Assembly: GCF_014696065.1 (NCBI RefSeq)
Contig: NZ_JACJPL010000026.1
Location: 124,001-188,000 of the forward strand
Source: Leptolyngbya sp. FACHB-261
GTDB lineage: Bacteria > Cyanobacteriota > Cyanobacteriia > FACHB-261
Direction of reading: 5' to 3'
Length of the DNA: 64,000 nucleotides
The notes beneath the pieces are model-generated. The model was not told the origin of the DNA. It ran no database searches and saw only the letters and a list, made by a program, of their open reading frames with translations. Numbering within the stretch: position 1 is the first letter of the stretch; each line of letters begins with the position of its first letter. This document shows positions 1 to 64,000 of this stretch, piece by piece. Made by a program: the position numbers and the translations under genes.

Positions 1-275
1 ACACGAGGTTGCAGGGCAACCGACTGGCGAGATTCTAGGGTGGCAATGTATTCGGAAGTCTCTGCAACTTCACTCGTTTGAATGGTTGCAAGTTTGACCG
101 CAACCCCCGGCGCTTCTTGAGCAACCGTTGAGTCGCTATGGCGGCAACTGCTGATCAATACCAGTGGCAAGAGCGACAAAATCAAAGGATATAGTTTGAT
201 CGCTTTTGACCATCCTTGACGCGATGTGACCTTGTGCTTCTGATCGAACACCCACAATGTCTCAAAAAAATTCAT
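1..275 (-). CDS. RND efflux periplasmic adaptor lipoprotein (HlyD/MFP family), N-terminal part
   Basis: The reading frame starts at an ATG (complement 273-275) and runs off the left edge, leaving 91 codons. A basic N-terminus and a hydrophobic stretch (about residues 28-42) are followed by a lipobox-like LISSC, with the cysteine near residue 44, so a lipoprotein is expected. After a short linker comes ATIQTSEVAETSEYIATLES followed by SVALQPRV. This resembles the first beta strands and start of the barrel-sandwich (biotinyl-lipoyl-like) domain of RND adaptors. Such proteins link an inner-membrane RND pump to an outer-membrane channel. The pump gene would lie to the left. Family assignment rests on the N-terminus only. 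Confidence 0.6.
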   Translation of the reverse strand, partial: MNFFETLWVFDQKHKVTSRQGWSKAIKLYPLILSLLPLVLISSCRHSDSTVAQEAPGVAVKLATIQTSEVAETSEYIATLESRQSVALQPR

Positions 276-321
276 ATGTGATAACTCCAACGCTACAAAA
301 GTTGGAAGCGAACTGATGAAG

Positions 322-342
322 CTAACCTAGGGGTTGGGTTAG
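322..342. terminator. Short inverted repeat between the reductase and adaptor genes
   Basis: CTAACC (322-327) and GGTTAG (337-342) form a 6-bp stem with a 9-nt loop in the 85-bp gap between the aldo/keto reductase stop and the adaptor start. No clear U tract follows, so a terminator or attenuator role is only a guess. Confidence 0.2.
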
Positions 343-360
343 ATAGGTTGGGATGAGGCT

Positions 361-1263
361 TTAGTTTGAAAGATTCTCGGCGGTTGACAACTGATTCAAT
401 ATCTCGAATTCGTTAACCGTAAGCTGGATCGAGGTAGCAGCAATGTTTTCTTCCAGGTGGGCGATTGTTGTTGTGCCTGGAATGAGAACTGTATTCGGTG
501 CACGATGTAAAAGCCAGGCTAGGGCAACTTGACTCGGTTTTACATCGTGGCGTCGAGCGATATCTGCGAGAATTCCCTCAGAGGTGGCCAGTGGCGCACC
601 GCGTTTAAGGGGGTGCGCTCCAAGAGAGCCGTAAGGAATGAAGGCAATATTCTGTTCTTGGCAATACTCCAAAACAGCTACGCTACTACGTTCTACAATA
701 CTGAGCCGATTTTGTACAGCCTCGATTGCTACAATTTTACGGGCTTCCTTAAGTTGCTCCAGAGCAATATTTGACAGCCCAATATGACGAACTTTGCCTT
801 CTTGTTGCAGGCTTGATAACATCGACACAGAATCTAAGAATGGTACATTGGGATCAGGTCGATGTAATTGATACAAATCAATTTGCTCAACTTTTAGGCG
901 TTGTAAACTTGCCTCACAGCTACGCCGTAGGCTCTCAGGTGTGCCATCAGCTCGAATATCATTAGGAGCAGGTTTATAAATTCCACCCTTAGTCGCAATC
1001 ACAATTCCTTGCGAATAGGGATAAAGTGCAGACGCGATTAGTTCTTCGTTAAAGCCAGGGCCGTAGGCTTCCGCGGTGTCAATAAAATTAACTCCGAGTT
1101 CAACTGCACGGTGCAGAAGCTTTTGACCTGCTTCCCAGTCAGCATAAGGACCGAAATTTCCAGGTTGTCCAGTCAAGCGCATAGCACCATAGCCTATACG
1201 ATTGACTAGCAAGTCGCCACCTATCATAAATGTTTTGGCAAAGCCCATTGCATTTATGGTCAT
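361..1263 (-). CDS. Aldo/keto reductase, about 300 aa
   Basis: NAD(P)H-dependent oxidoreductase of the AKR superfamily with a TIM-barrel fold, expected in the cytosol. The catalytic tetrad can be read: Asp62 and Tyr67 in DTAEAYG, Lys92 in ATKGG, His134 in YQLHRPD. The C-terminal LIPGTTTIAHLEENI stretch is the usual nucleotide-binding end. I start it at the ATG of complement 1261-1263, preceded by AAGGA at good spacing; an upstream ATG would add 14 residues without a ribosome site. Length is normal. The YGAMRLTGQPG opening is typical of the stress-related or plant-like AKR group. The substrate cannot be told from sequence. Confidence 0.88.
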   Translation of the reverse strand: MTINAMGFAKTFMIGGDLLVNRIGYGAMRLTGQPGNFGPYADWEAGQKLLHRAVELGVNFIDTAEAYGPGFNEELIASALYPYSQGIVIATKGGIYKPAPNDIRADGTPESLRRSCEASLQRLKVEQIDLYQLHRPDPNVPFLDSVSMLSSLQQEGKVRHIGLSNIALEQLKEARKIVAIEAVQNRLSIVERSSVAVLEYCQEQNIAFIPYGSLGAHPLKRGAPLATSEGILADIARRHDVKPSQVALAWLLHRAPNTVLIPGTTTIAHLEENIAATSIQLTVNEFEILNQLSTAENLSN

Positions 1264-1624
1264 AATAAAGTCCTTGCAAAATTTGCAGATCGCCCTCAGA
1301 GGCATATTTAGGGCTAAATTACTTGTTCTCTCCAGCCTTGGGATGGCAAACCTCAGAGCTGGAGGCTAAAGCGTCTCAAAAGCTGCATTCCAATCTTATA
1401 GCTAGCCTGAAAATATTCAGGTAACAACAAGCTTAAAAGCTTAGACAGGGCTGTCTATAAAGTTCTTGCTTTTTTAGTTAATTCTTGCGATCTATTTTCA
1501 GTCACCAACCAACCTTGCTCTCAGACAATCTAGGAGAAGGCACAGGCAGCCTTAAGGATCGGCTGGAGACTGACGCAGCCTTTCTGGGCTTGGGCAATCA
1601 ATTCATCAATCAATCAAACCAATC
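1264..1624. other. Intergenic region, no gene seen
   Basis: About 360 bp between two minus-strand genes. It holds a weak inverted pair (CTCCAGC near 1329 and GCTGGAG near 1357) and a repeated AAGCTT around 1430-1440. I see no coding capacity or RNA gene. Confidence 0.3.
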
Positions 1625-2077
1625 TCAAGGCCGTTCCAGCGATTCTCTACACTTTGTTCTTGCTGCTTCGTAAGCTTCTAGGTAATCCATACCACCCAAC
1701 ATCACGTCGCCGTAATACTCATAGGGAGCAGCCCCGTAGATTGGCAGTGGATTGTCTTCTGGATAATCTTCCTTGGCTTCCTCTACTGCCGCTTTTAGTT
1801 GCTTGATGCTCAGACGTTGGGCGGTAAAGTAGCAAAGCTTTTGTGAATCACGGTTAAGGTGGGGCAGTGTTGGATCGACCGTTTGCTCATCAAGCTCGAT
1901 CCAAGCATGTTCAATCGGTTCTTCTGACTTCCCTACGATCACTAAGAAACCCTGAACATACATTGCTCCCTTCGTTGCCAATGCGGCTCGATAAGCATTT
2001 TCAAATGGAGTCTTCGGCTTACTGGCGACACTGTCCCCTAGTTCTCTTGAAAGCGTTTCATTTAAAGGCTTATTCAT
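1625..2077 (-). CDS. Hypothetical protein, 150 aa
   Basis: An acidic soluble protein I do not recognise. A central segment MYVQGFLVIVGKSEEPIEHAWIE suggests a beta-rich core. It is followed by an acidic, proline-rich part (EEAKEDYPEDNPLPIYGAAPYEYYG) and a C-terminal helix. No signal peptide or membrane segment is seen. The ATG at complement 2075-2077 is preferred; a TTG one codon upstream is possible. No strong Shine-Dalgarno is visible. It stands alone, so context gives no function. Confidence 0.6.
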   Translation of the reverse strand: MNKPLNETLSRELGDSVASKPKTPFENAYRAALATKGAMYVQGFLVIVGKSEEPIEHAWIELDEQTVDPTLPHLNRDSQKLCYFTAQRLSIKQLKAAVEEAKEDYPEDNPLPIYGAAPYEYYGDVMLGGMDYLEAYEAARTKCRESLERP

Positions 2078-2307
2078 CAAAAATAATTTAGAAAAGAGGG
2101 CTGCTACAAAGTATAGCTCGCCTTTCCACCGCGCTTTCTACCGCAATAAGAAAACTGGGATGGCCTACCCAGCATACTTAGAACCCCTTTTCTGTGAAAC
2201 TGAATTTTCTAGTCTCCAGTGATAGCGCTGATGACTTTGCTACTTCAATTTTTTAATTCTTTCAAGTGTTCAGGAGCGCAATTTTGAGTGCAACTTTAGA
2301 TGTGTCC

Positions 2308-3135
2308 CTACTGATCTAGGTTCTCCTGTGGGTCGAGTGTTCCTTGTTGCCACAGAGCCTCGAAAGCAATTTGAAGCATCTTGGCTAGCCCTAGGTGGGT
2401 AATGCCAAGAGCTGTAAAACTGGGGGTGCCTAGCAATGGGTCTTGCAATGACAACAGGGTTACCCGTTTATCAAATAACTGCATCTTGAAAGGCACTTCG
2501 GAGACAAAGCGAGCTTGCTGTCCCCAGGACTGGCACTGACGGACAAACTCGCGCCCACTCGGGTCTTGCCAAATGTTGTATTCGTAAATGGTGCGGTAGC
2601 TGATGCCTCGGCTGAGCGGATCTTGCACCAGTTGTAGCCCTTCTTCGTGGCTGAGCAGGGAGGGATGGCTGAAGAAAACACAGATACTTTGCTGAGCCGT
2701 TTGAGCTAAGGCAGCTCCTCGCTCAACAATGCGGTGTGGCTCTGAGAGTACCTCAATGTAAGCGAGGGGATCCTCTGTGCCATGTCCAGCTGCGTAAAGC
2801 GGTGACAAAGACGCTACAAGCCCTTCGGTTTGTTGCTTTTGTCGGGCCAGCTCAGCTTCGTACTGGCGTTGTTTCGCTTGCAGCAAGGTTGGTAAAGCCT
2901 TGGCTGGATCTACTGCCTGAAACAGCCGCTGCCGACCAGAATGCCTTTCCACACATAAGCCGTACTCGCAAAGGGAGCCTAGGACATCGTAAATTCGCTG
3001 CCTAGGTACTTGGGCGCGAGTTGCAACTTGGGACGGCGTAAAGTCCTGCCGTTCCAATAGAGCTAAGTAGACGCTTGCCTCATAGCGGTTCAGCCCTAAG
3101 TTCATTAAGTTTTCGAGTTGCTGGGGCTCAGACAT
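2308..3135 (-). CDS. TrmB-family transcriptional regulator, 275 aa
   Basis: The N-terminal 80 residues (LGLNRYEASVYLALLE, then TPSQVATRAQVPRQRIYDVLGSL) are the winged helix-turn-helix of the TrmB family. A coiled-coil linker (about residues 88-110, KQRQYEAELARQKQQ) follows, then a C-terminal effector domain of about 160 residues. TrmB proteins often bind sugars or other small molecules; the ligand here is unknown. The gene is divergent from a branched-chain aminotransferase 71 bp away, so it may control that gene and itself through the inverted repeat in the shared intergenic region. Regulation of the aminotransferase is inferred from layout only. Confidence 0.85.
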   Translation of the reverse strand: MSEPQQLENLMNLGLNRYEASVYLALLERQDFTPSQVATRAQVPRQRIYDVLGSLCEYGLCVERHSGRQRLFQAVDPAKALPTLLQAKQRQYEAELARQKQQTEGLVASLSPLYAAGHGTEDPLAYIEVLSEPHRIVERGAALAQTAQQSICVFFSHPSLLSHEEGLQLVQDPLSRGISYRTIYEYNIWQDPSGREFVRQCQSWGQQARFVSEVPFKMQLFDKRVTLLSLQDPLLGTPSFTALGITHLGLAKMLQIAFEALWQQGTLDPQENLDQ

Positions 3136-3142
3136 AGGGTGA

Positions 3143-3160
3143 CACCACTGGTGGGTGGTG
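3143..3160. promoter_or_regulatory. Candidate operator: CACCAC-N6-GTGGTG
   Basis: Perfect 6-bp inverted repeat, arms 3143-3148 and 3155-3160, in the 71-bp divergent region between the TrmB-type regulator and the aminotransferase. The position suits autoregulation and control of both promoters. Binding is inferred. Confidence 0.4.
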
Positions 3161-3206
3161 CTATCTTAAAGTTCATCCTGAACTATCCGCAAGAGGAGCA
3201 GAACAA

Positions 3207-4160
3207 ATGAAAACGGCTGTTATTCAGACAGAGGCCGATGTTGAGAAGGTGCCTAGCCCTTCTTTCCTGCCGCAGGCTTATTTGAGAGGCCAGTTTCTAC
3301 CCTTCAATGAGGCTCACATCTCCATCGCAACTCACGCCCTGCATTACGGTACAGCTGTGTTTGGAGGCATTCGGGGGCTACAGGCCCCAACTAATCCCAA
3401 TCGCACCCTGTTATTCAGATTGGATGCTCATTGTCAAAGGTTGAGTAACAGCGCTAGATATCTGGGCTACTCGATCACACCGGAGGCTCTCCGAGCTGTG
3501 CTGATCGAATTTGTGCGCCTCAATCAACCGAGCTTTCCTTTTTACTTGCGGCCACTGATTTACACCTCGGGTTTGGGGATTGCTCCGCGGCTACATCAGG
3601 TGGAAAAGGATCTGCTGATCTATGGGCTAGCCATGGGAGATTTTTTACCTAAAACAGGGGCCCGCTGCCGAATCAGTTCCTGGTGCCGACAAGAAGATCG
3701 GAGCTTACCTCTGCGCGGTAAGGCCAGTGCCACCTACATTGCGTCAGCTCTCGCTAAAACGGAAGCTGTTGCTTCGGGCTTTGATGAGGCAATTCTGATG
3801 AACTCTCAAGGGAAGGTGAGCGAAGCTTCTGCCATGAACCTGTTTATAGTCAGGAAGGGCCAGCTGATTACACCTAGTGTTGATCAAGACATTTTGGAAG
3901 GAATAACCCGCGACAGCATCATCACCCTAGCCCGCGATTCCGGGCTTTCTGTCATAGAGAGACCTGTAGATAAATCTGAGCTGTTTATTGCTGACGAAAT
4001 TTTCCTTTGTGGAACTGCTGCCCAGCTCACCCCTATCGTCAGTGTTGAAAACTACTCACTACCAGAGGATCGCCCTATCACTACGATGCTGAGCACTGGT
4101 CTCCAAGCGGCAATGGAGGGTCGAGATCCGCGCTACTACAACTGGCTGACAGAAATCTGA
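3207..4160 (+). CDS. ilvE: Branched-chain-amino-acid aminotransferase (class IV PLP enzyme)
   Basis: Fold-type IV PLP aminotransferase of 317 aa, expected to interconvert Leu/Ile/Val and their 2-oxo acids with glutamate. Visible family features: HALHYGTAVFGGIRG near residue 45, the PLP lysine (about Lys172) in RGKASATYIASALAKTEA, the following GFDEAILMNSQGKVSEASAMN block with the conserved Glu, and the GTAAQLTPIVSV phosphate-binding end. The start is an ATG with an AAGAGGAG ribosome site. The divergent regulator suggests conditional expression. A D-amino acid or 4-amino-4-deoxychorismate enzyme of the same fold is less likely given length and motifs. Confidence 0.88.
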   Translation: MKTAVIQTEADVEKVPSPSFLPQAYLRGQFLPFNEAHISIATHALHYGTAVFGGIRGLQAPTNPNRTLLFRLDAHCQRLSNSARYLGYSITPEALRAVLIEFVRLNQPSFPFYLRPLIYTSGLGIAPRLHQVEKDLLIYGLAMGDFLPKTGARCRISSWCRQEDRSLPLRGKASATYIASALAKTEAVASGFDEAILMNSQGKVSEASAMNLFIVRKGQLITPSVDQDILEGITRDSIITLARDSGLSVIERPVDKSELFIADEIFLCGTAAQLTPIVSVENYSLPEDRPITTMLSTGLQAAMEGRDPRYYNWLTEI

Positions 4161-4222
4161 ATCTCCAGATGACGTCTTGTCTCGGCAGGGGAGGGCTCTG
4201 TTCTTGCTATCTGCTCTGAGCT

Positions 4223-4471
4223 CTATCGCTCAAGAAGCTTACCTGCCCCACCCTCTGCAACGAATTTCAAAAAAGCATAGGTTTTCTCGGGAGAATAACG
4301 GAAGCTCTCCCCCCCATACTCGACGATGTACTCACCAGAGGTTGATGCAGAACAAGCGGTGCAGGTTAACACTTCTGAACTTAAAGTCTCAACGCTGAGT
4401 TTCAAGATTTGCTGGGACAGCCAATGCTTGAAAGCTGCTGGAATAGCTGCATTGATATCTGACTGACTCAT
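4223..4471 (-). CDS. Small hypothetical protein, 82 aa
   Basis: Small soluble protein converging on the aminotransferase gene. It starts MSQSDINAAIPAAFKHWLSQQILKL (helical) and holds a CxxC pair (LTCTACSAS, about residues 36-40). It then has a short strand region SGEYIVEYGGESFRYSPEKTY. An AAGGAG lies upstream of the ATG but about 13 nt away, longer than usual. No family recognised. An overlapping plus-strand frame at 4177-4398 looks less protein-like. Confidence 0.55.
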   Translation of the reverse strand: MSQSDINAAIPAAFKHWLSQQILKLSVETLSSEVLTCTACSASTSGEYIVEYGGESFRYSPEKTYAFLKFVAEGGAGKLLER

Positions 4472-4930
4472 GGTTGTGTTTGTACTCCTTCAAAAGCTCT
4501 GAGTTTGTTCTGTTGCTCGTTCAAGCCATGCTGGTGCTAGTAGGAGAGCTGCTGGCCGGATTCTACTTATCAGAGCAAGTATTTTGAGCAAGGTGTTTCC
4601 TCCCTTGATTCCCTGACCTAATCCAGGTTACACGAAAGTCAGGGGCTGAAACCTTGTCGGCTTGAGAGGTTGGCATCCCTTATGTAACTTTGCAGGGGTC
4701 CAGGTCATCGGTTCAGTTAACATCTGCAATTATGCTACTGAACTGGGGGTTGTCAATTGCTCCTGATCAAGCTAACTGCCAATCTCCCTGACATTGAGAA
4801 CATTGAGAGCCGATTCAAAGGGTCGTCTAATTTATGGGGGGAGTGGTTGGCCTGTCTTTACCTTCTACGACTGTTACCCCTGCTTCACGGTGCTTGGCAG
4901 ATAGCTGGGTGAGTGAAGAGGCTTGCAATT
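4472..4930. other. Intergenic region, nothing recognised
   Basis: About 460 bp between the small gene and the end of the signalling cluster. No open frame of note, no strong hairpin and no RNA gene seen. Confidence 0.3.
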
Positions 4931-6847
4931 TTAGTCGGACAGAATCGGCGGCTCTGCCTCTAAAACTTCATGGATAGTTTTAACTAATTCCTTCACTGGA
5001 TAAGGCTTTGGTAGAAAGGCTTGAACCCCAGAGTAGGATTCCTCAACTACTTGATAACCAGATAGGAGCCCACTTACAGCAATAATCTTAATTTGAGGGT
5101 TGATTTTCTGTAATGTGCGGATCGTTGTTGGTCCGTCCATTGACGGCATCATCATATCAACCAAGACCAAGCCAATTTCGTCTCGGTGTTGAACATATAG
5201 GGAGATTGCCTCAATACCATCGTTTGCGGTAAGAACCTGGTAATTATAAGCCTCTAGAGAGGCTCGGCTGACCTCACGAATTGCAGCCTCATCATCGACC
5301 ACCAGAATCAGTTCCTCATGACCCATGAGGGCCTCGGAGATATTTGCCTCCCAATAGTCTCTTGCTATGACAGCCGGCAAGAAGACCTTAAACTCGGTTC
5401 CTTGGCCCACTGAACTTGTCACGGTGATGAAGCCGTGATGGCTTTTGATAATTCCTAAAACGGTTGAAAGTCCCAACCCGGTTCCTTTGCCTAGCTCTTT
5501 CGTCGTAAAAAATGGCTCAAAAATTTTATCTAAAATTTCAGGGAAAATCCCTGTACCTGTATCCGCTATTGTGATCCCAATATAAGTCCCCTCGCGTGCG
5601 TCCAGGTTCATTCGAGCGTAATTCTCGTCAACTGTCAGGTTCTCGGTCAAAATTTTCAAGTGACCACCGGCTGGCATCGCATCACGAGCATTGACACAAA
5701 GATTCATAAGAACTTGATGCAGCTGAGTTGCGTTCCCGGTTACAGCCCATAAGTCCTCGGGTACCTCCATGTAGACTTCAATAGATTTTGGAAAGGTTTC
5801 TTGAACTATTTGTTGAATCTCTAGAATCAAATGCTTAATCTGCAGAATCGTGTGTTTTCCTTCAAGACCACGGGCAAACGATAAAACTTGCTTGACTAGC
5901 TCTGCTCCCCGCTTGGCATTAGCCTCCATTGCCTGCAACATCTGATGGCTCCGCTCATCAATATTTGTCAGTTTTATTTGCAATAGTTGAGCTGTTGCCA
6001 AAACAGGAGTCAAAATGTTATTTAAATCATGAGCGATTCCACTAGCTAAAGTCCCAATGCTCTCCATGCGTTGGGCTCGAAAAAATTGGGTCTCAAGCTG
6101 CTTTTTCTCAGTGACATCAGTGCTGACAACCAGGATAAATTTAGGCTGCTGGCCAGCATTATGGACTAATGTCCAACGACTTTCAACAATGATTTCTCGT
6201 CCTGTCTTTGTGACTTGATTGAGCTCTCCTCGCCATTCCCCCTTTGCGATCAGAATCTTTTGAGCCTCCTGAAACTGGGAAGATATTTCCTTGTACAAAA
6301 GCTCATCAGTTTTTTGACCTAAAGCTTCTTCTCCCTTCCAACCGTAGAGCCGTTCAGCACCTTTATTCCAAAATAGAATTCGATTTTCCAAGTCTCGGAC
6401 CAGGATTGCATCGGTAGCAATGTCAAGCAGAGCCGCTTGTTCACGAATTTTCTGTTCTGCTCGTTTGCGCTCAATTGCATAGCGAATGGAACGTACCAGC
6501 AGTTCCCCTGTAATCTGTCCCTTTACCAGATAATCTTGAGCGCCTTCCTGCACCGCTCGTAAAGCCAGGGTTTCATCATTTAACCCCGTCGTCACGATGA
6601 TAGGAATTTCGCGGGCATGGGTGTGTAGTCGCTCAAAGGTGTGGAACCCCTGGCTATCCGGCAGGGAGAGATCTAACAGAATGACGTCAAAGCTCGCTTC
6701 GTTGTGACGCTGTAGCCCCTTGCTCAAACAATCAACGGGTTCAAGTTCGATCTGCACAGAAGTTACTTCCCGTAGCAACTCTTGCAACAAGCGAGCATCC
6801 CCAGGATTATCTTCGATCAGCAGGACGTGAATTGCTCTATGTTCCAT
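4931..6847 (-). CDS. Hybrid sensor histidine kinase, REC-PAS-HisKA-HATPase-REC, 638 aa
   Basis: Cytosolic two-component kinase with a receiver at each end. N-terminal REC has its phospho-acceptor at about Asp59 (VILLDLSLP). A PAS domain follows (about residues 135-255, ALLDIATDAILVRDLENRIL). The dimerisation/phosphotransfer region GTLASGIAHDLNNIL carries the His at about 272. The HATPase has NLCVNARDAMPAGG and GTGLGLSTV. The C-terminal REC has Asp at about 563 (LVLVDMMMPSMDG). No membrane segment is present. It is the last gene of a four-gene minus-strand run, 4 bp after the preceding stop. The N-terminal receiver suggests input from another kinase, so the cluster may form a phosphorelay. Confidence 0.92.
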   Translation of the reverse strand: MEHRAIHVLLIEDNPGDARLLQELLREVTSVQIELEPVDCLSKGLQRHNEASFDVILLDLSLPDSQGFHTFERLHTHAREIPIIVTTGLNDETLALRAVQEGAQDYLVKGQITGELLVRSIRYAIERKRAEQKIREQAALLDIATDAILVRDLENRILFWNKGAERLYGWKGEEALGQKTDELLYKEISSQFQEAQKILIAKGEWRGELNQVTKTGREIIVESRWTLVHNAGQQPKFILVVSTDVTEKKQLETQFFRAQRMESIGTLASGIAHDLNNILTPVLATAQLLQIKLTNIDERSHQMLQAMEANAKRGAELVKQVLSFARGLEGKHTILQIKHLILEIQQIVQETFPKSIEVYMEVPEDLWAVTGNATQLHQVLMNLCVNARDAMPAGGHLKILTENLTVDENYARMNLDAREGTYIGITIADTGTGIFPEILDKIFEPFFTTKELGKGTGLGLSTVLGIIKSHHGFITVTSSVGQGTEFKVFLPAVIARDYWEANISEALMGHEELILVVDDEAAIREVSRASLEAYNYQVLTANDGIEAISLYVQHRDEIGLVLVDMMMPSMDGPTTIRTLQKINPQIKIIAVSGLLSGYQVVEESYSGVQAFLPKPYPVKELVKTIHEVLEAEPPILSD

Positions 6848-6851
6848 CTTG

Positions 6852-7298
6852 CTACTCCGCTGGAAGTTTTACGATGGTTAGCCAGAAGTCTTCAATTGAC
6901 TTAATGACTCTGATGAACTGATCCAGATCGATCGGTTTGGTAATGTAGCAGTTAGCATGGAGATCATAAGCCTTGATGATGTCTTCCTCAGCCTGAGAAG
7001 TCGTGAGGACAACCACAGGGATACGCCTCAAGTGTCCATTAGCTTTGATGATTTCTAAAACCTCTCGTCCGTCTTTTCTAGGTAGATTCAAGTCAAGTAG
7101 AATCAGATCTGGATGAAGGGCATCTGTGTAAGGTGCTAGTTTCTTCAGAAATGCAATAGCCTTCTCGCCATCTTCAACAACGTTCAAGTGATTGTGAACC
7201 TTACCCTCTTTTAAGACTTCCTGGGTCAGTCTCACATCACCCGGGCTATCTTCAACCAGCAAGATCTCGATTGGTTTCCCAACAGGCTTAGCGTTCAC
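6852..7298 (-). CDS. Single-domain response regulator, Rcp1-like, 148 aa
   Basis: A stand-alone receiver: acidic pair in [15 protein letters not shown], phospho-acceptor about Asp69 in [13 protein letters not shown], conserved Thr in [12 protein letters not shown], and Lys in [12 protein letters not shown]. The [16 protein letters not shown] wording is typical of the Rcp1 family that pairs with cyanobacterial phytochrome-type kinases. There is no output domain, so it would act by phosphotransfer or protein contact. It sits 2 bp after the stop of the upstream kinase gene, whose HisKA is phytochrome-like, making that kinase its most likely partner. Confidence 0.92.
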
Positions 7299-7300
7299 GA

Positions 7301-9388
7301 TCAGACTTTTCCCTCATTTGGAATTTCAAAATAAAAGGTTGCTCCTCTACCCAGTTCAGACTGTACCCAGATTCGTCCACCATGCCGCTCAACAATCTTT
7401 TTACAAACAGCAAGCCCAATACCCGTGCCAGCATACTCTACTCGGTTGTGCAGTCGTTGAAAAATCACGAAGATTCGTTCAGCATATTCAGGGTCGATGC
7501 CGATGCCATTATCCTGTACTGAAAAGAGCCATGCCCCCTGCTGTAGAGATGCTCGAATGTGGATCACAGGAGGATCTTCACGGCGGAATTTAATTGCATT
7601 GCCAATCAGATTCTGAAACAGTTGTGTGAGTTGAGTTGGATCTGCTTTCACACTTGGCAACTCCTCACAAGCAATAACAGCTCCACTTTCACCAATGGTG
7701 ACTTTGAGATTATCAATTGCACGATTTACAATTTCAGAACAGTTAATCAATTCAAAGGCTTGTCCACGGGTGCCAATTCGCGAGTATGCCAATAAGTCGG
7801 TAATCAACGTCCTCATGCGGGCAGCGCCGTCGACGGCGTAGCCAATAAAATCATCTGCATCTGCATCTAATTTGCCTTTATAGCGCCGCTCAAGCAATTG
7901 TAGATAGCTCGTGACCATGCGCAGTGGTTCTTGCAGGTCATGGGACGCGATGTAGGCAAACTGCTGTAGTTCGATGTTGGAGCGAGTCAACTCTTGACGC
8001 TGCAGCGTCTCTTGTTCCAGGAGTTGGGCTTGCATAAGCGCAATGCCGAGCTGATCAGCTAATTGCTGAAGCAGCTCAGTTTCAAACTGAGACCAAACGC
8101 GAGGGCCTGTACACTGGTGGGCAATTAGCAGACCCCACAGTTCCTCTTTAGCAAGAACTGGTACAACCAGCTTTGCTCGCACTTGAAACCGTCGCACAAA
8201 TTGGACTAGGCAGAGAGGAATCTGATCATCTTCCTCCACATCTGCGATCTCTCGGATCCGCCCTTGGCGGTATTGTTGCTGAGACTCTTCAGGGAAGACT
8301 TCCTCTGGAAAGGTTTGTCCTAACAACTGAGGTAAGCCTGGCACTACCGCCTCAGCGACGCCGCCGCCAGTGCCATCCGGCCCAAGCTGATAAATTAATA
8401 TGCGATCAGCTTGCAGGATTCTTTGCACCTCTGTAACAACTGTTCGTAGAATATCGTCGATTTGAAGCGATTGACGGATCTTAAGAGTAACTTCGGCAAA
8501 CAGTTGCGATCGCAGATTCTGCTGCCGTAGAGCCTTTTCTACTCGTTTACGTTCGCTAATATTTTGAAAATAAACTGATAAACCATCTGTGGAAGGATAA
8601 GCATGAACCTCAAACCAAGTATTCAGTGGCGCATAAAACTCCTCGAAAGCAACACTAACTTGTTCGCTAACTGCTTTGTGATACTCTTGCTCAAATGTCG
8701 ATCCAATCGTCTCTGGAAACTCATTCCACACACATTTTCCTAGAAGATCTGCCCGAGAGCGCTGAAGCAATCGTTCTGCCTGTGGATTGAGATAGGTAAC
8801 CCTCCACTCCTGATCCAGAGCGAAGAAGGCATCTGTAATGCTCTCCAAAATTCTTGCCGCCTGGTTCCGAGCAGCTTCAGCCTCTGCTCGTGCAACTTGC
8901 TCTCGCTCCCAAAAAGCTAGTCGCTCCTTTTCAATCTGCTGACGCACCTGGATCTCTTGTTCTAAAAGTGTATTGCGCTCCTGAAGTTGTTTTGTCAGAG
9001 CCTGCAGGCTTAGGTGGGTTTTAACCCGAGCAAGTACTTCTTCGTATTGAAGTGGTTTAGTAATGAAATCTACTGCACCAAGATTGAATCCTCTAATTTT
9101 GTCAACTGTCTCTGTTAAAGCAGTCAGAAAAATCACCGGAATGGACTTGGTCAGCTCGCTCTCTTTTAGACGACGACATGTCTCAAATCCGTCTATCCCT
9201 GGCATCAGGATATCTAGCAAAATCAAATCGGGAGATGCGTAATTCGCTTTTTGAATTGCACTCTCACCATTTTCAGCAATCAATACTTTGAAGCCAGAGT
9301 TGTTTAGAAATTCAAATAGAATTTCTAGGTTGATGGGTGTATCGTCAACGACGAGAATAATCTCTTGCCCAGTCGTATTAGTATTCAT
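7301..9388 (-). CDS. REC-PAS-GAF sensor histidine kinase (phytochrome-type kinase core), 695 aa
   Basis: Order: REC with Asp about 59 ([14 protein letters not shown]), coiled coil (about residues 125-175), PAS (about 178-285, [20 protein letters not shown]), GAF (about 295-460), then HisKA with His about 483 ([21 protein letters not shown]) and HATPase ([29 protein letters not shown]). The GAF shows no obvious bilin-attachment cysteine in the usual Cys-His setting, so light sensing by a bilin is not supported. It starts 3 bp after the stop of the 2004-aa kinase gene and ends 2 bp before the Rcp1-like gene, so the four genes are very probably one transcript. Confidence 0.92.
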
Positions 9389-9391
9389 TAT

Positions 9392-12300
9392 TCATGCCCG
9401 AAAACGTTGGATCAATTCTAAAATTTGCCGCTCTTTAAAGCCTTTTGCGAGTTGACGAAGCTGAATCGTAAATGGCAGCCACAGCGGATTTTGTACCTCT
9501 AGCTTAGCGGCCTGGTCAACGATTCCCCTGATATCGCCTCTCATAGCCAAATCAAGTAAGATGTTGATCTCTTCAGGGGGGAGTGCGAGGACGAGTGTAG
9601 ACGCTGAAGCTTCGTCTTTGAGACATTCCTCATCACTTGTGTGCTTACTGTTTACTTCCCCGTAAATCCACTCTAGCTGGAGGCAAGCCTGTAGTTGCGT
9701 TAGGAGTTCTGCTTCCCGTACAGGTTTAGAGATAAAACCATTACAACCTGCTTCCTGGCTTGCCTGTTGATTGAAGCCAAAAACGCTGGCCGAAGTAGCA
9801 ATGACAATCACGCCTTGAAGACCTGGCGACAGCTTAAGTTGACGCGTGGCTTCAAAACCATCCATAACTGGCATCACCAAATCCATTAAAATGACATCAG
9901 GTATAGTCTGATGAGCCTTATTCAGTCCATCCTGTCCGTTCTCTGCCTCAGCCACTTCAAAGCCTAAAGGCTGAAGAAAGTTGACAAGAACAGAGCGATT
10001 TTCCCAATTATCATCAACGACTAAAACCTTCAGTTTAGGGCCCTGATAACCAATGATCTGAGCTTTGGAATTGACACTATCTCTTGCCTCAGAAACTTCA
10101 GGCAGAGCGAGGTCGAGCCAGAAGGTACTCCCTGCATCCAAGGTGCTCTTCACCTGAATATCCCCGCCCATTAGTTGCGCTAGTTGGCGGCTGATGGAAA
10201 GCCCTAAGCCTGTCCCCTCAGCTTTACGACCCTGGTCGCCTACCTGCTGAAAAGGCAAGAAAACAGCTTCCAGTTGCTCTGCCGCAATTCCAATACCTGT
10301 ATCTTTTATCAGAAAGCGGATTTTCCCCTCATGGGAGCTAACTTTGAATGTGACTTCTCCTACTTCGGTAAATTTAATTGCATTACTTAGAATGTTAAGC
10401 AGAATCTGACGTAGACGCTTTTCATCCGCTTGAACTAACTTAGGCAAGGGAGAAGTTATCTCATGGATCAGCAGGATCCCTTTCTGTTGGGCCCGTATTA
10501 GGCAGATGTCAGCAATTTCTTTTAGAAAGTTAGGAAAATCGAAATCGTTTACGTGAAGCTCCATCCTCCGAGCTTCAATCTTTGAGAGATCTAAGATGTC
10601 ATTGATAAGGGTTAGTAGATGTTCGCCACAGCGGTGGATAATTTTCAATCCATTTTCTTGTTGCTCGGTCAGGTTCTCGATTTTTCTGAGAATCTGGCTG
10701 TACCCTAGTATGCCGTTTAGAGGTGTACGCAGCTCATGGCTCATGTTTGCTAGAAATTCGCTCTTAGCACGGCTAGCAACGTCAGCAGCTTCCTCTGCCT
10801 TCTGACGTTCCCAAATTTCTTGTTGCAAATGTAAGTTTTTTTCCTGTAGCTCTTGCGTCCGTGACACCACCTTGGCTTCCAGGGTCCGGTTCACTGCCTC
10901 CAGGTCAGAATAGAGACGTGCGTTCTCAATGGAGATGGCGGCTTGGGCTGAGAGAAGTTGCAAGATTTCCAACCGGTTTGAGGTGAAAGCTCCGATCGTT
11001 AAGTTGTTCTCCAAATAAAGAATCCCTGTTCGCTTACCCTGATGTAGGATTGGCATGCATAAAACTGATTTTGATCCTTGTCTCGTGATGTAAGCATCGT
11101 CAGCGAAGAGTTTGTCAGTTGTCGCATCACTTAGGACCACAGGTTCTTGGGTTCTGGCGACGTAATTAATGACGGATATGGGGAGTAGGGAATGTTCAGG
11201 CGTTTCTGTCACCTCCAGGGGCACCAATTGCCGCACAGTCATCTCCTCTACCGCGGTTCCTCCTGCTGCTTCTAGAAATAGCTGTCCCGCTTTATCGAGG
11301 AGTAAAAAGCCCTTTTGAGCACCCGCACTTTCGAGTACGATCTGCATGAGTTTTTTTAGCAACTTGTCTAGGACAATCTCACCCGAAAGCGCTTGAGATG
11401 CTTTCATGACTGTAGCAAGGTCTAAAGCTGGCGCACTTCCTATAGACCCAGGGCTTGTTATCGGCTCGGTCTGCGTATGGTCGCTATTTTCCCGTTTCAG
11501 AGCTTGGAACAAAGTTTGGGGATATCTCTCTTCCAGATCCCTAACTTTTGCCATTGCTCCCCAACGCAGGTAAGCATAGTAAGATTCAATCAGGTAAACC
11601 CGAGCGATTTTTTCTCTGCCTTGCGAGAAGTAAAACTTCGCTGCTAATTCGTTACCCAATGCTTCTTCTTGGATATAACCCTGTTCCCTAGCTCCAGCGA
11701 TCGCACTGTCATAAAGTGCCATTGCCTTTACAATTTTCTCCAAAACTCGTGCTTTTTCTGCCTCTACTAACTGGTATTTATGGTGAAAATTCATTGGGGC
11801 ATGCTCTGCCCATCTCTGCATTTTTTCCTGGTTGCGAACTACTCTCTCCAAAAGAATTTCTCTCTCTGTGTGTGAAGCTGATGAATGAATAGCTAAATGG
11901 GTTAGAGAATCATAGAAGTAGAATAATGGAACAACAATCCATCCTGTTACTCCATTCATATATTGCTCAGCCTGGGCAATATTTTCTACTGCCTGTAAGA
12001 ATTCACCAAACCAGTAGCATAAAATCGCTTTATTTAGAAATACATAATAGATAGTCGTCCGCTCATTTAATTGCATGTGCAATGGCAGCAGTTGCTCTTC
12101 ATCATAAACTTCACCGAGCAAACGGTAAGGTTTTTTAACTGCTCCGATCAGGTTTAAAACTACTTGATGAAATATTTGATGCCATTTTAAAGCAGTTTCT
12201 TGATTGATTTCAGCGATTGTCCTCCCGTAGCTCGTCATTTCTTGCTCAAGCTTTTGGAGCTCTGTGCCGCTCCAATAGGCATACTGACATTTAAAACTTG

Positions 12301-15300
12301 CTGCATAACCAGTATGAGCTAAATCTCCGTTCTCCAAGCCACTCAGATAAGCATCCTCTAAGAGGGACAAGGTTTCCCGAACATGATGCTTCCAATGTAT
12401 GATGAAGGTCGAAACTTTAAATAATGTTTGACACCTAACTTCACGAGCGTTCAATAGGTTCATCAACTCTAAAGCTAGCTGCCCAAACCTGTAACCCGCC
12501 TCAATATCTTGCAGCAGACCGCTAAAGACAATTCCATAATCAGCAAAGCCACTGGCTGACAAAGAAGTATTTCCGTATTGAATAGACAAGTTTACCTGCT
12601 GGCAGGCCATGAGAATAAAGAGTGCGGGTGCAGCTTGGTAAGCCGCAGGAACCAAGCTTGCTATCAGCCTAAGTGCCGCTAGCTTGTTTGGGTCTGTCAT
12701 CAACGGTAGATTGATTAAATCCCTTACTTCTTTCCCTACTAAATTTGCTGCTGTTTCTTCAACGGCCGCTTGGATATCCTGTGGAGTAGGAAATTCGTTG
12801 AGTTGTATTCCCAATATTTTCAAAACTTGCAGGCCGAGCTTCACTGCTTCGAGTAACTTTCGTTGGACCTCACAGGTTTTAATTCTTATTTCATATACTT
12901 TCACTCTATCTAACAACGTTTTAGCTTGTTGCAGCACTACCTCAGTGAGCTGCTCCATTTCCTCAAACTTGCCGTTTAGAAATGCTGACTCTGCCGCCTC
13001 TTCATGCAAAGATAATGTCAGTTGGTATTGTCTATCCCAACTGGAAGCTGTTAATAAACTCAGTCCCACCTCCAAATAATTTGCGGCAGCTTCATATGCT
13101 GTTGCTACTTTTGCTTTACGACCAGCGATGAGGTTGAGTATAGCTAGCTTATATCTTTCTGAATCCGAACTGAGTAAGTCAGTACCAAAATTTAATTGGT
13201 TGACCAGATCAAAAACATTCTCCCTTTGCAACTCAAGTGGAGTGTTCTGCAGCAATAGCCGACCAATTCTTAAATGGGTTTGCTTTTTCTGCTCCTCTGG
13301 AATGAGAGAATAAGCTGCTTGTTGAACGCGATCATGTAGAAACTTGTAAGTAATTTCTAAAGGGTCAAGCCCTAATGTCTTTAGGGCTTCCAGGTCAAGC
13401 TCAACTGGGATTTTGTAAGCCTCAGAGAGAGATAAGATCAGGCCGGACTCTAGGGCTTCCCGCAATTCTCTTGCCGTCTCTAACTGAGACTTTTCGTTGA
13501 CGATGGCTAGAACATTTAGGGTAAATTTTTCTCCGATACAGGCAGCTAACTGCAAAACGTTTTGCGCCTTCTGTGATAGCCTTTGAATTCGGCTGATCAT
13601 TAACTCAACTACATTATCTGTGATGTCAGTAGCCTGAAGGCAAGCAATGTCCCACTGCCAGCATCCCCTGTCAAAGTTGAAGAACAACAGATTTTCTTGG
13701 TAAAGGGATTTTAGAAACTGTGTCAGGAAGAAGGGATTACCTTGGGTCTTGTCAACAGTTAACTCAGCCAGTGAGTTTGTCTCCTCCGGCTTCCTGTGTA
13801 GCGTGTCGCTAATTAACTGCGTGATGTGGGCATGGTTTAATGGCTGAAGGGTGACATTGTTCACCGTTACGCCAGCCTGTCGAGTTTCCTCCAGCATTAA
13901 CATTAACGGATGAGCTGAATTGACTTCATTGTCGCGGTAAGTCCCAATGACCAAGAAGTATTTGCTATAAGGGCTACTAAGTAGCAGGTGAACGAGTTTG
14001 AGCGAAGCAGAGTCAGCCCATTGCAGGTCATCCAGGAACAAAACCAGTGGATGTTCAGGCTGAGTTAGCACCTGAATAAATTGTTGGAATACTCGGTTAA
14101 AACGGTTTTGAGTCTCGGTCACTCCTAACTGGGGGATTGGTGGCTGAGCTCCAATGATCTGCTCAACTTCGGGGATAACGTCAATGATCACTTGGCTGTT
14201 AGAGCCGAGGGCCGCTAAAAACTTTACTCTCCAGCTCTGGATTACATTGGCACTTTCAGTAAGCAGCTGCCGCATTAAATCTCGAAATGCTTGAATTAGA
14301 GAAGCATAGGCAATATCACGCTTGAATTGGTCGAACTTGCCTGAAATGAAATAACCACGCTGCCGCACGATCGGTTTGTGGACTTCATTGACCAGTGAGG
14401 ATTTACCAATGCCTGAGTAACCGCTTACCAGCATTATCTCAGCCGCACCATTACTCACCCGATCAAAGGCCGCTGCCAACATCGCTACTTCATTCTCCCG
14501 ACCATACAACTTTTGGGGGATGAGGAACTGACTGGACCAGTCTAGCTGCCCAATTTGAAAGGAAGCGATCCGCCCTGAAGCCTGCAGCATTTGTTGGCAA
14601 GTTAGCAAGTCTGCTTTGAGACCCAAGGCGCTTTGATACCGCTCCTCGGCTGTCTTCGCCAATAGTTTCATTACCAGAGCACAGACTGCCTGTGGGATAC
14701 AAGAATTTATATGGCTGGGGGGGATGGGAGCCTTGGCAATATGGCTGTGAACCAGTGCCAAGGGATCTGTCACTGGAAAAGGGAGCTGCCCAGTCAGCAT
14801 TTCATAGAAGGTGGCTCCTAAAGAGTAAAAGTCAGTACGATAATCAACTGCCCGGTTCATTCTCCCAGTTTGTTCTGGTGATAGGTAAGCCAGGGTACCT
14901 TCCAGTAACGCGGGATCGACGACAGTCTGATTCTCTTGAGGTAGGTATGATGAAATACTGAAGTCAATGATTTTGACTTGCCTAGTTTGAGGGTTGATGA
15001 GAATATTGCGAGGATTGAGATCTTTGTGAATGATCTGATTTTGATGGAGTTCCGCCAGTGTTGAGGCCAGTTGGATGGCGATGTTAAGAAATTCAACTAA
15101 GGGAAGGGGTTTGCTCTCCAACAACTGTTCCAGAGAGACTCCACCAAAATCCTCTAATACCAACGCCAAACCATTTTGGTCAATCTCTAGAGTTAAAGGC
15201 TTGATTACTCCTTCAATGTCTAAAGTCTGAAGAATCTTGTACTCATGCTTTAAGCGAGCAATCTCCTCTAGAGGAGGATACTCATACTTGAGAACTTTAA

Positions 15301-15406
15301 GGACGACAGGTTGCTGCTCTGGCTCTTTTAACCCTGAATAAACTGTTGTATTAACACCTTCGTGAATTACTTGTGTCAGAGTATAGTTAACTAGTATCCT
15401 GTTCAT
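9392..15406 (-). CDS. Trifunctional Ser/Thr kinase / AAA-type ATPase / hybrid histidine kinase, 2004 aa
   Basis: A giant signalling protein of a type common in cyanobacteria. Residues 1-265 are a Ser/Thr kinase: lysine in VVLKVLK, HKDLNPRN near 125-132, DFS instead of DFG near 143, and an altered glycine loop. From about 290 a predicted-ATPase domain has a P-loop GYSGIGKSS (about 327) and Walker B LVLFLDDLQWAD (about 457). A long helical TPR-like region (about 700-1290) follows, then GAF (1325-1490), coiled coil, HisKA (His about 1557, ANMSHELRTPLNG), HATPase, and REC (Asp about 1841). The 75-residue C-terminal helical tail is usual for the family. First gene of the four-gene run. The DFS and altered loop mean Ser/Thr kinase activity needs testing. 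Confidence 0.93.
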   Translation of the reverse strand: MNRILVNYTLTQVIHEGVNTTVYSGLKEPEQQPVVLKVLKYEYPPLEEIARLKHEYKILQTLDIEGVIKPLTLEIDQNGLALVLEDFGGVSLEQLLESKPLPLVEFLNIAIQLASTLAELHQNQIIHKDLNPRNILINPQTRQVKIIDFSISSYLPQENQTVVDPALLEGTLAYLSPEQTGRMNRAVDYRTDFYSLGATFYEMLTGQLPFPVTDPLALVHSHIAKAPIPPSHINSCIPQAVCALVMKLLAKTAEERYQSALGLKADLLTCQQMLQASGRIASFQIGQLDWSSQFLIPQKLYGRENEVAMLAAAFDRVSNGAAEIMLVSGYSGIGKSSLVNEVHKPIVRQRGYFISGKFDQFKRDIAYASLIQAFRDLMRQLLTESANVIQSWRVKFLAALGSNSQVIIDVIPEVEQIIGAQPPIPQLGVTETQNRFNRVFQQFIQVLTQPEHPLVLFLDDLQWADSASLKLVHLLLSSPYSKYFLVIGTYRDNEVNSAHPLMLMLEETRQAGVTVNNVTLQPLNHAHITQLISDTLHRKPEETNSLAELTVDKTQGNPFFLTQFLKSLYQENLLFFNFDRGCWQWDIACLQATDITDNVVELMISRIQRLSQKAQNVLQLAACIGEKFTLNVLAIVNEKSQLETARELREALESGLILSLSEAYKIPVELDLEALKTLGLDPLEITYKFLHDRVQQAAYSLIPEEQKKQTHLRIGRLLLQNTPLELQRENVFDLVNQLNFGTDLLSSDSERYKLAILNLIAGRKAKVATAYEAAANYLEVGLSLLTASSWDRQYQLTLSLHEEAAESAFLNGKFEEMEQLTEVVLQQAKTLLDRVKVYEIRIKTCEVQRKLLEAVKLGLQVLKILGIQLNEFPTPQDIQAAVEETAANLVGKEVRDLINLPLMTDPNKLAALRLIASLVPAAYQAAPALFILMACQQVNLSIQYGNTSLSASGFADYGIVFSGLLQDIEAGYRFGQLALELMNLLNAREVRCQTLFKVSTFIIHWKHHVRETLSLLEDAYLSGLENGDLAHTGYAASFKCQYAYWSGTELQKLEQEMTSYGRTIAEINQETALKWHQIFHQVVLNLIGAVKKPYRLLGEVYDEEQLLPLHMQLNERTTIYYVFLNKAILCYWFGEFLQAVENIAQAEQYMNGVTGWIVVPLFYFYDSLTHLAIHSSASHTEREILLERVVRNQEKMQRWAEHAPMNFHHKYQLVEAEKARVLEKIVKAMALYDSAIAGAREQGYIQEEALGNELAAKFYFSQGREKIARVYLIESYYAYLRWGAMAKVRDLEERYPQTLFQALKRENSDHTQTEPITSPGSIGSAPALDLATVMKASQALSGEIVLDKLLKKLMQIVLESAGAQKGFLLLDKAGQLFLEAAGGTAVEEMTVRQLVPLEVTETPEHSLLPISVINYVARTQEPVVLSDATTDKLFADDAYITRQGSKSVLCMPILHQGKRTGILYLENNLTIGAFTSNRLEILQLLSAQAAISIENARLYSDLEAVNRTLEAKVVSRTQELQEKNLHLQQEIWERQKAEEAADVASRAKSEFLANMSHELRTPLNGILGYSQILRKIENLTEQQENGLKIIHRCGEHLLTLINDILDLSKIEARRMELHVNDFDFPNFLKEIADICLIRAQQKGILLIHEITSPLPKLVQADEKRLRQILLNILSNAIKFTEVGEVTFKVSSHEGKIRFLIKDTGIGIAAEQLEAVFLPFQQVGDQGRKAEGTGLGLSISRQLAQLMGGDIQVKSTLDAGSTFWLDLALPEVSEARDSVNSKAQIIGYQGPKLKVLVVDDNWENRSVLVNFLQPLGFEVAEAENGQDGLNKAHQTIPDVILMDLVMPVMDGFEATRQLKLSPGLQGVIVIATSASVFGFNQQASQEAGCNGFISKPVREAELLTQLQACLQLEWIYGEVNSKHTSDEECLKDEASASTLVLALPPEEINILLDLAMRGDIRGIVDQAAKLEVQNPLWLPFTIQLRQLAKGFKERQILELIQRFRA

Positions 15407-16080
15407 AAATAAACCTTTGTAAACTCAGGGGGTGAATTACTACGATGCTCCATTCTGGATAGAGCATAAATACTCGACTTGATTCCAAGTCCCCTGTTAA
15501 CCAGCTAAATTCTTGTCTCCTGCCAAGTCTATTTCAATTTTATCTACTATGCTCAAATCATCTTTTTCTTGAGGCAGTTTTAGTGAGCTTTGCAGCGCTC
15601 CCTGATGGCCAGCTATGAAAAGAAATGCAGATAAAGAAATGTATATACCACTTGCCCAATAGGTTTAACCTGGCTGGCGTGGGAGCAACGTGTAGGTTTG
15701 TATACCTCTGCTGTTTAGGTGCCAATGGCTCGTAAAGATGGGTAAAGCAAACTGTCCTGCCTAAGGAGTGACAAACAGGCTGGTTGTACTAGTTTTGTAC
15801 TATTTTCCTGCGCAGGTTTCCTGTCCATCGAGCAGGCACGGTATTTCTCAAGCTTCACAGTACCGAGTAGCAAGCTATTACTCTTGGCTCCCGTCTACAC
15901 CTTTGCACAAAGCCTTAACTCGACTAAAAGTTAAGGCCTTGTGCTTGTGCCCCAAAGATTGATGAACTAGCCTGCTTATATTAGATTCAGGATAATTCTG
16001 CCCCTACCAAGTCTGGTAGGTTTGGTAGAACGCTTTGCTGAGAATTCGAGCAACCAGCTTCTTGAATCCAGAATTTAGGG
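15407..16080. other. Intergenic region of 674 bp with one strong hairpin
   Basis: Lies upstream of the 2004-aa kinase gene and should hold its promoter. No convincing gene; a 64-codon plus-strand frame at 15768-15962 has no recognisable product and covers the hairpin at 15905-15944. Confidence 0.3.
15905..15944. repeat. Long near-perfect hairpin, 16-bp arms, 8-nt loop
   Basis: GCACAAAGCCTTAACT (15905-15920) and AGTTAAGGCCTTGTGC (15929-15944) pair at 15 of 16 positions around CGACTAAA. It lies about 140 bp upstream of the permease-kinase stop-side boundary (16081) and about 500 bp upstream of the 2004-aa kinase start. No U tract follows, so a structured RNA, a processing site or a decayed mobile end are as possible as a terminator. 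Confidence 0.5.
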
Positions 16081-19000
16081 CTATGTGGACAGCGGATACT
16101 TACTGAGAGCTTGGATTAACTCTTCCTTTCGAATGGGCTTACTAATGTAGTCGTCCATTCCAGACTCAAGGCATGCTTCGCGATCACCTTGCATAGCGTT
16201 GGCTGTCATCGCAATGATTCGAGGGCGGCGCTCTTGAGGCCATTCTTGGCAAAGGAGACGAGTCGTGGTCAAGCCATCCATCTCTGGCATCTGCACATCC
16301 ATCAGAACCACGTCGTAGGTTTGACGACGTAAGGATTCTAATACTTCAATACCATTACCTGCAATATCAGCTCGATAACCAATTCCTTTAAGTATGAGTA
16401 AAGCAACTTTCTGGTTCACAACGTTATCTTCGGCTAGCAAAATTCGTAGAGGAAGTTGCTCAGCTAGCAGAGGTTCAGCTTGAGGTAGGGGTGGTTGACC
16501 TGAGCCTATTTCAAGCTGTGAATCTTCCAGGACACCAACCAAAACGTCGTAGAGTTGGGATTGTTTGATTGGCTTGCATAGGGAAGCAGCAAAGAGCACA
16601 CTGTCATCAACATCACTGGCTTCCTGCCTACCAAGGGAAGTTAATAGAACGAGGGGCAAGGCTTTACCCGCAGGTAGATTGCGGATTTCGTTTGCTAGAT
16701 TTAAACCATCCATTTCTGGCATCTGCATGTCTAAGATTGCCAGATCAAAGGGCTTACCCTGCTGGAGCCAACTTAATGCTTCGGCTCCTGATTTGGCAGC
16801 GTGGGGTAGCATTTTCCACGCCTGCCCTTGCATGACTAATATTTCTCTGTTTGTGGCATTGTCGTCGACAATCAACAACCGTTTTTCAGCGAGTTTCACT
16901 TGCTGATTTCGCTGCTCAGTGTGCAAGCGGTTAGGAACAGATTCAGCAACCACAGTGACGTAAAAGGTAGAACCCTCGCCCACTTGGCTTTCAACCCAAA
17001 TGCTACCCCCCATCATCTCGCTCAAGCGCTTACTAATTGCTAGGCCCAGGCCAGTACCCCCGTATTGGCGAGTGGTCGAAGAATCGACCTGGCTAAAGGA
17101 CTGAAATAGGCGATCCATGCGCTCGTTAGGGATGCCAATACCAGTGTCTTTGACAGCAAAACAGATCTTGTATTTAGGGGATTGCAATTCCCCTACAGCG
17201 CTACTTGTGACTTGCTCATGAGCGGTCACAGAAACGACTATCTCTCCCTTTTCGGTGAATTTAACTGCATTACTCAACAGATTTACTAAGATTTGCCGAA
17301 GACGAGTAACATCTCCCAAAATTACCGTCGGCACTTGTGGCTCAACCCGATAAGCTAACTCCAAACTTTTCTCTGACGCTTCTAGGGCTAGCAGAGCTAG
17401 CGCATCTTCGACACAAGTTCGCAATTCAAAAGCTTGTTTCTCCAGCTCTAGCTTGTTGGATTCAACTTTCGAGAAGTCCAAAATGTCATTAATAATAGTA
17501 AGCAAGGAATCAGCACTGGTGCGAATCGTTTCAACAAAGTCCTGCTGCTGAGGCTGAAGCTCGGTATCTAACAGGAGCCCAGTCATGCCAATTACACCAT
17601 TCATGGGAGTACGAATTTCATGACTCATATTTGCCAAAAAGGTGCTTTTGGCTTCAGAGGCTAACTCTGCTTGACGACGGGTTAATTCAAGCTCTTGTCT
17701 CTGATGGACTTCTTCCGCAAGAAGTTGTGCTTGCGCTAAAGCAATACTGACTTGATCTGCCAGCTGTTGCAGCAGTTGAACTTCCGAACTTTGCCACTGT
17801 CTTGCAACTGTGTTTTGGTGGACAATCAAAAGTCCCCAGGCGTCGGTTTTCAAAAGGATAGGCACTATCAGATGAGACTTTGCCTCAGACTGTTGTAGCA
17901 ATTCCAAAGAACAGATTTTAGGGTCCATCTGCTCTAGCTCAGCGCTATCATCAGTTTGAATTTGCCACGAGTGCTGAAAAAACTCTGATGGCGGGCAAGA
18001 ACTGGTAATTGTTGTCCCTAGAAGACTAGGGTAGCCAGGAACCACGGCTTCTGTAACTACCTTTCCATGAGACGCTGGCTGAATTTGGCAGATCAGCACT
18101 CGGTCCGCTTGGAGAATCTTTTGCACCTCCACGACGGTTGTCTGCAGAATGTCTTCCAGTTGCAAAGACTGACGGATTTTCAAGCTGATTTCCGCGAACA
18201 AATGCGCCTGTAGATTCTGAAGCCGTAAAGCTTCTTCCGCCCGCTTACGTTCCTTGACTTGTTGCCTAAGTAGCTCGTTGGCCTTAGATAGCTTGATGGT
18301 GCGTTGTGCGACCCGCCGCTCGAGTCGGTCGTGAGCTGCTTTCAGTTCCTCTTCTGTCTGCTTACGCTCGGTGATATCCCGCAAGATCACGACATATTCT
18401 TGTAGTCTTTGATTGGCTTGGTGGGAGAGGGTGACTTCAATGATGCGCGAGCCCTGCTCCCCTTGAGGGTATTGCTCACTGCGGTTGGGCCATTGCTCTG
18501 GCTTGCCTGTTAGTTCTGTAAAAAATACCTGGAGGGGCTTGCCCAATAGAACCGTATTGGCGAGCCCAAGCAAGTTCTCTGCCGCTGGGTTTGCTCGACG
18601 GATTGTGCCATTCTCATCTAGCACCACAATGCCATCTGGTACTGTCTCTAGCGCCATGCTGAGTAAGCTCTTTGCTTGATTCCGTGCCTCATCAATAGCC
18701 GCTACTTGGGGTAAGGTCGTCCAGCAAGCAATGGCCACACCTACGAAGGACAGGGTTACCAGCAGAATCACCAACATATTGCCATGCGTTATTGGTGAAA
18801 TCTTGCTGAGTTGAGCACTGATACTCCAGCCCACTGTAGCGGCACCACAGATGAGCGAGATCAGCACTACGACTTGCAACATCACGAAGTCCTGCATCTT
18901 GCCCTGATGCTGTTGCGAGTAATGCCGTTGCCACCATGCGGGCTGCAAGACAGCAAAGGGCAAACGGCGCAGGGCAGCATCTATGACTAGAATGACAACC

Positions 19001-20274
19001 GGCAAGAGCAGGCCACTCAGCAAATCCTGCCAACTCCAGGCCAGACCTCCTATTACCAGCACTACTACTTCCACAAGCAGGAAACAGAGTGACCATTTAG
19101 GCCAACGTACTTCAGGTCTGCTCCGGTTCAGCCACAGCCCTAGATGCAGACCCATAATCGACAACAGATAGCCCGTTCCCGCCACAATGACTACGTGGGA
19201 AAGGTCATCCAATAGCAGACACACCAGGCTGAGCAGGAAAGTGCAGAGCAAGGCAGGACCCAACACCCCGCGTTGCGAAACCACCTTGAATACAGGCGAA
19301 AGGTGACCATCTAGTGCAAGCTGGTACAGAATCCGGGGGGTGCTGGCAACCGTGGTGGCACAAGTCAGCAGGCAGGCAAAGGCAATCAATAAGGTCACCA
19401 GCACCGAAGCAGACGGTCCCCAGAAGGGCTCAGCGGCAGCTAGCAGGTTCAGATATAGGTTGTCCCCTAGTCCGTCGGGTTGAGTTGCCAGTCGCATGAG
19501 CACCCAAGACCCTCCCACAAAGGCCACTGGCATCAGCCAGGCAGCGAAGTTCAGAAAGCGTAGAGTCTGAAGGGGTTGACGGCTATCGGCAACAAACGCA
19601 GCCGCTGTTTCACCGGAGTAAACCGAGTAAGTGGCAACGAAGAACCACTTGAGCCAATCGCCCAGGCTGAGGCTGGACCAGTGGCTAGGCAAAAGACCTG
19701 GGCTAGCCGGGGAGAAAGCTAGCCAGCCAAGTCCCTGTAGGCAAAACATCAGTAGGAAGGCAACTGCTGGAACTACAAAAAATAAGTGCAGAATTCCTAA
19801 GGCGCGGGTGCCACTAAAGCCAACGACAAAGGCAATGGCCGTAAAGCCAATTTTGAGCAGTGTTGTTGGGCAGGTAATTCCTAGAGGCTCCAGATTGGCT
19901 TGAATAAGATCTGTCAAAACGAAGGCATAAGCGGCAGGTGCTGTACCCCAGCCGATGAAGTAGCCGATGGCAGCATAGCGGCCTAGACTCGGCAACTTCT
20001 GTTGCGTCAGTAAGCGAGCCGCATAATTAGGAGTTCCACCTGCTACATCAGGCCAAAACTGCCCTAATCGCTGCACTTGCAGAATAAGCATGACCGAGAC
20101 AATCACGCCCGGCAACCACAAGAAGACCGCTTGAGGACCGAGGGCAGCATGGATAGCGGGTGCAGTACCGATCCAGCCCACATGTCCTGAGAGGCCAAAA
20201 CCCCAAGTTTCGAACGAGCTTAGGTTGCGAGATAGACTTGTTGTTAAGGATCTAGGGGACCTCACCCTGTTCAC
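16081..20274 (-). CDS. Amino-acid permease (APC-type) fused to PAS-GAF hybrid histidine kinase, 1397 aa
   Basis: Residues 1-530 are polytopic, with about 14 hydrophobic segments. The opening [29 protein letters not shown] and the [27 protein letters not shown] block resemble APC-superfamily amino-acid permeases. Then come PAS (about 535-640), a coiled coil, GAF (about 690-840), HisKA (His about 885, [15 protein letters not shown]), HATPase ([13 protein letters not shown]), REC1 (Asp about 1181) and REC2 (Asp about 1325). The kinase half has BarA-like order. By analogy with CbrA (SLC5-type transporter plus kinase) it may sense or transport an amino compound. The start is a GTG at 20274; a second GTG three codons on has GGAG at better spacing. 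It starts 70 bp after the NRPS-like gene, same strand. Confidence 0.9.
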
Positions 20275-20344
20275 TCCATGAATTAAGTTTCTATGTGCAG
20301 TAACGTTTGTGCTTTTATGAGCTGAGTGTTGATGTGTGTGCTAG

Positions 20345-23300
20345 CTAGAAGGGACTAGTGAATTGGCCTTCTAGAGCCCCACTACGCTTTAGGTAGGCTA
20401 GGTAAGAATTCAGCAAGGTGATATCGACAGGTGGGCAAACGATGGAGGTTCCAGTTAGCCCCCTGACCGTGTTCTGACAGTCAAGAGCCTGAGCCCCGAG
20501 AGAACAAGTTTCTAAATAGGTTAAAGGTTTGTCTGAAGTTTTTTGGATCAACAGAGATGCTAGGGGCTTCAGCGCATTTTCCTGAGCATCATCTTCTAGT
20601 AAGGCAACTCGCCATTGCTCATAGTCCATCTGTTGAACAGGATAGCCGAGAGCACTAATTGTGTTGACTACCTCGCTAAGGTGTAAGGGTTGAGGATTGA
20701 GCAAGTGAAAAGCTTTGCCTAAAGACTCTGGCTGTCTCGACAGATGAACGATAGCCTTACTGACGTAATCAACTGGAATCAAATTGAGCATCAGCTCCAG
20801 GTCAGGCGCGTTGCCAAGCTGAATAAAGCCCTTGATCATTCTGCAGATCAGGTCATCTGTTCGAGAAATCCCTGTTTGGCTATGACCTGAAATCATGCCA
20901 GGTCTATAGATACAAACTGGTATTCCTCTTGATTTTGCAATGGTCATTAACTTCTCACCCACCCACTTGGTTTGGGTATAACCATCGCCGAGGGTTTTGT
21001 GAGGGGCAAGGTCGTCCTGTTCTTGAATGTCTTTCGTACCATAAGCTTCAGCCGTTTGAAACACATCAAGGGTAGAGACGAAATGCACCGGTTTCGTTTT
21101 GCTTTGGCTTGCCAATCTGAGGATTTCTTGGGTGCCAGAGACATTAGGCGCTTGCAAAGCAGCATAGGGATAGATCAAATTGACCAGTGCACCGTTGTGA
21201 TAGATCAGGTCAATCTCGCTTGCTAGCTGACCAAATTGTTGTTCTGTAAGACCCAGCAAAGGCTGGGACAGATTGCCAACTACTGGAATAATTCTGGGGC
21301 TTAGCGTTTGATCCCAAAGTAAATAGTGCTCCAGGTTCTTCTGGATTTTTTGCCTGCCAGTTTCAGGATCAGCAGAGCGAGTCAAACAATAGATTTTTGC
21401 CTGAGTTTGTTGTAGAAGTTCATGGAGCAAAAACGCTCCCAAAAAGCCAGTAGCCCCAGTCAGGAAGATATGTCTGGGTTCAGCAGTTGGATCCGCTGCC
21501 TGCGCGGCTGGAACAATGGTTTCATCCAGAACGGCTTCAGCCTCAAGACTCGGCCCAGGTTGATCTTCAAGTGCAGCAGGGGAGCTTGAGTGCTGCTGAA
21601 TTACCTGAGCAAATTCAGCAACTGTAGGGGCCTCAAAGAGGCATAGCAAGGGGAGCTTGATCTGGAGAGTTTCTTTCACCTGACAAACCAACTGAACAGT
21701 GAGTAACGAATCTCCTCCCAACTCGAAAAAGTTGTCATGGGTGCCAACCTGCTCGATTCCCAAGACCTGAGCCCAAATCTCTACTAATTGCTCCTCCAGC
21801 TCACTATGAGGGGCAATAAATTCTTCCGTCAAAATCGGTCTGGCTCGACTAGGAGTGGGTAGAGCTTGACGGTCTACTTTACCGGTGGGTGTCAGAGGCA
21901 GAGCATCCAAGAGAACAAACGTAGATGGCACCATGTAACCGGGTAACTTCTCCTGCATAAAGGAGCGTAACTGCCGTACTAGACTGTTAGCTCCTTTAGC
22001 TTGAAGAGGATTATTGGCATAAGTATGCCAGGATGTATTAGACACTATTCTATCACCGACCTTAGAGATCTTGTGCTTGTGTCTATCAACAGTTAAGGCT
22101 GATTGCTGCTGGAAAATAACATCATAGTAGCCCTCTGTACTGTTTCTCTCTGACCACTGGATATGAGTGGTATAGCCTAAATCTTGCCCAAGGCTCCATA
22201 ACGCTTCAGGCTCAATCCCTATAAGCTGGGGCTTGTTTTGAAGGTTTGCTCGTAGGTCTTCCACGGTTCCAGAACCAGCATAATTTCTCAGCCATTCCAT
22301 AGCACTCATTTCTTTGAGCAGCCGTGCATTTGGAATCTGGCTAACCTTAAGAGCTTTCGGTTGGGAATCTTTTAAGACTTGGTGAAGCGAAGATAGTGTG
22401 AGTTCCTGCTGTTGCCAGTCGAGTTCTAAAGGTTCGACCGGAGGCAAAGATTCAGTGCCAATGTGAAGAACTACATCGTAGCGAAACTGAGTAAATTCGT
22501 TGTGATAACAGCCGCGCTTTAGCTGTACTTGAACCTGGTTGATTTGGGGGAATCGCTGTTTGAGGGCAGCGAAAAAAGCTGGATCAATCACCAACTCTTT
22601 ATCCTGCGCTACCCGCTCTTGAATCCGCTCCCGGAGGTGAGCAATTGGCAAAAAATCAGGAGCTTGATGCAGTTGAACCGAGGTGTGAAAGGCCTCCAGC
22701 AGAGGCAAACTGCGCACATCACCAATAAAGATGTGACCTCTGGGCTGAACAACTTTAACCGCTGTTTCTAAAACCTGTAGTAGATAGTCCAGATTTGGAA
22801 AATACTGAATGACAGAGTTGATGACAACCACGTCAAATGTTTCGGTGACTGTTGCCTCTAGGGCGTCAGCTGCCTTAGCTAGAACTGTGACCTGTGCTTG
22901 GCTCTGCTGACTGTCTAGTTGCTGCTGAACATAACCAATCGCTTCTGCAGAGATATCTGTGCCGACATAGCGAGAGCAATGGGGTGCAATTCTAAATAGC
23001 AATAATCCAGTACCACAGCCGATCTCCAGCACGCGCTTCGGCTGCAAAACAAGAATTCTCTCAACCGTGTAATCTAACCACTTCCGAATTTCATCGACTG
23101 GAGTTGGCAGGCCAGTATGACTGTCGTGGATACCACTGATATTAAATGTGGGCTCTTCGGGGGCTACCGGTTGGCTGTACGTTTCGTTCCACACCTGCTG
23201 CCAGTACAAAACTTGTTCACTCGGAGGTAGCGTGGGGGCAATAGGCTCGGCTGATGCCGACAATGGCTTTGGAACAATGTAAGCAACTAAGCGTTTGCCG

Positions 23301-24667
23301 TCTGATGAATCTGATGAATGCTTTTGAGCAACAACTACAGCTTCTCTAACGTTTGGATGTCCGTAGAGCTTGCTCTCAATCTCGCCCAATTCGATGCGGA
23401 AACCACGAATTTTGATCTGATGATCCGCACGCCCAATAAATTCAAGGCTGCCATCAGGTAGATAACGAGCGAGGTCTCCAGTTCTGTAAAGGCGGGCCGC
23501 TGGCTCGGTGCTTAGAGGGGGGCGAACAAACTTCGCCTGGTTCAGTTCAGGTCGATTCCAGTAGCCCCGAGCGAGACCAATACCCCCAATGTAGACCTCT
23601 CCTATCTCATTCAAAGCAACTGTCTGAAGCTGTGAATCTAGCAGATAGATTTGAGTGTTATCAAGCGGTTGACCAATTAGCCCTGGATGGCTCTCAGGCT
23701 CCACCCGGTACGCGGCAGACCAAACAGTTGTTTCTGTGGGACCATACATGTTCCAGACCGAACCACTACGCTCTAACAATTGCTCAGCTAGTGCTTGGGT
23801 TAGAGCCTCTCCACCGCAGAGAATTTTGAGCGACGGATCACCTCGCCATCCTGCTGACAGTAACAACCTCCAGGTTGCTGGCGTCCCTTGCATAACCGTT
23901 ACCCCTAATTGGGTCAGCACTCTCATTAGCTGTGCTGGATCAGAGGCAACCTCACGACAAACCAAGGTAACGCAAGCCCCTACAGCAAGCGGTAGGTAGA
24001 GTTCCGGAACGGCCATATCGAAGGACACGGTCGTGATCGCAAGGAAGATATCTCGATGGGTTAATCCTGGCGCTCGGCTCATGGAATTGAGCAGATTCAC
24101 TACAGACCGGTGCTCAATCTGAACTCCTTTTGGCTTGCCAGTAGAGCCTGAAGTATAGATGGTATAGGCCAAGTTATTGGCAAGCACATCGTTGGTTGAG
24201 TTTTCCTGGCTGCATTGGACAATAATCTGCCAATCCCGTTCTAGACAGACTACTTGTGCTTCAGTTTCTGGAAGCGCACTTAGCAAATGCTGGTGGGTTA
24301 ACAATACGGTTATCTGCGAATCTTCCAGCATGAAGACTAAGCGTTCTTGCGGATACGCAGGGTCTAAAGGCACATAAGCACCACCAGCTTTTAAAATACC
24401 TAAAAGCCCAACTATTAGGTCAAGCGAGCGTTCCAAACAAATGCCAACCAGAACGTCAGGCCCCACTCCTAGTTTCTGTAGATAGTGCGCTAGTTGGTTA
24501 GCTTGCTGGTTCAGCTCTTGATAAGTAAGCTGTTGATTCTTAAAAGTAACTGCGATATTGTTAGGGACTTTTTCTGCCTGAAACTCAAATAACTGGTGAA
24601 TGCATAAATCTTCTAGCCGCTGAACTTGAATGTTCTGCTGCTCTAGTTCGTTTATGTAGGTACTCAC
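20345..24667 (-). CDS. One-module NRPS-like enzyme: adenylation, embedded methyltransferase, carrier, thioester reductase; 1440 aa
   Basis: No condensation domain. Residues about 25-470 are an adenylation domain (YTIYTSGSTGKPKG, NMYGPTETTVWSAA, YRTGDLARYLPDG). A SAM methyltransferase (RVLEIGCGTGLLLFR, about residue 555) is inserted before the A10 motif (LTPTGKVDRQALP, about 965). A carrier domain follows (DNFFELGGDSLLTVQL, Ser as phosphopantetheine site). A reductase follows (HIFLTGATGFLGAFLL; YTQTK as the Tyr/Lys pair). Expected chemistry: activation and probable N-methylation of one amino acid, then release as aldehyde or alcohol. My hand alignment to GrsA gives the pocket code D-M-P-Q-L-G-M-V-W-K, which I cannot assign. 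Start is GTG with GGGAG upstream. No phosphopantetheinyl transferase is nearby. Confidence 0.92.
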   Translation of the reverse strand: MSTYINELEQQNIQVQRLEDLCIHQLFEFQAEKVPNNIAVTFKNQQLTYQELNQQANQLAHYLQKLGVGPDVLVGICLERSLDLIVGLLGILKAGGAYVPLDPAYPQERLVFMLEDSQITVLLTHQHLLSALPETEAQVVCLERDWQIIVQCSQENSTNDVLANNLAYTIYTSGSTGKPKGVQIEHRSVVNLLNSMSRAPGLTHRDIFLAITTVSFDMAVPELYLPLAVGACVTLVCREVASDPAQLMRVLTQLGVTVMQGTPATWRLLLSAGWRGDPSLKILCGGEALTQALAEQLLERSGSVWNMYGPTETTVWSAAYRVEPESHPGLIGQPLDNTQIYLLDSQLQTVALNEIGEVYIGGIGLARGYWNRPELNQAKFVRPPLSTEPAARLYRTGDLARYLPDGSLEFIGRADHQIKIRGFRIELGEIESKLYGHPNVREAVVVAQKHSSDSSDGKRLVAYIVPKPLSASAEPIAPTLPPSEQVLYWQQVWNETYSQPVAPEEPTFNISGIHDSHTGLPTPVDEIRKWLDYTVERILVLQPKRVLEIGCGTGLLLFRIAPHCSRYVGTDISAEAIGYVQQQLDSQQSQAQVTVLAKAADALEATVTETFDVVVINSVIQYFPNLDYLLQVLETAVKVVQPRGHIFIGDVRSLPLLEAFHTSVQLHQAPDFLPIAHLRERIQERVAQDKELVIDPAFFAALKQRFPQINQVQVQLKRGCYHNEFTQFRYDVVLHIGTESLPPVEPLELDWQQQELTLSSLHQVLKDSQPKALKVSQIPNARLLKEMSAMEWLRNYAGSGTVEDLRANLQNKPQLIGIEPEALWSLGQDLGYTTHIQWSERNSTEGYYDVIFQQQSALTVDRHKHKISKVGDRIVSNTSWHTYANNPLQAKGANSLVRQLRSFMQEKLPGYMVPSTFVLLDALPLTPTGKVDRQALPTPSRARPILTEEFIAPHSELEEQLVEIWAQVLGIEQVGTHDNFFELGGDSLLTVQLVCQVKETLQIKLPLLCLFEAPTVAEFAQVIQQHSSSPAALEDQPGPSLEAEAVLDETIVPAAQAADPTAEPRHIFLTGATGFLGAFLLHELLQQTQAKIYCLTRSADPETGRQKIQKNLEHYLLWDQTLSPRIIPVVGNLSQPLLGLTEQQFGQLASEIDLIYHNGALVNLIYPYAALQAPNVSGTQEILRLASQSKTKPVHFVSTLDVFQTAEAYGTKDIQEQDDLAPHKTLGDGYTQTKWVGEKLMTIAKSRGIPVCIYRPGMISGHSQTGISRTDDLICRMIKGFIQLGNAPDLELMLNLIPVDYVSKAIVHLSRQPESLGKAFHLLNPQPLHLSEVVNTISALGYPVQQMDYEQWRVALLEDDAQENALKPLASLLIQKTSDKPLTYLETCSLGAQALDCQNTVRGLTGTSIVCPPVDITLLNSYLAYLKRSGALEGQFTSPF

Positions 24668-24887
24668 TAAGGCTTCTCCCTTTGGAACGCTAGATGTTGC
24701 AACTTTCTTAGGAAATAGCTCAAATTTAGGTTCTTGTTTTTGCGATGGAAAATAAGAACTTCACTCTAAAATCTCGAGTCCTCGTAAGGGTATGAGAGCA
24801 AGGTTATAAAATTGCGACCACTAATAATAGTTTTTTAACTAGATAGGCTAAACAACCCTCAATCTATTAACACCTCTAAACATAGAA

Positions 24888-25139
24888 TTATTCTTCTGAG
24901 AAATACTTAGCTAGCAGGTCCTCACCCTCGACGCTGAGTTGCTGAATTAACTCTTCCAGCTTTTGCAAAGCCAGAGGAGAGGGTTTAGAGTGACCGTTCT
25001 CCCAACGATTTACGGTTAGGTGAGTGACTCCCAACTTAGCCGCAAACTTTTCCTGGGTTAGCTGGGTTTTTTGCCTGATCCTATAGATTAATTTGCCTAC
25101 TCCCGGCTGATCTACTGGCAATGTTCTCTTACTGCTCAT
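24888..25139 (-). CDS. XRE-family helix-turn-helix regulator, 83 aa
   Basis: A single HTH of the Cro/C1 type: LIYRIRQKTQLTQEKFAAKLGVTHLTVNRWENGHSKPSPLALQKLEEL. The N-terminal 14 residues and the acidic C-terminus (EGEDLLAKYFSEE) are short tails, so there is no separate ligand domain. It lies 220 bp upstream of the NRPS-like gene on the same strand and may be its regulator, though this is layout only. The QEKFAAKLGVTHLTVNRWENG wording is also common for chromosomal orphan regulators and toxin-antitoxin antitoxins; no toxin gene is adjacent. Confidence 0.82.
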   Translation of the reverse strand: MSSKRTLPVDQPGVGKLIYRIRQKTQLTQEKFAAKLGVTHLTVNRWENGHSKPSPLALQKLEELIQQLSVEGEDLLAKYFSEE

Positions 25140-25378
25140 CCCTAGAAAGCATCATTTGATGTATCAACAAATGCATCCTAGTTGCTAGATCTGCCTCTGT
25201 AATCAGCATAACTACGGAGGATAAGAAAAGCGGCAGCCGCTGACACCTCGGTATTTAGGCAGACGGCAACCGCATCTCTCAGTGTCTTCTGCGTTGCCAC
25301 TCTTGGGAGTGAGGGTACTCGCTCAGGGTTATAACTAATGGCCTTAAGGTTATGTCTGTTCCGAAAAAGCCACGCTGC

Positions 25379-25651
25379 CTATAGCTGGTGCGCAATATAC
25401 TGAGCAGCTTCCGCTGAACTGCGCACCGGAATGATCTCAAAATGGCCAAGATCACTCCAAGCCTCAATCCAGATATCAAACAAGGCCCGATCATCGGTAC
25501 GCATGAGTTGGAAGCACCTGAAGTAATCTAGGTCTACCCAGCTGTCTACATACTCAAGTCCAGGTGGCAATTGACGACCTCGGTCACGAGCACGACGATA
25601 AATATCAACCGCTGCACCTGCATTAAAGTATTCGATGACCATGTAAAGCAT
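25379..25651 (-). CDS. DUF3303-type small protein, 90 aa
   Basis: Reads MLYMVIEYFNAGAAVDIYRR, then RQLPPGLEYVDSWVDLDYFRCFQLM, then HFEIIPVRSSAEA. This matches what I know of the DUF3303 family: a small ferredoxin-like alpha/beta protein of about 90 residues, widespread in cyanobacteria and of unknown function. Full length. The start ATG is the first in frame. It stands alone, upstream of a regulator gene and convergent with nothing. An overlapping frame at 25279-25494 on the same strand looks like a shadow. Confidence 0.82.
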   Translation of the reverse strand: MLYMVIEYFNAGAAVDIYRRARDRGRQLPPGLEYVDSWVDLDYFRCFQLMRTDDRALFDIWIEAWSDLGHFEIIPVRSSAEAAQYIAHQL

Positions 25652-25827
25652 CAGCTACAGCTCCTGAAGCAGTTTGCTCTACTATTTTAAGGAAATATGT
25701 CTAGGCTCGCGATCATAGTAAAATCTTTATTGGAACTCTTTTCTTTTTTGCAATAGAGTCTAGAGAAGCAAGATTTAGAAAACCGATCTTAATTTACTAC
25801 AGCCCAAGAGAAAGACAGGTTGAAAAG

Positions 25828-27283
25828 ATGCGGTGGCACACTTGGCAAAGGCTGTTTGGGGAAGCACGAACTCGCATCTCAATTTCGTATTTTGTGTTGA
25901 TGTTGTTTTTTGCTGGAGTCTCTATTCCAACAATTCGTCAAGTGTTATTCTCACGGGTGCAAGAACGAATTGAGCGATCTCTGGATCAAGAAGTAGAGGA
26001 ATTTCGGCGCTTGATAGGGAGGAAAATCCCCGAACAGGTCAGCTATTTGGTGAAGATGCTGCTGCTATTTTTGATGTTTTTCTTTCTAGAAATATTCCTG
26101 GTGATGATGAATTTCTGCTGACACTATTAAATGGGAAACTGTACGAATACAGCCCCAGAGCGTTGCCAGAACCATTACAGCCCGGATCAGACTTGATTCA
26201 ACAGTGGGCAGCTGCAGTGAAGCCAGAACAAAGAACGGTAAATACCTCTGCTGGAACCATTATCTATCGGGTTGAACCACTGATCATTAACCAGAAATGG
26301 ATGGGGGTATTTGTTGTAGCCCATACAGCAGTCGGTGAAAGTCAAGAAGTCCAGGAAACCATTCAGGTGGTTATTCAAGTCATGCTTGTCGTGCTGGCAC
26401 TATCTGTTGCCCTCTCTCGGTTGGCAGCAGGAAAAGTGCTCGCACCGCTTCAGTCATTGAAGGAAACAGCCCGTTCGGTCAGCGAATCAGACTTAACCCA
26501 ACGAATTCCAGTGCAGGGCAGTGGAGACATTGCAGAACTTGCAATCACGTTTAACGACATGATGGAGCGGTTGCAGTTAGCATTTGCTAGTCAGCGAGAC
26601 TTCATTAATGATGCTGGGCATGAACTCCGCGCCCCCATTACCATTATTCGTGGGCATCTAGAGCTGATGAGTAGCGATCCGGAAGAACAGCAAGAGACTC
26701 GGCTCCTGCTATTAGATGAGCTGGCTCGGATGAGCCGGTTTGTAGACGATTTAATTGTGTTGGCACAGGCTGAGTAACCCGACTTTTTATATTTAAAGAC
26801 AATTGATGTTGCCGTATTAACAGAGAAATTGCTCGCTAAGGGAAGAGCGCTAGCGAGCCGAAACTGGCTGCTGGACAGGGTTGCTAAAGGAAAGATAGTG
26901 GGCGATCGCCAGCGAATTACTCAAGCAGTGATGAACTTAGCGCAGAATGCCACTCAACATACTCAGGAGAGCGACACAATCGCTCTTGGTTCTGTAATTG
27001 ATGCAAATTATGTGCGTTTTTGGGTGCGAGACACGGGCAAAGGCATTGCCCCTGCTGATCAGAAGCGGATTTTTGAACGTTTTGCCCAGGCTGCCAATAG
27101 CTATCGCCGCTCAGAAGGGCCGGGTTGGGGTTATCGATCGTAAGAGCCATTGCAGAAGCTCACGGTGGACGGGTTGAACTGTATAGTCACCTGGGAGCTG
27201 GATCGACCTTCACCATCGTCTTGCCGTTAGAGTTGCTTCAAAGAGTGGAGACCCGTGCATCAAATTCTCATCGCGGAAGATGA
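25828..27283 (+). pseudogene. Broken two-component sensor histidine kinase (HAMP-HisKA-HATPase)
   Basis: Three frames join into one family-typical kinase with three lesions. Frame 1 (from ATG 25828): membrane segment ISYFVLMLFFAGVSIPTIRQ and ERIERSLDQEVEEFRRLIG. Near 26020-26032 the frame shifts; the next frame then reads NPRTGQLFGEDAAAIFDVFL and onward through a second membrane segment, HAMP (KVLAPLQSLKETARSVSESD) and HisKA (NDAGHELRAPITIIRGHLEL). A TAA at 26775-26777 interrupts AQAE*PDFLYLKTIDV in the same frame. Near 27117-27124 a base seems lost: the remaining frame gives [20 protein letters not shown] and ends at 27283, overlapping the response regulator start by 29 bp. One lesion could be a sequencing error; three suggest decay. 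Confidence 0.85.
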
Positions 27284-27923
27284 GCCTCGTATTGCCTCCT
27301 TTGTCGAGAAGGGCTTACGCGCTCATGGCTTTACTACGTCCGTCGTGACTGAAGCCCAAGAGGTGCTGGTGCTGGTTCAGGAAAGTCAGTTCGATCTGCT
27401 TATTCTAGACTTGGGGCTTCCCGGCAAAGATGGGCTAAGTGTGCTAGAGGAGCTGCGGGGACAGGGAGAGCAACTGCCAATCATCATCCTGACAGCTCGA
27501 AATAGCATCAAGGACAAGGTGGCTGGGTTAGAAGGTGGTGCAGATGATTACATCACTAAGCCCTTTCGATTCGAGGAACTACTGGCACGGGTAAGAGCAC
27601 GCCTGCGAAATGCAACTGCATCGCAAGGGAAAGATGAGCAGATTTTGCGGGTTCGTGATGTGACTCTAGATTTACGTACTCGAAGGGCAAAAGTTGGCGA
27701 GCGCACAGTTGAGCTACCTGCTCGCGAATTTACCCTGGCTGAAACCTTCTTAAGCCACCCTGGGCAGGTTATGAGCCGACAGCAACTGCTAGATCGGGTC
27801 TGGGGTTACGATTATGACCCAGGCTCTAACATCGTTGATGTTTATGTAGGTTACCTACGCAAGAAGCTGGGCAACGACCTGATTGAGACTGTTCGAGGTA
27901 TGGGTTATCGCCTACGAGTGTAA
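27255..27923 (+). CDS. OmpR/PhoB-family response regulator, 222 aa
   Basis: Receiver domain with acidic EDE at residues 8-10, phospho-acceptor Asp52 ([13 protein letters not shown]), Thr in IILTARNSI and Lys in [12 protein letters not shown] winged-helix DNA-binding domain follows (about 130-222, [55 protein letters not shown]). The start is GTG at 27255, inside the 3' end of the broken kinase gene, a normal overlap for a kinase/regulator pair transcribed together. The regulator is intact although its cognate kinase is not, so any remaining activity would need cross-phosphorylation or phosphorylation-independent binding. Confidence 0.93.
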
Positions 27924-29092
27924 GTACGGGCTAACAGAGGCGGGCTTGACCTGTAAAATTCCCTCTGTCACGAGGCGTGTGATTAGTGGAGCAATATCCC
28001 CCTCAAAATCAAGCTCAGGCGCCCAATTGGCAATGTCAGACAGGCTGAATTCAGCCTGCCTCCACAAGTTCTCCGCTAAAGTTTGTGGAATGCCCTTCAG
28101 CTCAATCTGCTTTGATCCAGCTTGCACGCGATAATACTCCTCCCCAAGCTGGTTAAGGCGAATGTGATGTAATTGTGACCAAGCAAACCGAGTCGAAAAT
28201 AAATCTGGAAAAATATCTGACCCCATTTGACTGGGCAGGTTAACTAGTAGTGAGGGATGATCACGATAGGCGAGAGCGTCAATATATCGCTGGAGCAAAT
28301 CAGGCTGATGTAAGGACTCAATCAATTGCTGACGGAGTTGAGTCAACTGCTGTTCTAAAGCTTCAGTGTTGTCGCCAACCATTGCAGGTAAGCTTTGCCG
28401 CCACTCCGCTTTCTTCTGTAAGTCGCCAATCAACCAAGCCAGTCTAGTCCGGTTTGGCATTCAATTCCCACTGTTAGGTGAAGAGATGGCTGTTCGCAAG
28501 CGACCGCATAATGCCAATGTCCTCTTGGGATGTAAAGTAAATCTCCAGCTCTAAGAGTGCATTCCAGATAGGGCGGCTCTGTCAGTTGAAGCTGCTTTGA
28601 TGAAGGCATGTTTGAAGTGGGATAGGATACTGTTTCTCGATAAACAAACCACTTCTTCTCGCCATCAATTTGCAGGATTAGGACATCGTGTGTGTCATAG
28701 TGGCAATCAAACCCTTGTTGTCTTGCGGGTGAGCAGTACAGGTTGACATGGGTTTCATAACCAATGTCACATCGTAAATTAGCCGCGAGTTGAGCAACTG
28801 CTGGAACTCGTTGATGAACGCCATTGATGATCAGTGTCGCCCCCTGTCGCAGCCGATCGCTCCAATCGCGTCGATCGCGCGTCTCTGGTAGCGACTTACC
28901 CTCTGTTGAAAAACGTAAATCTGGTTCTGTAAGTTTCTGATAGTTCAATAGGTAATTTCAATCATTCCATGAAAAAACGGTTTGGAATTTCTGAGGATTG
29001 TCTGTCGAAATGTGAATTGCTTCCTGGGTCCAGTATTGCGCCAAGAACTGCTCAATGACAAGCGGTGCTAGTAGCTGCTGTAGAGTCCTCAT
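27912..29092 (-). pseudogene. Broken JmjC/cupin-8 type 2-oxoglutarate oxygenase-like gene
   Basis: From ATG at complement 29090-29092 the frame reads MRTLQQLLAPLVIEQFLAQY and then meets TGA after FSWND; the same frame continues NYLLNYQKLTEPDLRF, so a Leu codon probably became a stop. The core keeps the Fe ligands: HYD in GFDCHYDTHDVLILQIDG and the distal His in RGHWHYAV/SLHLTVGIE. Near 28425-28440 a frameshift moves from QTGLDWL to AWLIGDLQKKAEWRQSLP; the rest (to 27912) is the family's C-terminal dimer/winged-helix-like region. Relatives include ribosomal-protein hydroxylases. It overlaps the response regulator's last 12 bp, convergent. Confidence 0.8.
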
Positions 29093-29154
29093 AGCTAAGT
29101 AATATCTCTAAAAAACTTCTGCGATTTCTCAATCTAGCTGTACAAGGACAAGAA

Positions 29155-29230
29155 AGGGGACGAGAAGCTCTCAATTATTCAAGCTAAACGTACTTACAAA
29201 ATTAAGCCTCTCAATCAGTTCCCGTCCCCT
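29155..29230. repeat. 76-bp element with inverted ends (AGGGGACG...CGTCCCCT)
   Basis: AGGGGACG (29155-29162) is matched by CGTCCCCT (29223-29230), extendable to 11 of 12 bases (AGGGGACG, then A or G, then GAA). It could be a tiny MITE-like remnant or a structured transcript end near the small secreted gene. No target duplication is evident. Confidence 0.3.
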
Positions 29231-29258
29231 AAAACTGCTCTAAAACAACAAGCCTGGT

Positions 29259-29558
29259 TTAGTCGTCATCATCATCCAGCCACCAGCGTCTGCGACCAGA
29301 GTCACTGTCACTATTGCTATTGCTATTGCTGCTGCTATTGCTATTGCTGTTGCTATTGCTGTTGCTGCTGTTACCAGCGATAATGAATTCAGAGAAATCG
29401 CGGCCTGCTAAGTCGATCACCTCAACGTCAAGAGCCGATTGCTGGGTTGCTACAGTCCGCTCCGAGGACACGGCGGCATTAGCTAACTGGCTCCCTAGTG
29501 GCAATAAAAAGCCAAGATTGGCACCCATCATTAGACAGAGAATTACCTTAGGACTCAT
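29259..29558 (-). CDS. Small secreted protein with Ser-Asn repeat and acidic tail, 99 aa
   Basis: Starts at ATG 29558 with AAAAGGAG six bases upstream, a strong ribosome site, which favours a real gene. Residues 1-28 look like a signal peptide (VILCLMMGANLGFLLPLGSQLANA). The mature part has a 35-residue ordinary segment, a Ser-Asn run of about 20 residues changing to Ser-Asp, then GRRRWWLDDDDD. The run comes from a 6-bp repeat (roughly AGCAAT units) between about 29307 and 29372, which may vary in copy number. The opposite strand gives a poly-Leu frame that is a shadow. No family recognised. Confidence 0.65.
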   Translation of the reverse strand: MSPKVILCLMMGANLGFLLPLGSQLANAAVSSERTVATQQSALDVEVIDLAGRDFSEFIIAGNSSNSNSNSNSNSSSNSNSNSDSDSGRRRWWLDDDDD

Positions 29559-29758
29559 ACGCAGCTCCTTTTAGGTTAGGTTAGTGGTCCGAGGAACCAG
29601 AGAACTTGGTATTAGTTCCCTCGATTACTACCTTTCAACGCCTCAATGAAGAAGAGATGAACAATAAATGAGAAAGTTCTCATCGTCAACTTCAAATACC
29701 AAATAGGTTAATTGAAATAACTCGTTTTATTGGACGCAATTATCAAAGCCAGTGAATA

Positions 29759-30055
29759 TTAATAAATTAAGCCAGAAGCTAAGTCACAGGTGATCAGAAT
29801 CTGAAACTTGCCGGCAGGAACACTGCTGCTCAACCGCCTAATAAATAGATGATAGGTGCCAGTCTCTGTACGAACATCTCGCTCAAGCGCAACAATCGGA
29901 GCATCGCTTTGAGCGCTCTCTTCTAAAAAGCTACAGGCGTCGAGTAGGGCTTCAACGACTTGCGAATCGTTCGCACCTCCCAGCGCTCGTTCAACTAGAG
30001 CTACGGCCTGAGGCAGAAGACGACTTCTAAGCTCGGTAGATTGAGTAGAACTCAT
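29759..30055 (-). CDS. Hypothetical protein, 98 aa
   Basis: Small soluble protein. The first half is helical (LRSRLLPQAVALVERALGG, then SQVVEALLDACSFLEES). The second half is strand-like (APIVALERDVRTETGTYHLFIRRL, FQILITCDLASGLIY). Start ATG at 30055 with GGGAGAA about nine bases upstream. No family recognised and no operon partner; the next gene on this strand is 200 bp downstream. Confidence 0.6.
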   Translation of the reverse strand: MSSTQSTELRSRLLPQAVALVERALGGANDSQVVEALLDACSFLEESAQSDAPIVALERDVRTETGTYHLFIRRLSSSVPAGKFQILITCDLASGLIY

Positions 30056-30929
30056 AGCATAATTCTCCCAAGGCTTGCATTACCTGAATGTCAATAAGTT
30101 ACATTAGGCTAATTGTAACGGTTAAGAGCAATAAGTGGCAGATATATCGAATATAGCTCTAAAGACTTTTTTCAACAGCTTCATTGCTATGCCATGTCGT
30201 ATTTCTTTCCACCCAGTATTCTTTGCCGTTTTTGACGAGTCCCATCGAAGATTTCGAGTATTCTAATCTTCACCTGCAAGTGTCAGGTAGAAGTTGATTG
30301 ATTCTGAACTCATCAATCCAGACAATGACATCTCAATAAAGTTGCCACGTAGTTAGGCTACTGCATAGCTATATTTTCAAGCTATTGTCTGACGATCAAT
30401 TTCCAAATCACTTGCTTCTGACCAATTGCAGATAATCTTTCAACAACTAACTCAACCCATTCTGTAACAAGCCGATGATGAGATTGAGTAGTTTTCGGCA
30501 ACCTTCACAACTTCATTAGCGTTTGCAACTGCCCAAAGTTCAATCTACACTCACAAGTCAACGATTCAGCAACCTATCCGCGGGTAAATACGGAGCTGGA
30601 ACAGGCTTACCGATGGGTTAGACGATCATAGGCACGCCATATCTCTGCAACGTTACTTGATCAAATTGAGGCTATCAGAGCTGGGATGCCTGCTAGTTCA
30701 CAAAAGCTTTACATAACAACCAATTAGACCCACAACATGCAAAGTTTTCGTGAAGGCCTTTCTGTTCGGTCTCCAAAAGAGGATCTCAACCGTAACGAGG
30801 CAGCTGACCGCAAATATACAGAGGTGGGTCAAGCACGGCGAAATCCAAGCCTGCTCGTACTTCTGTAGGGTTTGTAGGGTTTCTGAGTATGTCCGCGACT
30901 GTATTCCAGCAAATCCCTAGGAGATTTTC
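30056..30929. other. Intergenic region of about 870 bp, no gene seen
   Basis: Divergent space between the 98-aa gene and the DUF4394 gene. It holds one small inverted repeat, GATTGAT (30296-30302) / ATCAATC (30312-30318). I find no convincing frame and no RNA gene. Confidence 0.3.
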
Positions 30930-31859
30930 ATGAGACTGAACAGATTCAATACAATCGCAGTCCTATTCGTCGCAACAGCTCTCACCTTGCTCAAGGACGT
31001 TCCAGCAGCGCAAGCTGCAACGACTCGGCTGTTTGGTCTCACCGAGAGCAATACCTTACTTTCCTTTGATCCTAATGATCCTGCTGAAACAAGACGTCTT
31101 AGCGTAACTGGCATCAACGGTACGTTGTTAGGAATTGACTTTCGTTCAGCCAACGGTTTGCTTTACGGTGTCACCGATAAGAATGGCATCTATACTATTG
31201 ACCTAGTTACCGGTGCTGCAACCTTACAAAATTCGCTCTCTCCCCTCGGCTTCACTAGCGGGCAGCAATCAGGGCTAGACTTTAACCCAGCTGCTGATCG
31301 TCTCCGGTTAGTTGGCAGCAATGATCAAAACTTCCGCATCAATGTTGATACGGGTGTAGTAGCTGACTTTGACCTCAACACGGTAGGTGTTCAGCCTGAC
31401 GCTAGCCTAGCTTATGCACCTGGAGATGTTAACGCTGGTGTAGACCCCAATATCACCGCCGCTGCATATACCAACGCATTCCGAGGCGCGCCCGCCGGTC
31501 GAACAACCCAACTGTATGGCATTGACTTTGCTCAGGATGTATTAGTTCTGCAAAATCCACCCAACGCTGGCACGCTGAACACTGTAGGTTCTTTAGGAGT
31601 TGATTTTGGAGCGCTGGGAGGATTTGACATCTTCTCACCTAGTAAGGGGATAAATACCGCCTTTGCAGCTTCTGGTTCAACCCTATACAAGATTGATCTA
31701 CCAACAGGAAAGGCAACAGCTCAAGGCACTATTGGTCGGGGCGACACTCCCCTGATTGGTCTAGCCGCAACCTCGGTTCCCGAACCTGCTACTCTCAGTA
31801 GCCTGATTGGTTTAGGAATTGTTGGTTTACTCAGCCGTCGTCGCCGCTCTGCTCAATAA
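30930..31859 (+). CDS. Secreted DUF4394 protein with PEP-CTERM anchor, 309 aa
   Basis: Signal peptide of about 29 residues (MRLNRFNTIAVLFVATALTL, cleavage near AQA-A). The body has repeated beta-propeller-like strands: TRLFGLTESNTLLSFDPNDP, GIDFRSANGLLYGVTD, QSGLDFNPAADRLRLVGSND, RTTQLYGIDFAQDVLV. This is the DUF4394 pattern. The C-terminus is a clear PEP-CTERM signal: VPEPATLSSLIGLGIVGLL followed by RRRRSAQ. Such proteins are processed by an exosortase and end up outside the cell or in the exopolysaccharide. AGGAG lies six bases before the ATG. No exosortase gene is in the window. Confidence 0.92.
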   Translation: MRLNRFNTIAVLFVATALTLLKDVPAAQAATTRLFGLTESNTLLSFDPNDPAETRRLSVTGINGTLLGIDFRSANGLLYGVTDKNGIYTIDLVTGAATLQNSLSPLGFTSGQQSGLDFNPAADRLRLVGSNDQNFRINVDTGVVADFDLNTVGVQPDASLAYAPGDVNAGVDPNITAAAYTNAFRGAPAGRTTQLYGIDFAQDVLVLQNPPNAGTLNTVGSLGVDFGALGGFDIFSPSKGINTAFAASGSTLYKIDLPTGKATAQGTIGRGDTPLIGLAATSVPEPATLSSLIGLGIVGLLSRRRRSAQ

Positions 31860-31902
31860 ATATAGGCTGTAGCTCCTACCGCAGATTACAATCAGCAGCT
31901 CA

Positions 31903-31945
31903 CAATTGCTTGAGGGCGTGGAAGTTCCACCTCCTCAGGCAATTG
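31903..31945 (+). terminator. Strong hairpin downstream of the DUF4394 gene
   Basis: CAATTGCTTGAGG (31903-31915) pairs with CCTCAGGCAATTG (31933-31945) at 12 of 13 positions plus a G-U pair, and an inner GTGG/CCAC stem extends it. It is 44 bp after the stop and followed by TTGCTTT, consistent with a Rho-independent terminator, though the U tract is weak. Confidence 0.6.
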
Positions 31946-32086
31946 CTTGCTTTAAGCATTTCAGCAAAAGCTACTCGCTTAATTGAGAACTAACAAACCC
32001 TACCCGATCGGGTGATTTAGCTTGCGGCAGCGGAACTATTTCTTTTTGACCTGTATCTTAGTCGATGGACAAGGTGAGGGCAAACG

Positions 32087-32665
32087 ATGCTACGGGGTAG
32101 TTTGATCAAGATTGGTTTGACAATCGGAATATTATTTAATGCTGGCTTGACAGAAACGGCATCAGCAACCTCAGCAGGCCCAATAGGACGGACGATTTTT
32201 GCTGAAAGCCCACAAACGGTTGAGCGTTATTTTGGACGCTATTGGACACGCCTAACTCAAACAGATGCACAGGGCAATACCACCCGAATCTACACCTATA
32301 ATCCTGCTCGGTTTCGGGGAGTGTTTCCTGAATCGAAGCGGATGAAATTTTACATCACCTTCGTTAATGATCGTGCGCAATCGGTCCACCTGGAGGACAT
32401 GTCGACTTACCTCAATCGGGTGCCTGATCGCATGGATAGTTTTTATGAGGTGGTCTTTGGCTATCGTCCATCACTCACCAATCCGGTTTATCACCGCCTG
32501 GTCAGTGACCCAGGTGGAGCCAATGGAACGCTGCAAGGACTGGCCTATTGCATGGAGCCAGGTACTGCCCTGGCTTTTGAGGCGGTGAGTGTTGCAGAAA
32601 TTGCCACGTTTGCAATGCTGAGTCGGGACGCCCGCTGTAATGCAAGCACCCCTGCTCCTCAGTGA
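32087..32665 (+). CDS. Secreted hypothetical protein, 192 aa
   Basis: Signal peptide (MLRGSLIKIGLTIGILFNAGLTETASA, cleavage about residue 27). The mature domain (SPQTVERYFGRYWTRLTQTD, FYITFVNDRAQSVHLEDM, FYEVVFGYRP) has two cysteines near the end (YCMEPG and DARCNAS) that could form a disulfide. No family recognised, although similar lone secreted proteins occur in cyanobacteria. Normal codon use, single gene. Confidence 0.72.
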   Translation: MLRGSLIKIGLTIGILFNAGLTETASATSAGPIGRTIFAESPQTVERYFGRYWTRLTQTDAQGNTTRIYTYNPARFRGVFPESKRMKFYITFVNDRAQSVHLEDMSTYLNRVPDRMDSFYEVVFGYRPSLTNPVYHRLVSDPGGANGTLQGLAYCMEPGTALAFEAVSVAEIATFAMLSRDARCNASTPAPQ

Positions 32666-32742
32666 CACTTGCTCTCGAAGCTTGCTCTCTTAATAGTCAG
32701 TGAGTTTGCACGGGGCGATCGCTGTTGGCTGGTATGAATGGC

Positions 32743-33963
32743 CTAGGTCCTGACAAAGTTAGCCGGGTCCTGATCGCGCCGATGGTTAGCTGGAATGGGG
32801 GGGGCCTGACCATCACCTACCAGGGCGGCAGTTTTCTCTAGGGCTTCCCTTAGCCGCTTTGCCGCGTAGATAGACATGTCCCGGGGTACATTAACCCTGT
32901 CGCGCAGATATCTCAGGGCAACATCAGACCCTGAGGGCGGCACACGAGTTTTGCCGGTCATCATGTAGGTTAGGGCGCAACGCAAGGCTTCATCAAACAA
33001 TCGGTCATCAGCGGGGTTGACTCGAATGATATTGGCACGGTGCTTGATCACGCGTTGAAGCGCTTCAATGCGGGAGGATTCAGGCTCTGGGTAAGTCACA
33101 TCAGGTAACCCAAACCAGGGGCCTTGATCCACCTGTGCCTTATTGAGTAGCATCTGGGGCTCCCCGTTTTCCCAGCAACCTCCCATCTGGGGGGGCAAAT
33201 CATGCACATGGGTATGAAAGTCACTCTGAGTACCGCGATAGGTCGGTCGGCTTTCCATCGCCGCAAACCAGCCTGCCAAGTGCCGGTTTTCCTCTCGTAG
33301 TGAGTAGCCTTTGTAGTAGTAAAGACTGGCATTCATACGCTCGACATAGGGCGTAAAAATAACGTCAGCTGTGCTGAATTCCTCTAGAAAATAAGGGCCT
33401 GGAGTGCTGCTTAGGGCGTCCTCAACCTTGACCGCTATGCCTTTGAATTGGTCTCGGTTGCGCTGCTCTTGCCGAGGTGACCCGGCCGGATAGCAAAGCC
33501 AGGAACACCAGGCTCTAAAGAGAACTCGTTCCAGCCGCCGTAGCGGCAGCACCTTGGGGTCTTGCATACCAGGCCCCAAAGGTCCGAAGACCTGTTCCAG
33601 GGCGAGCAAGATGTCATCGCTTTCCGTGATCACGCGACCATCCAGCTCGATGGCCGGCAGCATACCTGACGGCACTTTGCGTTTGTACCAGCTCTCTTTC
33701 TCCCCATAGCAGAACATTGTTACTTTCTCGATGCGGTAGGGGATCTGCTTTTCCTCTAACCACAGCCAGACTTTCTGACAATAGGGGCACCAAGCGTGGT
33801 TGTCGCGGTATAGCGTTACGCGCACATCAGCTTCAGTCTGACCGAATAAGCGCAAACGGGCTTGAGCATTGGTGGGCCCGTTGACGGTATCAACTTGAAA
33901 GTTCGTGAGCGTTTCAAGCTCTGGCCAGCTGAGAGGAGATAGGGTCATGGAGTTGGGAGTCAT
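32743..33963 (-). CDS. Glutathione S-transferase family protein with N-terminal thioredoxin fold, about 406 aa
   Basis: The thioredoxin-like domain carries a glutaredoxin-type active site, [21 protein letters not shown], then [23 protein letters not shown], which supplies the cis-Pro and glutathione gamma-glutamyl contacts. An all-helical GST C-domain follows. An extra 120-residue C-terminal region ([20 protein letters not shown] onward) is unusual for a plain GST and matches longer plant/cyanobacterial forms. I start at ATG 33963; the frame is open 24 codons further upstream, without better support. It would act in the cytosol in redox or conjugation reactions. Confidence 0.85.
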
Positions 33964-34281
33964 TGTGAGCTTAAAATCACCAGTTTTAGATGGTTCCGAT
34001 CGATTTTGTAGGAGCCAAACTCTAATGCAAATCAAAATTTACAGTCGATGATTAATTGTAAACCAGTCCCACATTCAAAAGCTCAAGGTAGTTTAGCCCT
34101 GAACATCCACAGATACACTTGAAGGATCGTCCCGAACGACTGCCCCCTTCGGTTAAAAAATTTCAGGTTATAGACGCGAACAGGGTGCAGAAGCATTGGA
34201 AAGTTATGCCCAATACAAAACTATTTGAGTGAATTTAGTGTAGTTTTAGCTGTACTGAAGAAAATATAGGGAGACTTGTGC

Positions 34282-35220
34282 GTGGTTGTTTCATCGGGAT
34301 TGCCTCCCATTTTTGCCCAAACGCCAATCGCTCTGGTAGCAGCAGAGGTAGTCGCAGAATTTCCAGCCAATACATTTCTAGAAAGTATTGCTGTCAGTCC
34401 TGATAACACTCTGTTTATCACTGATCACTTAAATGGCAGCGTCTGGCGCATTGGTGCCGACGGTCAGACCATCCTTCATGCCAAGATTGCTGGAAAGGCA
34501 ACGGGGCTTGTCTGTCTGCCGAACGGCAACCTTCTACTCAGTGCTTGGGATGAACAGAATGTTGCTACTGTGTTCAACATCTCACCGGACGGAGAAACTA
34601 GTGTTTTAGTAACGCTGCCTGATGCCATATTCCTCAATGGCATGACACCTTTGAGCGGCGGCTCGCTTCTAGACGGCACCGAACCCATCTTAATTGCTGA
34701 CTCCTACCGTGGAGTTATTTGGCTACTCAATGTGCCTGAAAAAACAGTTCACATCTGGCTTGAGCACCCTTACTTAGTCCGCAGTTCTCCTGACAAAGAA
34801 TTTCCAGCAGTTAATGGGCTGAAAATTTATGATGGAGTGTTATACGCATCCAACACCGAGAAAATGCAACTAGTCAAAATCCCCATAGTGAATGGGCAAC
34901 CTGGAGAACCAGAAGTTTTTGTGACTCCGATTAATCTGGATGACTTTGCCTTTGATCAAGAAGGTAATCTCTACGGAACTACTCACATTTACAACAGTGT
35001 TGTGAGAATTGCACCAGAAGGAACTGTAACCGTGATTGCGGAAGCGGAAGCAGGTATGACAGGCAGCACTGCCCTTGCATTTGGACGGGGTGAAAGCGAC
35101 CGCACAAGTGTTTACGTTGTCACCAATGGCGGTATGTCATTTCCACCTGCTACAGGAGTGGAACTGGCTAAGGTCATTCGCCTAGAAGCTGGCATTCCAG
35201 GATTGCCGATTGGGAAGTAA
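34282..35220 (+). CDS. SMP-30/gluconolactonase-like beta-propeller protein, about 312 aa
   Basis: Six-bladed propeller signatures: FLESIAVSPDNTLFITDHLNGSVWRI, GLVCLPNGNLLLSAWD, LIADSYRGVIWLLN, AVNGLKIYDGVLYASNTEKMQL, LDDFAFDQEGNLYGTTHIYN. These resemble SMP-30/LRE-like lactonases. Start is probably GTG 34282 (GGGAGA upstream); TTG 34276 is possible, and a stop lies just before. The N-terminus (VVSSGLPPIFAQTP) looks like the last part of a signal peptide whose basic start is missing, so the gene may be 5'-truncated. First of three plus-strand genes with short gaps. Confidence 0.8.
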   Translation: MVVSSGLPPIFAQTPIALVAAEVVAEFPANTFLESIAVSPDNTLFITDHLNGSVWRIGADGQTILHAKIAGKATGLVCLPNGNLLLSAWDEQNVATVFNISPDGETSVLVTLPDAIFLNGMTPLSGGSLLDGTEPILIADSYRGVIWLLNVPEKTVHIWLEHPYLVRSSPDKEFPAVNGLKIYDGVLYASNTEKMQLVKIPIVNGQPGEPEVFVTPINLDDFAFDQEGNLYGTTHIYNSVVRIAPEGTVTVIAEAEAGMTGSTALAFGRGESDRTSVYVVTNGGMSFPPATGVELAKVIRLEAGIPGLPIGK

Positions 35221-35234
35221 ATCATTCTGAGCCA

Positions 35235-35807
35235 ATGCAGCCCCTGAACAATGCTGACGATCCTCCAGTTACCATCCATGTACTTCACCGAGTAAAGCCA
35301 GGTTGTGAAGCTACCTTCGAGCAGGTCCTTGGCGACTTAATCACTGCTGCCCATTCTTATGAAGGACATCTTGGTGTGAATGTGTTTCGCTCTGGTAATA
35401 ACACAAACCCCGAATATCAAGTTGTCTTCAAGTTTGACCAGGGAAGTCATTTCAAACAGTGGGAGTCATCGGCAATTCGGCAGCAATTGTTAACGCGAGT
35501 TAACCAGCTAACCGTTGATGCGGGGCAAATCTCGGTTCTCACTGGGCTAGAAACCTGGTTCACCTTACCAACCAAACCCGGATTGCCACCGCCCCCTCGT
35601 TACAAAATGTTTGTAATTACGTGGGCAACTATTTTTGTCCTGATTAGTTTAATGAATCAGCTGGTGATTCCACTATTGCACTCCCTACCATCCCTGCTCG
35701 GAACGCTGATCGTAACTGGACTCATGGTATTCCTGATGACCTACGTCGTTATGCCACGAATAACCAAGTTGTTTGCGCAATGGCTATATCCAAAAGCGAA
35801 ACATTGA
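35235..35807 (+). CDS. Antibiotic-biosynthesis-monooxygenase-domain membrane protein, 190 aa
   Basis: Residues about 12-100 form an ABM (dimeric alpha-beta barrel) domain: VTIHVLHRVKPGCEATFEQVLGDL, YEGHLGVNVFR, YQVVFKFDQGSHFKQWESSA. Two membrane segments follow (about 127-147 FVITWATIFVLISLMNQLV and 153-174 LLGTLIVTGLMVFLMTYVVM). This ABM-plus-two-TM form is known as a cytosolic domain anchored in the membrane; its substrate is unknown. It starts 14 bp after the propeller gene and precedes the F420-reductase-like gene, so the three are probably co-transcribed. Confidence 0.85.
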   Translation: MQPLNNADDPPVTIHVLHRVKPGCEATFEQVLGDLITAAHSYEGHLGVNVFRSGNNTNPEYQVVFKFDQGSHFKQWESSAIRQQLLTRVNQLTVDAGQISVLTGLETWFTLPTKPGLPPPPRYKMFVITWATIFVLISLMNQLVIPLLHSLPSLLGTLIVTGLMVFLMTYVVMPRITKLFAQWLYPKAKH

Positions 35808-35842
35808 GCAGATCAATAAACTCACCCAATAGAAGTATCACC

Positions 35843-36478
35843 ATGACTATGAAGATTGGCATTATCGGTGCGGGCAATATGGGCACCGGCATGGGCAAAT
35901 TCTGGGCGAAAAACGGGCATCAGCTTATGTTCAGCTATTCACGCAGTTTAGAAAAACTGAAGGCAACGGCAGCCTCTGTCAGCGCAGATACTTTGACAGG
36001 CACGCCTGCTGAAGCTGTGCAATTTGCTGATGTCGTTGTGCTATCGGTCGCTTGGGCTGCGGTTGAAGATGCACTGCAGCAAGCAGGTTCATTGGATAGC
36101 AAGATCCTGTTTAGTTGTGTCAATGCTCTTTTGCCTGACATGAGTGGATTGGCTGTTGGCACAACCACATCCGCCGCTGAGGAAATCGCCAAACTAGCAC
36201 CTGGTGCCCGCTTGGTAGAATCGATGCCATTATTTGCGGAGGTGTTGCATTCTCCCTCCACCCAGTTTAATGGGCAGACTCCAACTGTGTTTTACTGCGG
36301 GGATGATGCGGAAGCCAAGACAATTGTGGCTGGCTTGCTGCAAGAAACGGAGTGTGAGGCCATTGATGCGGGGCCCCTCCGAAATGCCCGCTATGTTGAA
36401 CCCGCAGGAATGCTGTTAGTGCAGCTTGCCTACGCACAGCAAATGGGACAAGTGGCAATAAAACTCTTACAGCGTTGA
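35843..36478 (+). CDS. NADPH-dependent F420 reductase-like Rossmann protein, about 211 aa
   Basis: The N-terminus MKIGIIGAGNMGTGMGKFWAKNGHQLMFSYSRS has the dinucleotide-binding Gly pattern of the F420:NADP oxidoreductase / NADP-binding family. ADVVVLSVAWAAVEDAL and a C-terminal helical part (RYVEPAGMLLVQLAYAQQMGQ) follow. Start chosen at ATG 35843 (MTMKIG); the frame is open further upstream but that would overlap the preceding gene. Cyanobacterial members often act on NADP(H) with substrates other than F420. Likely last gene of the three-gene run, followed by a hairpin. Confidence 0.85.
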   Translation: MTMKIGIIGAGNMGTGMGKFWAKNGHQLMFSYSRSLEKLKATAASVSADTLTGTPAEAVQFADVVVLSVAWAAVEDALQQAGSLDSKILFSCVNALLPDMSGLAVGTTTSAAEEIAKLAPGARLVESMPLFAEVLHSPSTQFNGQTPTVFYCGDDAEAKTIVAGLLQETECEAIDAGPLRNARYVEPAGMLLVQLAYAQQMGQVAIKLLQR

Positions 36479-36487
36479 ATTAGCATC

Positions 36488-36509
36488 CTCGCCCCTTCAG
36501 AGGGGCGAG
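36488..36509 (+). terminator. Hairpin after the F420-reductase-like gene
   Basis: CTCGCCCCT (36488-36496) and AGGGGCGAG (36501-36509) form a perfect 9-bp GC-rich stem with a TCAG tetraloop, 9 bp after the stop. The following AAATCCTCT is a poor U tract, but position and stem strength support a terminator. Confidence 0.65.
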
Positions 36510-36526
36510 AAATCCTCTACCGTTTG

Positions 36527-36680
36527 CTATGCGGTGAGTACAGTGCGCCCTTGCGTCAAATTCTCCTGGTTGATCATCAGCTTCGGGCGAGCAACACGGG
36601 CGATCAATTGGCTCAAAATTGAGGTTTCAGGAAGCTCGCCGCTTAAGGCTGGGGTAAGGCATGGATGCAGCGATTGCTAG
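36527..36680 (-). pseudogene. Possible C-terminal remnant of an unknown gene
   Basis: A minus-strand frame ending at 36527 reads GELPETSILSQLIARVARPK, then LMINQENLTQGRTVLTA and a stop. It looks like the tail of a real protein but is closed upstream by a TAG after about 49 codons. The rest of 36681-36912 holds nothing I recognise. Confidence 0.25.
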
Positions 36681-36912
36681 TCAGCCTGTGGGGTGAAAGA
36701 CCGTCACAGTTCAGCCGTGAATACAGGCGGTTGTTTGGTGTACCCCCGTCTCGCAATATTACTCAGCTAAAAATGTGCCTATACCCAACTCGTCTGAGCG
36801 GCTACAGAATTGGTATGATTTTTGCGCTCGCCAGGTGCCAATAACTTTCGGAGTTCGATATGAAGAGATTTGTTTAATGCTTAATGACTTGTTCTGGCGT
36901 CCTTCATAGCTT

Positions 36913-37275
36913 TCATGGCCGCAAGTAACGACTGCTTAGAATAATGGCTCTCCAAAATAGCCATACTAGAAAGCTATAGAACATAATATTCAGAACAAAT
37001 GTTGCTGGGTTCCTAGAGATATAATCCTCCAACCCGACTTTGCCCCAGCCGCTTGTGGGAGAACCTATTTCGTGATCCCAAACCATTGGCAATAGGAAGC
37101 CTGCCCTTTGCTCACCAAATTTACACTGATCTATCTGACAGGGTTCTTTTATGCACAACTGCTGGCAGTTAGCTGGCCGTTTGTAGCCTAAGGAGGATAT
37201 CGTCAAACCTGTTCCAACCAGGATAATTAGGACAGTTAGGATTACTCTATAACCCAAAAAGCCAAGTTTTGACAT
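36913..37275 (-). CDS. Hypothetical membrane protein with two TM segments, 120 aa
   Basis: Start ATG 37275, preceded by GGAGGAG eight bases upstream; an upstream in-frame start lacks this. TM1 is about residues 9-29 (VILTVLIILVGTGLTISSL). A periplasmic loop has four cysteines (CQQLCIKEPCQIDQC) likely to form disulfides. TM2 is near the end (FVLNIMFYSFLVWLFWRAIIL). No family recognised. Single gene. Confidence 0.65.
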   Translation of the reverse strand: MSKLGFLGYRVILTVLIILVGTGLTISSLGYKRPANCQQLCIKEPCQIDQCKFGEQRAGFLLPMVWDHEIGSPTSGWGKVGLEDYISRNPATFVLNIMFYSFLVWLFWRAIILSSRYLRP

Positions 37276-37359
37276 CAGCTTGACTCCTCCCTTTAGGTTG
37301 TCGAAACCCATTAACCACTAGGATCTCATAACAACTCGCTTTAAAGAAACGATCGTAAT

Positions 37360-38112
37360 CTACTGTGCTGTATAGCCACCATCAATAACCAAGTTATGCC
37401 CGGTGATGTAAGAAGCATCGTCAGAACATAGCCAAGCTACTGCTTTAGCAATCTCCTCTGGTTTTCCACCCCGCTTGAGAGGTACACTTGCCTCCATTTG
37501 CTCCAGGGTGTCATCAGGAACCTCAGCAAGCAAATCAGTCAGAATTAGACCTGGGCTAACGCAGTTGACCCGAACACCTTGTCCCCCGTATTCCATGGCG
37601 GCTGTTCGGGTTAGAGCCACTACGCCGCCTTTGGCTGCGGTGTAGCTGGCGAAGTTGGGCACACCGATTACACCACCGCCTTGAGATGCCATATTGACAA
37701 TCGCTCCACCTCCGCTTTTGAGCAGAGCTGGAATCTCATATTTCATAGACAACCACACTGCTTTCAGGTTGACGCTCAATTCTGAGTCCCATCCCTGCTC
37801 TGACAGTTCAACTAGAGGGACCGCTTTACCAGTCCCAGCATTGTTGAAAACACAATCGAGCCGGCTATAAGTCTCTAAAGTCTTGGTGATCAGTACCTCA
37901 ATATCTGCTGCCTTCGTTACATCAGTTTTAACGAAAAAACCATCACCACCAGTCGCTTTGACCTGACGAACTGTTTCCTCCCCTTCTGCCTCTCTGCGGG
38001 CCGCAACAACGACCTTCACTCCTTGTCTGGCTAACTCAATTGCAGTGGCTCGACCGATGCCAGAACTTCCACCCGTGACGATCGCGACCTTCCCACTTAG
38101 CCCAAGGCTCAT
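37360..38112 (-). CDS. Short-chain dehydrogenase/reductase (SDR), classical, 250 aa
   Basis: Rossmann motif TGGSSGIGRA, NNAG in CVFNNAGTG, catalytic Ser in NMASQGGG, and YTAAK as Tyr-x3-Lys; the end CSDDASYITGHNLVIDGGYTAQ is typical of FabG-like SDRs. Start preferred at the second ATG (38112), with GGGAG eight bases upstream; an ATG five codons earlier is possible. Probable NADP-dependent oxidoreductase of unknown substrate. Single gene. Confidence 0.88.
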   Translation of the reverse strand: MSLGLSGKVAIVTGGSSGIGRATAIELARQGVKVVVAARREAEGEETVRQVKATGGDGFFVKTDVTKAADIEVLITKTLETYSRLDCVFNNAGTGKAVPLVELSEQGWDSELSVNLKAVWLSMKYEIPALLKSGGGAIVNMASQGGGVIGVPNFASYTAAKGGVVALTRTAAMEYGGQGVRVNCVSPGLILTDLLAEVPDDTLEQMEASVPLKRGGKPEEIAKAVAWLCSDDASYITGHNLVIDGGYTAQ

Positions 38113-38127
38113 GTTGCTAGCTCCCAT

Positions 38128-38878
38128 TTACACCTGCTTTTGGACAATTTAGGAAAAATGTTGGCAATTGTCTATCAATTTCTTGCGATCGTGCTTTGAA
38201 GATATCTTCTTGACTGCACCTTGCAATGATTTAACAGTCCAGTGTTGCTTACACCCACCGCCAATAACTTCTGCATCATAGTCAATTGACTTGCATCAGT
38301 AGGCATGTATAGGCTCTGTTAGTTTGCTGTGAGGTTGTAGTTACGAAGTTGCTAGATACAGACATGTGCAATAAGCTAGCCGAACTTGACCTTGCTTATC
38401 ACAGTAACGAGTATGTGAGTCTGATAACTCTGAAACAAGTTCTCCTAAAGCAAAAACTTTGGAGCGTATCCCTAGCTCCGAGCTAACCTAACCAAGCCAG
38501 TAGAGAAAAGATCTAAAGAATGTGTTCCTAAAACTGGGGCACAGAATTGGTTGAGGCTCCTATCGGCATCCTCACGGCAATTTCTTTCTTAGCTTAAATT
38601 CGGCAAGGATAAAGCGAACTAACGGCAAAATCGAGTGGCGGCTAATAGAGCTGAACTTAAGCGTGGAACCTCCCATCCATTGATATCCAACACCCACAGG
38701 AAACCTTTCTATTACAGCTCTACAATCATTCAACAGGCTAAGGCTCAAACCAGCCGCTAGAAACAACCTTGACAACAACCGCAATGGCTTTCGGCAGTCT
38801 GCTTTTACCGACTTGTCAGGCGAATTGGCTAAGGGAATTTTGCTGATGTTATAGATGTCAAAAGATGGCTGAGCTGTT
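38128..38878. other. Intergenic region of about 750 bp, no supported gene
   Basis: A 125-codon minus-strand frame (38572-38949) overlaps the DUF924 gene's 3' end and shows no recognisable motif, so I do not call it. No strong repeats or RNA genes seen. Confidence 0.3.
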
Positions 38879-39529
38879 TTAAGGATTGGAGAGAAATTGC
38901 GATAGGTCAGAGGGCATCGAACGTGTATGTACGAGCTGGCCAGTCGCAAGGTACTCCAGTTCCTCGGGAGTTGATTGGCGCCCTAGGACCTCGTTGCGAT
39001 GAGGCTGACGGCCAAACAGGGCAATCACGTCTCGATGTCTACGCGCTTGCCCTGCAGAAAACTCCAGCAACGGTCGATGCTCCGGTGGCGCTTCCTGCAC
39101 AAGGCCATCTGCCAGCTTGATCGCTAGCTCTAGGTTGCTGAGATCCTCAGCATGCCCTAGTGGTAGCAAGAAGAAGGTCTTCTCCCAAGGAGTCTCAAGA
39201 GCTGCGTAGTGACCAAGGTCGATTCCTTCAAGGGTCAGTGCCCGAGCCTTCGAGTCCTGAGCGAAGGCTTGAGCCGTTCCCCGATAGATAGTTCGTGAGA
39301 ACTGGTCGAGGACGAGGATCAGTGCGAGGCGTGACTGTGGCTCGCACGACCAGGCATCGAGTTCACCCTGCACAGCTCGTTCCAGCAGTGGTGCAAAATG
39401 CTCGGTTACCTCAGCGTTGGTTCCTCCACGAAACCACCTATCCCACTGCCGAACCATTGCTGCTTGAGCAGGGTTTGCTTGGCTGGGAAACCAGAACTGA
39501 AGAACGTCTTCGGGCCGTTCAGTTTTCAA
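38879..39529 (-). CDS. DUF924 family protein, 216 aa
   Basis: Recognised from PEDVLQFWFPSQANPAQ, WDRWFRGG, LALILVLDQFSRTIYRGTAQAF, ARALTLEGIDLGHY, FFLLPLGHAEDLSNLE, HRDVIALFGRQPHRNEVLGR and STPEELEYL. It is an all-helical TPR-like cytosolic protein of unknown function, common in proteobacteria and also a frequent single-gene passenger in accessory regions. Full length. The DNA looks more GC-rich than its flanks, which fits acquisition. Confidence 0.88.
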   Translation of the reverse strand: MKTERPEDVLQFWFPSQANPAQAAMVRQWDRWFRGGTNAEVTEHFAPLLERAVQGELDAWSCEPQSRLALILVLDQFSRTIYRGTAQAFAQDSKARALTLEGIDLGHYAALETPWEKTFFLLPLGHAEDLSNLELAIKLADGLVQEAPPEHRPLLEFSAGQARRHRDVIALFGRQPHRNEVLGRQSTPEELEYLATGQLVHTRSMPSDLSQFLSNP

Positions 39530-39699
39530 GATGAACCTTCCTTCTTCTTAATTTGTTGTTAAACACAGCTTCCTTGTTTAAATTGGTTAAATCACCGGTT
39601 CGGGTATTTAGGCAGAAATGTTCAGGGGCTATAGGATGAACTCGAACGGTAGTCAAAAAGTCCCTTTTCGCGCGTTGCAAAAGAATTTCTATGCTGCTT

Positions 39700-40257
39700 T
39701 CATACCTCTCTGATCACTCTACAAGGATTTCCTACTGCAACAACATTCGCTGGAATATCTTTAGTGACAACACTTCCTGCGCCAATTGTAGTATTATCCC
39801 CAATCGTAATACCCGGACAGACGATGGCTCCGCCGCCAATCCAAACATTATCACCAATGGTTATTGGAGCAGCTATCTCCACACCAGTTTTTCTAGCTTC
39901 TGGATCTAATGGATGATACACCGTATAAATTTGTACTTTAGGCGCAAGCAGTACATTGCTACCCAGATAGACTTTATTGCAATCTAGGATGACGCAATCG
40001 TAATTGATATACAGATTGTCTTTCGCATAGATATGACAACCATAATCGCAACGAAACGGGGGTTGTATTGCAAAAATTTGCCCCACCTCACCGAAAAGAG
40101 CTTGGATAATCTCCCGCCGCCTTTCAGCTTCATCAGGCGGCAATGAATTAAACTCATACAAGAGATGTTGTGCTTTTGTACGCATCTCTACAAGTTCAGG
40201 ATCAGCCTCAAGGTATGGCTCATTCGCTAGCATCTTCTCTCTTGCCGTTCTCTGCAT
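39700..40257 (-). CDS. Sugar O-acetyltransferase, maltose/galactoside acetyltransferase type, 185 aa
   Basis: N-terminal helical domain (AREKMLANEPYLEADPELV) then a left-handed beta helix of hexapeptide repeats (DYGCHIYAKDNLYINYDCVI, ITIGDNVWIGGGAIVCPGITIGDNTTIGAGSVV). The catalytic His is in YTVYHPLDPEARKTGVE. It transfers acetyl from acetyl-CoA to a sugar hydroxyl and would be a trimer in the cytosol. Maa versus LacA cannot be separated by eye. Codon use is AT-richer than neighbours. Confidence 0.9.
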   Translation of the reverse strand: MQRTAREKMLANEPYLEADPELVEMRTKAQHLLYEFNSLPPDEAERRREIIQALFGEVGQIFAIQPPFRCDYGCHIYAKDNLYINYDCVILDCNKVYLGSNVLLAPKVQIYTVYHPLDPEARKTGVEIAAPITIGDNVWIGGGAIVCPGITIGDNTTIGAGSVVTKDIPANVVAVGNPCRVIREV

Positions 40258-40518
40258 ATTTCTAGGGGCAACATCTATAAAGTGAAAAGCTGCGCTAATT
40301 CTCTCTCAATACTCAGTGACTTTCAATCTACTGCCACACCACTTGTAGAGCAGGACACCAATCTTACCCTTTGTAAACTCAACCCTCTCACTTGTCAGTG
40401 CCCGAAAATTGTTAAATAACTGGATGGTGATAGTCTTTGAATTCAATAGATAGCTTCTCCGTTTCGGTTCGGCGGAGTGTTAACTAGCTGACGATGTTTC
40501 TGCGTGGAACTGCGTTCC

Positions 40519-41094
40519 TCAGGAGGCTAGCGTCTTCTCAATGCGACGGTCAGGGACAAGCCACATGATTGCGACTAAAACATATAGCATGAAGGCAACC
40601 CATGAGTTCAAAAAGGAAAGCGGAATTGCTACAGCATAAAGCACAACTGTTATCTTGTTCTTAAAGTCCCGCCCAAGTGCAATTGCCAGAGTGGAATCTT
40701 TACCGTGGTGAGCGATCAGAACACGAGTAAGAATGAAGTAAGCAATCCCAGAAGACAACAGCACTGTGCCGTAAAGGGCAACTGGCAAGGGGACAAAGTG
40801 GTTTTCCCCGGTCCAACCAGTAACAAAGGGAATTAGTGACAACCAGAACAACAGATGCAGATTAGCCCACAGAACACTACCATTGACATTTCGAACTGCC
40901 TGTAACAAGTGATGGTGGTTGTTCCAGTAGATACCGAGATAAATAAAACTAAGTACATAGCTCAGGAATACTGGAACTAGCGGGCGTAGCGCGGCTAAAT
41001 CAGCTTCATGAGGCACTTTTAATTCCAGAACCATTATGGTGATGATAATGGCCATCACCCCATCGCTAAATGCTTCTAATCTCCCTTTGCCCAT
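40519..41094 (-). CDS. TMEM175-family (DUF1211) potassium channel-like membrane protein, 191 aa
   Basis: Begins MGKGRLEAFSDGVMAIIITIMVLELKVP: the RxxxFSDG signature that lines the pore in TMEM175 channels. Six membrane segments can be placed, including YVLSFIYLGIYWNNHHHLL. Bacterial members are tetramers with one six-TM repeat. Start is the first ATG. Followed on the strand's upstream side by an attC-like site at 41260-41345. Single gene. Confidence 0.88.
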   Translation of the reverse strand: MGKGRLEAFSDGVMAIIITIMVLELKVPHEADLAALRPLVPVFLSYVLSFIYLGIYWNNHHHLLQAVRNVNGSVLWANLHLLFWLSLIPFVTGWTGENHFVPLPVALYGTVLLSSGIAYFILTRVLIAHHGKDSTLAIALGRDFKNKITVVLYAVAIPLSFLNSWVAFMLYVLVAIMWLVPDRRIEKTLAS

Positions 41095-41259
41095 TTTCGT
41101 GCGCGCTCCATTTCTGCTTGTTAAAGCAAGTTAGAATTTTGTAATCTTACCGCGTCGCATACTCTTTTGGTGAAGATCGTCTGTCCCAACGAATCACTGC
41201 CAAGACTTTCTGTGTAATTGATCACCTCAATGGCAAGTGCAAGATCTAAGTATGAAGCC

Positions 41260-41345
41260 AACTAACATTCCTGGTCAGTGGTTGCCAGTCACTCTGTAAC
41301 TTAACTGACAGTCTCTATCAACCCACTGCACCAGGTTTGTTAGCT
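41260..41345 (-). other. attC-like site 1
   Basis: Ends AACTAAC (41260-41266) and GTTAGCT (41339-41345). Inside them CCTGGT-CAGTGG pairs with CCACTGCACCAGG except for one extrahelical G, and TTG/CAA extends the stem with another. It lies 19 bp after the stop of the 82-aa gene. Among the best-paired sites in the window. Confidence 0.65.
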
Positions 41346-41364
41346 GAAAAACATAGCCATGAAC

Positions 41365-41613
41365 TTAATAAAGGCTAGAGGACTCTAATGCTCGTAGTAA
41401 GGATTTGACAAATCTTTCGCCGAATACACTCGATAGTGACCCGCACAGTATAATCAGCAATGATGCAATTCCTATATTAGGCAAATTCAATTCTGTAGAT
41501 GATAACGAGTAAGGAATGATCACCATAAAAGCACCAAGAGCAGATCCTCCCAAAAATCGGTAGATAGCGGTAGTGGCAGAACGCTGTTTGAGATCGGTAT
41601 CTTCAGAAGCCAT
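41365..41613 (-). CDS. Small two-TM membrane protein, 82 aa
   Basis: Starts MASEDTDLKQRSATTAIYRF. TM1 is about residues 21-41 (GGSALGAFMVIIPYSL) and TM2 about 48-66 (IGIASLLIILCGSLSSVFG); it ends FVKSLLRALESSSLY. AAAGAGAG lies before the ATG. No family recognised. It lies between attC-like sites 1 and 2 with short leaders, the layout of a gene cassette. Confidence 0.65.
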   Translation of the reverse strand: MASEDTDLKQRSATTAIYRFLGGSALGAFMVIIPYSLSSTELNLPNIGIASLLIILCGSLSSVFGERFVKSLLRALESSSLY

Positions 41614-41666
41614 ACAAACTCTCTTTTAACTCGCTAGTAACTCAATATTCACACACTAACATAGAG

Positions 41667-41755
41667 GTCTAACTGATTGGCTCATCGGCGACAAGGCAAC
41701 CTTCGATGAAGCCTGTAGGCTCTAATGTGCTGTCTGACACAGCCGCATGTTGGGT
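41667..41755 (-). other. attC-like site 2
   Basis: GTCTAAC (41667-41673) and GTTGGGT (41749-41755): on the minus strand these read ACCCAAC and GTTAGAC, both exact to RYYYAAC/GTTRRRY. GGCT...TC is shared by the inner halves, weaker pairing than site 1. Lies 11 bp after the GNAT stop at 41767 and 54 bp before the 82-aa gene's start. Confidence 0.55.
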
Positions 41756-41766
41756 GGCATTATGGG

Positions 41767-42294
41767 TCAGGTCGGAGGATAACCATCCCGGCTGATCTGC
41801 CAACGCCATAGCTTGCCTTCTTCAGGGTCATCAATTTCGGCAATGAATGTCATTCCCACTTTCTGCAAGACTCTATTCGAGGCGTTTCTCTCAGCCAAGG
41901 TATGAGCCATGACAACTTGCACCGCCTCGTGAGCGAAAGCGCAATCGATCAGTTGCTGTGCTGCCTCCGTTGCAAATCCGCGATTCCAATATTCGGAAGC
42001 AATTTCATATCCTATTTCTACAGTGCCTGACTCATCAGGCGGGCCTTTGAAACCTCCATTGCCAACAAGCATTCCCTCTTCTGGGTGAATAAAGAAGTAT
42101 CCATGCCACTCTCTGAGATCTGGGCTAGATTCGCGAGCTTCGTCGGCAGGGAGGGAAAATGCTTCTGGAAAGTGAGGCCAGCTCTTGGGCACAGTGACCT
42201 GTAACATTTCTGCAAGCTCGCTCTTGCTGCGCAGGAGTGCTTCGATGTGAATTCGTTCGACGATGAGCAATTGAAGATTGTTGATCTTGACCAT
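41767..42294 (-). CDS. GNAT acetyltransferase, RimJ/RimL type, 175 aa
   Basis: Typical of GNATs that acetylate protein or small-molecule amines: VGNGGFKGPPDESGTVEIGYEIASEYWNRGFATEAAQQL (acetyl-CoA loop, RGFATEA), AHTLAERNASNRVLQKVGMTFI. The first ATG is used. Soluble, about normal length. Followed at its 3' end by attC-like site 2. Substrate unknown. Confidence 0.88.
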   Translation of the reverse strand: MVKINNLQLLIVERIHIEALLRSKSELAEMLQVTVPKSWPHFPEAFSLPADEARESSPDLREWHGYFFIHPEEGMLVGNGGFKGPPDESGTVEIGYEIASEYWNRGFATEAAQQLIDCAFAHEAVQVVMAHTLAERNASNRVLQKVGMTFIAEIDDPEEGKLWRWQISRDGYPPT

Positions 42295-42836
42295 GTTCCT
42301 GTTTTATTGATCAATTTCTCATGGCAAACGGCTCTCAGCTCGAGATAAGCTGACCAATTTCAAATCAGCTAGTACATAACTTTGGACTAAGCCTTTTAGG
42401 GTAATGTGTATTGGGGTTGGCTCATGCTCCAATCTTAAATTTCCGCCGCGAATTCATTAGACCTGTTCTACAGACAGTTCACCTGTTCTGGCTCAGTCGT
42501 TGCCTACAAGCTGCTCCTGCCCCTTGGCTAGCCTCCTCTGTAACGCTCAAGTTCTGATCTGTCCGCAACATATTAGAGAGAAGGCTTCTGTATAGTATGC
42601 AGCTTCAGGTGGATAGGCAAAATGCTTTAGCCTGTTTCCGGTGCGATGCAGTTGCCCACGAGCTGCGGCGATGCTTATGAGGTGAACGGGCAACTAAACA
42701 AAACCGGCGCTGTTGAACTTGCAACCTCTTGAACTTAGTTTCCAACAGATAATTTCTAAATTATGTTCCTAACGATAACCTGAGCCCATTCACAGTCTGC
42801 GTGTTTCGGTCAAGATTTTATAATCCATCAAGCACT
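42295..42836. other. Intergenic region of about 540 bp
   Basis: No gene seen. Holds GTTGCCC (42651-42657) / GGGCAAC (42688-42694), a perfect 7-bp inverted repeat with the wrong polarity for attC, and a weak pair TCCTAAC 42767 / GTTCAAC 42848 spaced like an attC but without inner pairing. Confidence 0.3.
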
Positions 42837-43589
42837 TTAACTTCCCCGTTCAACTCGCAAGACAGTTTTGATGGTCTCGGTAAGACGTTTCTCGAACTCT
42901 TGTATCCCTCGTGGAGTATATGAATATTGGATATAACGCATGTGTTTTATATCAAACGGTACATCATCATTATTTTGGGTGATTAGGATAACGGGTTTTC
43001 CAATCACGTGTCCAAGCCCAATCTCATAGAAAACGTTTGGATTGCGCTCTGTGCAGTCTGCAATTATCACTTTCGCTGAACAAATAGCACCCCAGACATC
43101 CAACATGACAGAATGGGCAGTCGAGAAGTCATCTCCACGCGCAATACTCAAATTCAAATCCGCCGCCACTTTTACAATGTGGTCATCATATAGAGGCTTC
43201 ATTTCCGGTTTAAATGGCATTAAGACAAATATATCAGCGCTGCTAATGGACTTATTCGGTAATCCAAAATAAGGTTTCACAATCATGGACTTGTTGGGAT
43301 CTAGCTTAGATACTTGTGTCAAGCTAATTCCAAGCGCGTTCTGAATCTTTTCCCATTGTTTTGAAACTTTAATCTTGCCAATTGCTGGGTGACCCCAACG
43401 ATCTCCTTCTTCAGCTGTAAACTCTATAAGGCCAGCTTCTCGAAGTTCATCAAGAGTATGACGGAGGATCCCATGTGCGGTGTGATATTCATGAGGCTGT
43501 AATCTACATTGAATACATAAGCTTGTCCAGTCGTTTGCAATTCCATTGCGTAGTAGAAGAAGGATTGTGCTGCCCTGAAAGCGATTCAT
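42837..43589 (-). CDS. Winged-helix plus TIR-like / nucleoside-deoxyribosyltransferase-like protein, 250 aa
   Basis: N-terminal 90 residues look like a winged helix (GILRHTLDELREAGLIEFTAEEGDRWGHPAIGKIKVSK). The C-terminal domain reads ADIFVLMPFKPEMKPLYDDHI, SAKVIIADCTERNPNVFYEIGLGHVIGKPVILITQ, VPFDIKHMRYIQY. This is the nucleotide-binding fold of 2-deoxyribosyltransferase/TIR-like (STIR-like) proteins, with Asp and Glu at the usual sites (ADC...NPNVFYEIG). Relatives are often found near defence genes and may cleave or bind NAD-type nucleotides; this is inference. Single gene in the candidate cassette array. Confidence 0.75.
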   Translation of the reverse strand: MNRFQGSTILLLLRNGIANDWTSLCIQCRLQPHEYHTAHGILRHTLDELREAGLIEFTAEEGDRWGHPAIGKIKVSKQWEKIQNALGISLTQVSKLDPNKSMIVKPYFGLPNKSISSADIFVLMPFKPEMKPLYDDHIVKVAADLNLSIARGDDFSTAHSVMLDVWGAICSAKVIIADCTERNPNVFYEIGLGHVIGKPVILITQNNDDVPFDIKHMRYIQYSYTPRGIQEFEKRLTETIKTVLRVERGS

Positions 43590-44191
43590 CTATACTTGCC
43601 TTTAAAATGATTGGCTGCCTTGGAGTTGCGGTTCAAGACTACTGTTAAGCTAGCCCTTAGATTGCTCCTCTTAGTAATTCTCTCCTATTTCACAACCTCT
43701 CGAATGCCATGATTACTTGCTTCTGGAACTCGATAGCAAAGTTGTCATCCCTAAACCAATATATACACTACCTGCAAAGTAGCGCTGTTTCTTTAAGAAA
43801 CGGCGCTTTCCTCGTAACCAATGCCAGCCCAGCTAGCCAACCGTACCTTGGTGTTGTTGGGTAACTCTTTCGTTTACAGCACGGCGTGAAAGCTTTAGCT
43901 AGCCTACGAGATGTGGCATGCAGCGGGCCGCAACAAGTGCTACGAGAGCACCAGGCGGGCTTGCTAGCACCCGAATATCGACTAATCTAGCCTCGTTCAA
44001 AAGTGTCTCGACCTAGCTAGGAGCCAGCAGACAGCTACCCCCAGAACACCGCTCGTAGTCGGGCAAGAGCTGTAGTCACTGGATCAGTGCCGGGATTAGC
44101 CATTCGAAGTTGTTCAGAAAGTACATCAATCTACCTGAAAGTCTGCCTTGAAAGACTTTTAGGGATTTTACCAGTCAACGTAACCTAATCA
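43590..44191. other. Gene-free stretch of about 600 bp upstream of the TIR-like gene
   Basis: No frame longer than about 60 codons looks real. Near 43617-43640, GCCTTGG-AGTTGCGGTTCAAG resembles attC-like site 3 (GCCTAAC-GGTTGCGTTCAG) but no partner end is found. A hairpin lies at 43781-43807 and a GTTGGGT box at 43856-43862. It could be one or more empty or decayed cassettes. Confidence 0.3.
43781..43807. terminator. Hairpin with 13-bp arms
   Basis: AGCGCTGTTTCTT (43781-43793) pairs with AAGAAACGGCGCT (43795-43807) at 12 of 13 positions plus a G-U pair, with a one-base spacer, so the practical loop is TTTAA. It lies 190 bp upstream of the TIR-like gene. Terminator or structured RNA. Confidence 0.5.
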
Positions 44192-44277
44192 GCCTAACGG
44201 TTGCGTTCAGCGGTGACTATGTGTCCTGGCCACAACCTTGAGACTTCAATCAGTCCGCTGCAAAGCAGTCGTTCGAC
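44192..44277 (-). other. attC-like site 3, overlapping the S41 protease 3' end
   Basis: GCCTAAC (44192-44198) and GTTCGAC (44271-44277). Inner box GGTTGC-GTT-CAGCGG pairs with CCGCTGCAAAGCAGTCG allowing extrahelical bases. The protease stop (44246) lies inside, as is common for cassette genes. The right end has one mismatch to GTTRRRY. Confidence 0.55.
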
Positions 44278-45586
44278 CACGTATAGTTGCTGCTGGAGAA
44301 TTTCCCTCTGTTCGCATAATTAACTGTTCAATTGCGTGGCGATATTGAATATCTGACCAAGAAGCAAACACGATTGTTGAATCCAACAATGGAGAATTTT
44401 CCATGTCTACGCGCACGTTTGGGATGATACCAGAACCAAGAATTGGATGACCGCTTGGTGTTCTCACTTGTCCAGTTGTCACAGCAACGACAGCCCCATC
44501 CGCAAGCGGCAAGAAGTTGTGCACTATCCCTTTGCCAAACGTCGGTGTTCCCACAACCGTAGCTCGTTTAGCCTCTAGAAGCGCGCCAGCCAGAAACTCG
44601 GCTGCGCTGGCTGTTCCTTCATTGACAAGCACCACCAATGGCTTATCTGTCAACTGTAGCCCTATGGAACGAAGTTCGGTTGTGCCGCTTCGCTCGACTG
44701 ATATACCGATGGTACTCTCTCCTAAGAAGAATCCTGCAATTTCCTGAAGCGCAGATACAGAACCACCGGGATTGTTGCGCAAATCTAGCACAAAGCCATC
44801 AGCATTTTGGATGTGTTCAAGTGCTGTTTTCAATTGCTGAGGAGATGATGCTGTGAACTGATTGAGAATAATGTACCCAACTTGTCGTCCTTGCCAAACT
44901 GCTTCCAACCTTGCCTTAACTGCTGGGATGGGCGTAATCTCTCTACGGCTCAATATGACATCAAAGACTGAATTGTTCCGTTGAATAGTTAACTGCACCG
45001 TCGAACCTGCGCTACCTCGCAGCCTCATTGCCGCATCGCCTAAATCCATCCCATGCGTTGAGATGCCATTGATCCTAAGGACACGATCATTAGGACGCAA
45101 TCCAGCCTCAGCAGCGGGAGTATTAGGGGCAGGGGTTACCACTGTTAGTTTTCGAGTTTGTTCGTCAATGTCAAGTGATAACAACTCAGGCAATCCCACT
45201 CCAATATGAGGCTGACCTGTAACCTCCCGTTCAAACCCTGCAAATTGTTGAGGCGTTAAGAGGCGGGTTGCCGGGTCGTTAAGCTGACCAAGTATCGCTC
45301 GAATGGCTGCGTAGGCATCTTCTGATGAGGTGTAACGATGGGATTGTATTGCCTCACGAATCTGCTGCCAATTTAGCCCACTAAAATTTGGGTCGACGTA
45401 ATTCTCATCAATAATCTGCCACGCCCGCTCCACCCACTGTTGAAGGCGGCTCGAAGGTGAACTTGTGATTTTTTCCCTTGCGTTAGAAGCTTTGCCTGGT
45501 GGCACGTTCGCGAGCGCGGGTGTGCAAATGCTGAGGAGTGATGTAGCCGTGGCAATCAGAGCACTGTAGACGAGAAACGAATTCAT
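44246..45586 (-). CDS. Carboxy-terminal processing peptidase, S41 family, 446 aa
   Basis: Signal peptide (MNSFLVYSALIATATSLLSI, cleavage near ALA), an N-terminal helical domain (QWVERAWQIIDENYVDPNFSGLNWQ), a PDZ domain (IGVGLPELL...GLRPNDRVLRINGISTHGMDLGDA) and the S41 core. Catalytic Ser is in NEGTASAAEFLAGALLEAKRA and Lys in GTPTFGKGIV, the Ser-Lys dyad. CtpA in cyanobacteria trims the D1 protein; cyanobacteria carry several paralogues, so this copy need not be that one. Start chosen at ATG 45586 with AAGGAG upstream. Its 3' end overlaps attC-like site 3, so this copy may be cassette cargo. Confidence 0.9.
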   Translation of the reverse strand: MNSFLVYSALIATATSLLSICTPALANVPPGKASNAREKITSSPSSRLQQWVERAWQIIDENYVDPNFSGLNWQQIREAIQSHRYTSSEDAYAAIRAILGQLNDPATRLLTPQQFAGFEREVTGQPHIGVGLPELLSLDIDEQTRKLTVVTPAPNTPAAEAGLRPNDRVLRINGISTHGMDLGDAAMRLRGSAGSTVQLTIQRNNSVFDVILSRREITPIPAVKARLEAVWQGRQVGYIILNQFTASSPQQLKTALEHIQNADGFVLDLRNNPGGSVSALQEIAGFFLGESTIGISVERSGTTELRSIGLQLTDKPLVVLVNEGTASAAEFLAGALLEAKRATVVGTPTFGKGIVHNFLPLADGAVVAVTTGQVRTPSGHPILGSGIIPNVRVDMENSPLLDSTIVFASWSDIQYRHAIEQLIMRTEGNSPAATIRGRTTALQRTD

Positions 45587-45729
45587 GTGTCTCCTTGCAA
45601 TGTCAGCCTGAATCACTATTTGAAGTTTACACCAAGCTTACTTATATCTCGGTCTGACAATAACCTGATTTGAGTACTTCCTCATCGAAGTTCAATAATT
45701 TATTATGCTGAATAGGTATGTTAGTAAAC

Positions 45730-46164
45730 TTACACGTTGAAATGAATAAGGGTTACGCGCATTGCGATGAACGACACTGTGAGTGTAGCAAATAGATAGA
45801 GGTAGAACCGAAGCATGACGAAATTGGATGCGCAATGGACAACGCTATGCAATGCACAAAACGCAACAAAGACCCACGCGGCGTTTACATACATTACGTC
45901 TACCTGCTTCATGATAGAGACATATGAGACAAGTGCATAGAAAAGCACCGGAATCTCGAACAGATTCTTTAGGCTGTCCAAGGGATTGGATACATTTGGT
46001 AGCGATATTTGCGCCAGTTTTCCAGGTGCAGCGAGGTCTTTCGGGTGGAGCTTTCTACTTGTGATGAAACTGATATGACGGATGTATATGTACACCCAGA
46101 CCAGGAGTTTCAGAAACACTGTTGCAAAAAAAGGACTGAAGATTGCATCTTGCGCCACTATCAC
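45730..46164 (-). CDS. MAPEG-family membrane protein, 144 aa
   Basis: Four TM segments. The family signature is visible: NVSNPLDSLKNLFEIPVLFYALVSYV, then VAFCALHSVVHCASNFVMLRFYLY. MAPEG proteins are membrane-bound glutathione or eicosanoid enzymes; bacterial roles are mostly unknown. A GTTAGTA box (45720-45726) sits right after the stop, as in the attC-like sites, but pairing with the left half is poor. MAPEG genes are frequent cassette cargo. Confidence 0.82.
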   Translation of the reverse strand: MIVAQDAIFSPFFATVFLKLLVWVYIYIRHISFITSRKLHPKDLAAPGKLAQISLPNVSNPLDSLKNLFEIPVLFYALVSYVSIMKQVDVMYVNAAWVFVAFCALHSVVHCASNFVMLRFYLYLFATLTVSFIAMRVTLIHFNV

Positions 46165-46641
46165 CTCTCACGCTTGAGCGTTCTGATAGTTGATGGGCAA
46201 ATAAATTGCACTACACGGCAAGCCTTGAGGAAACATAGAATAACGCGAAATCATAAAGTAAGTGACCCCAATCATTAACAACCGGGCAATCAATTGGATG
46301 TTAAAGACTGCCGAAGTTGCATAAAGGCTCATCTCTAGGGACCGGATGGGAGCTACTCGCTATCAATTTCCGGGTCGATGGTTATGTCAATTTGTTATTG
46401 AGCTCAAAGTTAATATAGACTGAGCGCTTCAATTTTTCTAGAGCTCGATCGGGTAGACTTCAGTCAACTTCCCCTACAAAAAATCTCCTGAAGCTTCTTT
46501 CTGAAGCCATCGACCAAGCCCGTCTTCATTCCGAACATTGCCATATGATGGTGGGACGAGCACAAATTGCAATCAATGACTGGTGTGGTGGGTTACAGGT
46601 GTAGTGGGTTGCACTTGTGAAAAGTCAATGCCTACCTTCAA

Positions 46642-46666
46642 CACACAAATCGGTCAGATTTGTGTG
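46642..46666. repeat. Perfect 10-bp inverted repeat, 5-nt loop
   Basis: CACACAAATC (46642-46651) and GATTTGTGTG (46657-46666) around GGTCA. It could be an operator for a dimeric regulator or a hairpin; no promoter elements were identified. Confidence 0.5.
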
Positions 46667-46692
46667 CCGTCTGTCTGCACTTATCTGTTTAG

Positions 46693-46714
46693 GCTGCGAT
46701 GCTGCAATCGCAGC
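46693..46714 (-). terminator. Hairpin downstream of the GNAT gene at 46768
   Basis: GCTGCGAT (46693-46700) and ATCGCAGC (46707-46714) form a perfect 8-bp stem, loop GCTGCA, 54 bp after the GNAT stop. No U tract, so only a probable transcript end. Confidence 0.4.
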
Positions 46715-46767
46715 ACCAACCCTTTAGAACTGATCGCTTAACGCTTCTAGCTACAACGGCTTCGGTG

Positions 46768-47271
46768 TCAGTGCTCAGAGAGGCTACGTCCAGCCCACTG
46801 CTCCTGAGGTGTCAGTGCCTTGCGATAAACGATCTTGTCATCGCCTGCACTGTAGAAGTCGCGGATCCGCGCTTCCTCGTCGTAACCGCACTTGCGGTAG
46901 AATGCCCGCGTGCGCTCGAAGCCCGGTAACCCTGACGTTTCCACCAGCAGCATGCGCCCGCCCCGCGCAGCCAACGTTTGTTCAACGTAGCGCAGCAGTG
47001 TCCCACCGCGTCCTTGTCCCTGGCGGTCGGGTCGGATGGCGATCAATTGCAGGTTCCACGTCTGATCGGTCATCCGTTCCGGCTCGCAGTAGGCGACCCC
47101 CACCGGTCCGTCGTCGTCGTCAGTGATCCAGAAATGATCACTGTTGCTGTCGCTACCGAAGTAATCGGCCAGCATTTCGCTCAGCTCCTCAAGCTCATTC
47201 GGCTGAAAGCCAATCACGTCTGCTATGGCGAGCAGCGCGGCGGTGTCATCGGGCGTAGTCGGTCGAATCAT
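46768..47271 (-). CDS. GNAT acetyltransferase, 167 aa
   Basis: GNAT fold: MIRPTTPDDTAALLAIADVIGF, the acetyl-CoA loop IRPDRQGQGRGGTLLRYVEQ, and FERTRAFYRKCGYDEEARI. Full length, soluble. The DNA is clearly richer in G and C than adjacent genes (for example the stretch 46960-47110), pointing to a different origin. Same strand as two further GNAT genes but separated by 59 bp and more, so probably independent units. Substrate unknown. Confidence 0.87.
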   Translation of the reverse strand: MIRPTTPDDTAALLAIADVIGFQPNELEELSEMLADYFGSDSNSDHFWITDDDDGPVGVAYCEPERMTDQTWNLQLIAIRPDRQGQGRGGTLLRYVEQTLAARGGRMLLVETSGLPGFERTRAFYRKCGYDEEARIRDFYSAGDDKIVYRKALTPQEQWAGRSLSEH

Positions 47272-47330
47272 AGAGAACTCTGTGTAAGTGTAAAAGCAGT
47301 AGCAGGAGATCTCGAAGGTGCCATCCGCAC

Positions 47331-47810
47331 CTATAGCTTCTTGAAGTACCTAGCGATTGGAAGCAGCCCGAAGCCTAGCTTTTCATAGGTGCGACGTGCT
47401 GGAGCATGACCGGGGTCGCCTCCAGTCTCTACCATCGCAACAGACATCCCAGCGTCTTTCATCCAATCAAGAGTGAATTCTATAAGAGCGCTGCCAATAC
47501 CCTGACCTTGGAAGTCTGGGTCGACGGCGACCATGTAGATTTCACCCATGCTGGACTCGGAATCTAGTTTCACGGCTACAAAGCCCACAGTTGAACCTGC
47601 ATCGATAGCAACCCATACATTCGTGTCTTCCCCAGCACAAACATCCTCGACAGCTTTTTGCTGGCTCACACGCCAATTATCGGGATAGAATGCCTGGTAC
47701 ACATCAGCGTCCATCGCGTTTTGAATCGAATCAAAGACCGGACCCCATGCCCGAAGCGAAAGACGAATAACGGCATCAAGTTGGTGGGGGGTGTATGGTT
47801 CAATGTGCAT
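47331..47810 (-). CDS. GNAT acetyltransferase, 159 aa
   Basis: Reads MHIEPYTPHQLDAVIRLSLRAW, FVAVKLDSESSMGEIYMVAVDPDFQGQGIGSALIEFTLDWM (acetyl-CoA loop QGQGIGSA) and DPGHAPARRTYEKLGF. This last block is usual for GNATs with a GDPGHAPAR motif. Full length, start at first ATG. A short 6-bp hairpin AGGTGC/GCACCT lies near its 3' end (about 47317-47333). Confidence 0.88.
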   Translation of the reverse strand: MHIEPYTPHQLDAVIRLSLRAWGPVFDSIQNAMDADVYQAFYPDNWRVSQQKAVEDVCAGEDTNVWVAIDAGSTVGFVAVKLDSESSMGEIYMVAVDPDFQGQGIGSALIEFTLDWMKDAGMSVAMVETGGDPGHAPARRTYEKLGFGLLPIARYFKKL

Positions 47811-47855
47811 TTTGTATAGACTCCAAAAGACGCGAGGTTCCTAGGTGCTCAAGCT

Positions 47856-47944
47856 GCCTAAGGTTGCTTGTCACCCACTGCAGATAACCTCAGACGCTTA
47901 GTCAGCAAGCTCTTAGTAGTCGGTGTGCATTGGCATTGTTATGT
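47856..47944 (-). other. attC-like site 4 (degenerate)
   Basis: GCCTAAG (47856-47862) and GTTATGT (47938-47944), spacing 89 bp. The left half GCCTAAGGTTGC resembles site 3 (GCCTAACGGTTGC). TGC and CACC blocks pair. Located 19 bp after the GNAT stop at 47964. Core boxes deviate from consensus, so confidence is low. Confidence 0.35.
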
Positions 47945-47963
47945 CTTGCAACACACAGAATTC

Positions 47964-48515
47964 TTAAATGGGACGCTCCCAACGTTCGCCGTACTGTCGA
48001 TATCCAACCCGCTTGAACGTAGAAATCATCCGCACATTGTTGACATCTGTGTCACAAAATATTCGCCAAACTCCGATATCTTGTAACATTCGTGTTCCTT
48101 GCAACAACAGATCGTTTGCAAAACCCAATCCTCGGTACTCTGGCACAACTCCGATATCGTAGATAGTTGCTTCTTCTAAATCTTCTTTGGCACAGTTTTT
48201 AAAGATGACAGGAAGCACAAATCCTACAACGTCCCCGCTCTCGTTAATCCCAAACTGCCACCAGCTATCTTGATACGAGAAGTCATCGCTTGCCGAGCTC
48301 AAATATCTTTCAACTGCTTGGTGAGGCTCGGGTTCTGAAACTTTCCTCTGATGACTTGGATTCATTGACGAAGCCCAAACACGGACAACGATTGAGATCA
48401 GTTGGTTGCCATGCATTGCATTGACAGGTTTGAAGGTTAACCGCTGTGGAACTTCAATCAGCGGTCTATGCTCTTCCCAAACAAAAGGCACTTTTAGATA
48501 GGTCTGCTGATTCAT
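47964..48515 (-). CDS. GNAT acetyltransferase, about 183 aa
   Basis: Start chosen at ATG 48515 (MNQQTYLKVPFVWEEHRPLIE); the frame is open upstream but that part does not look protein-like. GNAT core: WWQFGINESGDVVGFVLPVIF, ATIYDIGVVPEYRGLGFANDLLLQGTRML (acetyl-CoA loop YRGLGFA), DTDVNNVRMISTFKRVGY. Third GNAT in a row on this strand and fourth within 7 kb. Its codon use is AT-richer than the GNAT at 46768, so these are not recent duplicates. Confidence 0.85.
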   Translation of the reverse strand: MNQQTYLKVPFVWEEHRPLIEVPQRLTFKPVNAMHGNQLISIVVRVWASSMNPSHQRKVSEPEPHQAVERYLSSASDDFSYQDSWWQFGINESGDVVGFVLPVIFKNCAKEDLEEATIYDIGVVPEYRGLGFANDLLLQGTRMLQDIGVWRIFCDTDVNNVRMISTFKRVGYRQYGERWERPI

Positions 48516-48629
48516 AGGCAATAGCAATAAGAATCTGTAAACTTTGCCAATCGTACTACAGAATACTACAAAGTGCAACTCGCTTGGTTCTGAATGCTCA
48601 AAAATAACTTTTAGGCTGCTGCCCTCGCT

Positions 48630-48727
48630 GACCAACCAGCGACATAGTGGCTCAAGTCAGCCCCTGCAGTAACCTCGAACCTAACTGCAGGGGCTGACGA
48701 AAGTCTGCTGCATTTAAATGGTTAGAC
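48630..48727 (-). other. attC-like site 5 with a perfect 15-bp inner stem
   Basis: GACCAAC (48630-48636) and GTTAGAC (48721-48727) flank a perfect 15-bp inverted repeat: 48656-48670 and 48684-48698, starting GTCAGCCCCTGCAGT, loop 13 nt. The right box overlaps the HxlR stop codon. The left box has one mismatch. The inner stem may alternatively be a terminator for the HxlR gene. Confidence 0.45.
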
Positions 48728-49105
48728 GGTTGCCTGGCTCTCTATCAAATCTTGGTCCTGTTGCTGTGCCTCAAGTTGTCGCTGCAGCTCCTCAATGGAA
48801 TCTAGAATTGGCATGAAACGCAGCCCAAAATCTGTAAGTTGATACTCCACATGAGGTGGAACTTCAGGATACACAACCCTCTCTAGGATACCCAGGCTTA
48901 CCATACGGCGGAAGTAGTAGTTTCCAACTTTAGGTGTTAGTCCCTCTAGCTCACGCTCAATAGCACCAGGGCGGCAGACACCCCTGCGGATAAGGCCCAA
49001 GATACGGAGTGACCATTTGCAACCAAAAACAGCCTCTACAACCTCTGCTACATTTGGCACTCCTTTCAAAACTTTTTTCTCCTGATAGGACTGCATTTCT
49101 TTCAT
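48722..49105 (-). CDS. HxlR-family transcriptional regulator, 127 aa
   Basis: Winged helix of the HxlR type: VVEAVFGCKWSLRILGLIRRGVCRPGAIERELEGLTPKVGNYYFRRMVSLGILERVVYPEVPPHVEYQLTDFG. Two cysteines (GCKWS and GVCRPG) might allow redox sensing as in some HxlR proteins; not shown. I start at ATG 49105, which leaves a 20-bp palindrome just upstream; the longest frame (to 49156) would put the palindrome inside the gene. Divergent from an SDR, a very common HxlR arrangement, which is probably its target. Confidence 0.85.
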   Translation of the reverse strand: MKEMQSYQEKKVLKGVPNVAEVVEAVFGCKWSLRILGLIRRGVCRPGAIERELEGLTPKVGNYYFRRMVSLGILERVVYPEVPPHVEYQLTDFGLRFMPILDSIEELQRQLEAQQQDQDLIESQATV

Positions 49106-49121
49106 TAAAGTACCGTACCTA

Positions 49122-49141
49122 ACAAAAATGTACATTCTTGT
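49122..49141. promoter_or_regulatory. Candidate HxlR operator, 20-bp near-perfect palindrome
   Basis: ACAA-A-AATGTACATT-C-TTGT: only the A/C pair breaks symmetry; the core AATGTACATT (49127-49136) is a perfect palindrome. It sits between the divergent HxlR regulator and SDR genes, where autoregulation and control of the SDR are expected. Confidence 0.6.
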
Positions 49142-49204
49142 AAGAACTTGCGGCATCTTTTACGCTCTAAATCACAACAAGCGCAAAGAATTAGGGAGAA
49201 GAAG

Positions 49205-49963
49205 ATGAGCCTGAACGATAAAGTTGTGCTGATTACAGGAGGGGGTACTGGTATTGGTGCAGATGCTGCCCATGCTTTCCATGCTGCTGGAGCTAAAGTT
49301 GTTCTTAACGGACGGCGCCAAGATAAGTTGTCGCAAACAGCCGCAAAAATAGACCCATCTGGCGAAAGTGTTGCTTATTTAGCTGGTGATATTGGACGCC
49401 TGGAAACAAGCCAAAACTTGATGGAACTTGCAGTTGAACGATTTGGTGGTGTAGATATACTATTCAATAATGCAGGTGTATTTCAACCAAAAGCGTTTCT
49501 TGACCATACAGAGCAAGATCTCAACGGTTACTTGAATCTGCTGCGGGGATACTTTTTCACGTCACAAGCTGCCATTCCAGAAATACGTAAGCGGGGTGGT
49601 GGAGCTATTGTAAACCTCGGTTCGATGTGGGCATTACATGCGATCGCCGCAACTCCATGTAGTGGCTCCTCAGCCGCTAAAGGCGCTGTGCATGCGCTCA
49701 CACGCAACTTAGCGATCGAGTTTGCACCAGAGAATATTCGTGTCAACGCCATTGCACCAGCTGTGGTTGAAACACCTCTTTTTGATTCTCTGCTAACGCC
49801 TGAGCAACTCGCTTCTTTTAATGCCTTTCACCCATTGGGGCGTAATGGGCAACCTAAAGATATCACGGAAGCAGTTTTGTTTTTGGCAGATGATTCACGT
49901 TCTGGTTGGATTACAGGAATCGTTTTACCTGTAGACGGCGGTGTAACCACAGGACGCAACTAA
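49205..49963 (+). CDS. SDR-family oxidoreductase lacking the usual catalytic Tyr, 252 aa
   Basis: Starts at ATG 49205 with AGGGAG six bases upstream. Rossmann motif TGGGTGIGADAA, NNAG in ILFNNAGVF, Ser in NLGSMWAL, and the C-terminal DDSRSGWITGIVLPVDGGV. Where classical SDRs have Tyr-x3-Lys, this reads SGSSAAKGAV, with Ser at the Tyr place, so normal hydride-transfer catalysis is doubtful or the residue is supplied otherwise. Divergent from an HxlR regulator. It is on the plus strand, unlike most genes here. Confidence 0.85.
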   Translation: MSLNDKVVLITGGGTGIGADAAHAFHAAGAKVVLNGRRQDKLSQTAAKIDPSGESVAYLAGDIGRLETSQNLMELAVERFGGVDILFNNAGVFQPKAFLDHTEQDLNGYLNLLRGYFFTSQAAIPEIRKRGGGAIVNLGSMWALHAIAATPCSGSSAAKGAVHALTRNLAIEFAPENIRVNAIAPAVVETPLFDSLLTPEQLASFNAFHPLGRNGQPKDITEAVLFLADDSRSGWITGIVLPVDGGVTTGRN

Positions 49964-50447
49964 TTTAAGTCAGTCTCCCTTGGTAGTGGAGTATTTTCTA
50001 AAACCATATTTCCACTACCTGACCAACCTTGTCGAAACACTATCTCAACCAATAATCTAAAGCCGTCTAACCTTCCTGCCCACCGTCTGCCACGGTCTTT
50101 GTTACAACATTAGTAGCTTGCAACAATTCAGTGCAGCATGATGTTAGCTATCAAAAGAGCATTTAGTGTTTTGGCGGATAGAATGCCACTCAACCAAAAT
50201 CTTCCAGTTTTAGAGGTTTTAACAACTTTTTTAAAGAGACGATGAATCCTTGTAAAGATCAAGTGTGAAGATGAAGAATAAGCAATATTTGAGGTATTGA
50301 TTGTGATAGAAGCTTCTAAACTTTAGAGGCAGTAGTTCTAATCGCCCAAACTATCACCTAGCTTAAATTCGTTGATGTTTGAACAATGTTTTTTGAGAAG
50401 ATCGTTCGTCTCCACAACTCCTGTTACAAGTATTGCGGCGCAAACCC
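49964..50447. other. Intergenic region of about 480 bp, nothing recognised
   Basis: AT-rich, between the SDR and the HEAT-repeat lipoprotein, both on the plus strand. No gene, attC-like site or strong hairpin seen. It presumably holds the promoter of the lipoprotein gene. Confidence 0.3.
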
Positions 50448-51545
50448 ATGGTAATCAAATGGCTATACGGATTTGTTTCTGCCTCTAACCTCCTTCGTTG
50501 TCTTGTTTTACTATCTCTACTGTTATTCAGCAGTAGTTGTCTGTTTGAGTCTATTGAACGTAAAGGAGATAGAGGAGACTGTTCAGATGTTACTAATGGG
50601 ATATCTGAGCAAGATCTCTATTCCTTGGGATCTGAAGAAGTAAATATTGATAATCTAAAAGCTTCTCTAAAGAGTTGGAATAGTGCAACTCGCTATCAAG
50701 CTCTTTGGGTTCTGATTTTTAAAACAGAGCCACACACAATATTAACTACCCTCATGACAGCGGTTCAAGATGAAGATCCGAGGGTACGAGAAACTAGCAT
50801 TAAAGGACTGGCTACGGCAGCTGAATCTCAAGCAACACTAATCCCTCAAATTTTTCCCATCTTAACTCAAGCAATGCGGGATAGAGATCCAGGAGTACGT
50901 GTAGCTGGTTTTAGCGGACTAACTACAGTTGCCCTACATCAAAAGACATTAATTCCTCGTGTCCTCCCTTTGTTCACGAATGGATTGAAGGATCGAAGCG
51001 CTTGCGTCCGTGCCAGCTCTGCATCATTTCTCGAAAGTCTTATCCGGGAGTCAGGACCTTATAAGAGCGAGTTAGAATTAGTTATTCCAGATTTGATTGT
51101 AATGGCGTCAAGAGATTCAAGTGCTTGGGCACGTAGGCATGCTCTAGATGGTTTGGGCTCAGCAAATGTAGCTTCAGAAGAAATAGTTCCTATACTAATT
51201 ACGGTTTTGAAGAGTGATCCAGATGCAACTCTTCGTAACGTATCGGCTACTGCATTGGGTCAGAAGGTAGCAGAACCAGAGGCTACTAAAGCGCTAATTG
51301 AAGCCATTAGCGACCAAGATGCAAGAGTTCGTACTTCGGCAGTATACAGTTTGCTGAAAATAGAACCAAACCCATTGATTAACCAAAGTAATTTGGAGAA
51401 GTTGTCTGACCAAGGATTAAAAACGGCTATCTGGGCTCTGGAGAGATGGTCAAAAGGCCCAGATGTGGAGAATTGGAAAAAAACTGCTATCCCACCCATC
51501 CTCAATGCTTTAATTGCTGAAAGAAGTTCACGCTTACAAAAATAA
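50448..51545 (+). CDS. HEAT-repeat lipoprotein, about 365 aa
   Basis: Signal sequence with lipobox LFSSSC (cysteine about residue 31 from ATG 50448), so an anchored lipoprotein. The rest is HEAT/PBS-lyase-type helical repeats: MTAVQDEDPRVRETSIKGLAT, TQAMRDRDPGVRVAGFSGLTT, TNGLKDRSACVRASSASFLES, VMASRDSSAWARRHALDGLGS, VLKSDPDATLRNVSATALGQ, AISDQDARVRTSAVYSLLK. Such repeats form a protein-binding solenoid; the partner is unknown. Two upstream starts are possible, but only ATG 50448 gives a normal signal peptide length. Confidence 0.82.
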   Translation: MVIKWLYGFVSASNLLRCLVLLSLLLFSSSCLFESIERKGDRGDCSDVTNGISEQDLYSLGSEEVNIDNLKASLKSWNSATRYQALWVLIFKTEPHTILTTLMTAVQDEDPRVRETSIKGLATAAESQATLIPQIFPILTQAMRDRDPGVRVAGFSGLTTVALHQKTLIPRVLPLFTNGLKDRSACVRASSASFLESLIRESGPYKSELELVIPDLIVMASRDSSAWARRHALDGLGSANVASEEIVPILITVLKSDPDATLRNVSATALGQKVAEPEATKALIEAISDQDARVRTSAVYSLLKIEPNPLINQSNLEKLSDQGLKTAIWALERWSKGPDVENWKKTAIPPILNALIAERSSRLQK

Positions 51546-51709
51546 CGCTGTTTCTGATTTAGGGGCTAATGCTCGTGTTAAGGGGTGTAGTTAACATTCA
51601 TAACCCCGACCAGCGTTTTTTTAGTCCAAGTGCATGTGCTTTTTAGGCTGTGCCATGACTCTATCCAGAGTTTACCTTGGCGCACTCATTCTTCGTTGCT
51701 TCTAAGGCG

Positions 51710-52552
51710 CTAACGAGTTTTGGTCGCCTGTAGGACAGTTGACACATAGTCGAGCACAAATCCCGGCTCCGCTTCTTCAATCTGAACTCTACTCATCGGC
51801 ATAAATTCTTTAAATATCGGCTCAATAGAAGAACTCGACGCAAATATAAAGCCATCGAAAGAAGTTGTGCCGCAATCGAAATCAGACGATACTTCAACTG
51901 TATAACCAAAACCCTCAAGCCGTTCCACAACATCTAAATGCAATTGTTGGGAATGGGTTGAGATAAAGAGATAGTCTATTTTTTTATTTGTCAATGAATT
52001 AGAGCAGCCCTCCAACATCTCCACTTCATATCCTTGGATATCAGAATGAAGGATGTCGATTTTCTGTATACTTCTTTCTGCTAAATATTTATCAACCTCA
52101 AACTGGTCGTTACCGACAAATGCCTGAATGAATTCGCCAGTGAACCCATTCAGCTCAAAATTATGTTTTCCTACGTTTAGATTCTGTGGTTCTGGCTCCA
52201 CCAGATGAACTTTTGCATTGGGATAGGTTTTCTTCAGCCACATTGAGTAGTGTCCCCAGTAGGCACCCAGTTCAACCATCAGGGGCGAGGTTTGGAGGTG
52301 ATTTAATACTTCTTGAAATACAAATTCCTCTAGGGGTTCATGAACTCCGCGATTTATGCAGAGAATCGAACTGAACTCATCATAGTAGGCGTAAGGACCA
52401 GAGATTGGCACCTTCAACCCGTTGTGAAGATAAACATCATTGCCTTCCACAAAGCCAGCACGAGGATCCCTTCGGATAGCAAGGTTAAGTGGGTCTGAGA
52501 CAATTTCTCTAAATCGTCCTGTGAAGTCCTCAGCGATAGCTTTTTGTCCCAT
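51710..52552 (-). CDS. FkbM-family methyltransferase, 280 aa
   Basis: SAM-binding motif LMVELGAYWGHYSMWLKK, acidic VHLVEPEPQNLNVGKHNFELNG, and IDILHSDIQGYEVEMLEG with DYLFISTHSQQLHLDVVERLEGFGY are the FkbM pattern. Such enzymes O-methylate sugars or other small molecules. It starts 54 bp after the end of attC-like site 6, the layout of a cassette gene with a short leader. No clear attC is found at its own 3' end. Confidence 0.85.
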   Translation of the reverse strand: MGQKAIAEDFTGRFREIVSDPLNLAIRRDPRAGFVEGNDVYLHNGLKVPISGPYAYYDEFSSILCINRGVHEPLEEFVFQEVLNHLQTSPLMVELGAYWGHYSMWLKKTYPNAKVHLVEPEPQNLNVGKHNFELNGFTGEFIQAFVGNDQFEVDKYLAERSIQKIDILHSDIQGYEVEMLEGCSNSLTNKKIDYLFISTHSQQLHLDVVERLEGFGYTVEVSSDFDCGTTSFDGFIFASSSSIEPIFKEFMPMSRVQIEEAEPGFVLDYVSTVLQATKTR

Positions 52553-52605
52553 CTGTCTTAACCTCTGGTAAACCGAGCGATTGACTACAATTTGAAGTTA
52601 TAGCA

Positions 52606-52691
52606 GTCTAACGGTTAAGTTGAGCCGACGCAAATAACAGCCAAACCCCAGTCCACAACTTCGCGGTGTTCGGCTTCAACAACAGCTAGCT
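52606..52691 (-). other. attC-like site 6
   Basis: GTCTAAC (52606-52612) with partner GCTAGCT (52685-52691), one base off GTTAGCT as seen in site 1. The inner boxes GTTGAGCCGA (52619-52628) and TCGGCTTCAAC (52670-52680) pair over 10 bp with a single extrahelical base, the classic attC L-box arrangement. It precedes the FkbM gene by 54 bp. Confidence 0.65.
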
Positions 52692-52967
52692 CCCACCGCG
52701 ATTTTCTGAGGGAGCTACGCCACCCGTGTCACGACGACATCATGGGCTATGCTGCTCTCAATGCCTGTGCTCCCATCAGGCCCGTCAGCTGCCGGTGAGA
52801 TGTGTCCGTTCTCGCTGAATTTGCCACGAGACGCTTCAGATCTAGGAATGGTTCGAATTTTTGTGAATTGTCCGTGGTCATGTTGAGTCACTGTTCAGAT
52901 TCTCTCATGCCTTGATGGTTCCGGTGCAAGGCATTGTTGGGCGTGCTAGCTGTACACTGCCCTTTCC

Positions 52968-53681
52968 TTAGAATGGGTCGAGCATTGCCACAATATCAAT
53001 GTCTCTGATACAGCTCTCTCTTGAAATTTTAATGATGCATTCCATAACCGTAACTAAATCTTGTGGAGCTATTACTCCGTCATATCCCTCAACCGGCTCA
53101 ACCTCCATCTTGTCTTGGTGGAATCGAATTGTGCCGAATGTTCCAGGATTAAGCAATGTGATACCAGTTTTTTCCTGACGTAATCCCTGTTTGAGGGCGT
53201 TGACAACCCCTCGTAGACCAAACTTTGAAGCAGCATAAGCAACTGCTTGACCACTTACGTAATCATGGCTGTTCGCTGAACCCACTAGGATAATTTTGGG
53301 GTTCTGCGACAGCCTTAAGTTTGGCAATAGGGCTTTAATGCAAGAAATTGCAGTGACTAGATTGATCGTCAATATCCTTTCGTTCTCTTCATCTGTAACA
53401 TCTTCAAATTTGTACTGTTCTGTAAACGCGAGTGTTTCCCAGATTCCAGCGTTGTAGATAGCAGTATCAAGTTCTTCTGCTGCGATCGCACTTGATACAA
53501 CTTGGCTCGCACCCTTCTTCGCTAAATCAGTTTCTATCCAAATCCGCTCGATTTGATCTTCAAGATGCAATGTAGGTTTTGCCCTAGAGACAAGCCACAC
53601 CTTATCACCTGATTCTGGAACGAAGCGATGAAAGACTTCGCCCAAACCCCAGCTGGCACCAAAAATAACAAAACGGTTCAT
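52968..53681 (-). CDS. SDR-family oxidoreductase, 237 aa
   Basis: Rossmann motif MNRFVIFGASWGLGEVF, YNAG in TAIYNAGIW, Ser in ILVGSANSHDY, and YAASK as Tyr-x3-Lys. The nucleotide loop is unusual (GASWGLGE), and the C-terminus (YDGVIAPQDLVTVMECIIKISRES) resembles the short clan of atypical SDRs. Substrate unknown. A degenerate attC-like half-site (GGTTGCGGTCAAG near 53794-53806) lies upstream. Confidence 0.85.
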   Translation of the reverse strand: MNRFVIFGASWGLGEVFHRFVPESGDKVWLVSRAKPTLHLEDQIERIWIETDLAKKGASQVVSSAIAAEELDTAIYNAGIWETLAFTEQYKFEDVTDEENERILTINLVTAISCIKALLPNLRLSQNPKIILVGSANSHDYVSGQAVAYAASKFGLRGVVNALKQGLRQEKTGITLLNPGTFGTIRFHQDKMEVEPVEGYDGVIAPQDLVTVMECIIKISRESCIRDIDIVAMLDPF

Positions 53682-53832
53682 CTTCTATCAAGAACCTTGA
53701 AGCATTGTCTGATCAACAACCTCATGGTAGCTTGAGTCTAAACCTACGCAGATAATCTTTCAATACCGTCTCCATTAGTGTGAAACAGCTTGGGGTTGCG
53801 GTCAAGCGGCTGTAAGCAACCTTTCTTCTACA

Positions 53833-54554
53833 TTAGGGGCCTAAGGTTTTATAGGCTATTACAAAGAACATTGTGACATCATTCCAATAACCTTCTGTGG
53901 TTGAAGCTTGATTGATTTGTGTGAGGTATTCCTGTTTACATCGTTCCAGCTGTTCTTCTGACCATTTTGCACCCTGAAGGCCAAATGCACTGTTGGCATT
54001 GCCTACCCAAACACGTTCTGCATCTTGTAAGTAGAAGCCAAATTGTTCGGTTTTGATTTTGCTCTCTTCAAATCCAACCATTTTTAAGATTTGGTGGCAT
54101 CTCCCAGGTGTTCCAAGTAATTTATTAGGATTTGGGATAGTAACCCCGTATTTTTGTGCCACTGCTCGAGATAAGACAGACGCGGATGGGGAGCTTTCAG
54201 CAAGGCAGGAAAAGGCAACGACTCCCCCCGGTTTCAAAGCCTTGTGCCATCGACGGAGTGCTGTCGAAATATCTATCAAGTAAACAATTGCCGATGAACA
54301 AAGGATGGCCTCAAACTGGCTCTCCTGCAATTCTTTCTCATCTGCATCTGCTTGCTCAGATGTTTGTCAATCCTAAAGTCTCAATCTTCTGCTGAGCTTG
54401 CTGCAACATCTAGAACTTGCTGACCTGGCTGTAATTTCGCCAACTCTACTAACCGAGTTGCAGCCTGTCTGTGAAACTCGTTCTCATAATTTGGGCAGTT
54501 GTTGAAGTCATTGAGAACCTGCTGTTTGTAAGCACTAGATGAGGAGTCAATCAT
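53833..54554 (-). pseudogene. Broken class I SAM methyltransferase
   Basis: From ATG 54554 the frame reads MIDSSSSAYKQQVLNDFNNC, then LVELAKLQPGQQVLDVA, the start of the SAM motif. There the glycine-rich loop and following strand are missing: the next sequence, in another frame, is QAQQKIETLGLTNI, then another shift to EQADADEKELQESQFEAILCSSAIVYLIDISTALRRWHKALKPGG. The remaining open part (53833-54330) is 165 codons. The loss of the SAM-binding loop and at least two frame changes make it non-functional. The C-terminal half is well preserved. Confidence 0.85.
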
Positions 54555-54618
54555 ATTGAGCTACTGATCTGGCTCCCTCTATTGTGCTGTCGATAGTTGA
54601 TCCTTGACCAAAGTTCCG

Positions 54619-54707
54619 TCGTAACACAACTTGAACCCAAACCCTCACAGACGAGCCTCAAATCTTGCTCCTAGCGAGAACTTGTGGCATAACGGTCGTC
54701 GTTATGT
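54619..54707 (-). other. attC-like site 7 (degenerate)
   Basis: TCGTAAC (54619-54625) and GTTATGT (54701-54707), 89 bp apart; the right box overlaps the stop codon of the next methyltransferase gene and is the same as in site 4. Inner pairing is weak. GTAACACAACTTGAACCC here resembles GTAGAACAAGTTGAACCC at 55547, suggesting a shared ancestor. Confidence 0.35.
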
Positions 54708-55451
54708 GGCACCACGGCGACCCACGACGATCGGTTGGGGAAGGATTCCGTTCAAGCGTTGGACATCTGTAAAGCCTACCTCTCTAAAAAGAGACATCAG
54801 CCGCTCAATTGTAATCGTATAGTAACGAGATAAACCAGCAGTAACCCTAGCAGGAGTGCCTTCTCTTATCTCCTGTACAAAATACATGGCAACGTCGTAA
54901 GTATCGTGACTCCAATCACGAGTTTGATACACGAAGTAGCGATCGCTCCCGTCGTAGCGGAACCCATATGGCCACATCTGTGGGGAGGATCTATCCTCAT
55001 CCTCAAGGTACTCGCGGAGGTTCACGACAGCCACTCCATTTTGCCTCAAGCACTTGTAGAAACCTCGGAGCGCAACTCGGATCTCATCTTCGCTAGAGAG
55101 ATGTGGTAGGGAGTTGTCAGCGGTTAATACCACATCAAATCCAGAGCCATGAGTTTCGGCACAGTGCCGCATGTCTGCCACTTTAAACGTAATGTTGAGT
55201 CCGCGTGTTACCGCTTCTTTTTGCGCTCGGTTAACGGCTGCTGCCGCTAGATCAGATGCCGTAACAGTGTGTCCGAGCGTGGCGAGTCCCAGTGCCTGTG
55301 TTCCAATCCCGCATGAAACATCAAGGATCAATAGTGGTGCTGAACCCACCCAATTACTAAGGACACTGTTCAGAGCGGAGCCCTGCGTTTCGATGGCTTC
55401 GTTCCAGTTGGGATAAATCAGGTGATAAAGACTAGCAATATCGTCGTACAT
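54702..55451 (-). CDS. Class I SAM-dependent methyltransferase, about 249 aa
   Basis: Begins MYDDIASLYHLIYPNWNEAIETQG, then ILDVSCGIGTQALGLATLGHTVTASDLAAAAVNRAQKEAVTRGLNITFKVADMR. This order is familiar from glycine/sarcosine-type methyltransferases and their relatives. The acidic VVLTADNSLPHLSSEDE region is the motif post-II. Start taken at ATG 55451; an upstream in-frame ATG would add 15 residues. Glycine betaine synthesis is possible but not supported by context. Attached to attC-like site 7. Confidence 0.85.
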   Translation of the reverse strand: MYDDIASLYHLIYPNWNEAIETQGSALNSVLSNWVGSAPLLILDVSCGIGTQALGLATLGHTVTASDLAAAAVNRAQKEAVTRGLNITFKVADMRHCAETHGSGFDVVLTADNSLPHLSSEDEIRVALRGFYKCLRQNGVAVVNLREYLEDEDRSSPQMWPYGFRYDGSDRYFVYQTRDWSHDTYDVAMYFVQEIREGTPARVTAGLSRYYTITIERLMSLFREVGFTDVQRLNGILPQPIVVGRRGAT

Positions 55452-55629
55452 ATCAATATTGGCGACGTGTGAACTAGAAACCGTGACGAAGACCAATTCA
55501 TGTTGCTGGCCTGCGGCCTGTGGAACTACTACTTGGAGTTAACGAGGTAGAACAAGTTGAACCCATGCAATTTAGAGATCCACTCAATAATTCCCTACGA
55601 TTTCGCAACTTCTCTAGTAGATATAGATG

Positions 55630-56121
55630 CTAAGGATATTCAATTAAAACAGGACCTTCTGGAAGGAATCGACCTCGATAGTTAGTTTTCTTATCCTTGC
55701 CACACAGGTTTCCCATCGGAATCGGCTTCTTGAGCGGCTCTAACTCTTGCACCTCCCAAAACACTGCCCAGTTTGGGGTGTCGGTAGCGGTTGATTTAGG
55801 GCGATAAATTGATTTACCTGGATAGCGACCTCGACGAGAACCGACATAGCCCACGTACAATCCCCGCCAGGTTACCTCTGGGTTTAAGGGTTGATCCCCT
55901 TTGGCATGAGAGGCATAGATGAAAACCTCGATTGCCTTTCCATCTCGCAGCTTTTCGACTTCACCAAAGAGTTCAAACGCCATGCTGCCAAAAGCCACTT
56001 TTGGCAGATGATCGGGCGGTAGCTCGTCAGAGTCAAGCTGGGCGGCAATCGCCTCCAAGCCAGAGATCAGGTGCATCTCTGGGACGGGAGCAAGAATTGC
56101 GAAGGCGTGAGTTTTTTGCAT
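55630..56121 (-). CDS. Hypothetical protein, 163 aa
   Basis: Soluble protein. Notable stretches: LPKVAFGSMAFELFGEVEKLRDGKAIEVFIYASHAKGDQ, TWRGLYVGYVGSRRGRYPGKSIYRPKSTATDTPNWAVFWEVQEL. It looks like a beta-barrel type fold; I do not recognise the family. The first ATG is used. It lies next to the helicase remnant on the same strand, and could be another defence-associated remnant, though nothing in the sequence shows this. Confidence 0.6.
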   Translation of the reverse strand: MQKTHAFAILAPVPEMHLISGLEAIAAQLDSDELPPDHLPKVAFGSMAFELFGEVEKLRDGKAIEVFIYASHAKGDQPLNPEVTWRGLYVGYVGSRRGRYPGKSIYRPKSTATDTPNWAVFWEVQELEPLKKPIPMGNLCGKDKKTNYRGRFLPEGPVLIEYP

Positions 56122-56188
56122 GAGTCTGAGTGCGTGAACAAAAAGTCAGCTTTTATAAACTACTAGGAACAGGTCAGCTTTTGGAGCA

Positions 56189-56530
56189 CTAGAAAGCAAA
56201 ACGGGTCGGCTCAACGATAGTCCGTTGCTTCAACCGCCGCACCATCACCACTTGAAGTTGCTTGCGGTCTGGTTCACCCCCCTGGCAAACCATTGAGTAT
56301 CTAGCAATTCCAGCAATGCCGTCAAGTTCCCTGGATAACCGTTATGAGGAATCGCGGTCAAAAATAGCTTGTGTTCAAAGTGGAAAACGAGTAAGCGAAT
56401 GGTGACCGTTCCCTGAGAGCCGACCTTATACTGCCCGCTGCCGGAAGGAGCCAACTTATGGGCCTCATCCACAGTCAGCAGATCAAAGCGACGGGGGTAG
56501 ATAGATAAGCCTTTACTGATTTGTTCTCAA
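56189..56530 (-). pseudogene. Remnant of a DrmD-like SNF2/DEAH helicase
   Basis: Reads SIYPRRFDLLTVDEAHKLAPSG, then VTIRLLVFHFEHKLFLTAIPHNGYPGNLTALLELLDTQWFARGV: the Walker B DEAH and motif III (TAxPHNGY) region of SNF2 helicases such as DrmD of DISARM. After RGV a G-run frameshift follows and the next frame gives EPDRKQLQVVMVRRLKQRTIVEP, ending at 56189. Only about 110 of some 1000 codons remain, and motif III has TAI in place of TAT. No other DISARM gene is seen here. Confidence 0.6.
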
Positions 56531-56585
56531 GATAGTAGAGCGTGCTTTTGCCTGGGTTGAGTGGTTTTGTGGATTTAAGCGACGG

Positions 56586-56978
56586 TTGGGTGGAGTGATT
56601 GGGGGCTTGTCTGTGTTTCTACTTATAAGTTTGTTGCGATTTATTGCTTGGGTGGGACTGGAATCAACAATGGCGACCGCCGAAATAACATCTGCGGTCG
56701 CCGAAACAGCTTTTGAGTATTCCGAAATAACATCTGCGGTCGCCGAAACAGCTTTTGAGTATTCCGAAATAACATCTGCGGTCGCCGAAACAGCTTTTGA
56801 GTATTCCGAAATAACATCTGCGACTGTGGAAATAGCTTTTGAGTACTTCGAAATAACATCTGCGACTGTGGAAATAACATTGGCGACTGCGGAAATAGCT
56901 TTTGAGTACCCGGAAATAACATCCGCGACCGTCGAAGTAATAAATACCTACGGCGATGCTCGCGGCGTGAAGGAGTAG
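56586..56978 (+). CDS. Possible membrane-anchored heptad-repeat protein, 130 aa
   Basis: Open frame from TTG 56586 (GTG 56595 also possible). A hydrophobic N-terminus GGLSVFLLISLLRFIAWVGL could be one membrane segment. It is followed by twelve 7-residue repeats (EITSAVA / ETAFEYS and variants), encoded by the 21-bp tandem repeat, and a short tail. The opposite strand (56641-57033) is also open as an Arg-rich heptad repeat (MLFRNTQ / KLFRRPQ), starting 34 bp from attC-like site 8. I cannot say which, if either, is translated. Confidence 0.35.
   Translation: MGGVIGGLSVFLLISLLRFIAWVGLESTMATAEITSAVAETAFEYSEITSAVAETAFEYSEITSAVAETAFEYSEITSATVEIAFEYFEITSATVEITLATAEIAFEYPEITSATVEVINTYGDARGVKE
56682..56933. 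repeat. 21-bp tandem repeat, 12 units in a 42-bp alternation
   Basis: Units begin at 56682, 56703, 56724 and every 21 bp to 56913. They alternate GAAATAACATCTGCGGTCGC- and GAAACAGCTTTTGAGTAT-type units; the first three 42-bp pairs are almost identical, later ones diverge. Unit length is a multiple of three, so both strands stay open. Confidence 0.9.
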
Positions 56979-57067
56979 CGCAACAAAACCTACACGGTTG
57001 AACCAGCGACATCTGCTCGAATTCAGCAGACAAGCTCTAGATTACGTCCTCACCCACAACCTGAGTA

Positions 57068-57155
57068 GCCTAACGTTGACCATTACCTGCCGCAGACAAT
57101 TTCTTATTGCCAACAGATAAACTCTCGGCGGTCAGGTGTATGGGCGTTGTTAGGC
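57068..57155 (-). other. attC-like site 8, both core boxes exact
   Basis: GCCTAAC (57068-57074) and GTTAGGC (57149-57155) are exact inverted copies and fit RYYYAAC/GTTRRRY. Inside, CCAT, ACCTG and CCGC blocks of the left half recur in the reverse complement of the right half with single-base offsets (extrahelical bases). Length 88 bp. It lies 34 bp from the minus-strand repeat frame. Confidence 0.65.
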
Positions 57156-59901
<2,746 letters not shown>

Positions 59902-59993
59902 GCGTAACTTCAGCTGATCATCAAGTGATTAGAGGTCGAGGCTACGCTAACCTGCGGAAATCTTGAACGCGGGTGGAAGCCAGAGACAAACAT

Positions 59994-60031
59994 GAGGGCG
60001 GCGTTTCAACTTGTCTTGAAACGCCGCCCTC
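59994..60031 (+). terminator. Terminator hairpin after katG
   Basis: GAGGGCGGCGTTTCAA (59994-60009) and TTGAAACGCCGCCCTC (60016-60031) form a perfect 16-bp stem with loop CTTGTC, 92 bp after the katG stop. It may serve both katG and the convergent minus-strand gene. Confidence 0.85.
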
Positions 60032-60269
60032 TGATTGGTAGCTCTCATTTTAGAGAATGGGTATTGCGCCAAAGCTGCTTATGGTCCTAACCAAACTAAT
60101 ACCTTGGGAAATTTACAAGGAGATCGTCAGCGTCTGATGCAAACGCATACTCGCCCAATACGCCGGGAGTTGTCGCCGCGAGGATGGCCGCCAGGAAGGT
60201 AGCAAGAAGCAGAACACAACATATAAAGCTTGGCTCGTCGTTACACCGGAATAGTGGAACTTGCCGGTA

Positions 60270-62486
60270 TCACGGCCACCACCGTCCCACATCCTGGAGC
60301 GCAATCACAACTTCTGCCACTGCTGCCCGACCTCCTAGGGCACAGATAACCGAAGCTAGCGCCAATAAGTTAGGCACAAAGTCCCGATGAGGTTGGAAAG
60401 ATAGCGAGTGGAGTGTATTTTGCCAAAGGGGAAGAAGTTCGCCCGTTTGCATCTTTGACATCTGGGACCCTAGGGCAATCAAAGCTGAAGCGCGATCGCG
60501 CTCAAACCGAATACCCCTAGCGGTAACGAGTGCTTCTGGTAACAAATCAGGTGGTAGCTTGGGCGCTAAAGCCGAGAGAGCTGAGGCGCGAGCGTGATCA
60601 GACTGAATAGCCCTGGTGGCGGCAAATGCTTCTGGTATCACCTCTGGCAACTTAGACGCTAAGGCAATCAAAGCTGTGGCGCGATCGCTCTCAGACTGAA
60701 TATCTCTAGCGGCAGCGAGTGCTTCTGGTAACAAATCAGGCGGCAGCTTGGGCGCTAAAACCGAGAGGGCTATGGCTTGAGACCAATCCTCTTCACTCGC
60801 CCTAGCAGCAGCGAGTGCTTCTGGTAACACCTCTGCTTGCAACTTCTCTGGCAGCTTGTCCGCTAGGTCCGAGAGGGCTATAGCGCGACACCAATCTTCT
60901 TCAATAGCCCTAGCGGCAGTGAGTATATCTTCTAATACCTCTGCTTGTAATTCCTCTGGCAGCTTGTCCGCTACAGCCGTTAGGGCACCAGCGCGATACA
61001 CGTTGTCGCGAAATTCCTTAGACGGAATAGCCTTAGCAGCGTTGAGTGCATCTTCTAATACCTCTGCTTTTAACTTCTCTGGCAGGAAATCTACTACAGC
61101 CGAAAGGGCTAAAGCGCGACAATACTCAGAATTCCGGTGGCTAAAAGCCTTGGCGATGGTGAGTGCTTCTAGTAACAAATTAGGCGGCAGCTTGGGCGCT
61201 AAGCTCTTTAGAGCCTCAACGCGAGTAATCCCAGACGGCATAGCCCTGGCAATGGCGAGTGCTTCTGGTAATAAGCTAGGTGGCAGCTTGAGCACTAAGC
61301 TCTTTAGAGCATTGAGGCGATCTTGCTCGTACTGAATAACCTTGGTGGCTGCGAGTGCTTTTTGCAGTGCTTCTTCTTTTAGGTTTTGTGGTGAATAATC
61401 GCTGATCTCTGTAAGTAAAATTGCTTTAGTTTCTGGGTTCGAGCTTTGCAAAGCATGAGCTAGTCCTTGTTTAGGAACTCGTACATATTTTTGGAGCAGT
61501 GCGCCCAGTAAAGGGGGTGGTAAATCAGCGCTTAGGCTATTTAAAGTAGACACAATCAGGGCATAGCGGCATTGCAAAGCGATCGCCCGCAATGGATCAT
61601 CCTCAAAGAGATCTTCCGCTAACTGCCAAGCGAGTGCTACATCGGCAACAACAATAGCGGTTTGTCCGAGGCGTTTGCACGCTTCATGCCAGCCGTTGCA
61701 ACCCGGCGAAATCTCCTCACGCAGTAGCTTGTGGATTTCATCGCCCCAGCCTGCTTGCTTTAGATGCCAAGTGAGACGAGCATGAATATAGCCATCATCA
61801 GCAAGTGTGTGCCATAGCTTAGACTGCGTGCGGACTCGATAGCGCTTTAGCAGTTCAGCGTGGCCTTTCGCTAGGGGAATACCTAGTCCTGTAGTCTGAT
61901 TCGTTGTCAACAGACGACGGGCAACATCATGCAAGAGCTGATCCAGATGGTAGGCAGGCCAGGTGCGTTTTCCTACCTGTATGGGTGGGCTAGGAAGGAG
62001 AAGCGCATCATTGCAGAGGAGTTCTAGCCGGTTAGCCGCTTCCGCTTCCTCCACGCCCCAGAGAGTGGCAGCCATTGGTGCGGCTATGAGCAGCATCATC
62101 TAGCAAGACTCCGAGCCAAACAAAGTTCTGCCATCCTTCTAGGTCATCATCCCGCAGTGCGTTTAAGCTCAAGCTCAAACAGGCTTCTAAGCGCGTCGCT
62201 TCCTTTCGACGGGGATGGGGGTCTGACAAGGCCTCTAGGCGGGCCATCTCTTGCTCCAACATGCAGATCAGGTCGGACCAAGGGGTTGTTCGCGCTAGCC
62301 GCGCTGCTAGCTCCAACGCGATGAGGAGATAGCCCACCGCTTCTCTGCCAACTTCAATGCTTCTTCCCGTTCTGCCTTCTCCAGAGCGCGTCCTATGCGT
62401 TTTGACATCAACGCCAGAGATTGTTCTGGCGTTATAAAATCCAGTTGATACAGCTGTGCTCCCACTTCATCTGCAGGGTCTGCCAT
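60270..62486 (-). pseudogene. Decayed NB-ARC/STAND ATPase with C-terminal helical repeats
   Basis: Frame a (from 62486): GAQLYQLDFITPEQSLALMS and ALEKAEREEALKLAE, the end of an NB-ARC domain. A frameshift near 62340 leads to frame b (GREAVGYLLIALELAARLAR to GWQNFVWLGVLLDD, the winged-helix part). A shift near 62090 returns to frame a: APMAATLWGVEEAEAANRLEL and 600 codons ending at 60270. That part holds eight or nine helical repeats of about 31-41 residues (for example SALAPKLPPDLLPEALVTAR). The P-loop half is missing; the SDR gene lies there. Intact relatives sense ligands or phage proteins. The long open repeat region could still be expressed. Confidence 0.75.
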
Positions 62487-62531
62487 AAAGCTGTAAATTT
62501 CACTTTTGCATGAATCCAGTGATCTTAATCC

Positions 62532-63389
62532 TTAAAACGCAACATCCGCAGCAATCTCCTGCCAGCGAGTAGCTAAATCCTCCGCAGTAGAAACCTCAAC
62601 AGCGGCAAGGTTTAAGGGGTAGTCCACCTTGTCTCGCTCGATCCAGCGTGCAGCTGTGAATTGACCATTGCTTGCCCTTAATATAAATCCAGACTCTCGG
62701 CACTCTGGAGAAGCAAGATATAACACCCCAGGAGCTACTTGATTGGGTTGCAAATCCTCTGGCTCATCTTGAATGTTCCACATCCGCGTTTTGGCTACTG
62801 GCGAAATCGCATTAACGAGAATTCCATGCTCTTTGCCTTCAACCGCGAGCACATTCATCAACCCGATCTGTGCCATTTTTCCCATAGCATAAGAGGCAAG
62901 ACTACTGAGTGCATATTGCTGATAAATAGCTCTATCTGAAGTCGTAAGCACAATCCGTCCGTAGTTTTGCTGTTTCATAATTGGAAAGGCGGCTTGAGCC
63001 AGCCATGTTGGTGCTTCTAAATTAATACTGATGGCGCGTTGTAGAAAATCAGGCGTGAGTTCTTGCACTGACTGATAGGCAACCCATCCGGCATTGTGGA
63101 TCAAAATATCGAGGCGACCAAACTTCAAGAGCGTAGTTTCCACTAGGCTTTGGCAGTTGTCTCTACTATCAAGAATTACGTTGCTTGGGAATGCAACTCC
63201 ACCTGCTTCTCGAATCCTGCTTGCAGCATCAGCTGCCACATTCGAATCGGATCCGGTTTCATCTTTGTTGACGCCTGCGTCATGTATAACGACACGCGCT
63301 CCTCTTTCCGCCAGCAGACGGGCATAGGCTGCCCCCAAACCTCGCCCGCTTCCAGTAATAATTGCTACTTGATCGTTGAGTCGAATCAT
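62532..63389 (-). CDS. SDR-family oxidoreductase, 285 aa
   Basis: Start ATG 63389 with GGAG five bases upstream. Rossmann motif TGSGRGLGAAYA, NAG in LIHNAGW, Ser in VLTTSDRAI, YAMGK as Tyr-x3-Lys. The insert VIHDAGVNKDETGSDSN after the second strand is typical of the peroxisomal-multifunctional-enzyme-like SDR group. It is divergent from a LysR regulator, which probably controls it. Full length. Confidence 0.9.
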   Translation of the reverse strand: MIRLNDQVAIITGSGRGLGAAYARLLAERGARVVIHDAGVNKDETGSDSNVAADAASRIREAGGVAFPSNVILDSRDNCQSLVETTLLKFGRLDILIHNAGWVAYQSVQELTPDFLQRAISINLEAPTWLAQAAFPIMKQQNYGRIVLTTSDRAIYQQYALSSLASYAMGKMAQIGLMNVLAVEGKEHGILVNAISPVAKTRMWNIQDEPEDLQPNQVAPGVLYLASPECRESGFILRASNGQFTAARWIERDKVDYPLNLAAVEVSTAEDLATRWQEIAADVAF

Positions 63390-63456
63390 GTTTTCTCCAA
63401 TCCAAAAACGATGGGGCACCCATATTTCGTACGATAGGAGACCGCCATGCGGCTGT

Positions 63457-63471
63457 CCAATATATATTTGG
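63457..63471. promoter_or_regulatory. Candidate LysR binding site
   Basis: CCAA (63457-63460) and TTGG (63468-63471) with an AT-only centre (TATATAT), in the 113-bp divergent region between SDR and LysR genes. LysR sites are AT-rich interrupted dyads, so this is the best candidate here. Confidence 0.4.
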
Positions 63472-63502
63472 CTAAAATTAATAGGTTAGACGTATAAGTG
63501 TG

Positions 63503-64000
63503 ATGGAACTACGGCACCTGCACTACTTCATCGCGGTGGCTGAGGAACTACACTTTAGTCGAGCAGCGGAGCGGTTGCACATTTCCCAACCCCCGCTCAG
63601 TCAGCAGATTCGTGGTTTGGAAGATGAACTAGGAGTCAAGCTGTTTGAACGAACAAAGCGGCAAGTGCATCTGACAGAAGTAGGCAAAGTGTTTTTAGAA
63701 CGCTCCTATCTGGTGTTAGCGCAACTTGACCAGGCAATTGAAGCGACACAACAGATAGGTCGGGGTGAGGTTGGACGGTTGGCGATCGGCTTTGTCGGCT
63801 CTGCAACGTATACCGTACTGCCAGATATCTTAAATGTCTTTCGAGAACAGTTTCCTGCTGTCGAACTGCGATTGCATGAACTGACAACGCAAGAGCAAAT
63901 TCAAGCTCTGCATCACAAACAGGTTGATGTCGGCATTGTTCGTTCTGCCATCATCGAGCCAGGTTTGAGGGTGGAATGCATTTTGCAAGAATCATTGGTA
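63503..64000 (+). CDS. LysR-family transcriptional regulator, N-terminal part
   Basis: Starts at ATG 63503 and runs off the right edge (166 codons). The N-terminal winged HTH is typical: MELRHLHYFIAVAEELHFSRAAERLHISQPPLSQQIRGLEDELGVKLFERTKRQVHLTEVGKVF. The start of the ligand-binding domain follows (GRLAIGFVGSATYTVLPDIL, then DVGIVRSAIIEPGL). It is divergent from the SDR, the usual LysR arrangement. Wording resembles the BenM/CatM-like branch, but the effector is unknown. Confidence 0.92.
   Translation, partial: MELRHLHYFIAVAEELHFSRAAERLHISQPPLSQQIRGLEDELGVKLFERTKRQVHLTEVGKVFLERSYLVLAQLDQAIEATQQIGRGEVGRLAIGFVGSATYTVLPDILNVFREQFPAVELRLHELTTQEQIQALHHKQVDVGIVRSAIIEPGLRVECILQESLV

Follow-up and report, generated by a model that had tools for sequence, protein, structure and literature searches.

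A partly decayed, CALIN-like integron cassette array in a cyanobacterial chromosome, accompanied by attI-like sites and truncated integrase genes

The window analyzed here, a stretch of 64,000 bp (C26:124001-188000), very probably contains part of a chromosomal integron array that lacks an integrase in cis and, as far as the assembly shows, also in trans. The array is a CALIN-like remnant of a multiplatform chromosomal integron and is partly decayed, a CALIN being a cluster of attC sites that lacks an integron integrase (Cury et al./IntegronFinder, PMC9024848). The source genome (6.95 Mb in 36 contigs) carries phycobiliprotein genes, i.e., it is that of a cyanobacterium, and it is the sole member of its order in our sampled set.

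An initial annotation had interpreted about eight palindromes between 41,260 and 57,155 as a candidate attC array. Clear attC arrays with sites of 85 to 92 bp adjoin several intact intI genes in other species; in locus L053, for example, intI occupies 10194-11138 on the minus strand and the attCs follow on the plus strand from 12387 onward. From 18 attCs adjoining intact intI genes, all of them from other cyanobacteria and with compensatory changes in their aligned arms, we trained an attC covariance model (R1). Since the window genome was excluded from the training set, the test on the window is independent of the window itself. With filters off, R1 found exactly eight candidates in 41,260-57,155, all on the minus strand: five with E < 1e-4, one with an E value of 0.012, and two weak ones that are not significant alone. 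The annotated palindromes were thus recovered, two of them only weakly. Two further candidates are located to the left of this interval, and all nine matches with E < 1 are on the minus strand within 38.2-57.2 kb. The annotation had made its reading depend on what an attC covariance model would find here; the reading stands, and the cyanobacterial R1 recognizes more than the at least two attC sites expected of a CALIN. The sites are as follows.

38229-38324, minus strand: possible leftmost attC of the array; R1 16.2 bits, E = 0.19
38736-38821, minus strand: attC to the left of the initially annotated region; R1 27.8 bits, E = 5.5e-4
41260-41345, minus strand: attC, the best folding of the window; R1 40.6 bits, E = 8.4e-7; fold z -4.2, 0 of 200 shuffles
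41667-41755, minus strand: weak attC (ACCCAAC...GTTAGAC, 89 bp); R1 10.4 bits, not significant alone, supported by its placement among genes
42768-42854, minus strand: putative decayed attC (GTTGAAC...GTTAGGA, 87 bp); sequence and a leader HMM match at 42785-42674, E = 1.3e-15
44192-44277, minus strand: attC overlapping the stop codon of an S41 protease gene; R1 31.5 bits, E = 8.4e-5
47856-47944, minus strand: attC with its R' box mutated to CTTAGGC; R1 44.7 bits, E = 1.1e-7
50065-50149, minus strand: decayed attC; R1 21.7 bits, E = 0.012
51564-51648, minus strand: possible heavily decayed attC; R1 13.3 bits, E = 0.83, not significant alone
52606-52691, minus strand: attC; R1 41.3 bits, E = 6e-7
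57068-57155, minus strand: attC, the best of the window (GCCTAAC...GTTAGGC); R1 52.9 bits, E = 1.7e-9; fold z -3.5; junction comparison

Other searches were less informative. Rfam gave no match in the window, and a simple inverted-repeat search found only two repeats, because the arms of attC sites are too interrupted for such a search. The window also contains a perfect 15-bp hairpin of the ordinary kind at 48656-48698. The existence of such a hairpin, the poor folding of some sites, and the abundance of near-palindromes and of GTTRRRY, which alone is uninformative (148 occurrences in the window versus 116 expected), are what could be said for the palindromes having arisen by chance or being ordinary hairpins between genes (terminators, REP/MITE-like repeats) instead of attC sites. 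We regard this as extremely improbable, given that a model built from other species matches one strand only and yields zero attCs at E ≤ 1 in 302 kb of control sequence, i.e., in 100 kb flanking the array on the same contig and in 202 kb elsewhere in the genome. Moreover, the bodies of the sites differ as much as those of random attCs, unlike MITE copies, yet the DNA following the R' box is shared (see below). Together, the control, the window search, and the junctions already refute this explanation.

Beyond the window end, R1 gave 11 more minus-strand matches (E ≤ 0.21) up to C26:219,650, so that the array extends from window position 38,229 to 31.7 kb past the window. The orientation is uniform: all window sites and most genes are on the minus strand, with reverse genes at 49148-49963 and 50433-51545. 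When compared to shuffled sequences, sites 41260, 57068, and 44192 (z -1.6) fold better; of the nine sites that were folded, four (52606, 47856, 38736, and 51564) do not. A bottom-strand fold with unpaired extrahelical bases is seen clearly at 57068 and 41260, in part at 44192, and not at the others. These fold results support decay of part of the window array, in which several sites are degraded, including the one with the mutated R' box. Counting against our main reading are the three window sites that are weak or not significant alone and the four that fold like shuffles; the multigene intervals, a GNAT gene with attC-free homologues, and the incompleteness of the assembly, all described below, are further points against it. 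The annotated proximity to genes was partly retained. In our recount, five of the eight sites, instead of six, overlap a minus-strand stop codon or are at most 20 bp away from one, and the spacing of about 34 to 55 bp to the next gene applied at 47856, 41667, and 52606 (46 to 54 bp). The first of these has a GNAT gene on either side, with the upstream stop codon at a distance of 20 bp and the next start at 46 bp, the second has a GNAT stop 12 bp and the next gene start 54 bp away, and the third is followed after 54 bp by the start of the FkbM methyltransferase gene.

The cargo is as varied as initially described, with four GNAT acetyltransferases, an S41 peptidase, HxlR, FkbM and other methyltransferases, MAPEG, and TMEM175. 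Several attC intervals contain between two and four genes, whereas a typical cassette has one. Six genes of this region are as follows.

41365-41613, minus strand: 82-aa predicted membrane protein in a single-gene cassette; its homologues are cassette genes in other cyanobacteria
41767-42294, minus strand: GNAT acetyltransferase (Pfam PF13302)
42837-43589, minus strand: protein with a C-terminal TIR-like domain (PADLOC TIR effector profile, E = 5e-7; no Pfam match)
44246-45616, minus strand: S41 peptidase with PDZ domain (Pfam PF03572, E = 7e-43)
47331-47810, minus strand: GNAT acetyltransferase (Pfam PF00583)
51710-52552, minus strand: FkbM-type methyltransferase (Pfam PF05050)

Homologues of the 82-aa gene occur in 69 other sampled species. 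A same-strand attC was present in 9 of the 29 other-species loci examined (1.5-kb flanks), and 11 of 11 attC matches near these homologues were on the strand of the gene, usually either 74 bp before the start codon or ∼90 bp past the stop codon. Genes of this family travel as integron cassettes. Close homologues of the GNAT gene at 41767-42294 in Microcoleus have no attC nearby. Some of the genes here may therefore not have arrived as cassettes, and the idea that each of them is one was rejected for this GNAT gene.

To look for recombination-type junctions, we compared 100 attC sites with their flanks. Eleven attCs on five contigs share DNA beyond the R' box; one of them is 57068-57155, whose R' box forms the junction common to the 10 others. 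Their attC bodies have a mean identity of 44% (45% for random attCs), while the next 70 bp after R' are 77% identical (23% for random attCs). The similarity thus switches at the R' box (GTTRRRY), the cutting place of the integrase, with the resolution of this 7-bp box, and a cassette junction at R', compatible with one between its G and TT, is found at all 11 sites. The GTT-box junctions that the annotation proposed as a check exist between arrays of the same genome and, in other species, for one cassette gene. Two shared units lie in the window.

56510-57067, minus strand: shared unit starting exactly at the R' box, with a conserved leader and tandem repeats (blastn; leader HMM, E = 1e-33)
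42573-42785, minus strand: a further copy of this leader unit, decayed (leader HMM; attI model R2 17.9 bits, E = 7e-4)

The first unit has blastn relatives at C26:214014-214579, C31:201667-202248, and C13:147722-147067, and related units elsewhere contain a truncated, antisense intI and attI. The second ends in an attI remnant (42573-42630, read on the plus strand), the only trace of attI within the window. Its decayed leader (42674-42785) directly follows the GTTAGGA box that closes an 87-bp stretch beginning with GTTGAAC. We read this stretch as a putative further decayed attC, which R1 missed and which was recognized by the leader copy that comes after it.

Near their ends, the arrays have a repeat (TTTCCGTATAACACCC...) similar to the DNA that immediately precedes intact intI genes in other species (nhmmer, L045 with E = 1e-19 and L039 with 5e-19). 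An attI sequence model (R2), built mainly from the window genome, finds the DNA directly 5' of intact intI in eight loci of species outside the training set (L048, L053, L056, L058, L061, L062, L064, and L066), and the array-end repeat is therefore the attI region. The window genome contains 22 attI-like sites with E < 1e-8, 11 of which belonged to the training set, all on contigs with attC arrays. There are at least two attI types, the one at C5:14.4 kb differing from the others, and several attI sites are located inside single arrays (C31).

Weak TIGR02249 matches were left uncounted, because at the default threshold this profile matches in all 14 control genomes; intI remnants were sought instead with a 17-sequence cyanobacterial IntI alignment. 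Across the assembly, neither profile found an intact intI, only truncated N-terminal pieces, in agreement with the annotated view that the integrase is elsewhere or lost, and no intact intI with the IntI-specific patch adjoins the array. Fragments were found at C5:14692 (residues 3-73, one stop), C26:190974 and 191221, C26:205082, C26:213830, C31:183081, and C28:60628; they reach no further than residues 3-78, apart from one piece covering 139-170. On the window's contig they lie 3 to 26 kb beyond the window end, and the N-terminal pieces are on the strand opposite to that of the cassettes. Two or more of the C26 remnants (190,961-191,386 and 205,013-205,437) are 83% identical over 430 bp and, by inspection, have a common internal deletion. 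The remnants C26:190974 and C26:213830 belong to units that have an attC R' box at one end, and the unit of the latter has attI at its other end. Units with attC and attI as their borders have been described as excisable for mobile integrons (delta-attI cassettes, PMC12901181), and movement as cassettes is therefore conceivable for these C26 pseudo-intI units.

With a completeness of 97.7% in 36 contigs, the assembly could lack an intact intI that the genome has. The array might then still be working, with an integrase acting in trans from an unassembled replicon or with another tyrosine recombinase. In line with this, other parts of the genome contain some well-preserved attCs, the best reaching 75.7 bits, and closely related leaders are up to 96% identical, suggesting some fairly recent events. 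We nevertheless consider a working array unlikely, as no intact intI was found with two profiles, every remnant is truncated, and the sites in the window itself belong to the more degraded ones.

Recombination between the G and TT of GTTRRRY, with attI or another attC as partner, is established integron biology, and what we see here are its products. In our preferred reading, that of a decaying remnant, an integron integrase would have built the array by site-specific recombination from cassettes running on the minus strand, each with its attC, whose folded bottom strand (here the plus strand) would have recombined. The genome would once have carried several platforms, and since the loss of the integrase the now presumably immobile sites would have been decaying. 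Such decay would explain the graded attC scores, the long multigene intervals, and the reverse-orientation genes.

The arrays may, on the other hand, be fragments of one large ancestral array, produced by rearrangement and segmental duplication, instead of separate platforms. Their ends share the attI type, the promoter, and a segment with two reading frames (p1-p2) and are 70 to 90% alike in these, and the strand is consistent within most attC clusters of the genome. The at least two attI types and the several attI sites inside single arrays speak against this explanation, which we consider possible but somewhat doubtful. Both processes, fragmentation of one array and separate platforms, may have acted.

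The two reading frames are found at 12 array ends, p1 (∼118 aa) at all of them and p2 (∼103 aa) at most, where they stand near the attI end in the position and orientation of intI; the end of the window array carries them at C26:221161-222148. p1 is open in 12 of the 12 array-end copies with a dN/dS of ∼0.09, i.e., it is under strong purifying selection although intI is dead. Pfam and NCBIfam gave no convincing match for p1 or p2, PADLOC gave none for either, and PDB gave none for p1. The p1 family comprises 47 copies in the window genome, and weak homologues were found in only 4 of 389 other species. Of the 14 copies closest to the query, 12 are at array ends, while for 21 copies outside arrays the surrounding ∼5 kb on each side contain neither attC nor attI. 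The p1 family as a whole is thus not tied to integrons, which weakens the idea of p1-p2 being inherently an integron gene. A multicopy element may have inserted into one platform and then been duplicated together with it, or the pair could have an integron-associated function. A bolder scenario, in which p1-p2 took over the integrase slot in this lineage, e.g., for control or replacement of cassette movement, and pseudo-intI/attI units spread between arrays as cassettes, seems to us quite improbable.

The array itself is an ordinary CALIN-like remnant, and integrons have already been reported in the phylum (PMC8618304, PMC8352920, PMC2426708), but the layout seen in this genome is unusual. As in other CALINs (PMC9024848), several same-strand attCs and varied cassettes occur with no intI within reach; unlike in these, the loss of the integrase is visible here, since attI-like sites and truncated intI pieces are still present within the array and near it. 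Pseudogenes as such are common, making up about a third of intI genes (PMC2426708). The large chromosomal cassette set, attI, and divergent intI remnants resemble the sedentary chromosomal integrons of Vibrio and Xanthomonas, but many arrays and attI sites are spread over 17 contigs instead of forming one platform, and no intact intI is present. Compared to the cyanobacterial integrons listed in PMC8618304, for which an attC model is available in PMC8352920, the window genome has attCs of 85 to 92 bp, TIGR02249-type intI, and the same attI architecture as the other species found here, but not the intact intI seen in 125 of 390 sampled species. The pseudo-intI units, like delta-attI cassettes (PMC12901181), have attC at one border and attI at the opposite one and are predicted to be excisable; they differ by their antisense truncated intI, tandem repeats, and full-length attI-like sites. 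New are these units inside arrays with cassette-like junctions, and the constrained p1-p2 pair in the intI position at 12 array ends.

To our knowledge, integron research has been carried out almost entirely on Proteobacteria. Our literature search, with most subscription journals outside its coverage, found no paper devoted to cyanobacterial integrons. The genome shows what is left over after recombinase loss, with ∼100 cassette sites, ∼20 attI-like sites, and pseudo-intI joined to attI, and the question of CALIN origin (integrase loss, off-target insertion, or rearrangement) becomes testable in one genome. Among the 390 sampled cyanobacterial species, TIGR02249 scores above its cutoff in 125, and attC candidates, often dispersed over the chromosome, are found in 270, which makes cyanobacteria look like a large, little-used integron reservoir. 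The window genome has at least 108 attC candidates with E ≤ 1 on 17 contigs. At a more sensitive setting, it has 68 attCs with E ≤ 1e-4 (range of 11 to 111 in 40 genomes), a count that is high but not unique among these 40. Among the 20 genomes of this sample that were chosen for having no listed intI match, it has the highest attC count with no intact intI.

The p1-p2 segment, which carries a pair of reading frames found at array ends, starts at C5:14896 (contigs C5, C20 and C26 are from the FACHB-261 assembly) at a nearly identical point after codon 73 of the integron integrase gene, intI, and at C26:319203 and C20:7481 at nearly the same point after the attI/promoter region. This near constancy across the three loci suggests that the segment has a defined left end. 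The p1 family has 47 copies genome-wide, and p1 is under purifying selection. We also observed that p1-p2 occupies the position and orientation of intI at C26:221161-222148, 33 kb beyond the window end, and at 11 further array ends.

Within the window, the following features were located:

42837-43589, array cargo, protein whose C-terminal domain is TIR-like (E 5e-7 against the TIR effector profile of PADLOC)
48656-48698, perfect 15-bp hairpin GTCAGCCCCTGCAGT/ACTGCAGGGGCTGAC, directly past the HxlR gene
49148-49963, + strand, opposite to the array, SDR gene
50433-51545, + strand, opposite to the array, HEAT-repeat protein gene
56640-56960, within the shared unit (56510-57067, minus strand), tandem repeats of ~42 bp, GGAATACTCAAAAGCTGTTTCGGCGACCGCAGATGTTATTTC type, also at 1820-2119 of stretch L003

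The TIR-like-domain protein is possibly a defence gene. The SDR and HEAT-repeat genes are likely non-cassette genes, or inverted. The hairpin, which includes GTTAGGT (48679-48685), looks like a terminator-type structure and not an attC. Repeats related to the ~42-bp type are present in several arrays.

Across the class Cyanobacteriia, attC candidates were found in 270 of 390 species and intI above the cut-off in 125 of 390. In single-contig chromosomes, for example, G148 and G189, the attCs are scattered along the chromosome.

Follow-up and report, generated by a model that had tools for sequence, protein, structure and literature searches.

The 88-bp site at positions 57068-57155 (minus strand) of the 64,000-nucleotide stretch of Leptolyngbya sp. 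FACHB-261 DNA analysed here (the window) is almost certainly an attC, a predicted recombination site, and the repeated module adjacent to it is very probably a decayed integron platform, namely the 3' flank of a lost intI gene. The site would thus be part of a decayed sedentary chromosomal integron, with the broken remainder of a platform directly behind its R' box. Complete copies of this unit elsewhere in the genome carry their own attI, and whether they were moved by IntI through attC × attI recombination is, in our judgement, evenly balanced. The attC assignment draws on a covariance model, the fold and matches across the class.

The first-pass annotation had reported exact inverted copies, GCCTAAC (57068-57074) and GTTAGGC (57149-57155), spanning 88 bp, as well as inner blocks pairing with offsets, and we found both. 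The two boxes agree with the R'' RYYYAAC and R' GTTRRRY consensus sequences. Read on the top strand of the site, which is the minus strand of the window, R'' GCCTAAC occupies 57155-57149 and R' GTTAGGC 57074-57068, and the crossover is presumed at G↓TTAGGC (boundaries are marked by an arrow). Folding of the 88-nt minus strand, proposed in that annotation as a check, gave an imperfect hairpin in which R'' pairs with R' and L'' with L', the spacer bases stay unpaired and extra bases lie in one arm (-17.7 kcal/mol, z -2.59, 3 of 200 shuffles as good); the corresponding values for the plus strand were -18.6 kcal/mol, z -2.85 and again 3 of 200. RYYYAAC..GTTRRRY pairs 50-160 bp apart occurred 12 times in 141 kb, one of them perfectly complementary, and five first-order Markov copies of the same 141 kb contained 11-19 such pairs, of which 0-2 were perfectly complementary, so in this comparison the box motif alone shows no excess over chance. 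As box pairs are not enriched and the fold is only modestly better than that of shuffled sequence, the boxes alone are insufficient to make the case for attC, and the significance of the site comes from its membership in the attC family, recognised by the model described below. The refutation proposed in the first-pass annotation fails on the fold and on the profile match, although shuffled DNA does equal the bare box motif.

In order to define this family, 388 genomes of the class were sampled and searched with 196 bp around the flagged site; matches were present in 107 of them, almost all within the attC half of the query. Seventeen sites at the loci of the best matches, all from other genomes, were aligned into covariance model R1 (selected from the 19 loci L069-L087, with omission of L074, a near-duplicate of L069, and of L083, which has a poor left end). 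The modelled structure consists of TAAC/GTTA, GCCCAT/ATGGGC, CAC/GTG, CCG/CGG and CCG/CGG; its 5' arm has single extra bases. In the alignment 98.5% of 323 cells are paired and 4 of 19 pairs have changed on both sides, while control slides of 1-3 columns left 31-52% paired. R1, from which the flagged site is absent, gave it a minus-strand score of 89.5 bits, with E 5.4e-23 in 287 kb and 1.3e-21 in the complete 6.9-Mb genome, and a plus-strand score of 20.8 bits. Since the 17 sites were found via their similarity to the flagged region, the site is held out from the model in sequence and not in discovery. The genome-wide R1 search had 43 of 46 matches listed at E <= 0.03. Rfam at gathering thresholds gave zero matches in the window, which is no argument against attC. 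The pairing of R and L boxes with extra bases on one arm, together with a profile match far above chance, upholds the original attC reading.

To fix the orientation we used 80 intI loci from the class (20 + 60); in 38 of them the model detected attC 5' of intI. Of the 78 attC on this side, 77 are on the opposite strand to intI. Left out of this count were the opposite-strand duplicates of one site each in L146 and L183, as well as three weak rows for L215 (E 0.034-0.049). It follows from this relation that the top strand of the flagged attC is the window minus strand; the site therefore closes a cassette that lay to its right and read leftwards on the minus strand, and the 21-bp repeat on its left sits in the unit after it. 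From 57156 to katG there is no minus-strand ORF of at least 80 aa, apart from one overlapping the katG start. This katG, right of the flagged site, belongs to the peroxidase family, its four best relatives are from Myxacorys, Nostoc, Leptolyngbya and Lyngbya, and in these nearest relatives (L290-L293) no convincing attC was seen in front of katG. Behind the katG relative in Leptolyngbya sp. FACHB-60, at a distance of about 220 bp, there is an attC-like site of 37.3 bits (L292:8440-8526).

To the left of the flagged attC further minus-strand sites form an array in one orientation. These are attC at 47856-47944 (R1 52.6 bits) and 41260-41345 (41.7 bits), degenerate attC at 52606-52691 (23.5 bits), 44192-44277 (20.1 bits, E 0.0014 over 35 kb with filters off) and 38237-38324 (27.2 bits), and a possible degenerate attC at 50065-50149 (14.8 bits, E 0.048 over 35 kb). 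ORFs in 36913-56121 are mostly on the minus strand. Elsewhere in the window, 9392-24667 holds three very long minus-strand ORFs of 2004, 1397 and 1440 aa. In three small genomes of one family (loci L193, L207 and L215) the attC are located 3' of intI and share its strand, an arrangement resembling a reversed integron layout, and a Kovacikia plasmid match was found for the source genome.

The module behind the R' box recurs throughout the genome (contigs are given below as C, other genomes as G and loci as L). In complete copies the order is attI, intI (as a remnant or deleted), a 3' flank with 21-bp repeats and the terminal CCTGAGTAGCCTAA↓C. On the array strand this tail appears as an attC-like sequence followed by G↓TT(A/G)G(G/C)C-TACTCAGG, the attC differing from copy to copy. 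Tails were found at nine places in the genome, the window included (E < 1e-17), each before a different attC-like sequence. When unit ends were aligned, 12 of 13 stopped at an R-box-like AA/AG↓C against differing attC-like sequence, the one at C26:216k being degenerate, and mean pairwise identity was 0.67 inside (40 bases) versus 0.37 outside. Nine tails adjoin an R1-detected site, with scores of 89.5, 81, 45.7, 45.2, 36.6, 22.6, 19.5, 19.3 and 15.8 bits (the window, C13:147068, C26:208481, C20:60257, C31:202223, C26:214572, C26:191436, C13:152338 and, as the weakest at 15.8 bits, C1:348225), and the neighbours of the other 4 of 13 fall under the R1 reporting limit. A class-wide conserved 'leader' after R' had been considered because several BLAST matches extend beyond the box, and it was rejected, most such loci running into varied sense ORFs.

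The window copy retains only the 3' flank. It is composed of a middle part (56501-56681, plus strand), where homology to complete units begins, 12 units of the 21-bp tandem repeat (56682-56940, no strand assigned) and the conserved tail (56960-57074, plus strand), which terminates in CCTGAGTAGCCTAA↓C at the attC boundary. At about 56501 the unit is truncated and meets part of an unrelated gene (56220-56500, minus strand, approximate left limit, read from its translation), which, from a translated motif, we take to resemble a DEAH helicase gene. Having neither attI nor intI, the copy is inert and cannot move, and a search for excised circles at this place, as the first-pass annotation proposed, should give a negative result. 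The start of the repeat, as well as a minus-strand repeat frame (56641-57033) beginning 34 bp from the flagged site, are where that annotation had placed them. The same repeat type is present in two other genomes, G374 and G190 (L284 about 4180-4430; L285 about 3740-4080), whose 8-kb stretches match the unit pattern 8 and 12 times; it constitutes a tandem repeat family.

At their other end complete units start with RYYYAA↓CTATTATTG...TTTCCGTATAACACC, accompanied by short direct repeats. A query made from this end, referred to as attI, gave 18 matches in the genome, which correspond to 17 copies as the one at C26:320k was matched in two pieces. An R box is placed at the crossover in 16 of the 17 (the exception is C31:186824), and in those 16 identity is 0.33 outside and 0.84 inside, the outside sequences being different. 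Five other genomes (G083:C8, G303:C3, G253:C266, G246:C32 and G038:C254) have this sequence 76-78 bp upstream of a full or nearly full-length intI match, which in G253 and in G246 contains one in-frame stop, and it is this position that identifies the far end of the unit as attI. An attI homologous to that beside intI, by which we recognise a platform unit, is thus carried by the complete units; the window copy is without it. Some attI copies (C20:1665, C20:7575, C27:606060 and C26:319298) have in common as much as about 1 kb of a different downstream sequence and may represent a second type of platform unit.

The genome yielded no intact intI: none of 11 TIGR02249 matches exceeded the cut-off of 265 and the best one, at 60.1 bits, covers residues 1-67, hence there is no complete integron with an intact intI beside attI. 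What is left are IntI remnants, 57-76% identical to IntI of the class, at C26:190989, C26:205088, C26:213833 and C5:14704. The remnant at C26:213833 (residues 8-81) lies between attI and tail, and those at C26:190989 (residues 1-37 and 132-162) and C26:205088 (residues 18-72) are accompanied by a tail, with no attI seen. Most attI copies have no trace of intI within 1.5 kb. At C26:216k a weak signal of the C-terminal part of intI, in collinear order, is present in the left part of an intI-less unit (E 0.018 and 0.73, compared with 0.17 for the best shuffled control). Among 34 attI-like loci of other genomes (L250-L283), tblastn detected an adjoining intI gene or fragment in 6 (L250, L261, L262, L268, L277 and L281), with a distant, 27%-identical recombinase at L258 left uncounted and L263 and L273 ending too near the contig edge; orphan attI thus seems to be common in other genomes as well.

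Explanations other than a decayed platform beside an attC have to be weighed against these data. The inverted boxes could be a hairpin arisen by chance or some other intergenic repeat, in agreement with the equal frequency of the bare motif in resampled sequence; with the genome-wide E of the held-out model, the strand-specific score and the matches in 107 of 388 class genomes against it, we regard this as extremely improbable. The unit could also be seen as an ordinary gene cassette with the 21-bp repeat ORF as its cargo and the flagged site as its attC, given that open frames run across the repeat on both strands and that the unit starts at a cassette-type boundary. However, the flagged attC is wrongly oriented to close the unit and complete units end in attI, not attC. 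A coding role of the repeat is itself disfavoured: in 62 repeat units from the copies, variable columns are distributed over codon positions 1, 2 and 3 as 3/4/4 (hand count, near-invariant columns excluded), and Pfam matched neither repeat frame. This explanation is accordingly very unlikely. The earlier suggestion that the repeat could be cassette cargo is thus half right: the repeat does lie in a unit that follows the attC and recurs behind many such sites, but this unit is very probably a decayed platform and not a gene cassette with the repeat as its gene.

The more serious rival concerns the way in which platforms multiplied, namely by segmental duplication of integron blocks, with differing neighbours produced by later gain and loss of cassettes. 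Exchange of cassettes at attC and attI would indeed likewise make neighbours differ, and the available text of PMC2426708 describes intI pseudogenes attributed to duplication within a genome. The arrays themselves argue against it. At C31:196-206k four units (attI at 196689, 198542, 201439 and 205273) alternate with attC in one orientation (197092, 197504, 199514, 200279, 200535, 201252 and 202223), and in a self-comparison of C31:192-212k the repeats of the array are unit copies only, starting at the attI crossover, whereas the cassettes between them are single; other repeats, at 208-212k, lie beyond the array. Most repeats in C26:104-245k are likewise unit copies. The confinement of the C31 repeats to units suggests that units moved singly rather than by block duplication, which we consider possible and rather less probable. 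A search with 16 cassette starts across 16 genome stretches found no empty site, i.e. an attC and next cassette both with and without the unit, the one 40-bp match being beside its own place. Neither an intact integrase nor a circle was observed, which leaves the mobility of the units an inference, and the source genome is the sole member of its order in our sample, which makes the unit untraceable in a close relative.

According to the reading by movement, each unit would be flanked by an attC-type box at one end and by its own attI at the opposite end, so that an array comes to hold several attI; we see equal chances of this reading being right or wrong. A possible start is suggested by three of the 80 intI loci (L149, L151 and L155), in which an attC 3' of intI points at it from 3.3-4.7 kb away and never abuts the gene; recombination of such an attC with attI would excise everything between. 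IntI may once have excised and inserted attI-bearing units in this manner, with a cassette-like spread through arrays. Platforms could then have behaved as mobile cassettes, with IntI acting in trans at attC sites and intI-less derivatives multiplying like non-autonomous transposons, a proposal that we would neither favour nor disfavour. As the genome has no intact intI, the units should now be frozen unless an integrase arrives from outside.

The flagged attC itself belongs to an already known kind of site. Integrons in cyanobacteria are listed in the available text of PMC2426708 and PMC8618304, and the available text of PMC8352920 describes cyanobacterial attC with a published taxon-specific covariance model. 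To go by the latter, our site has in common with attC of cyanobacterial sedentary chromosomal integrons the R''/R' boxes, the imperfect hairpin with extra bases in one arm and the single-orientation arrays away from intI, and is without essential difference from them. Clusters of attC without integrase are known as CALIN, as stated in the available text of PMC8618304, and the arrays studied here likewise lack a functional intI, but attI sites and platform remnants persist in them, several per array, in cassette slots. With an integron platform (intI + attI) the units share an attI homologous to the region upstream of class intI and remnants in the canonical direction; they differ in being present in many copies, in the loss of intI and in having the far end of the 3' flank at the R' box of the preceding attC. 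The CALIN definition uses IntegronFinder spacing. Set against that definition, attC sites are present, some of the gaps between them are wider than 4 kb, and attI occur within the arrays. In the open literature neither attI-bearing or intI cassettes nor intI-less units in cassette slots were recognised by us, coverage of subscription journals being thin and the absence unproven.

Should platforms indeed be mobile as attI-bearing units, new attI capture points could arise in arrays, and integrases could be lost or regained, with no transposon needed. Such mobility can be tested by known recombination assays, and it would help to explain why many attC arrays are found without an integrase.
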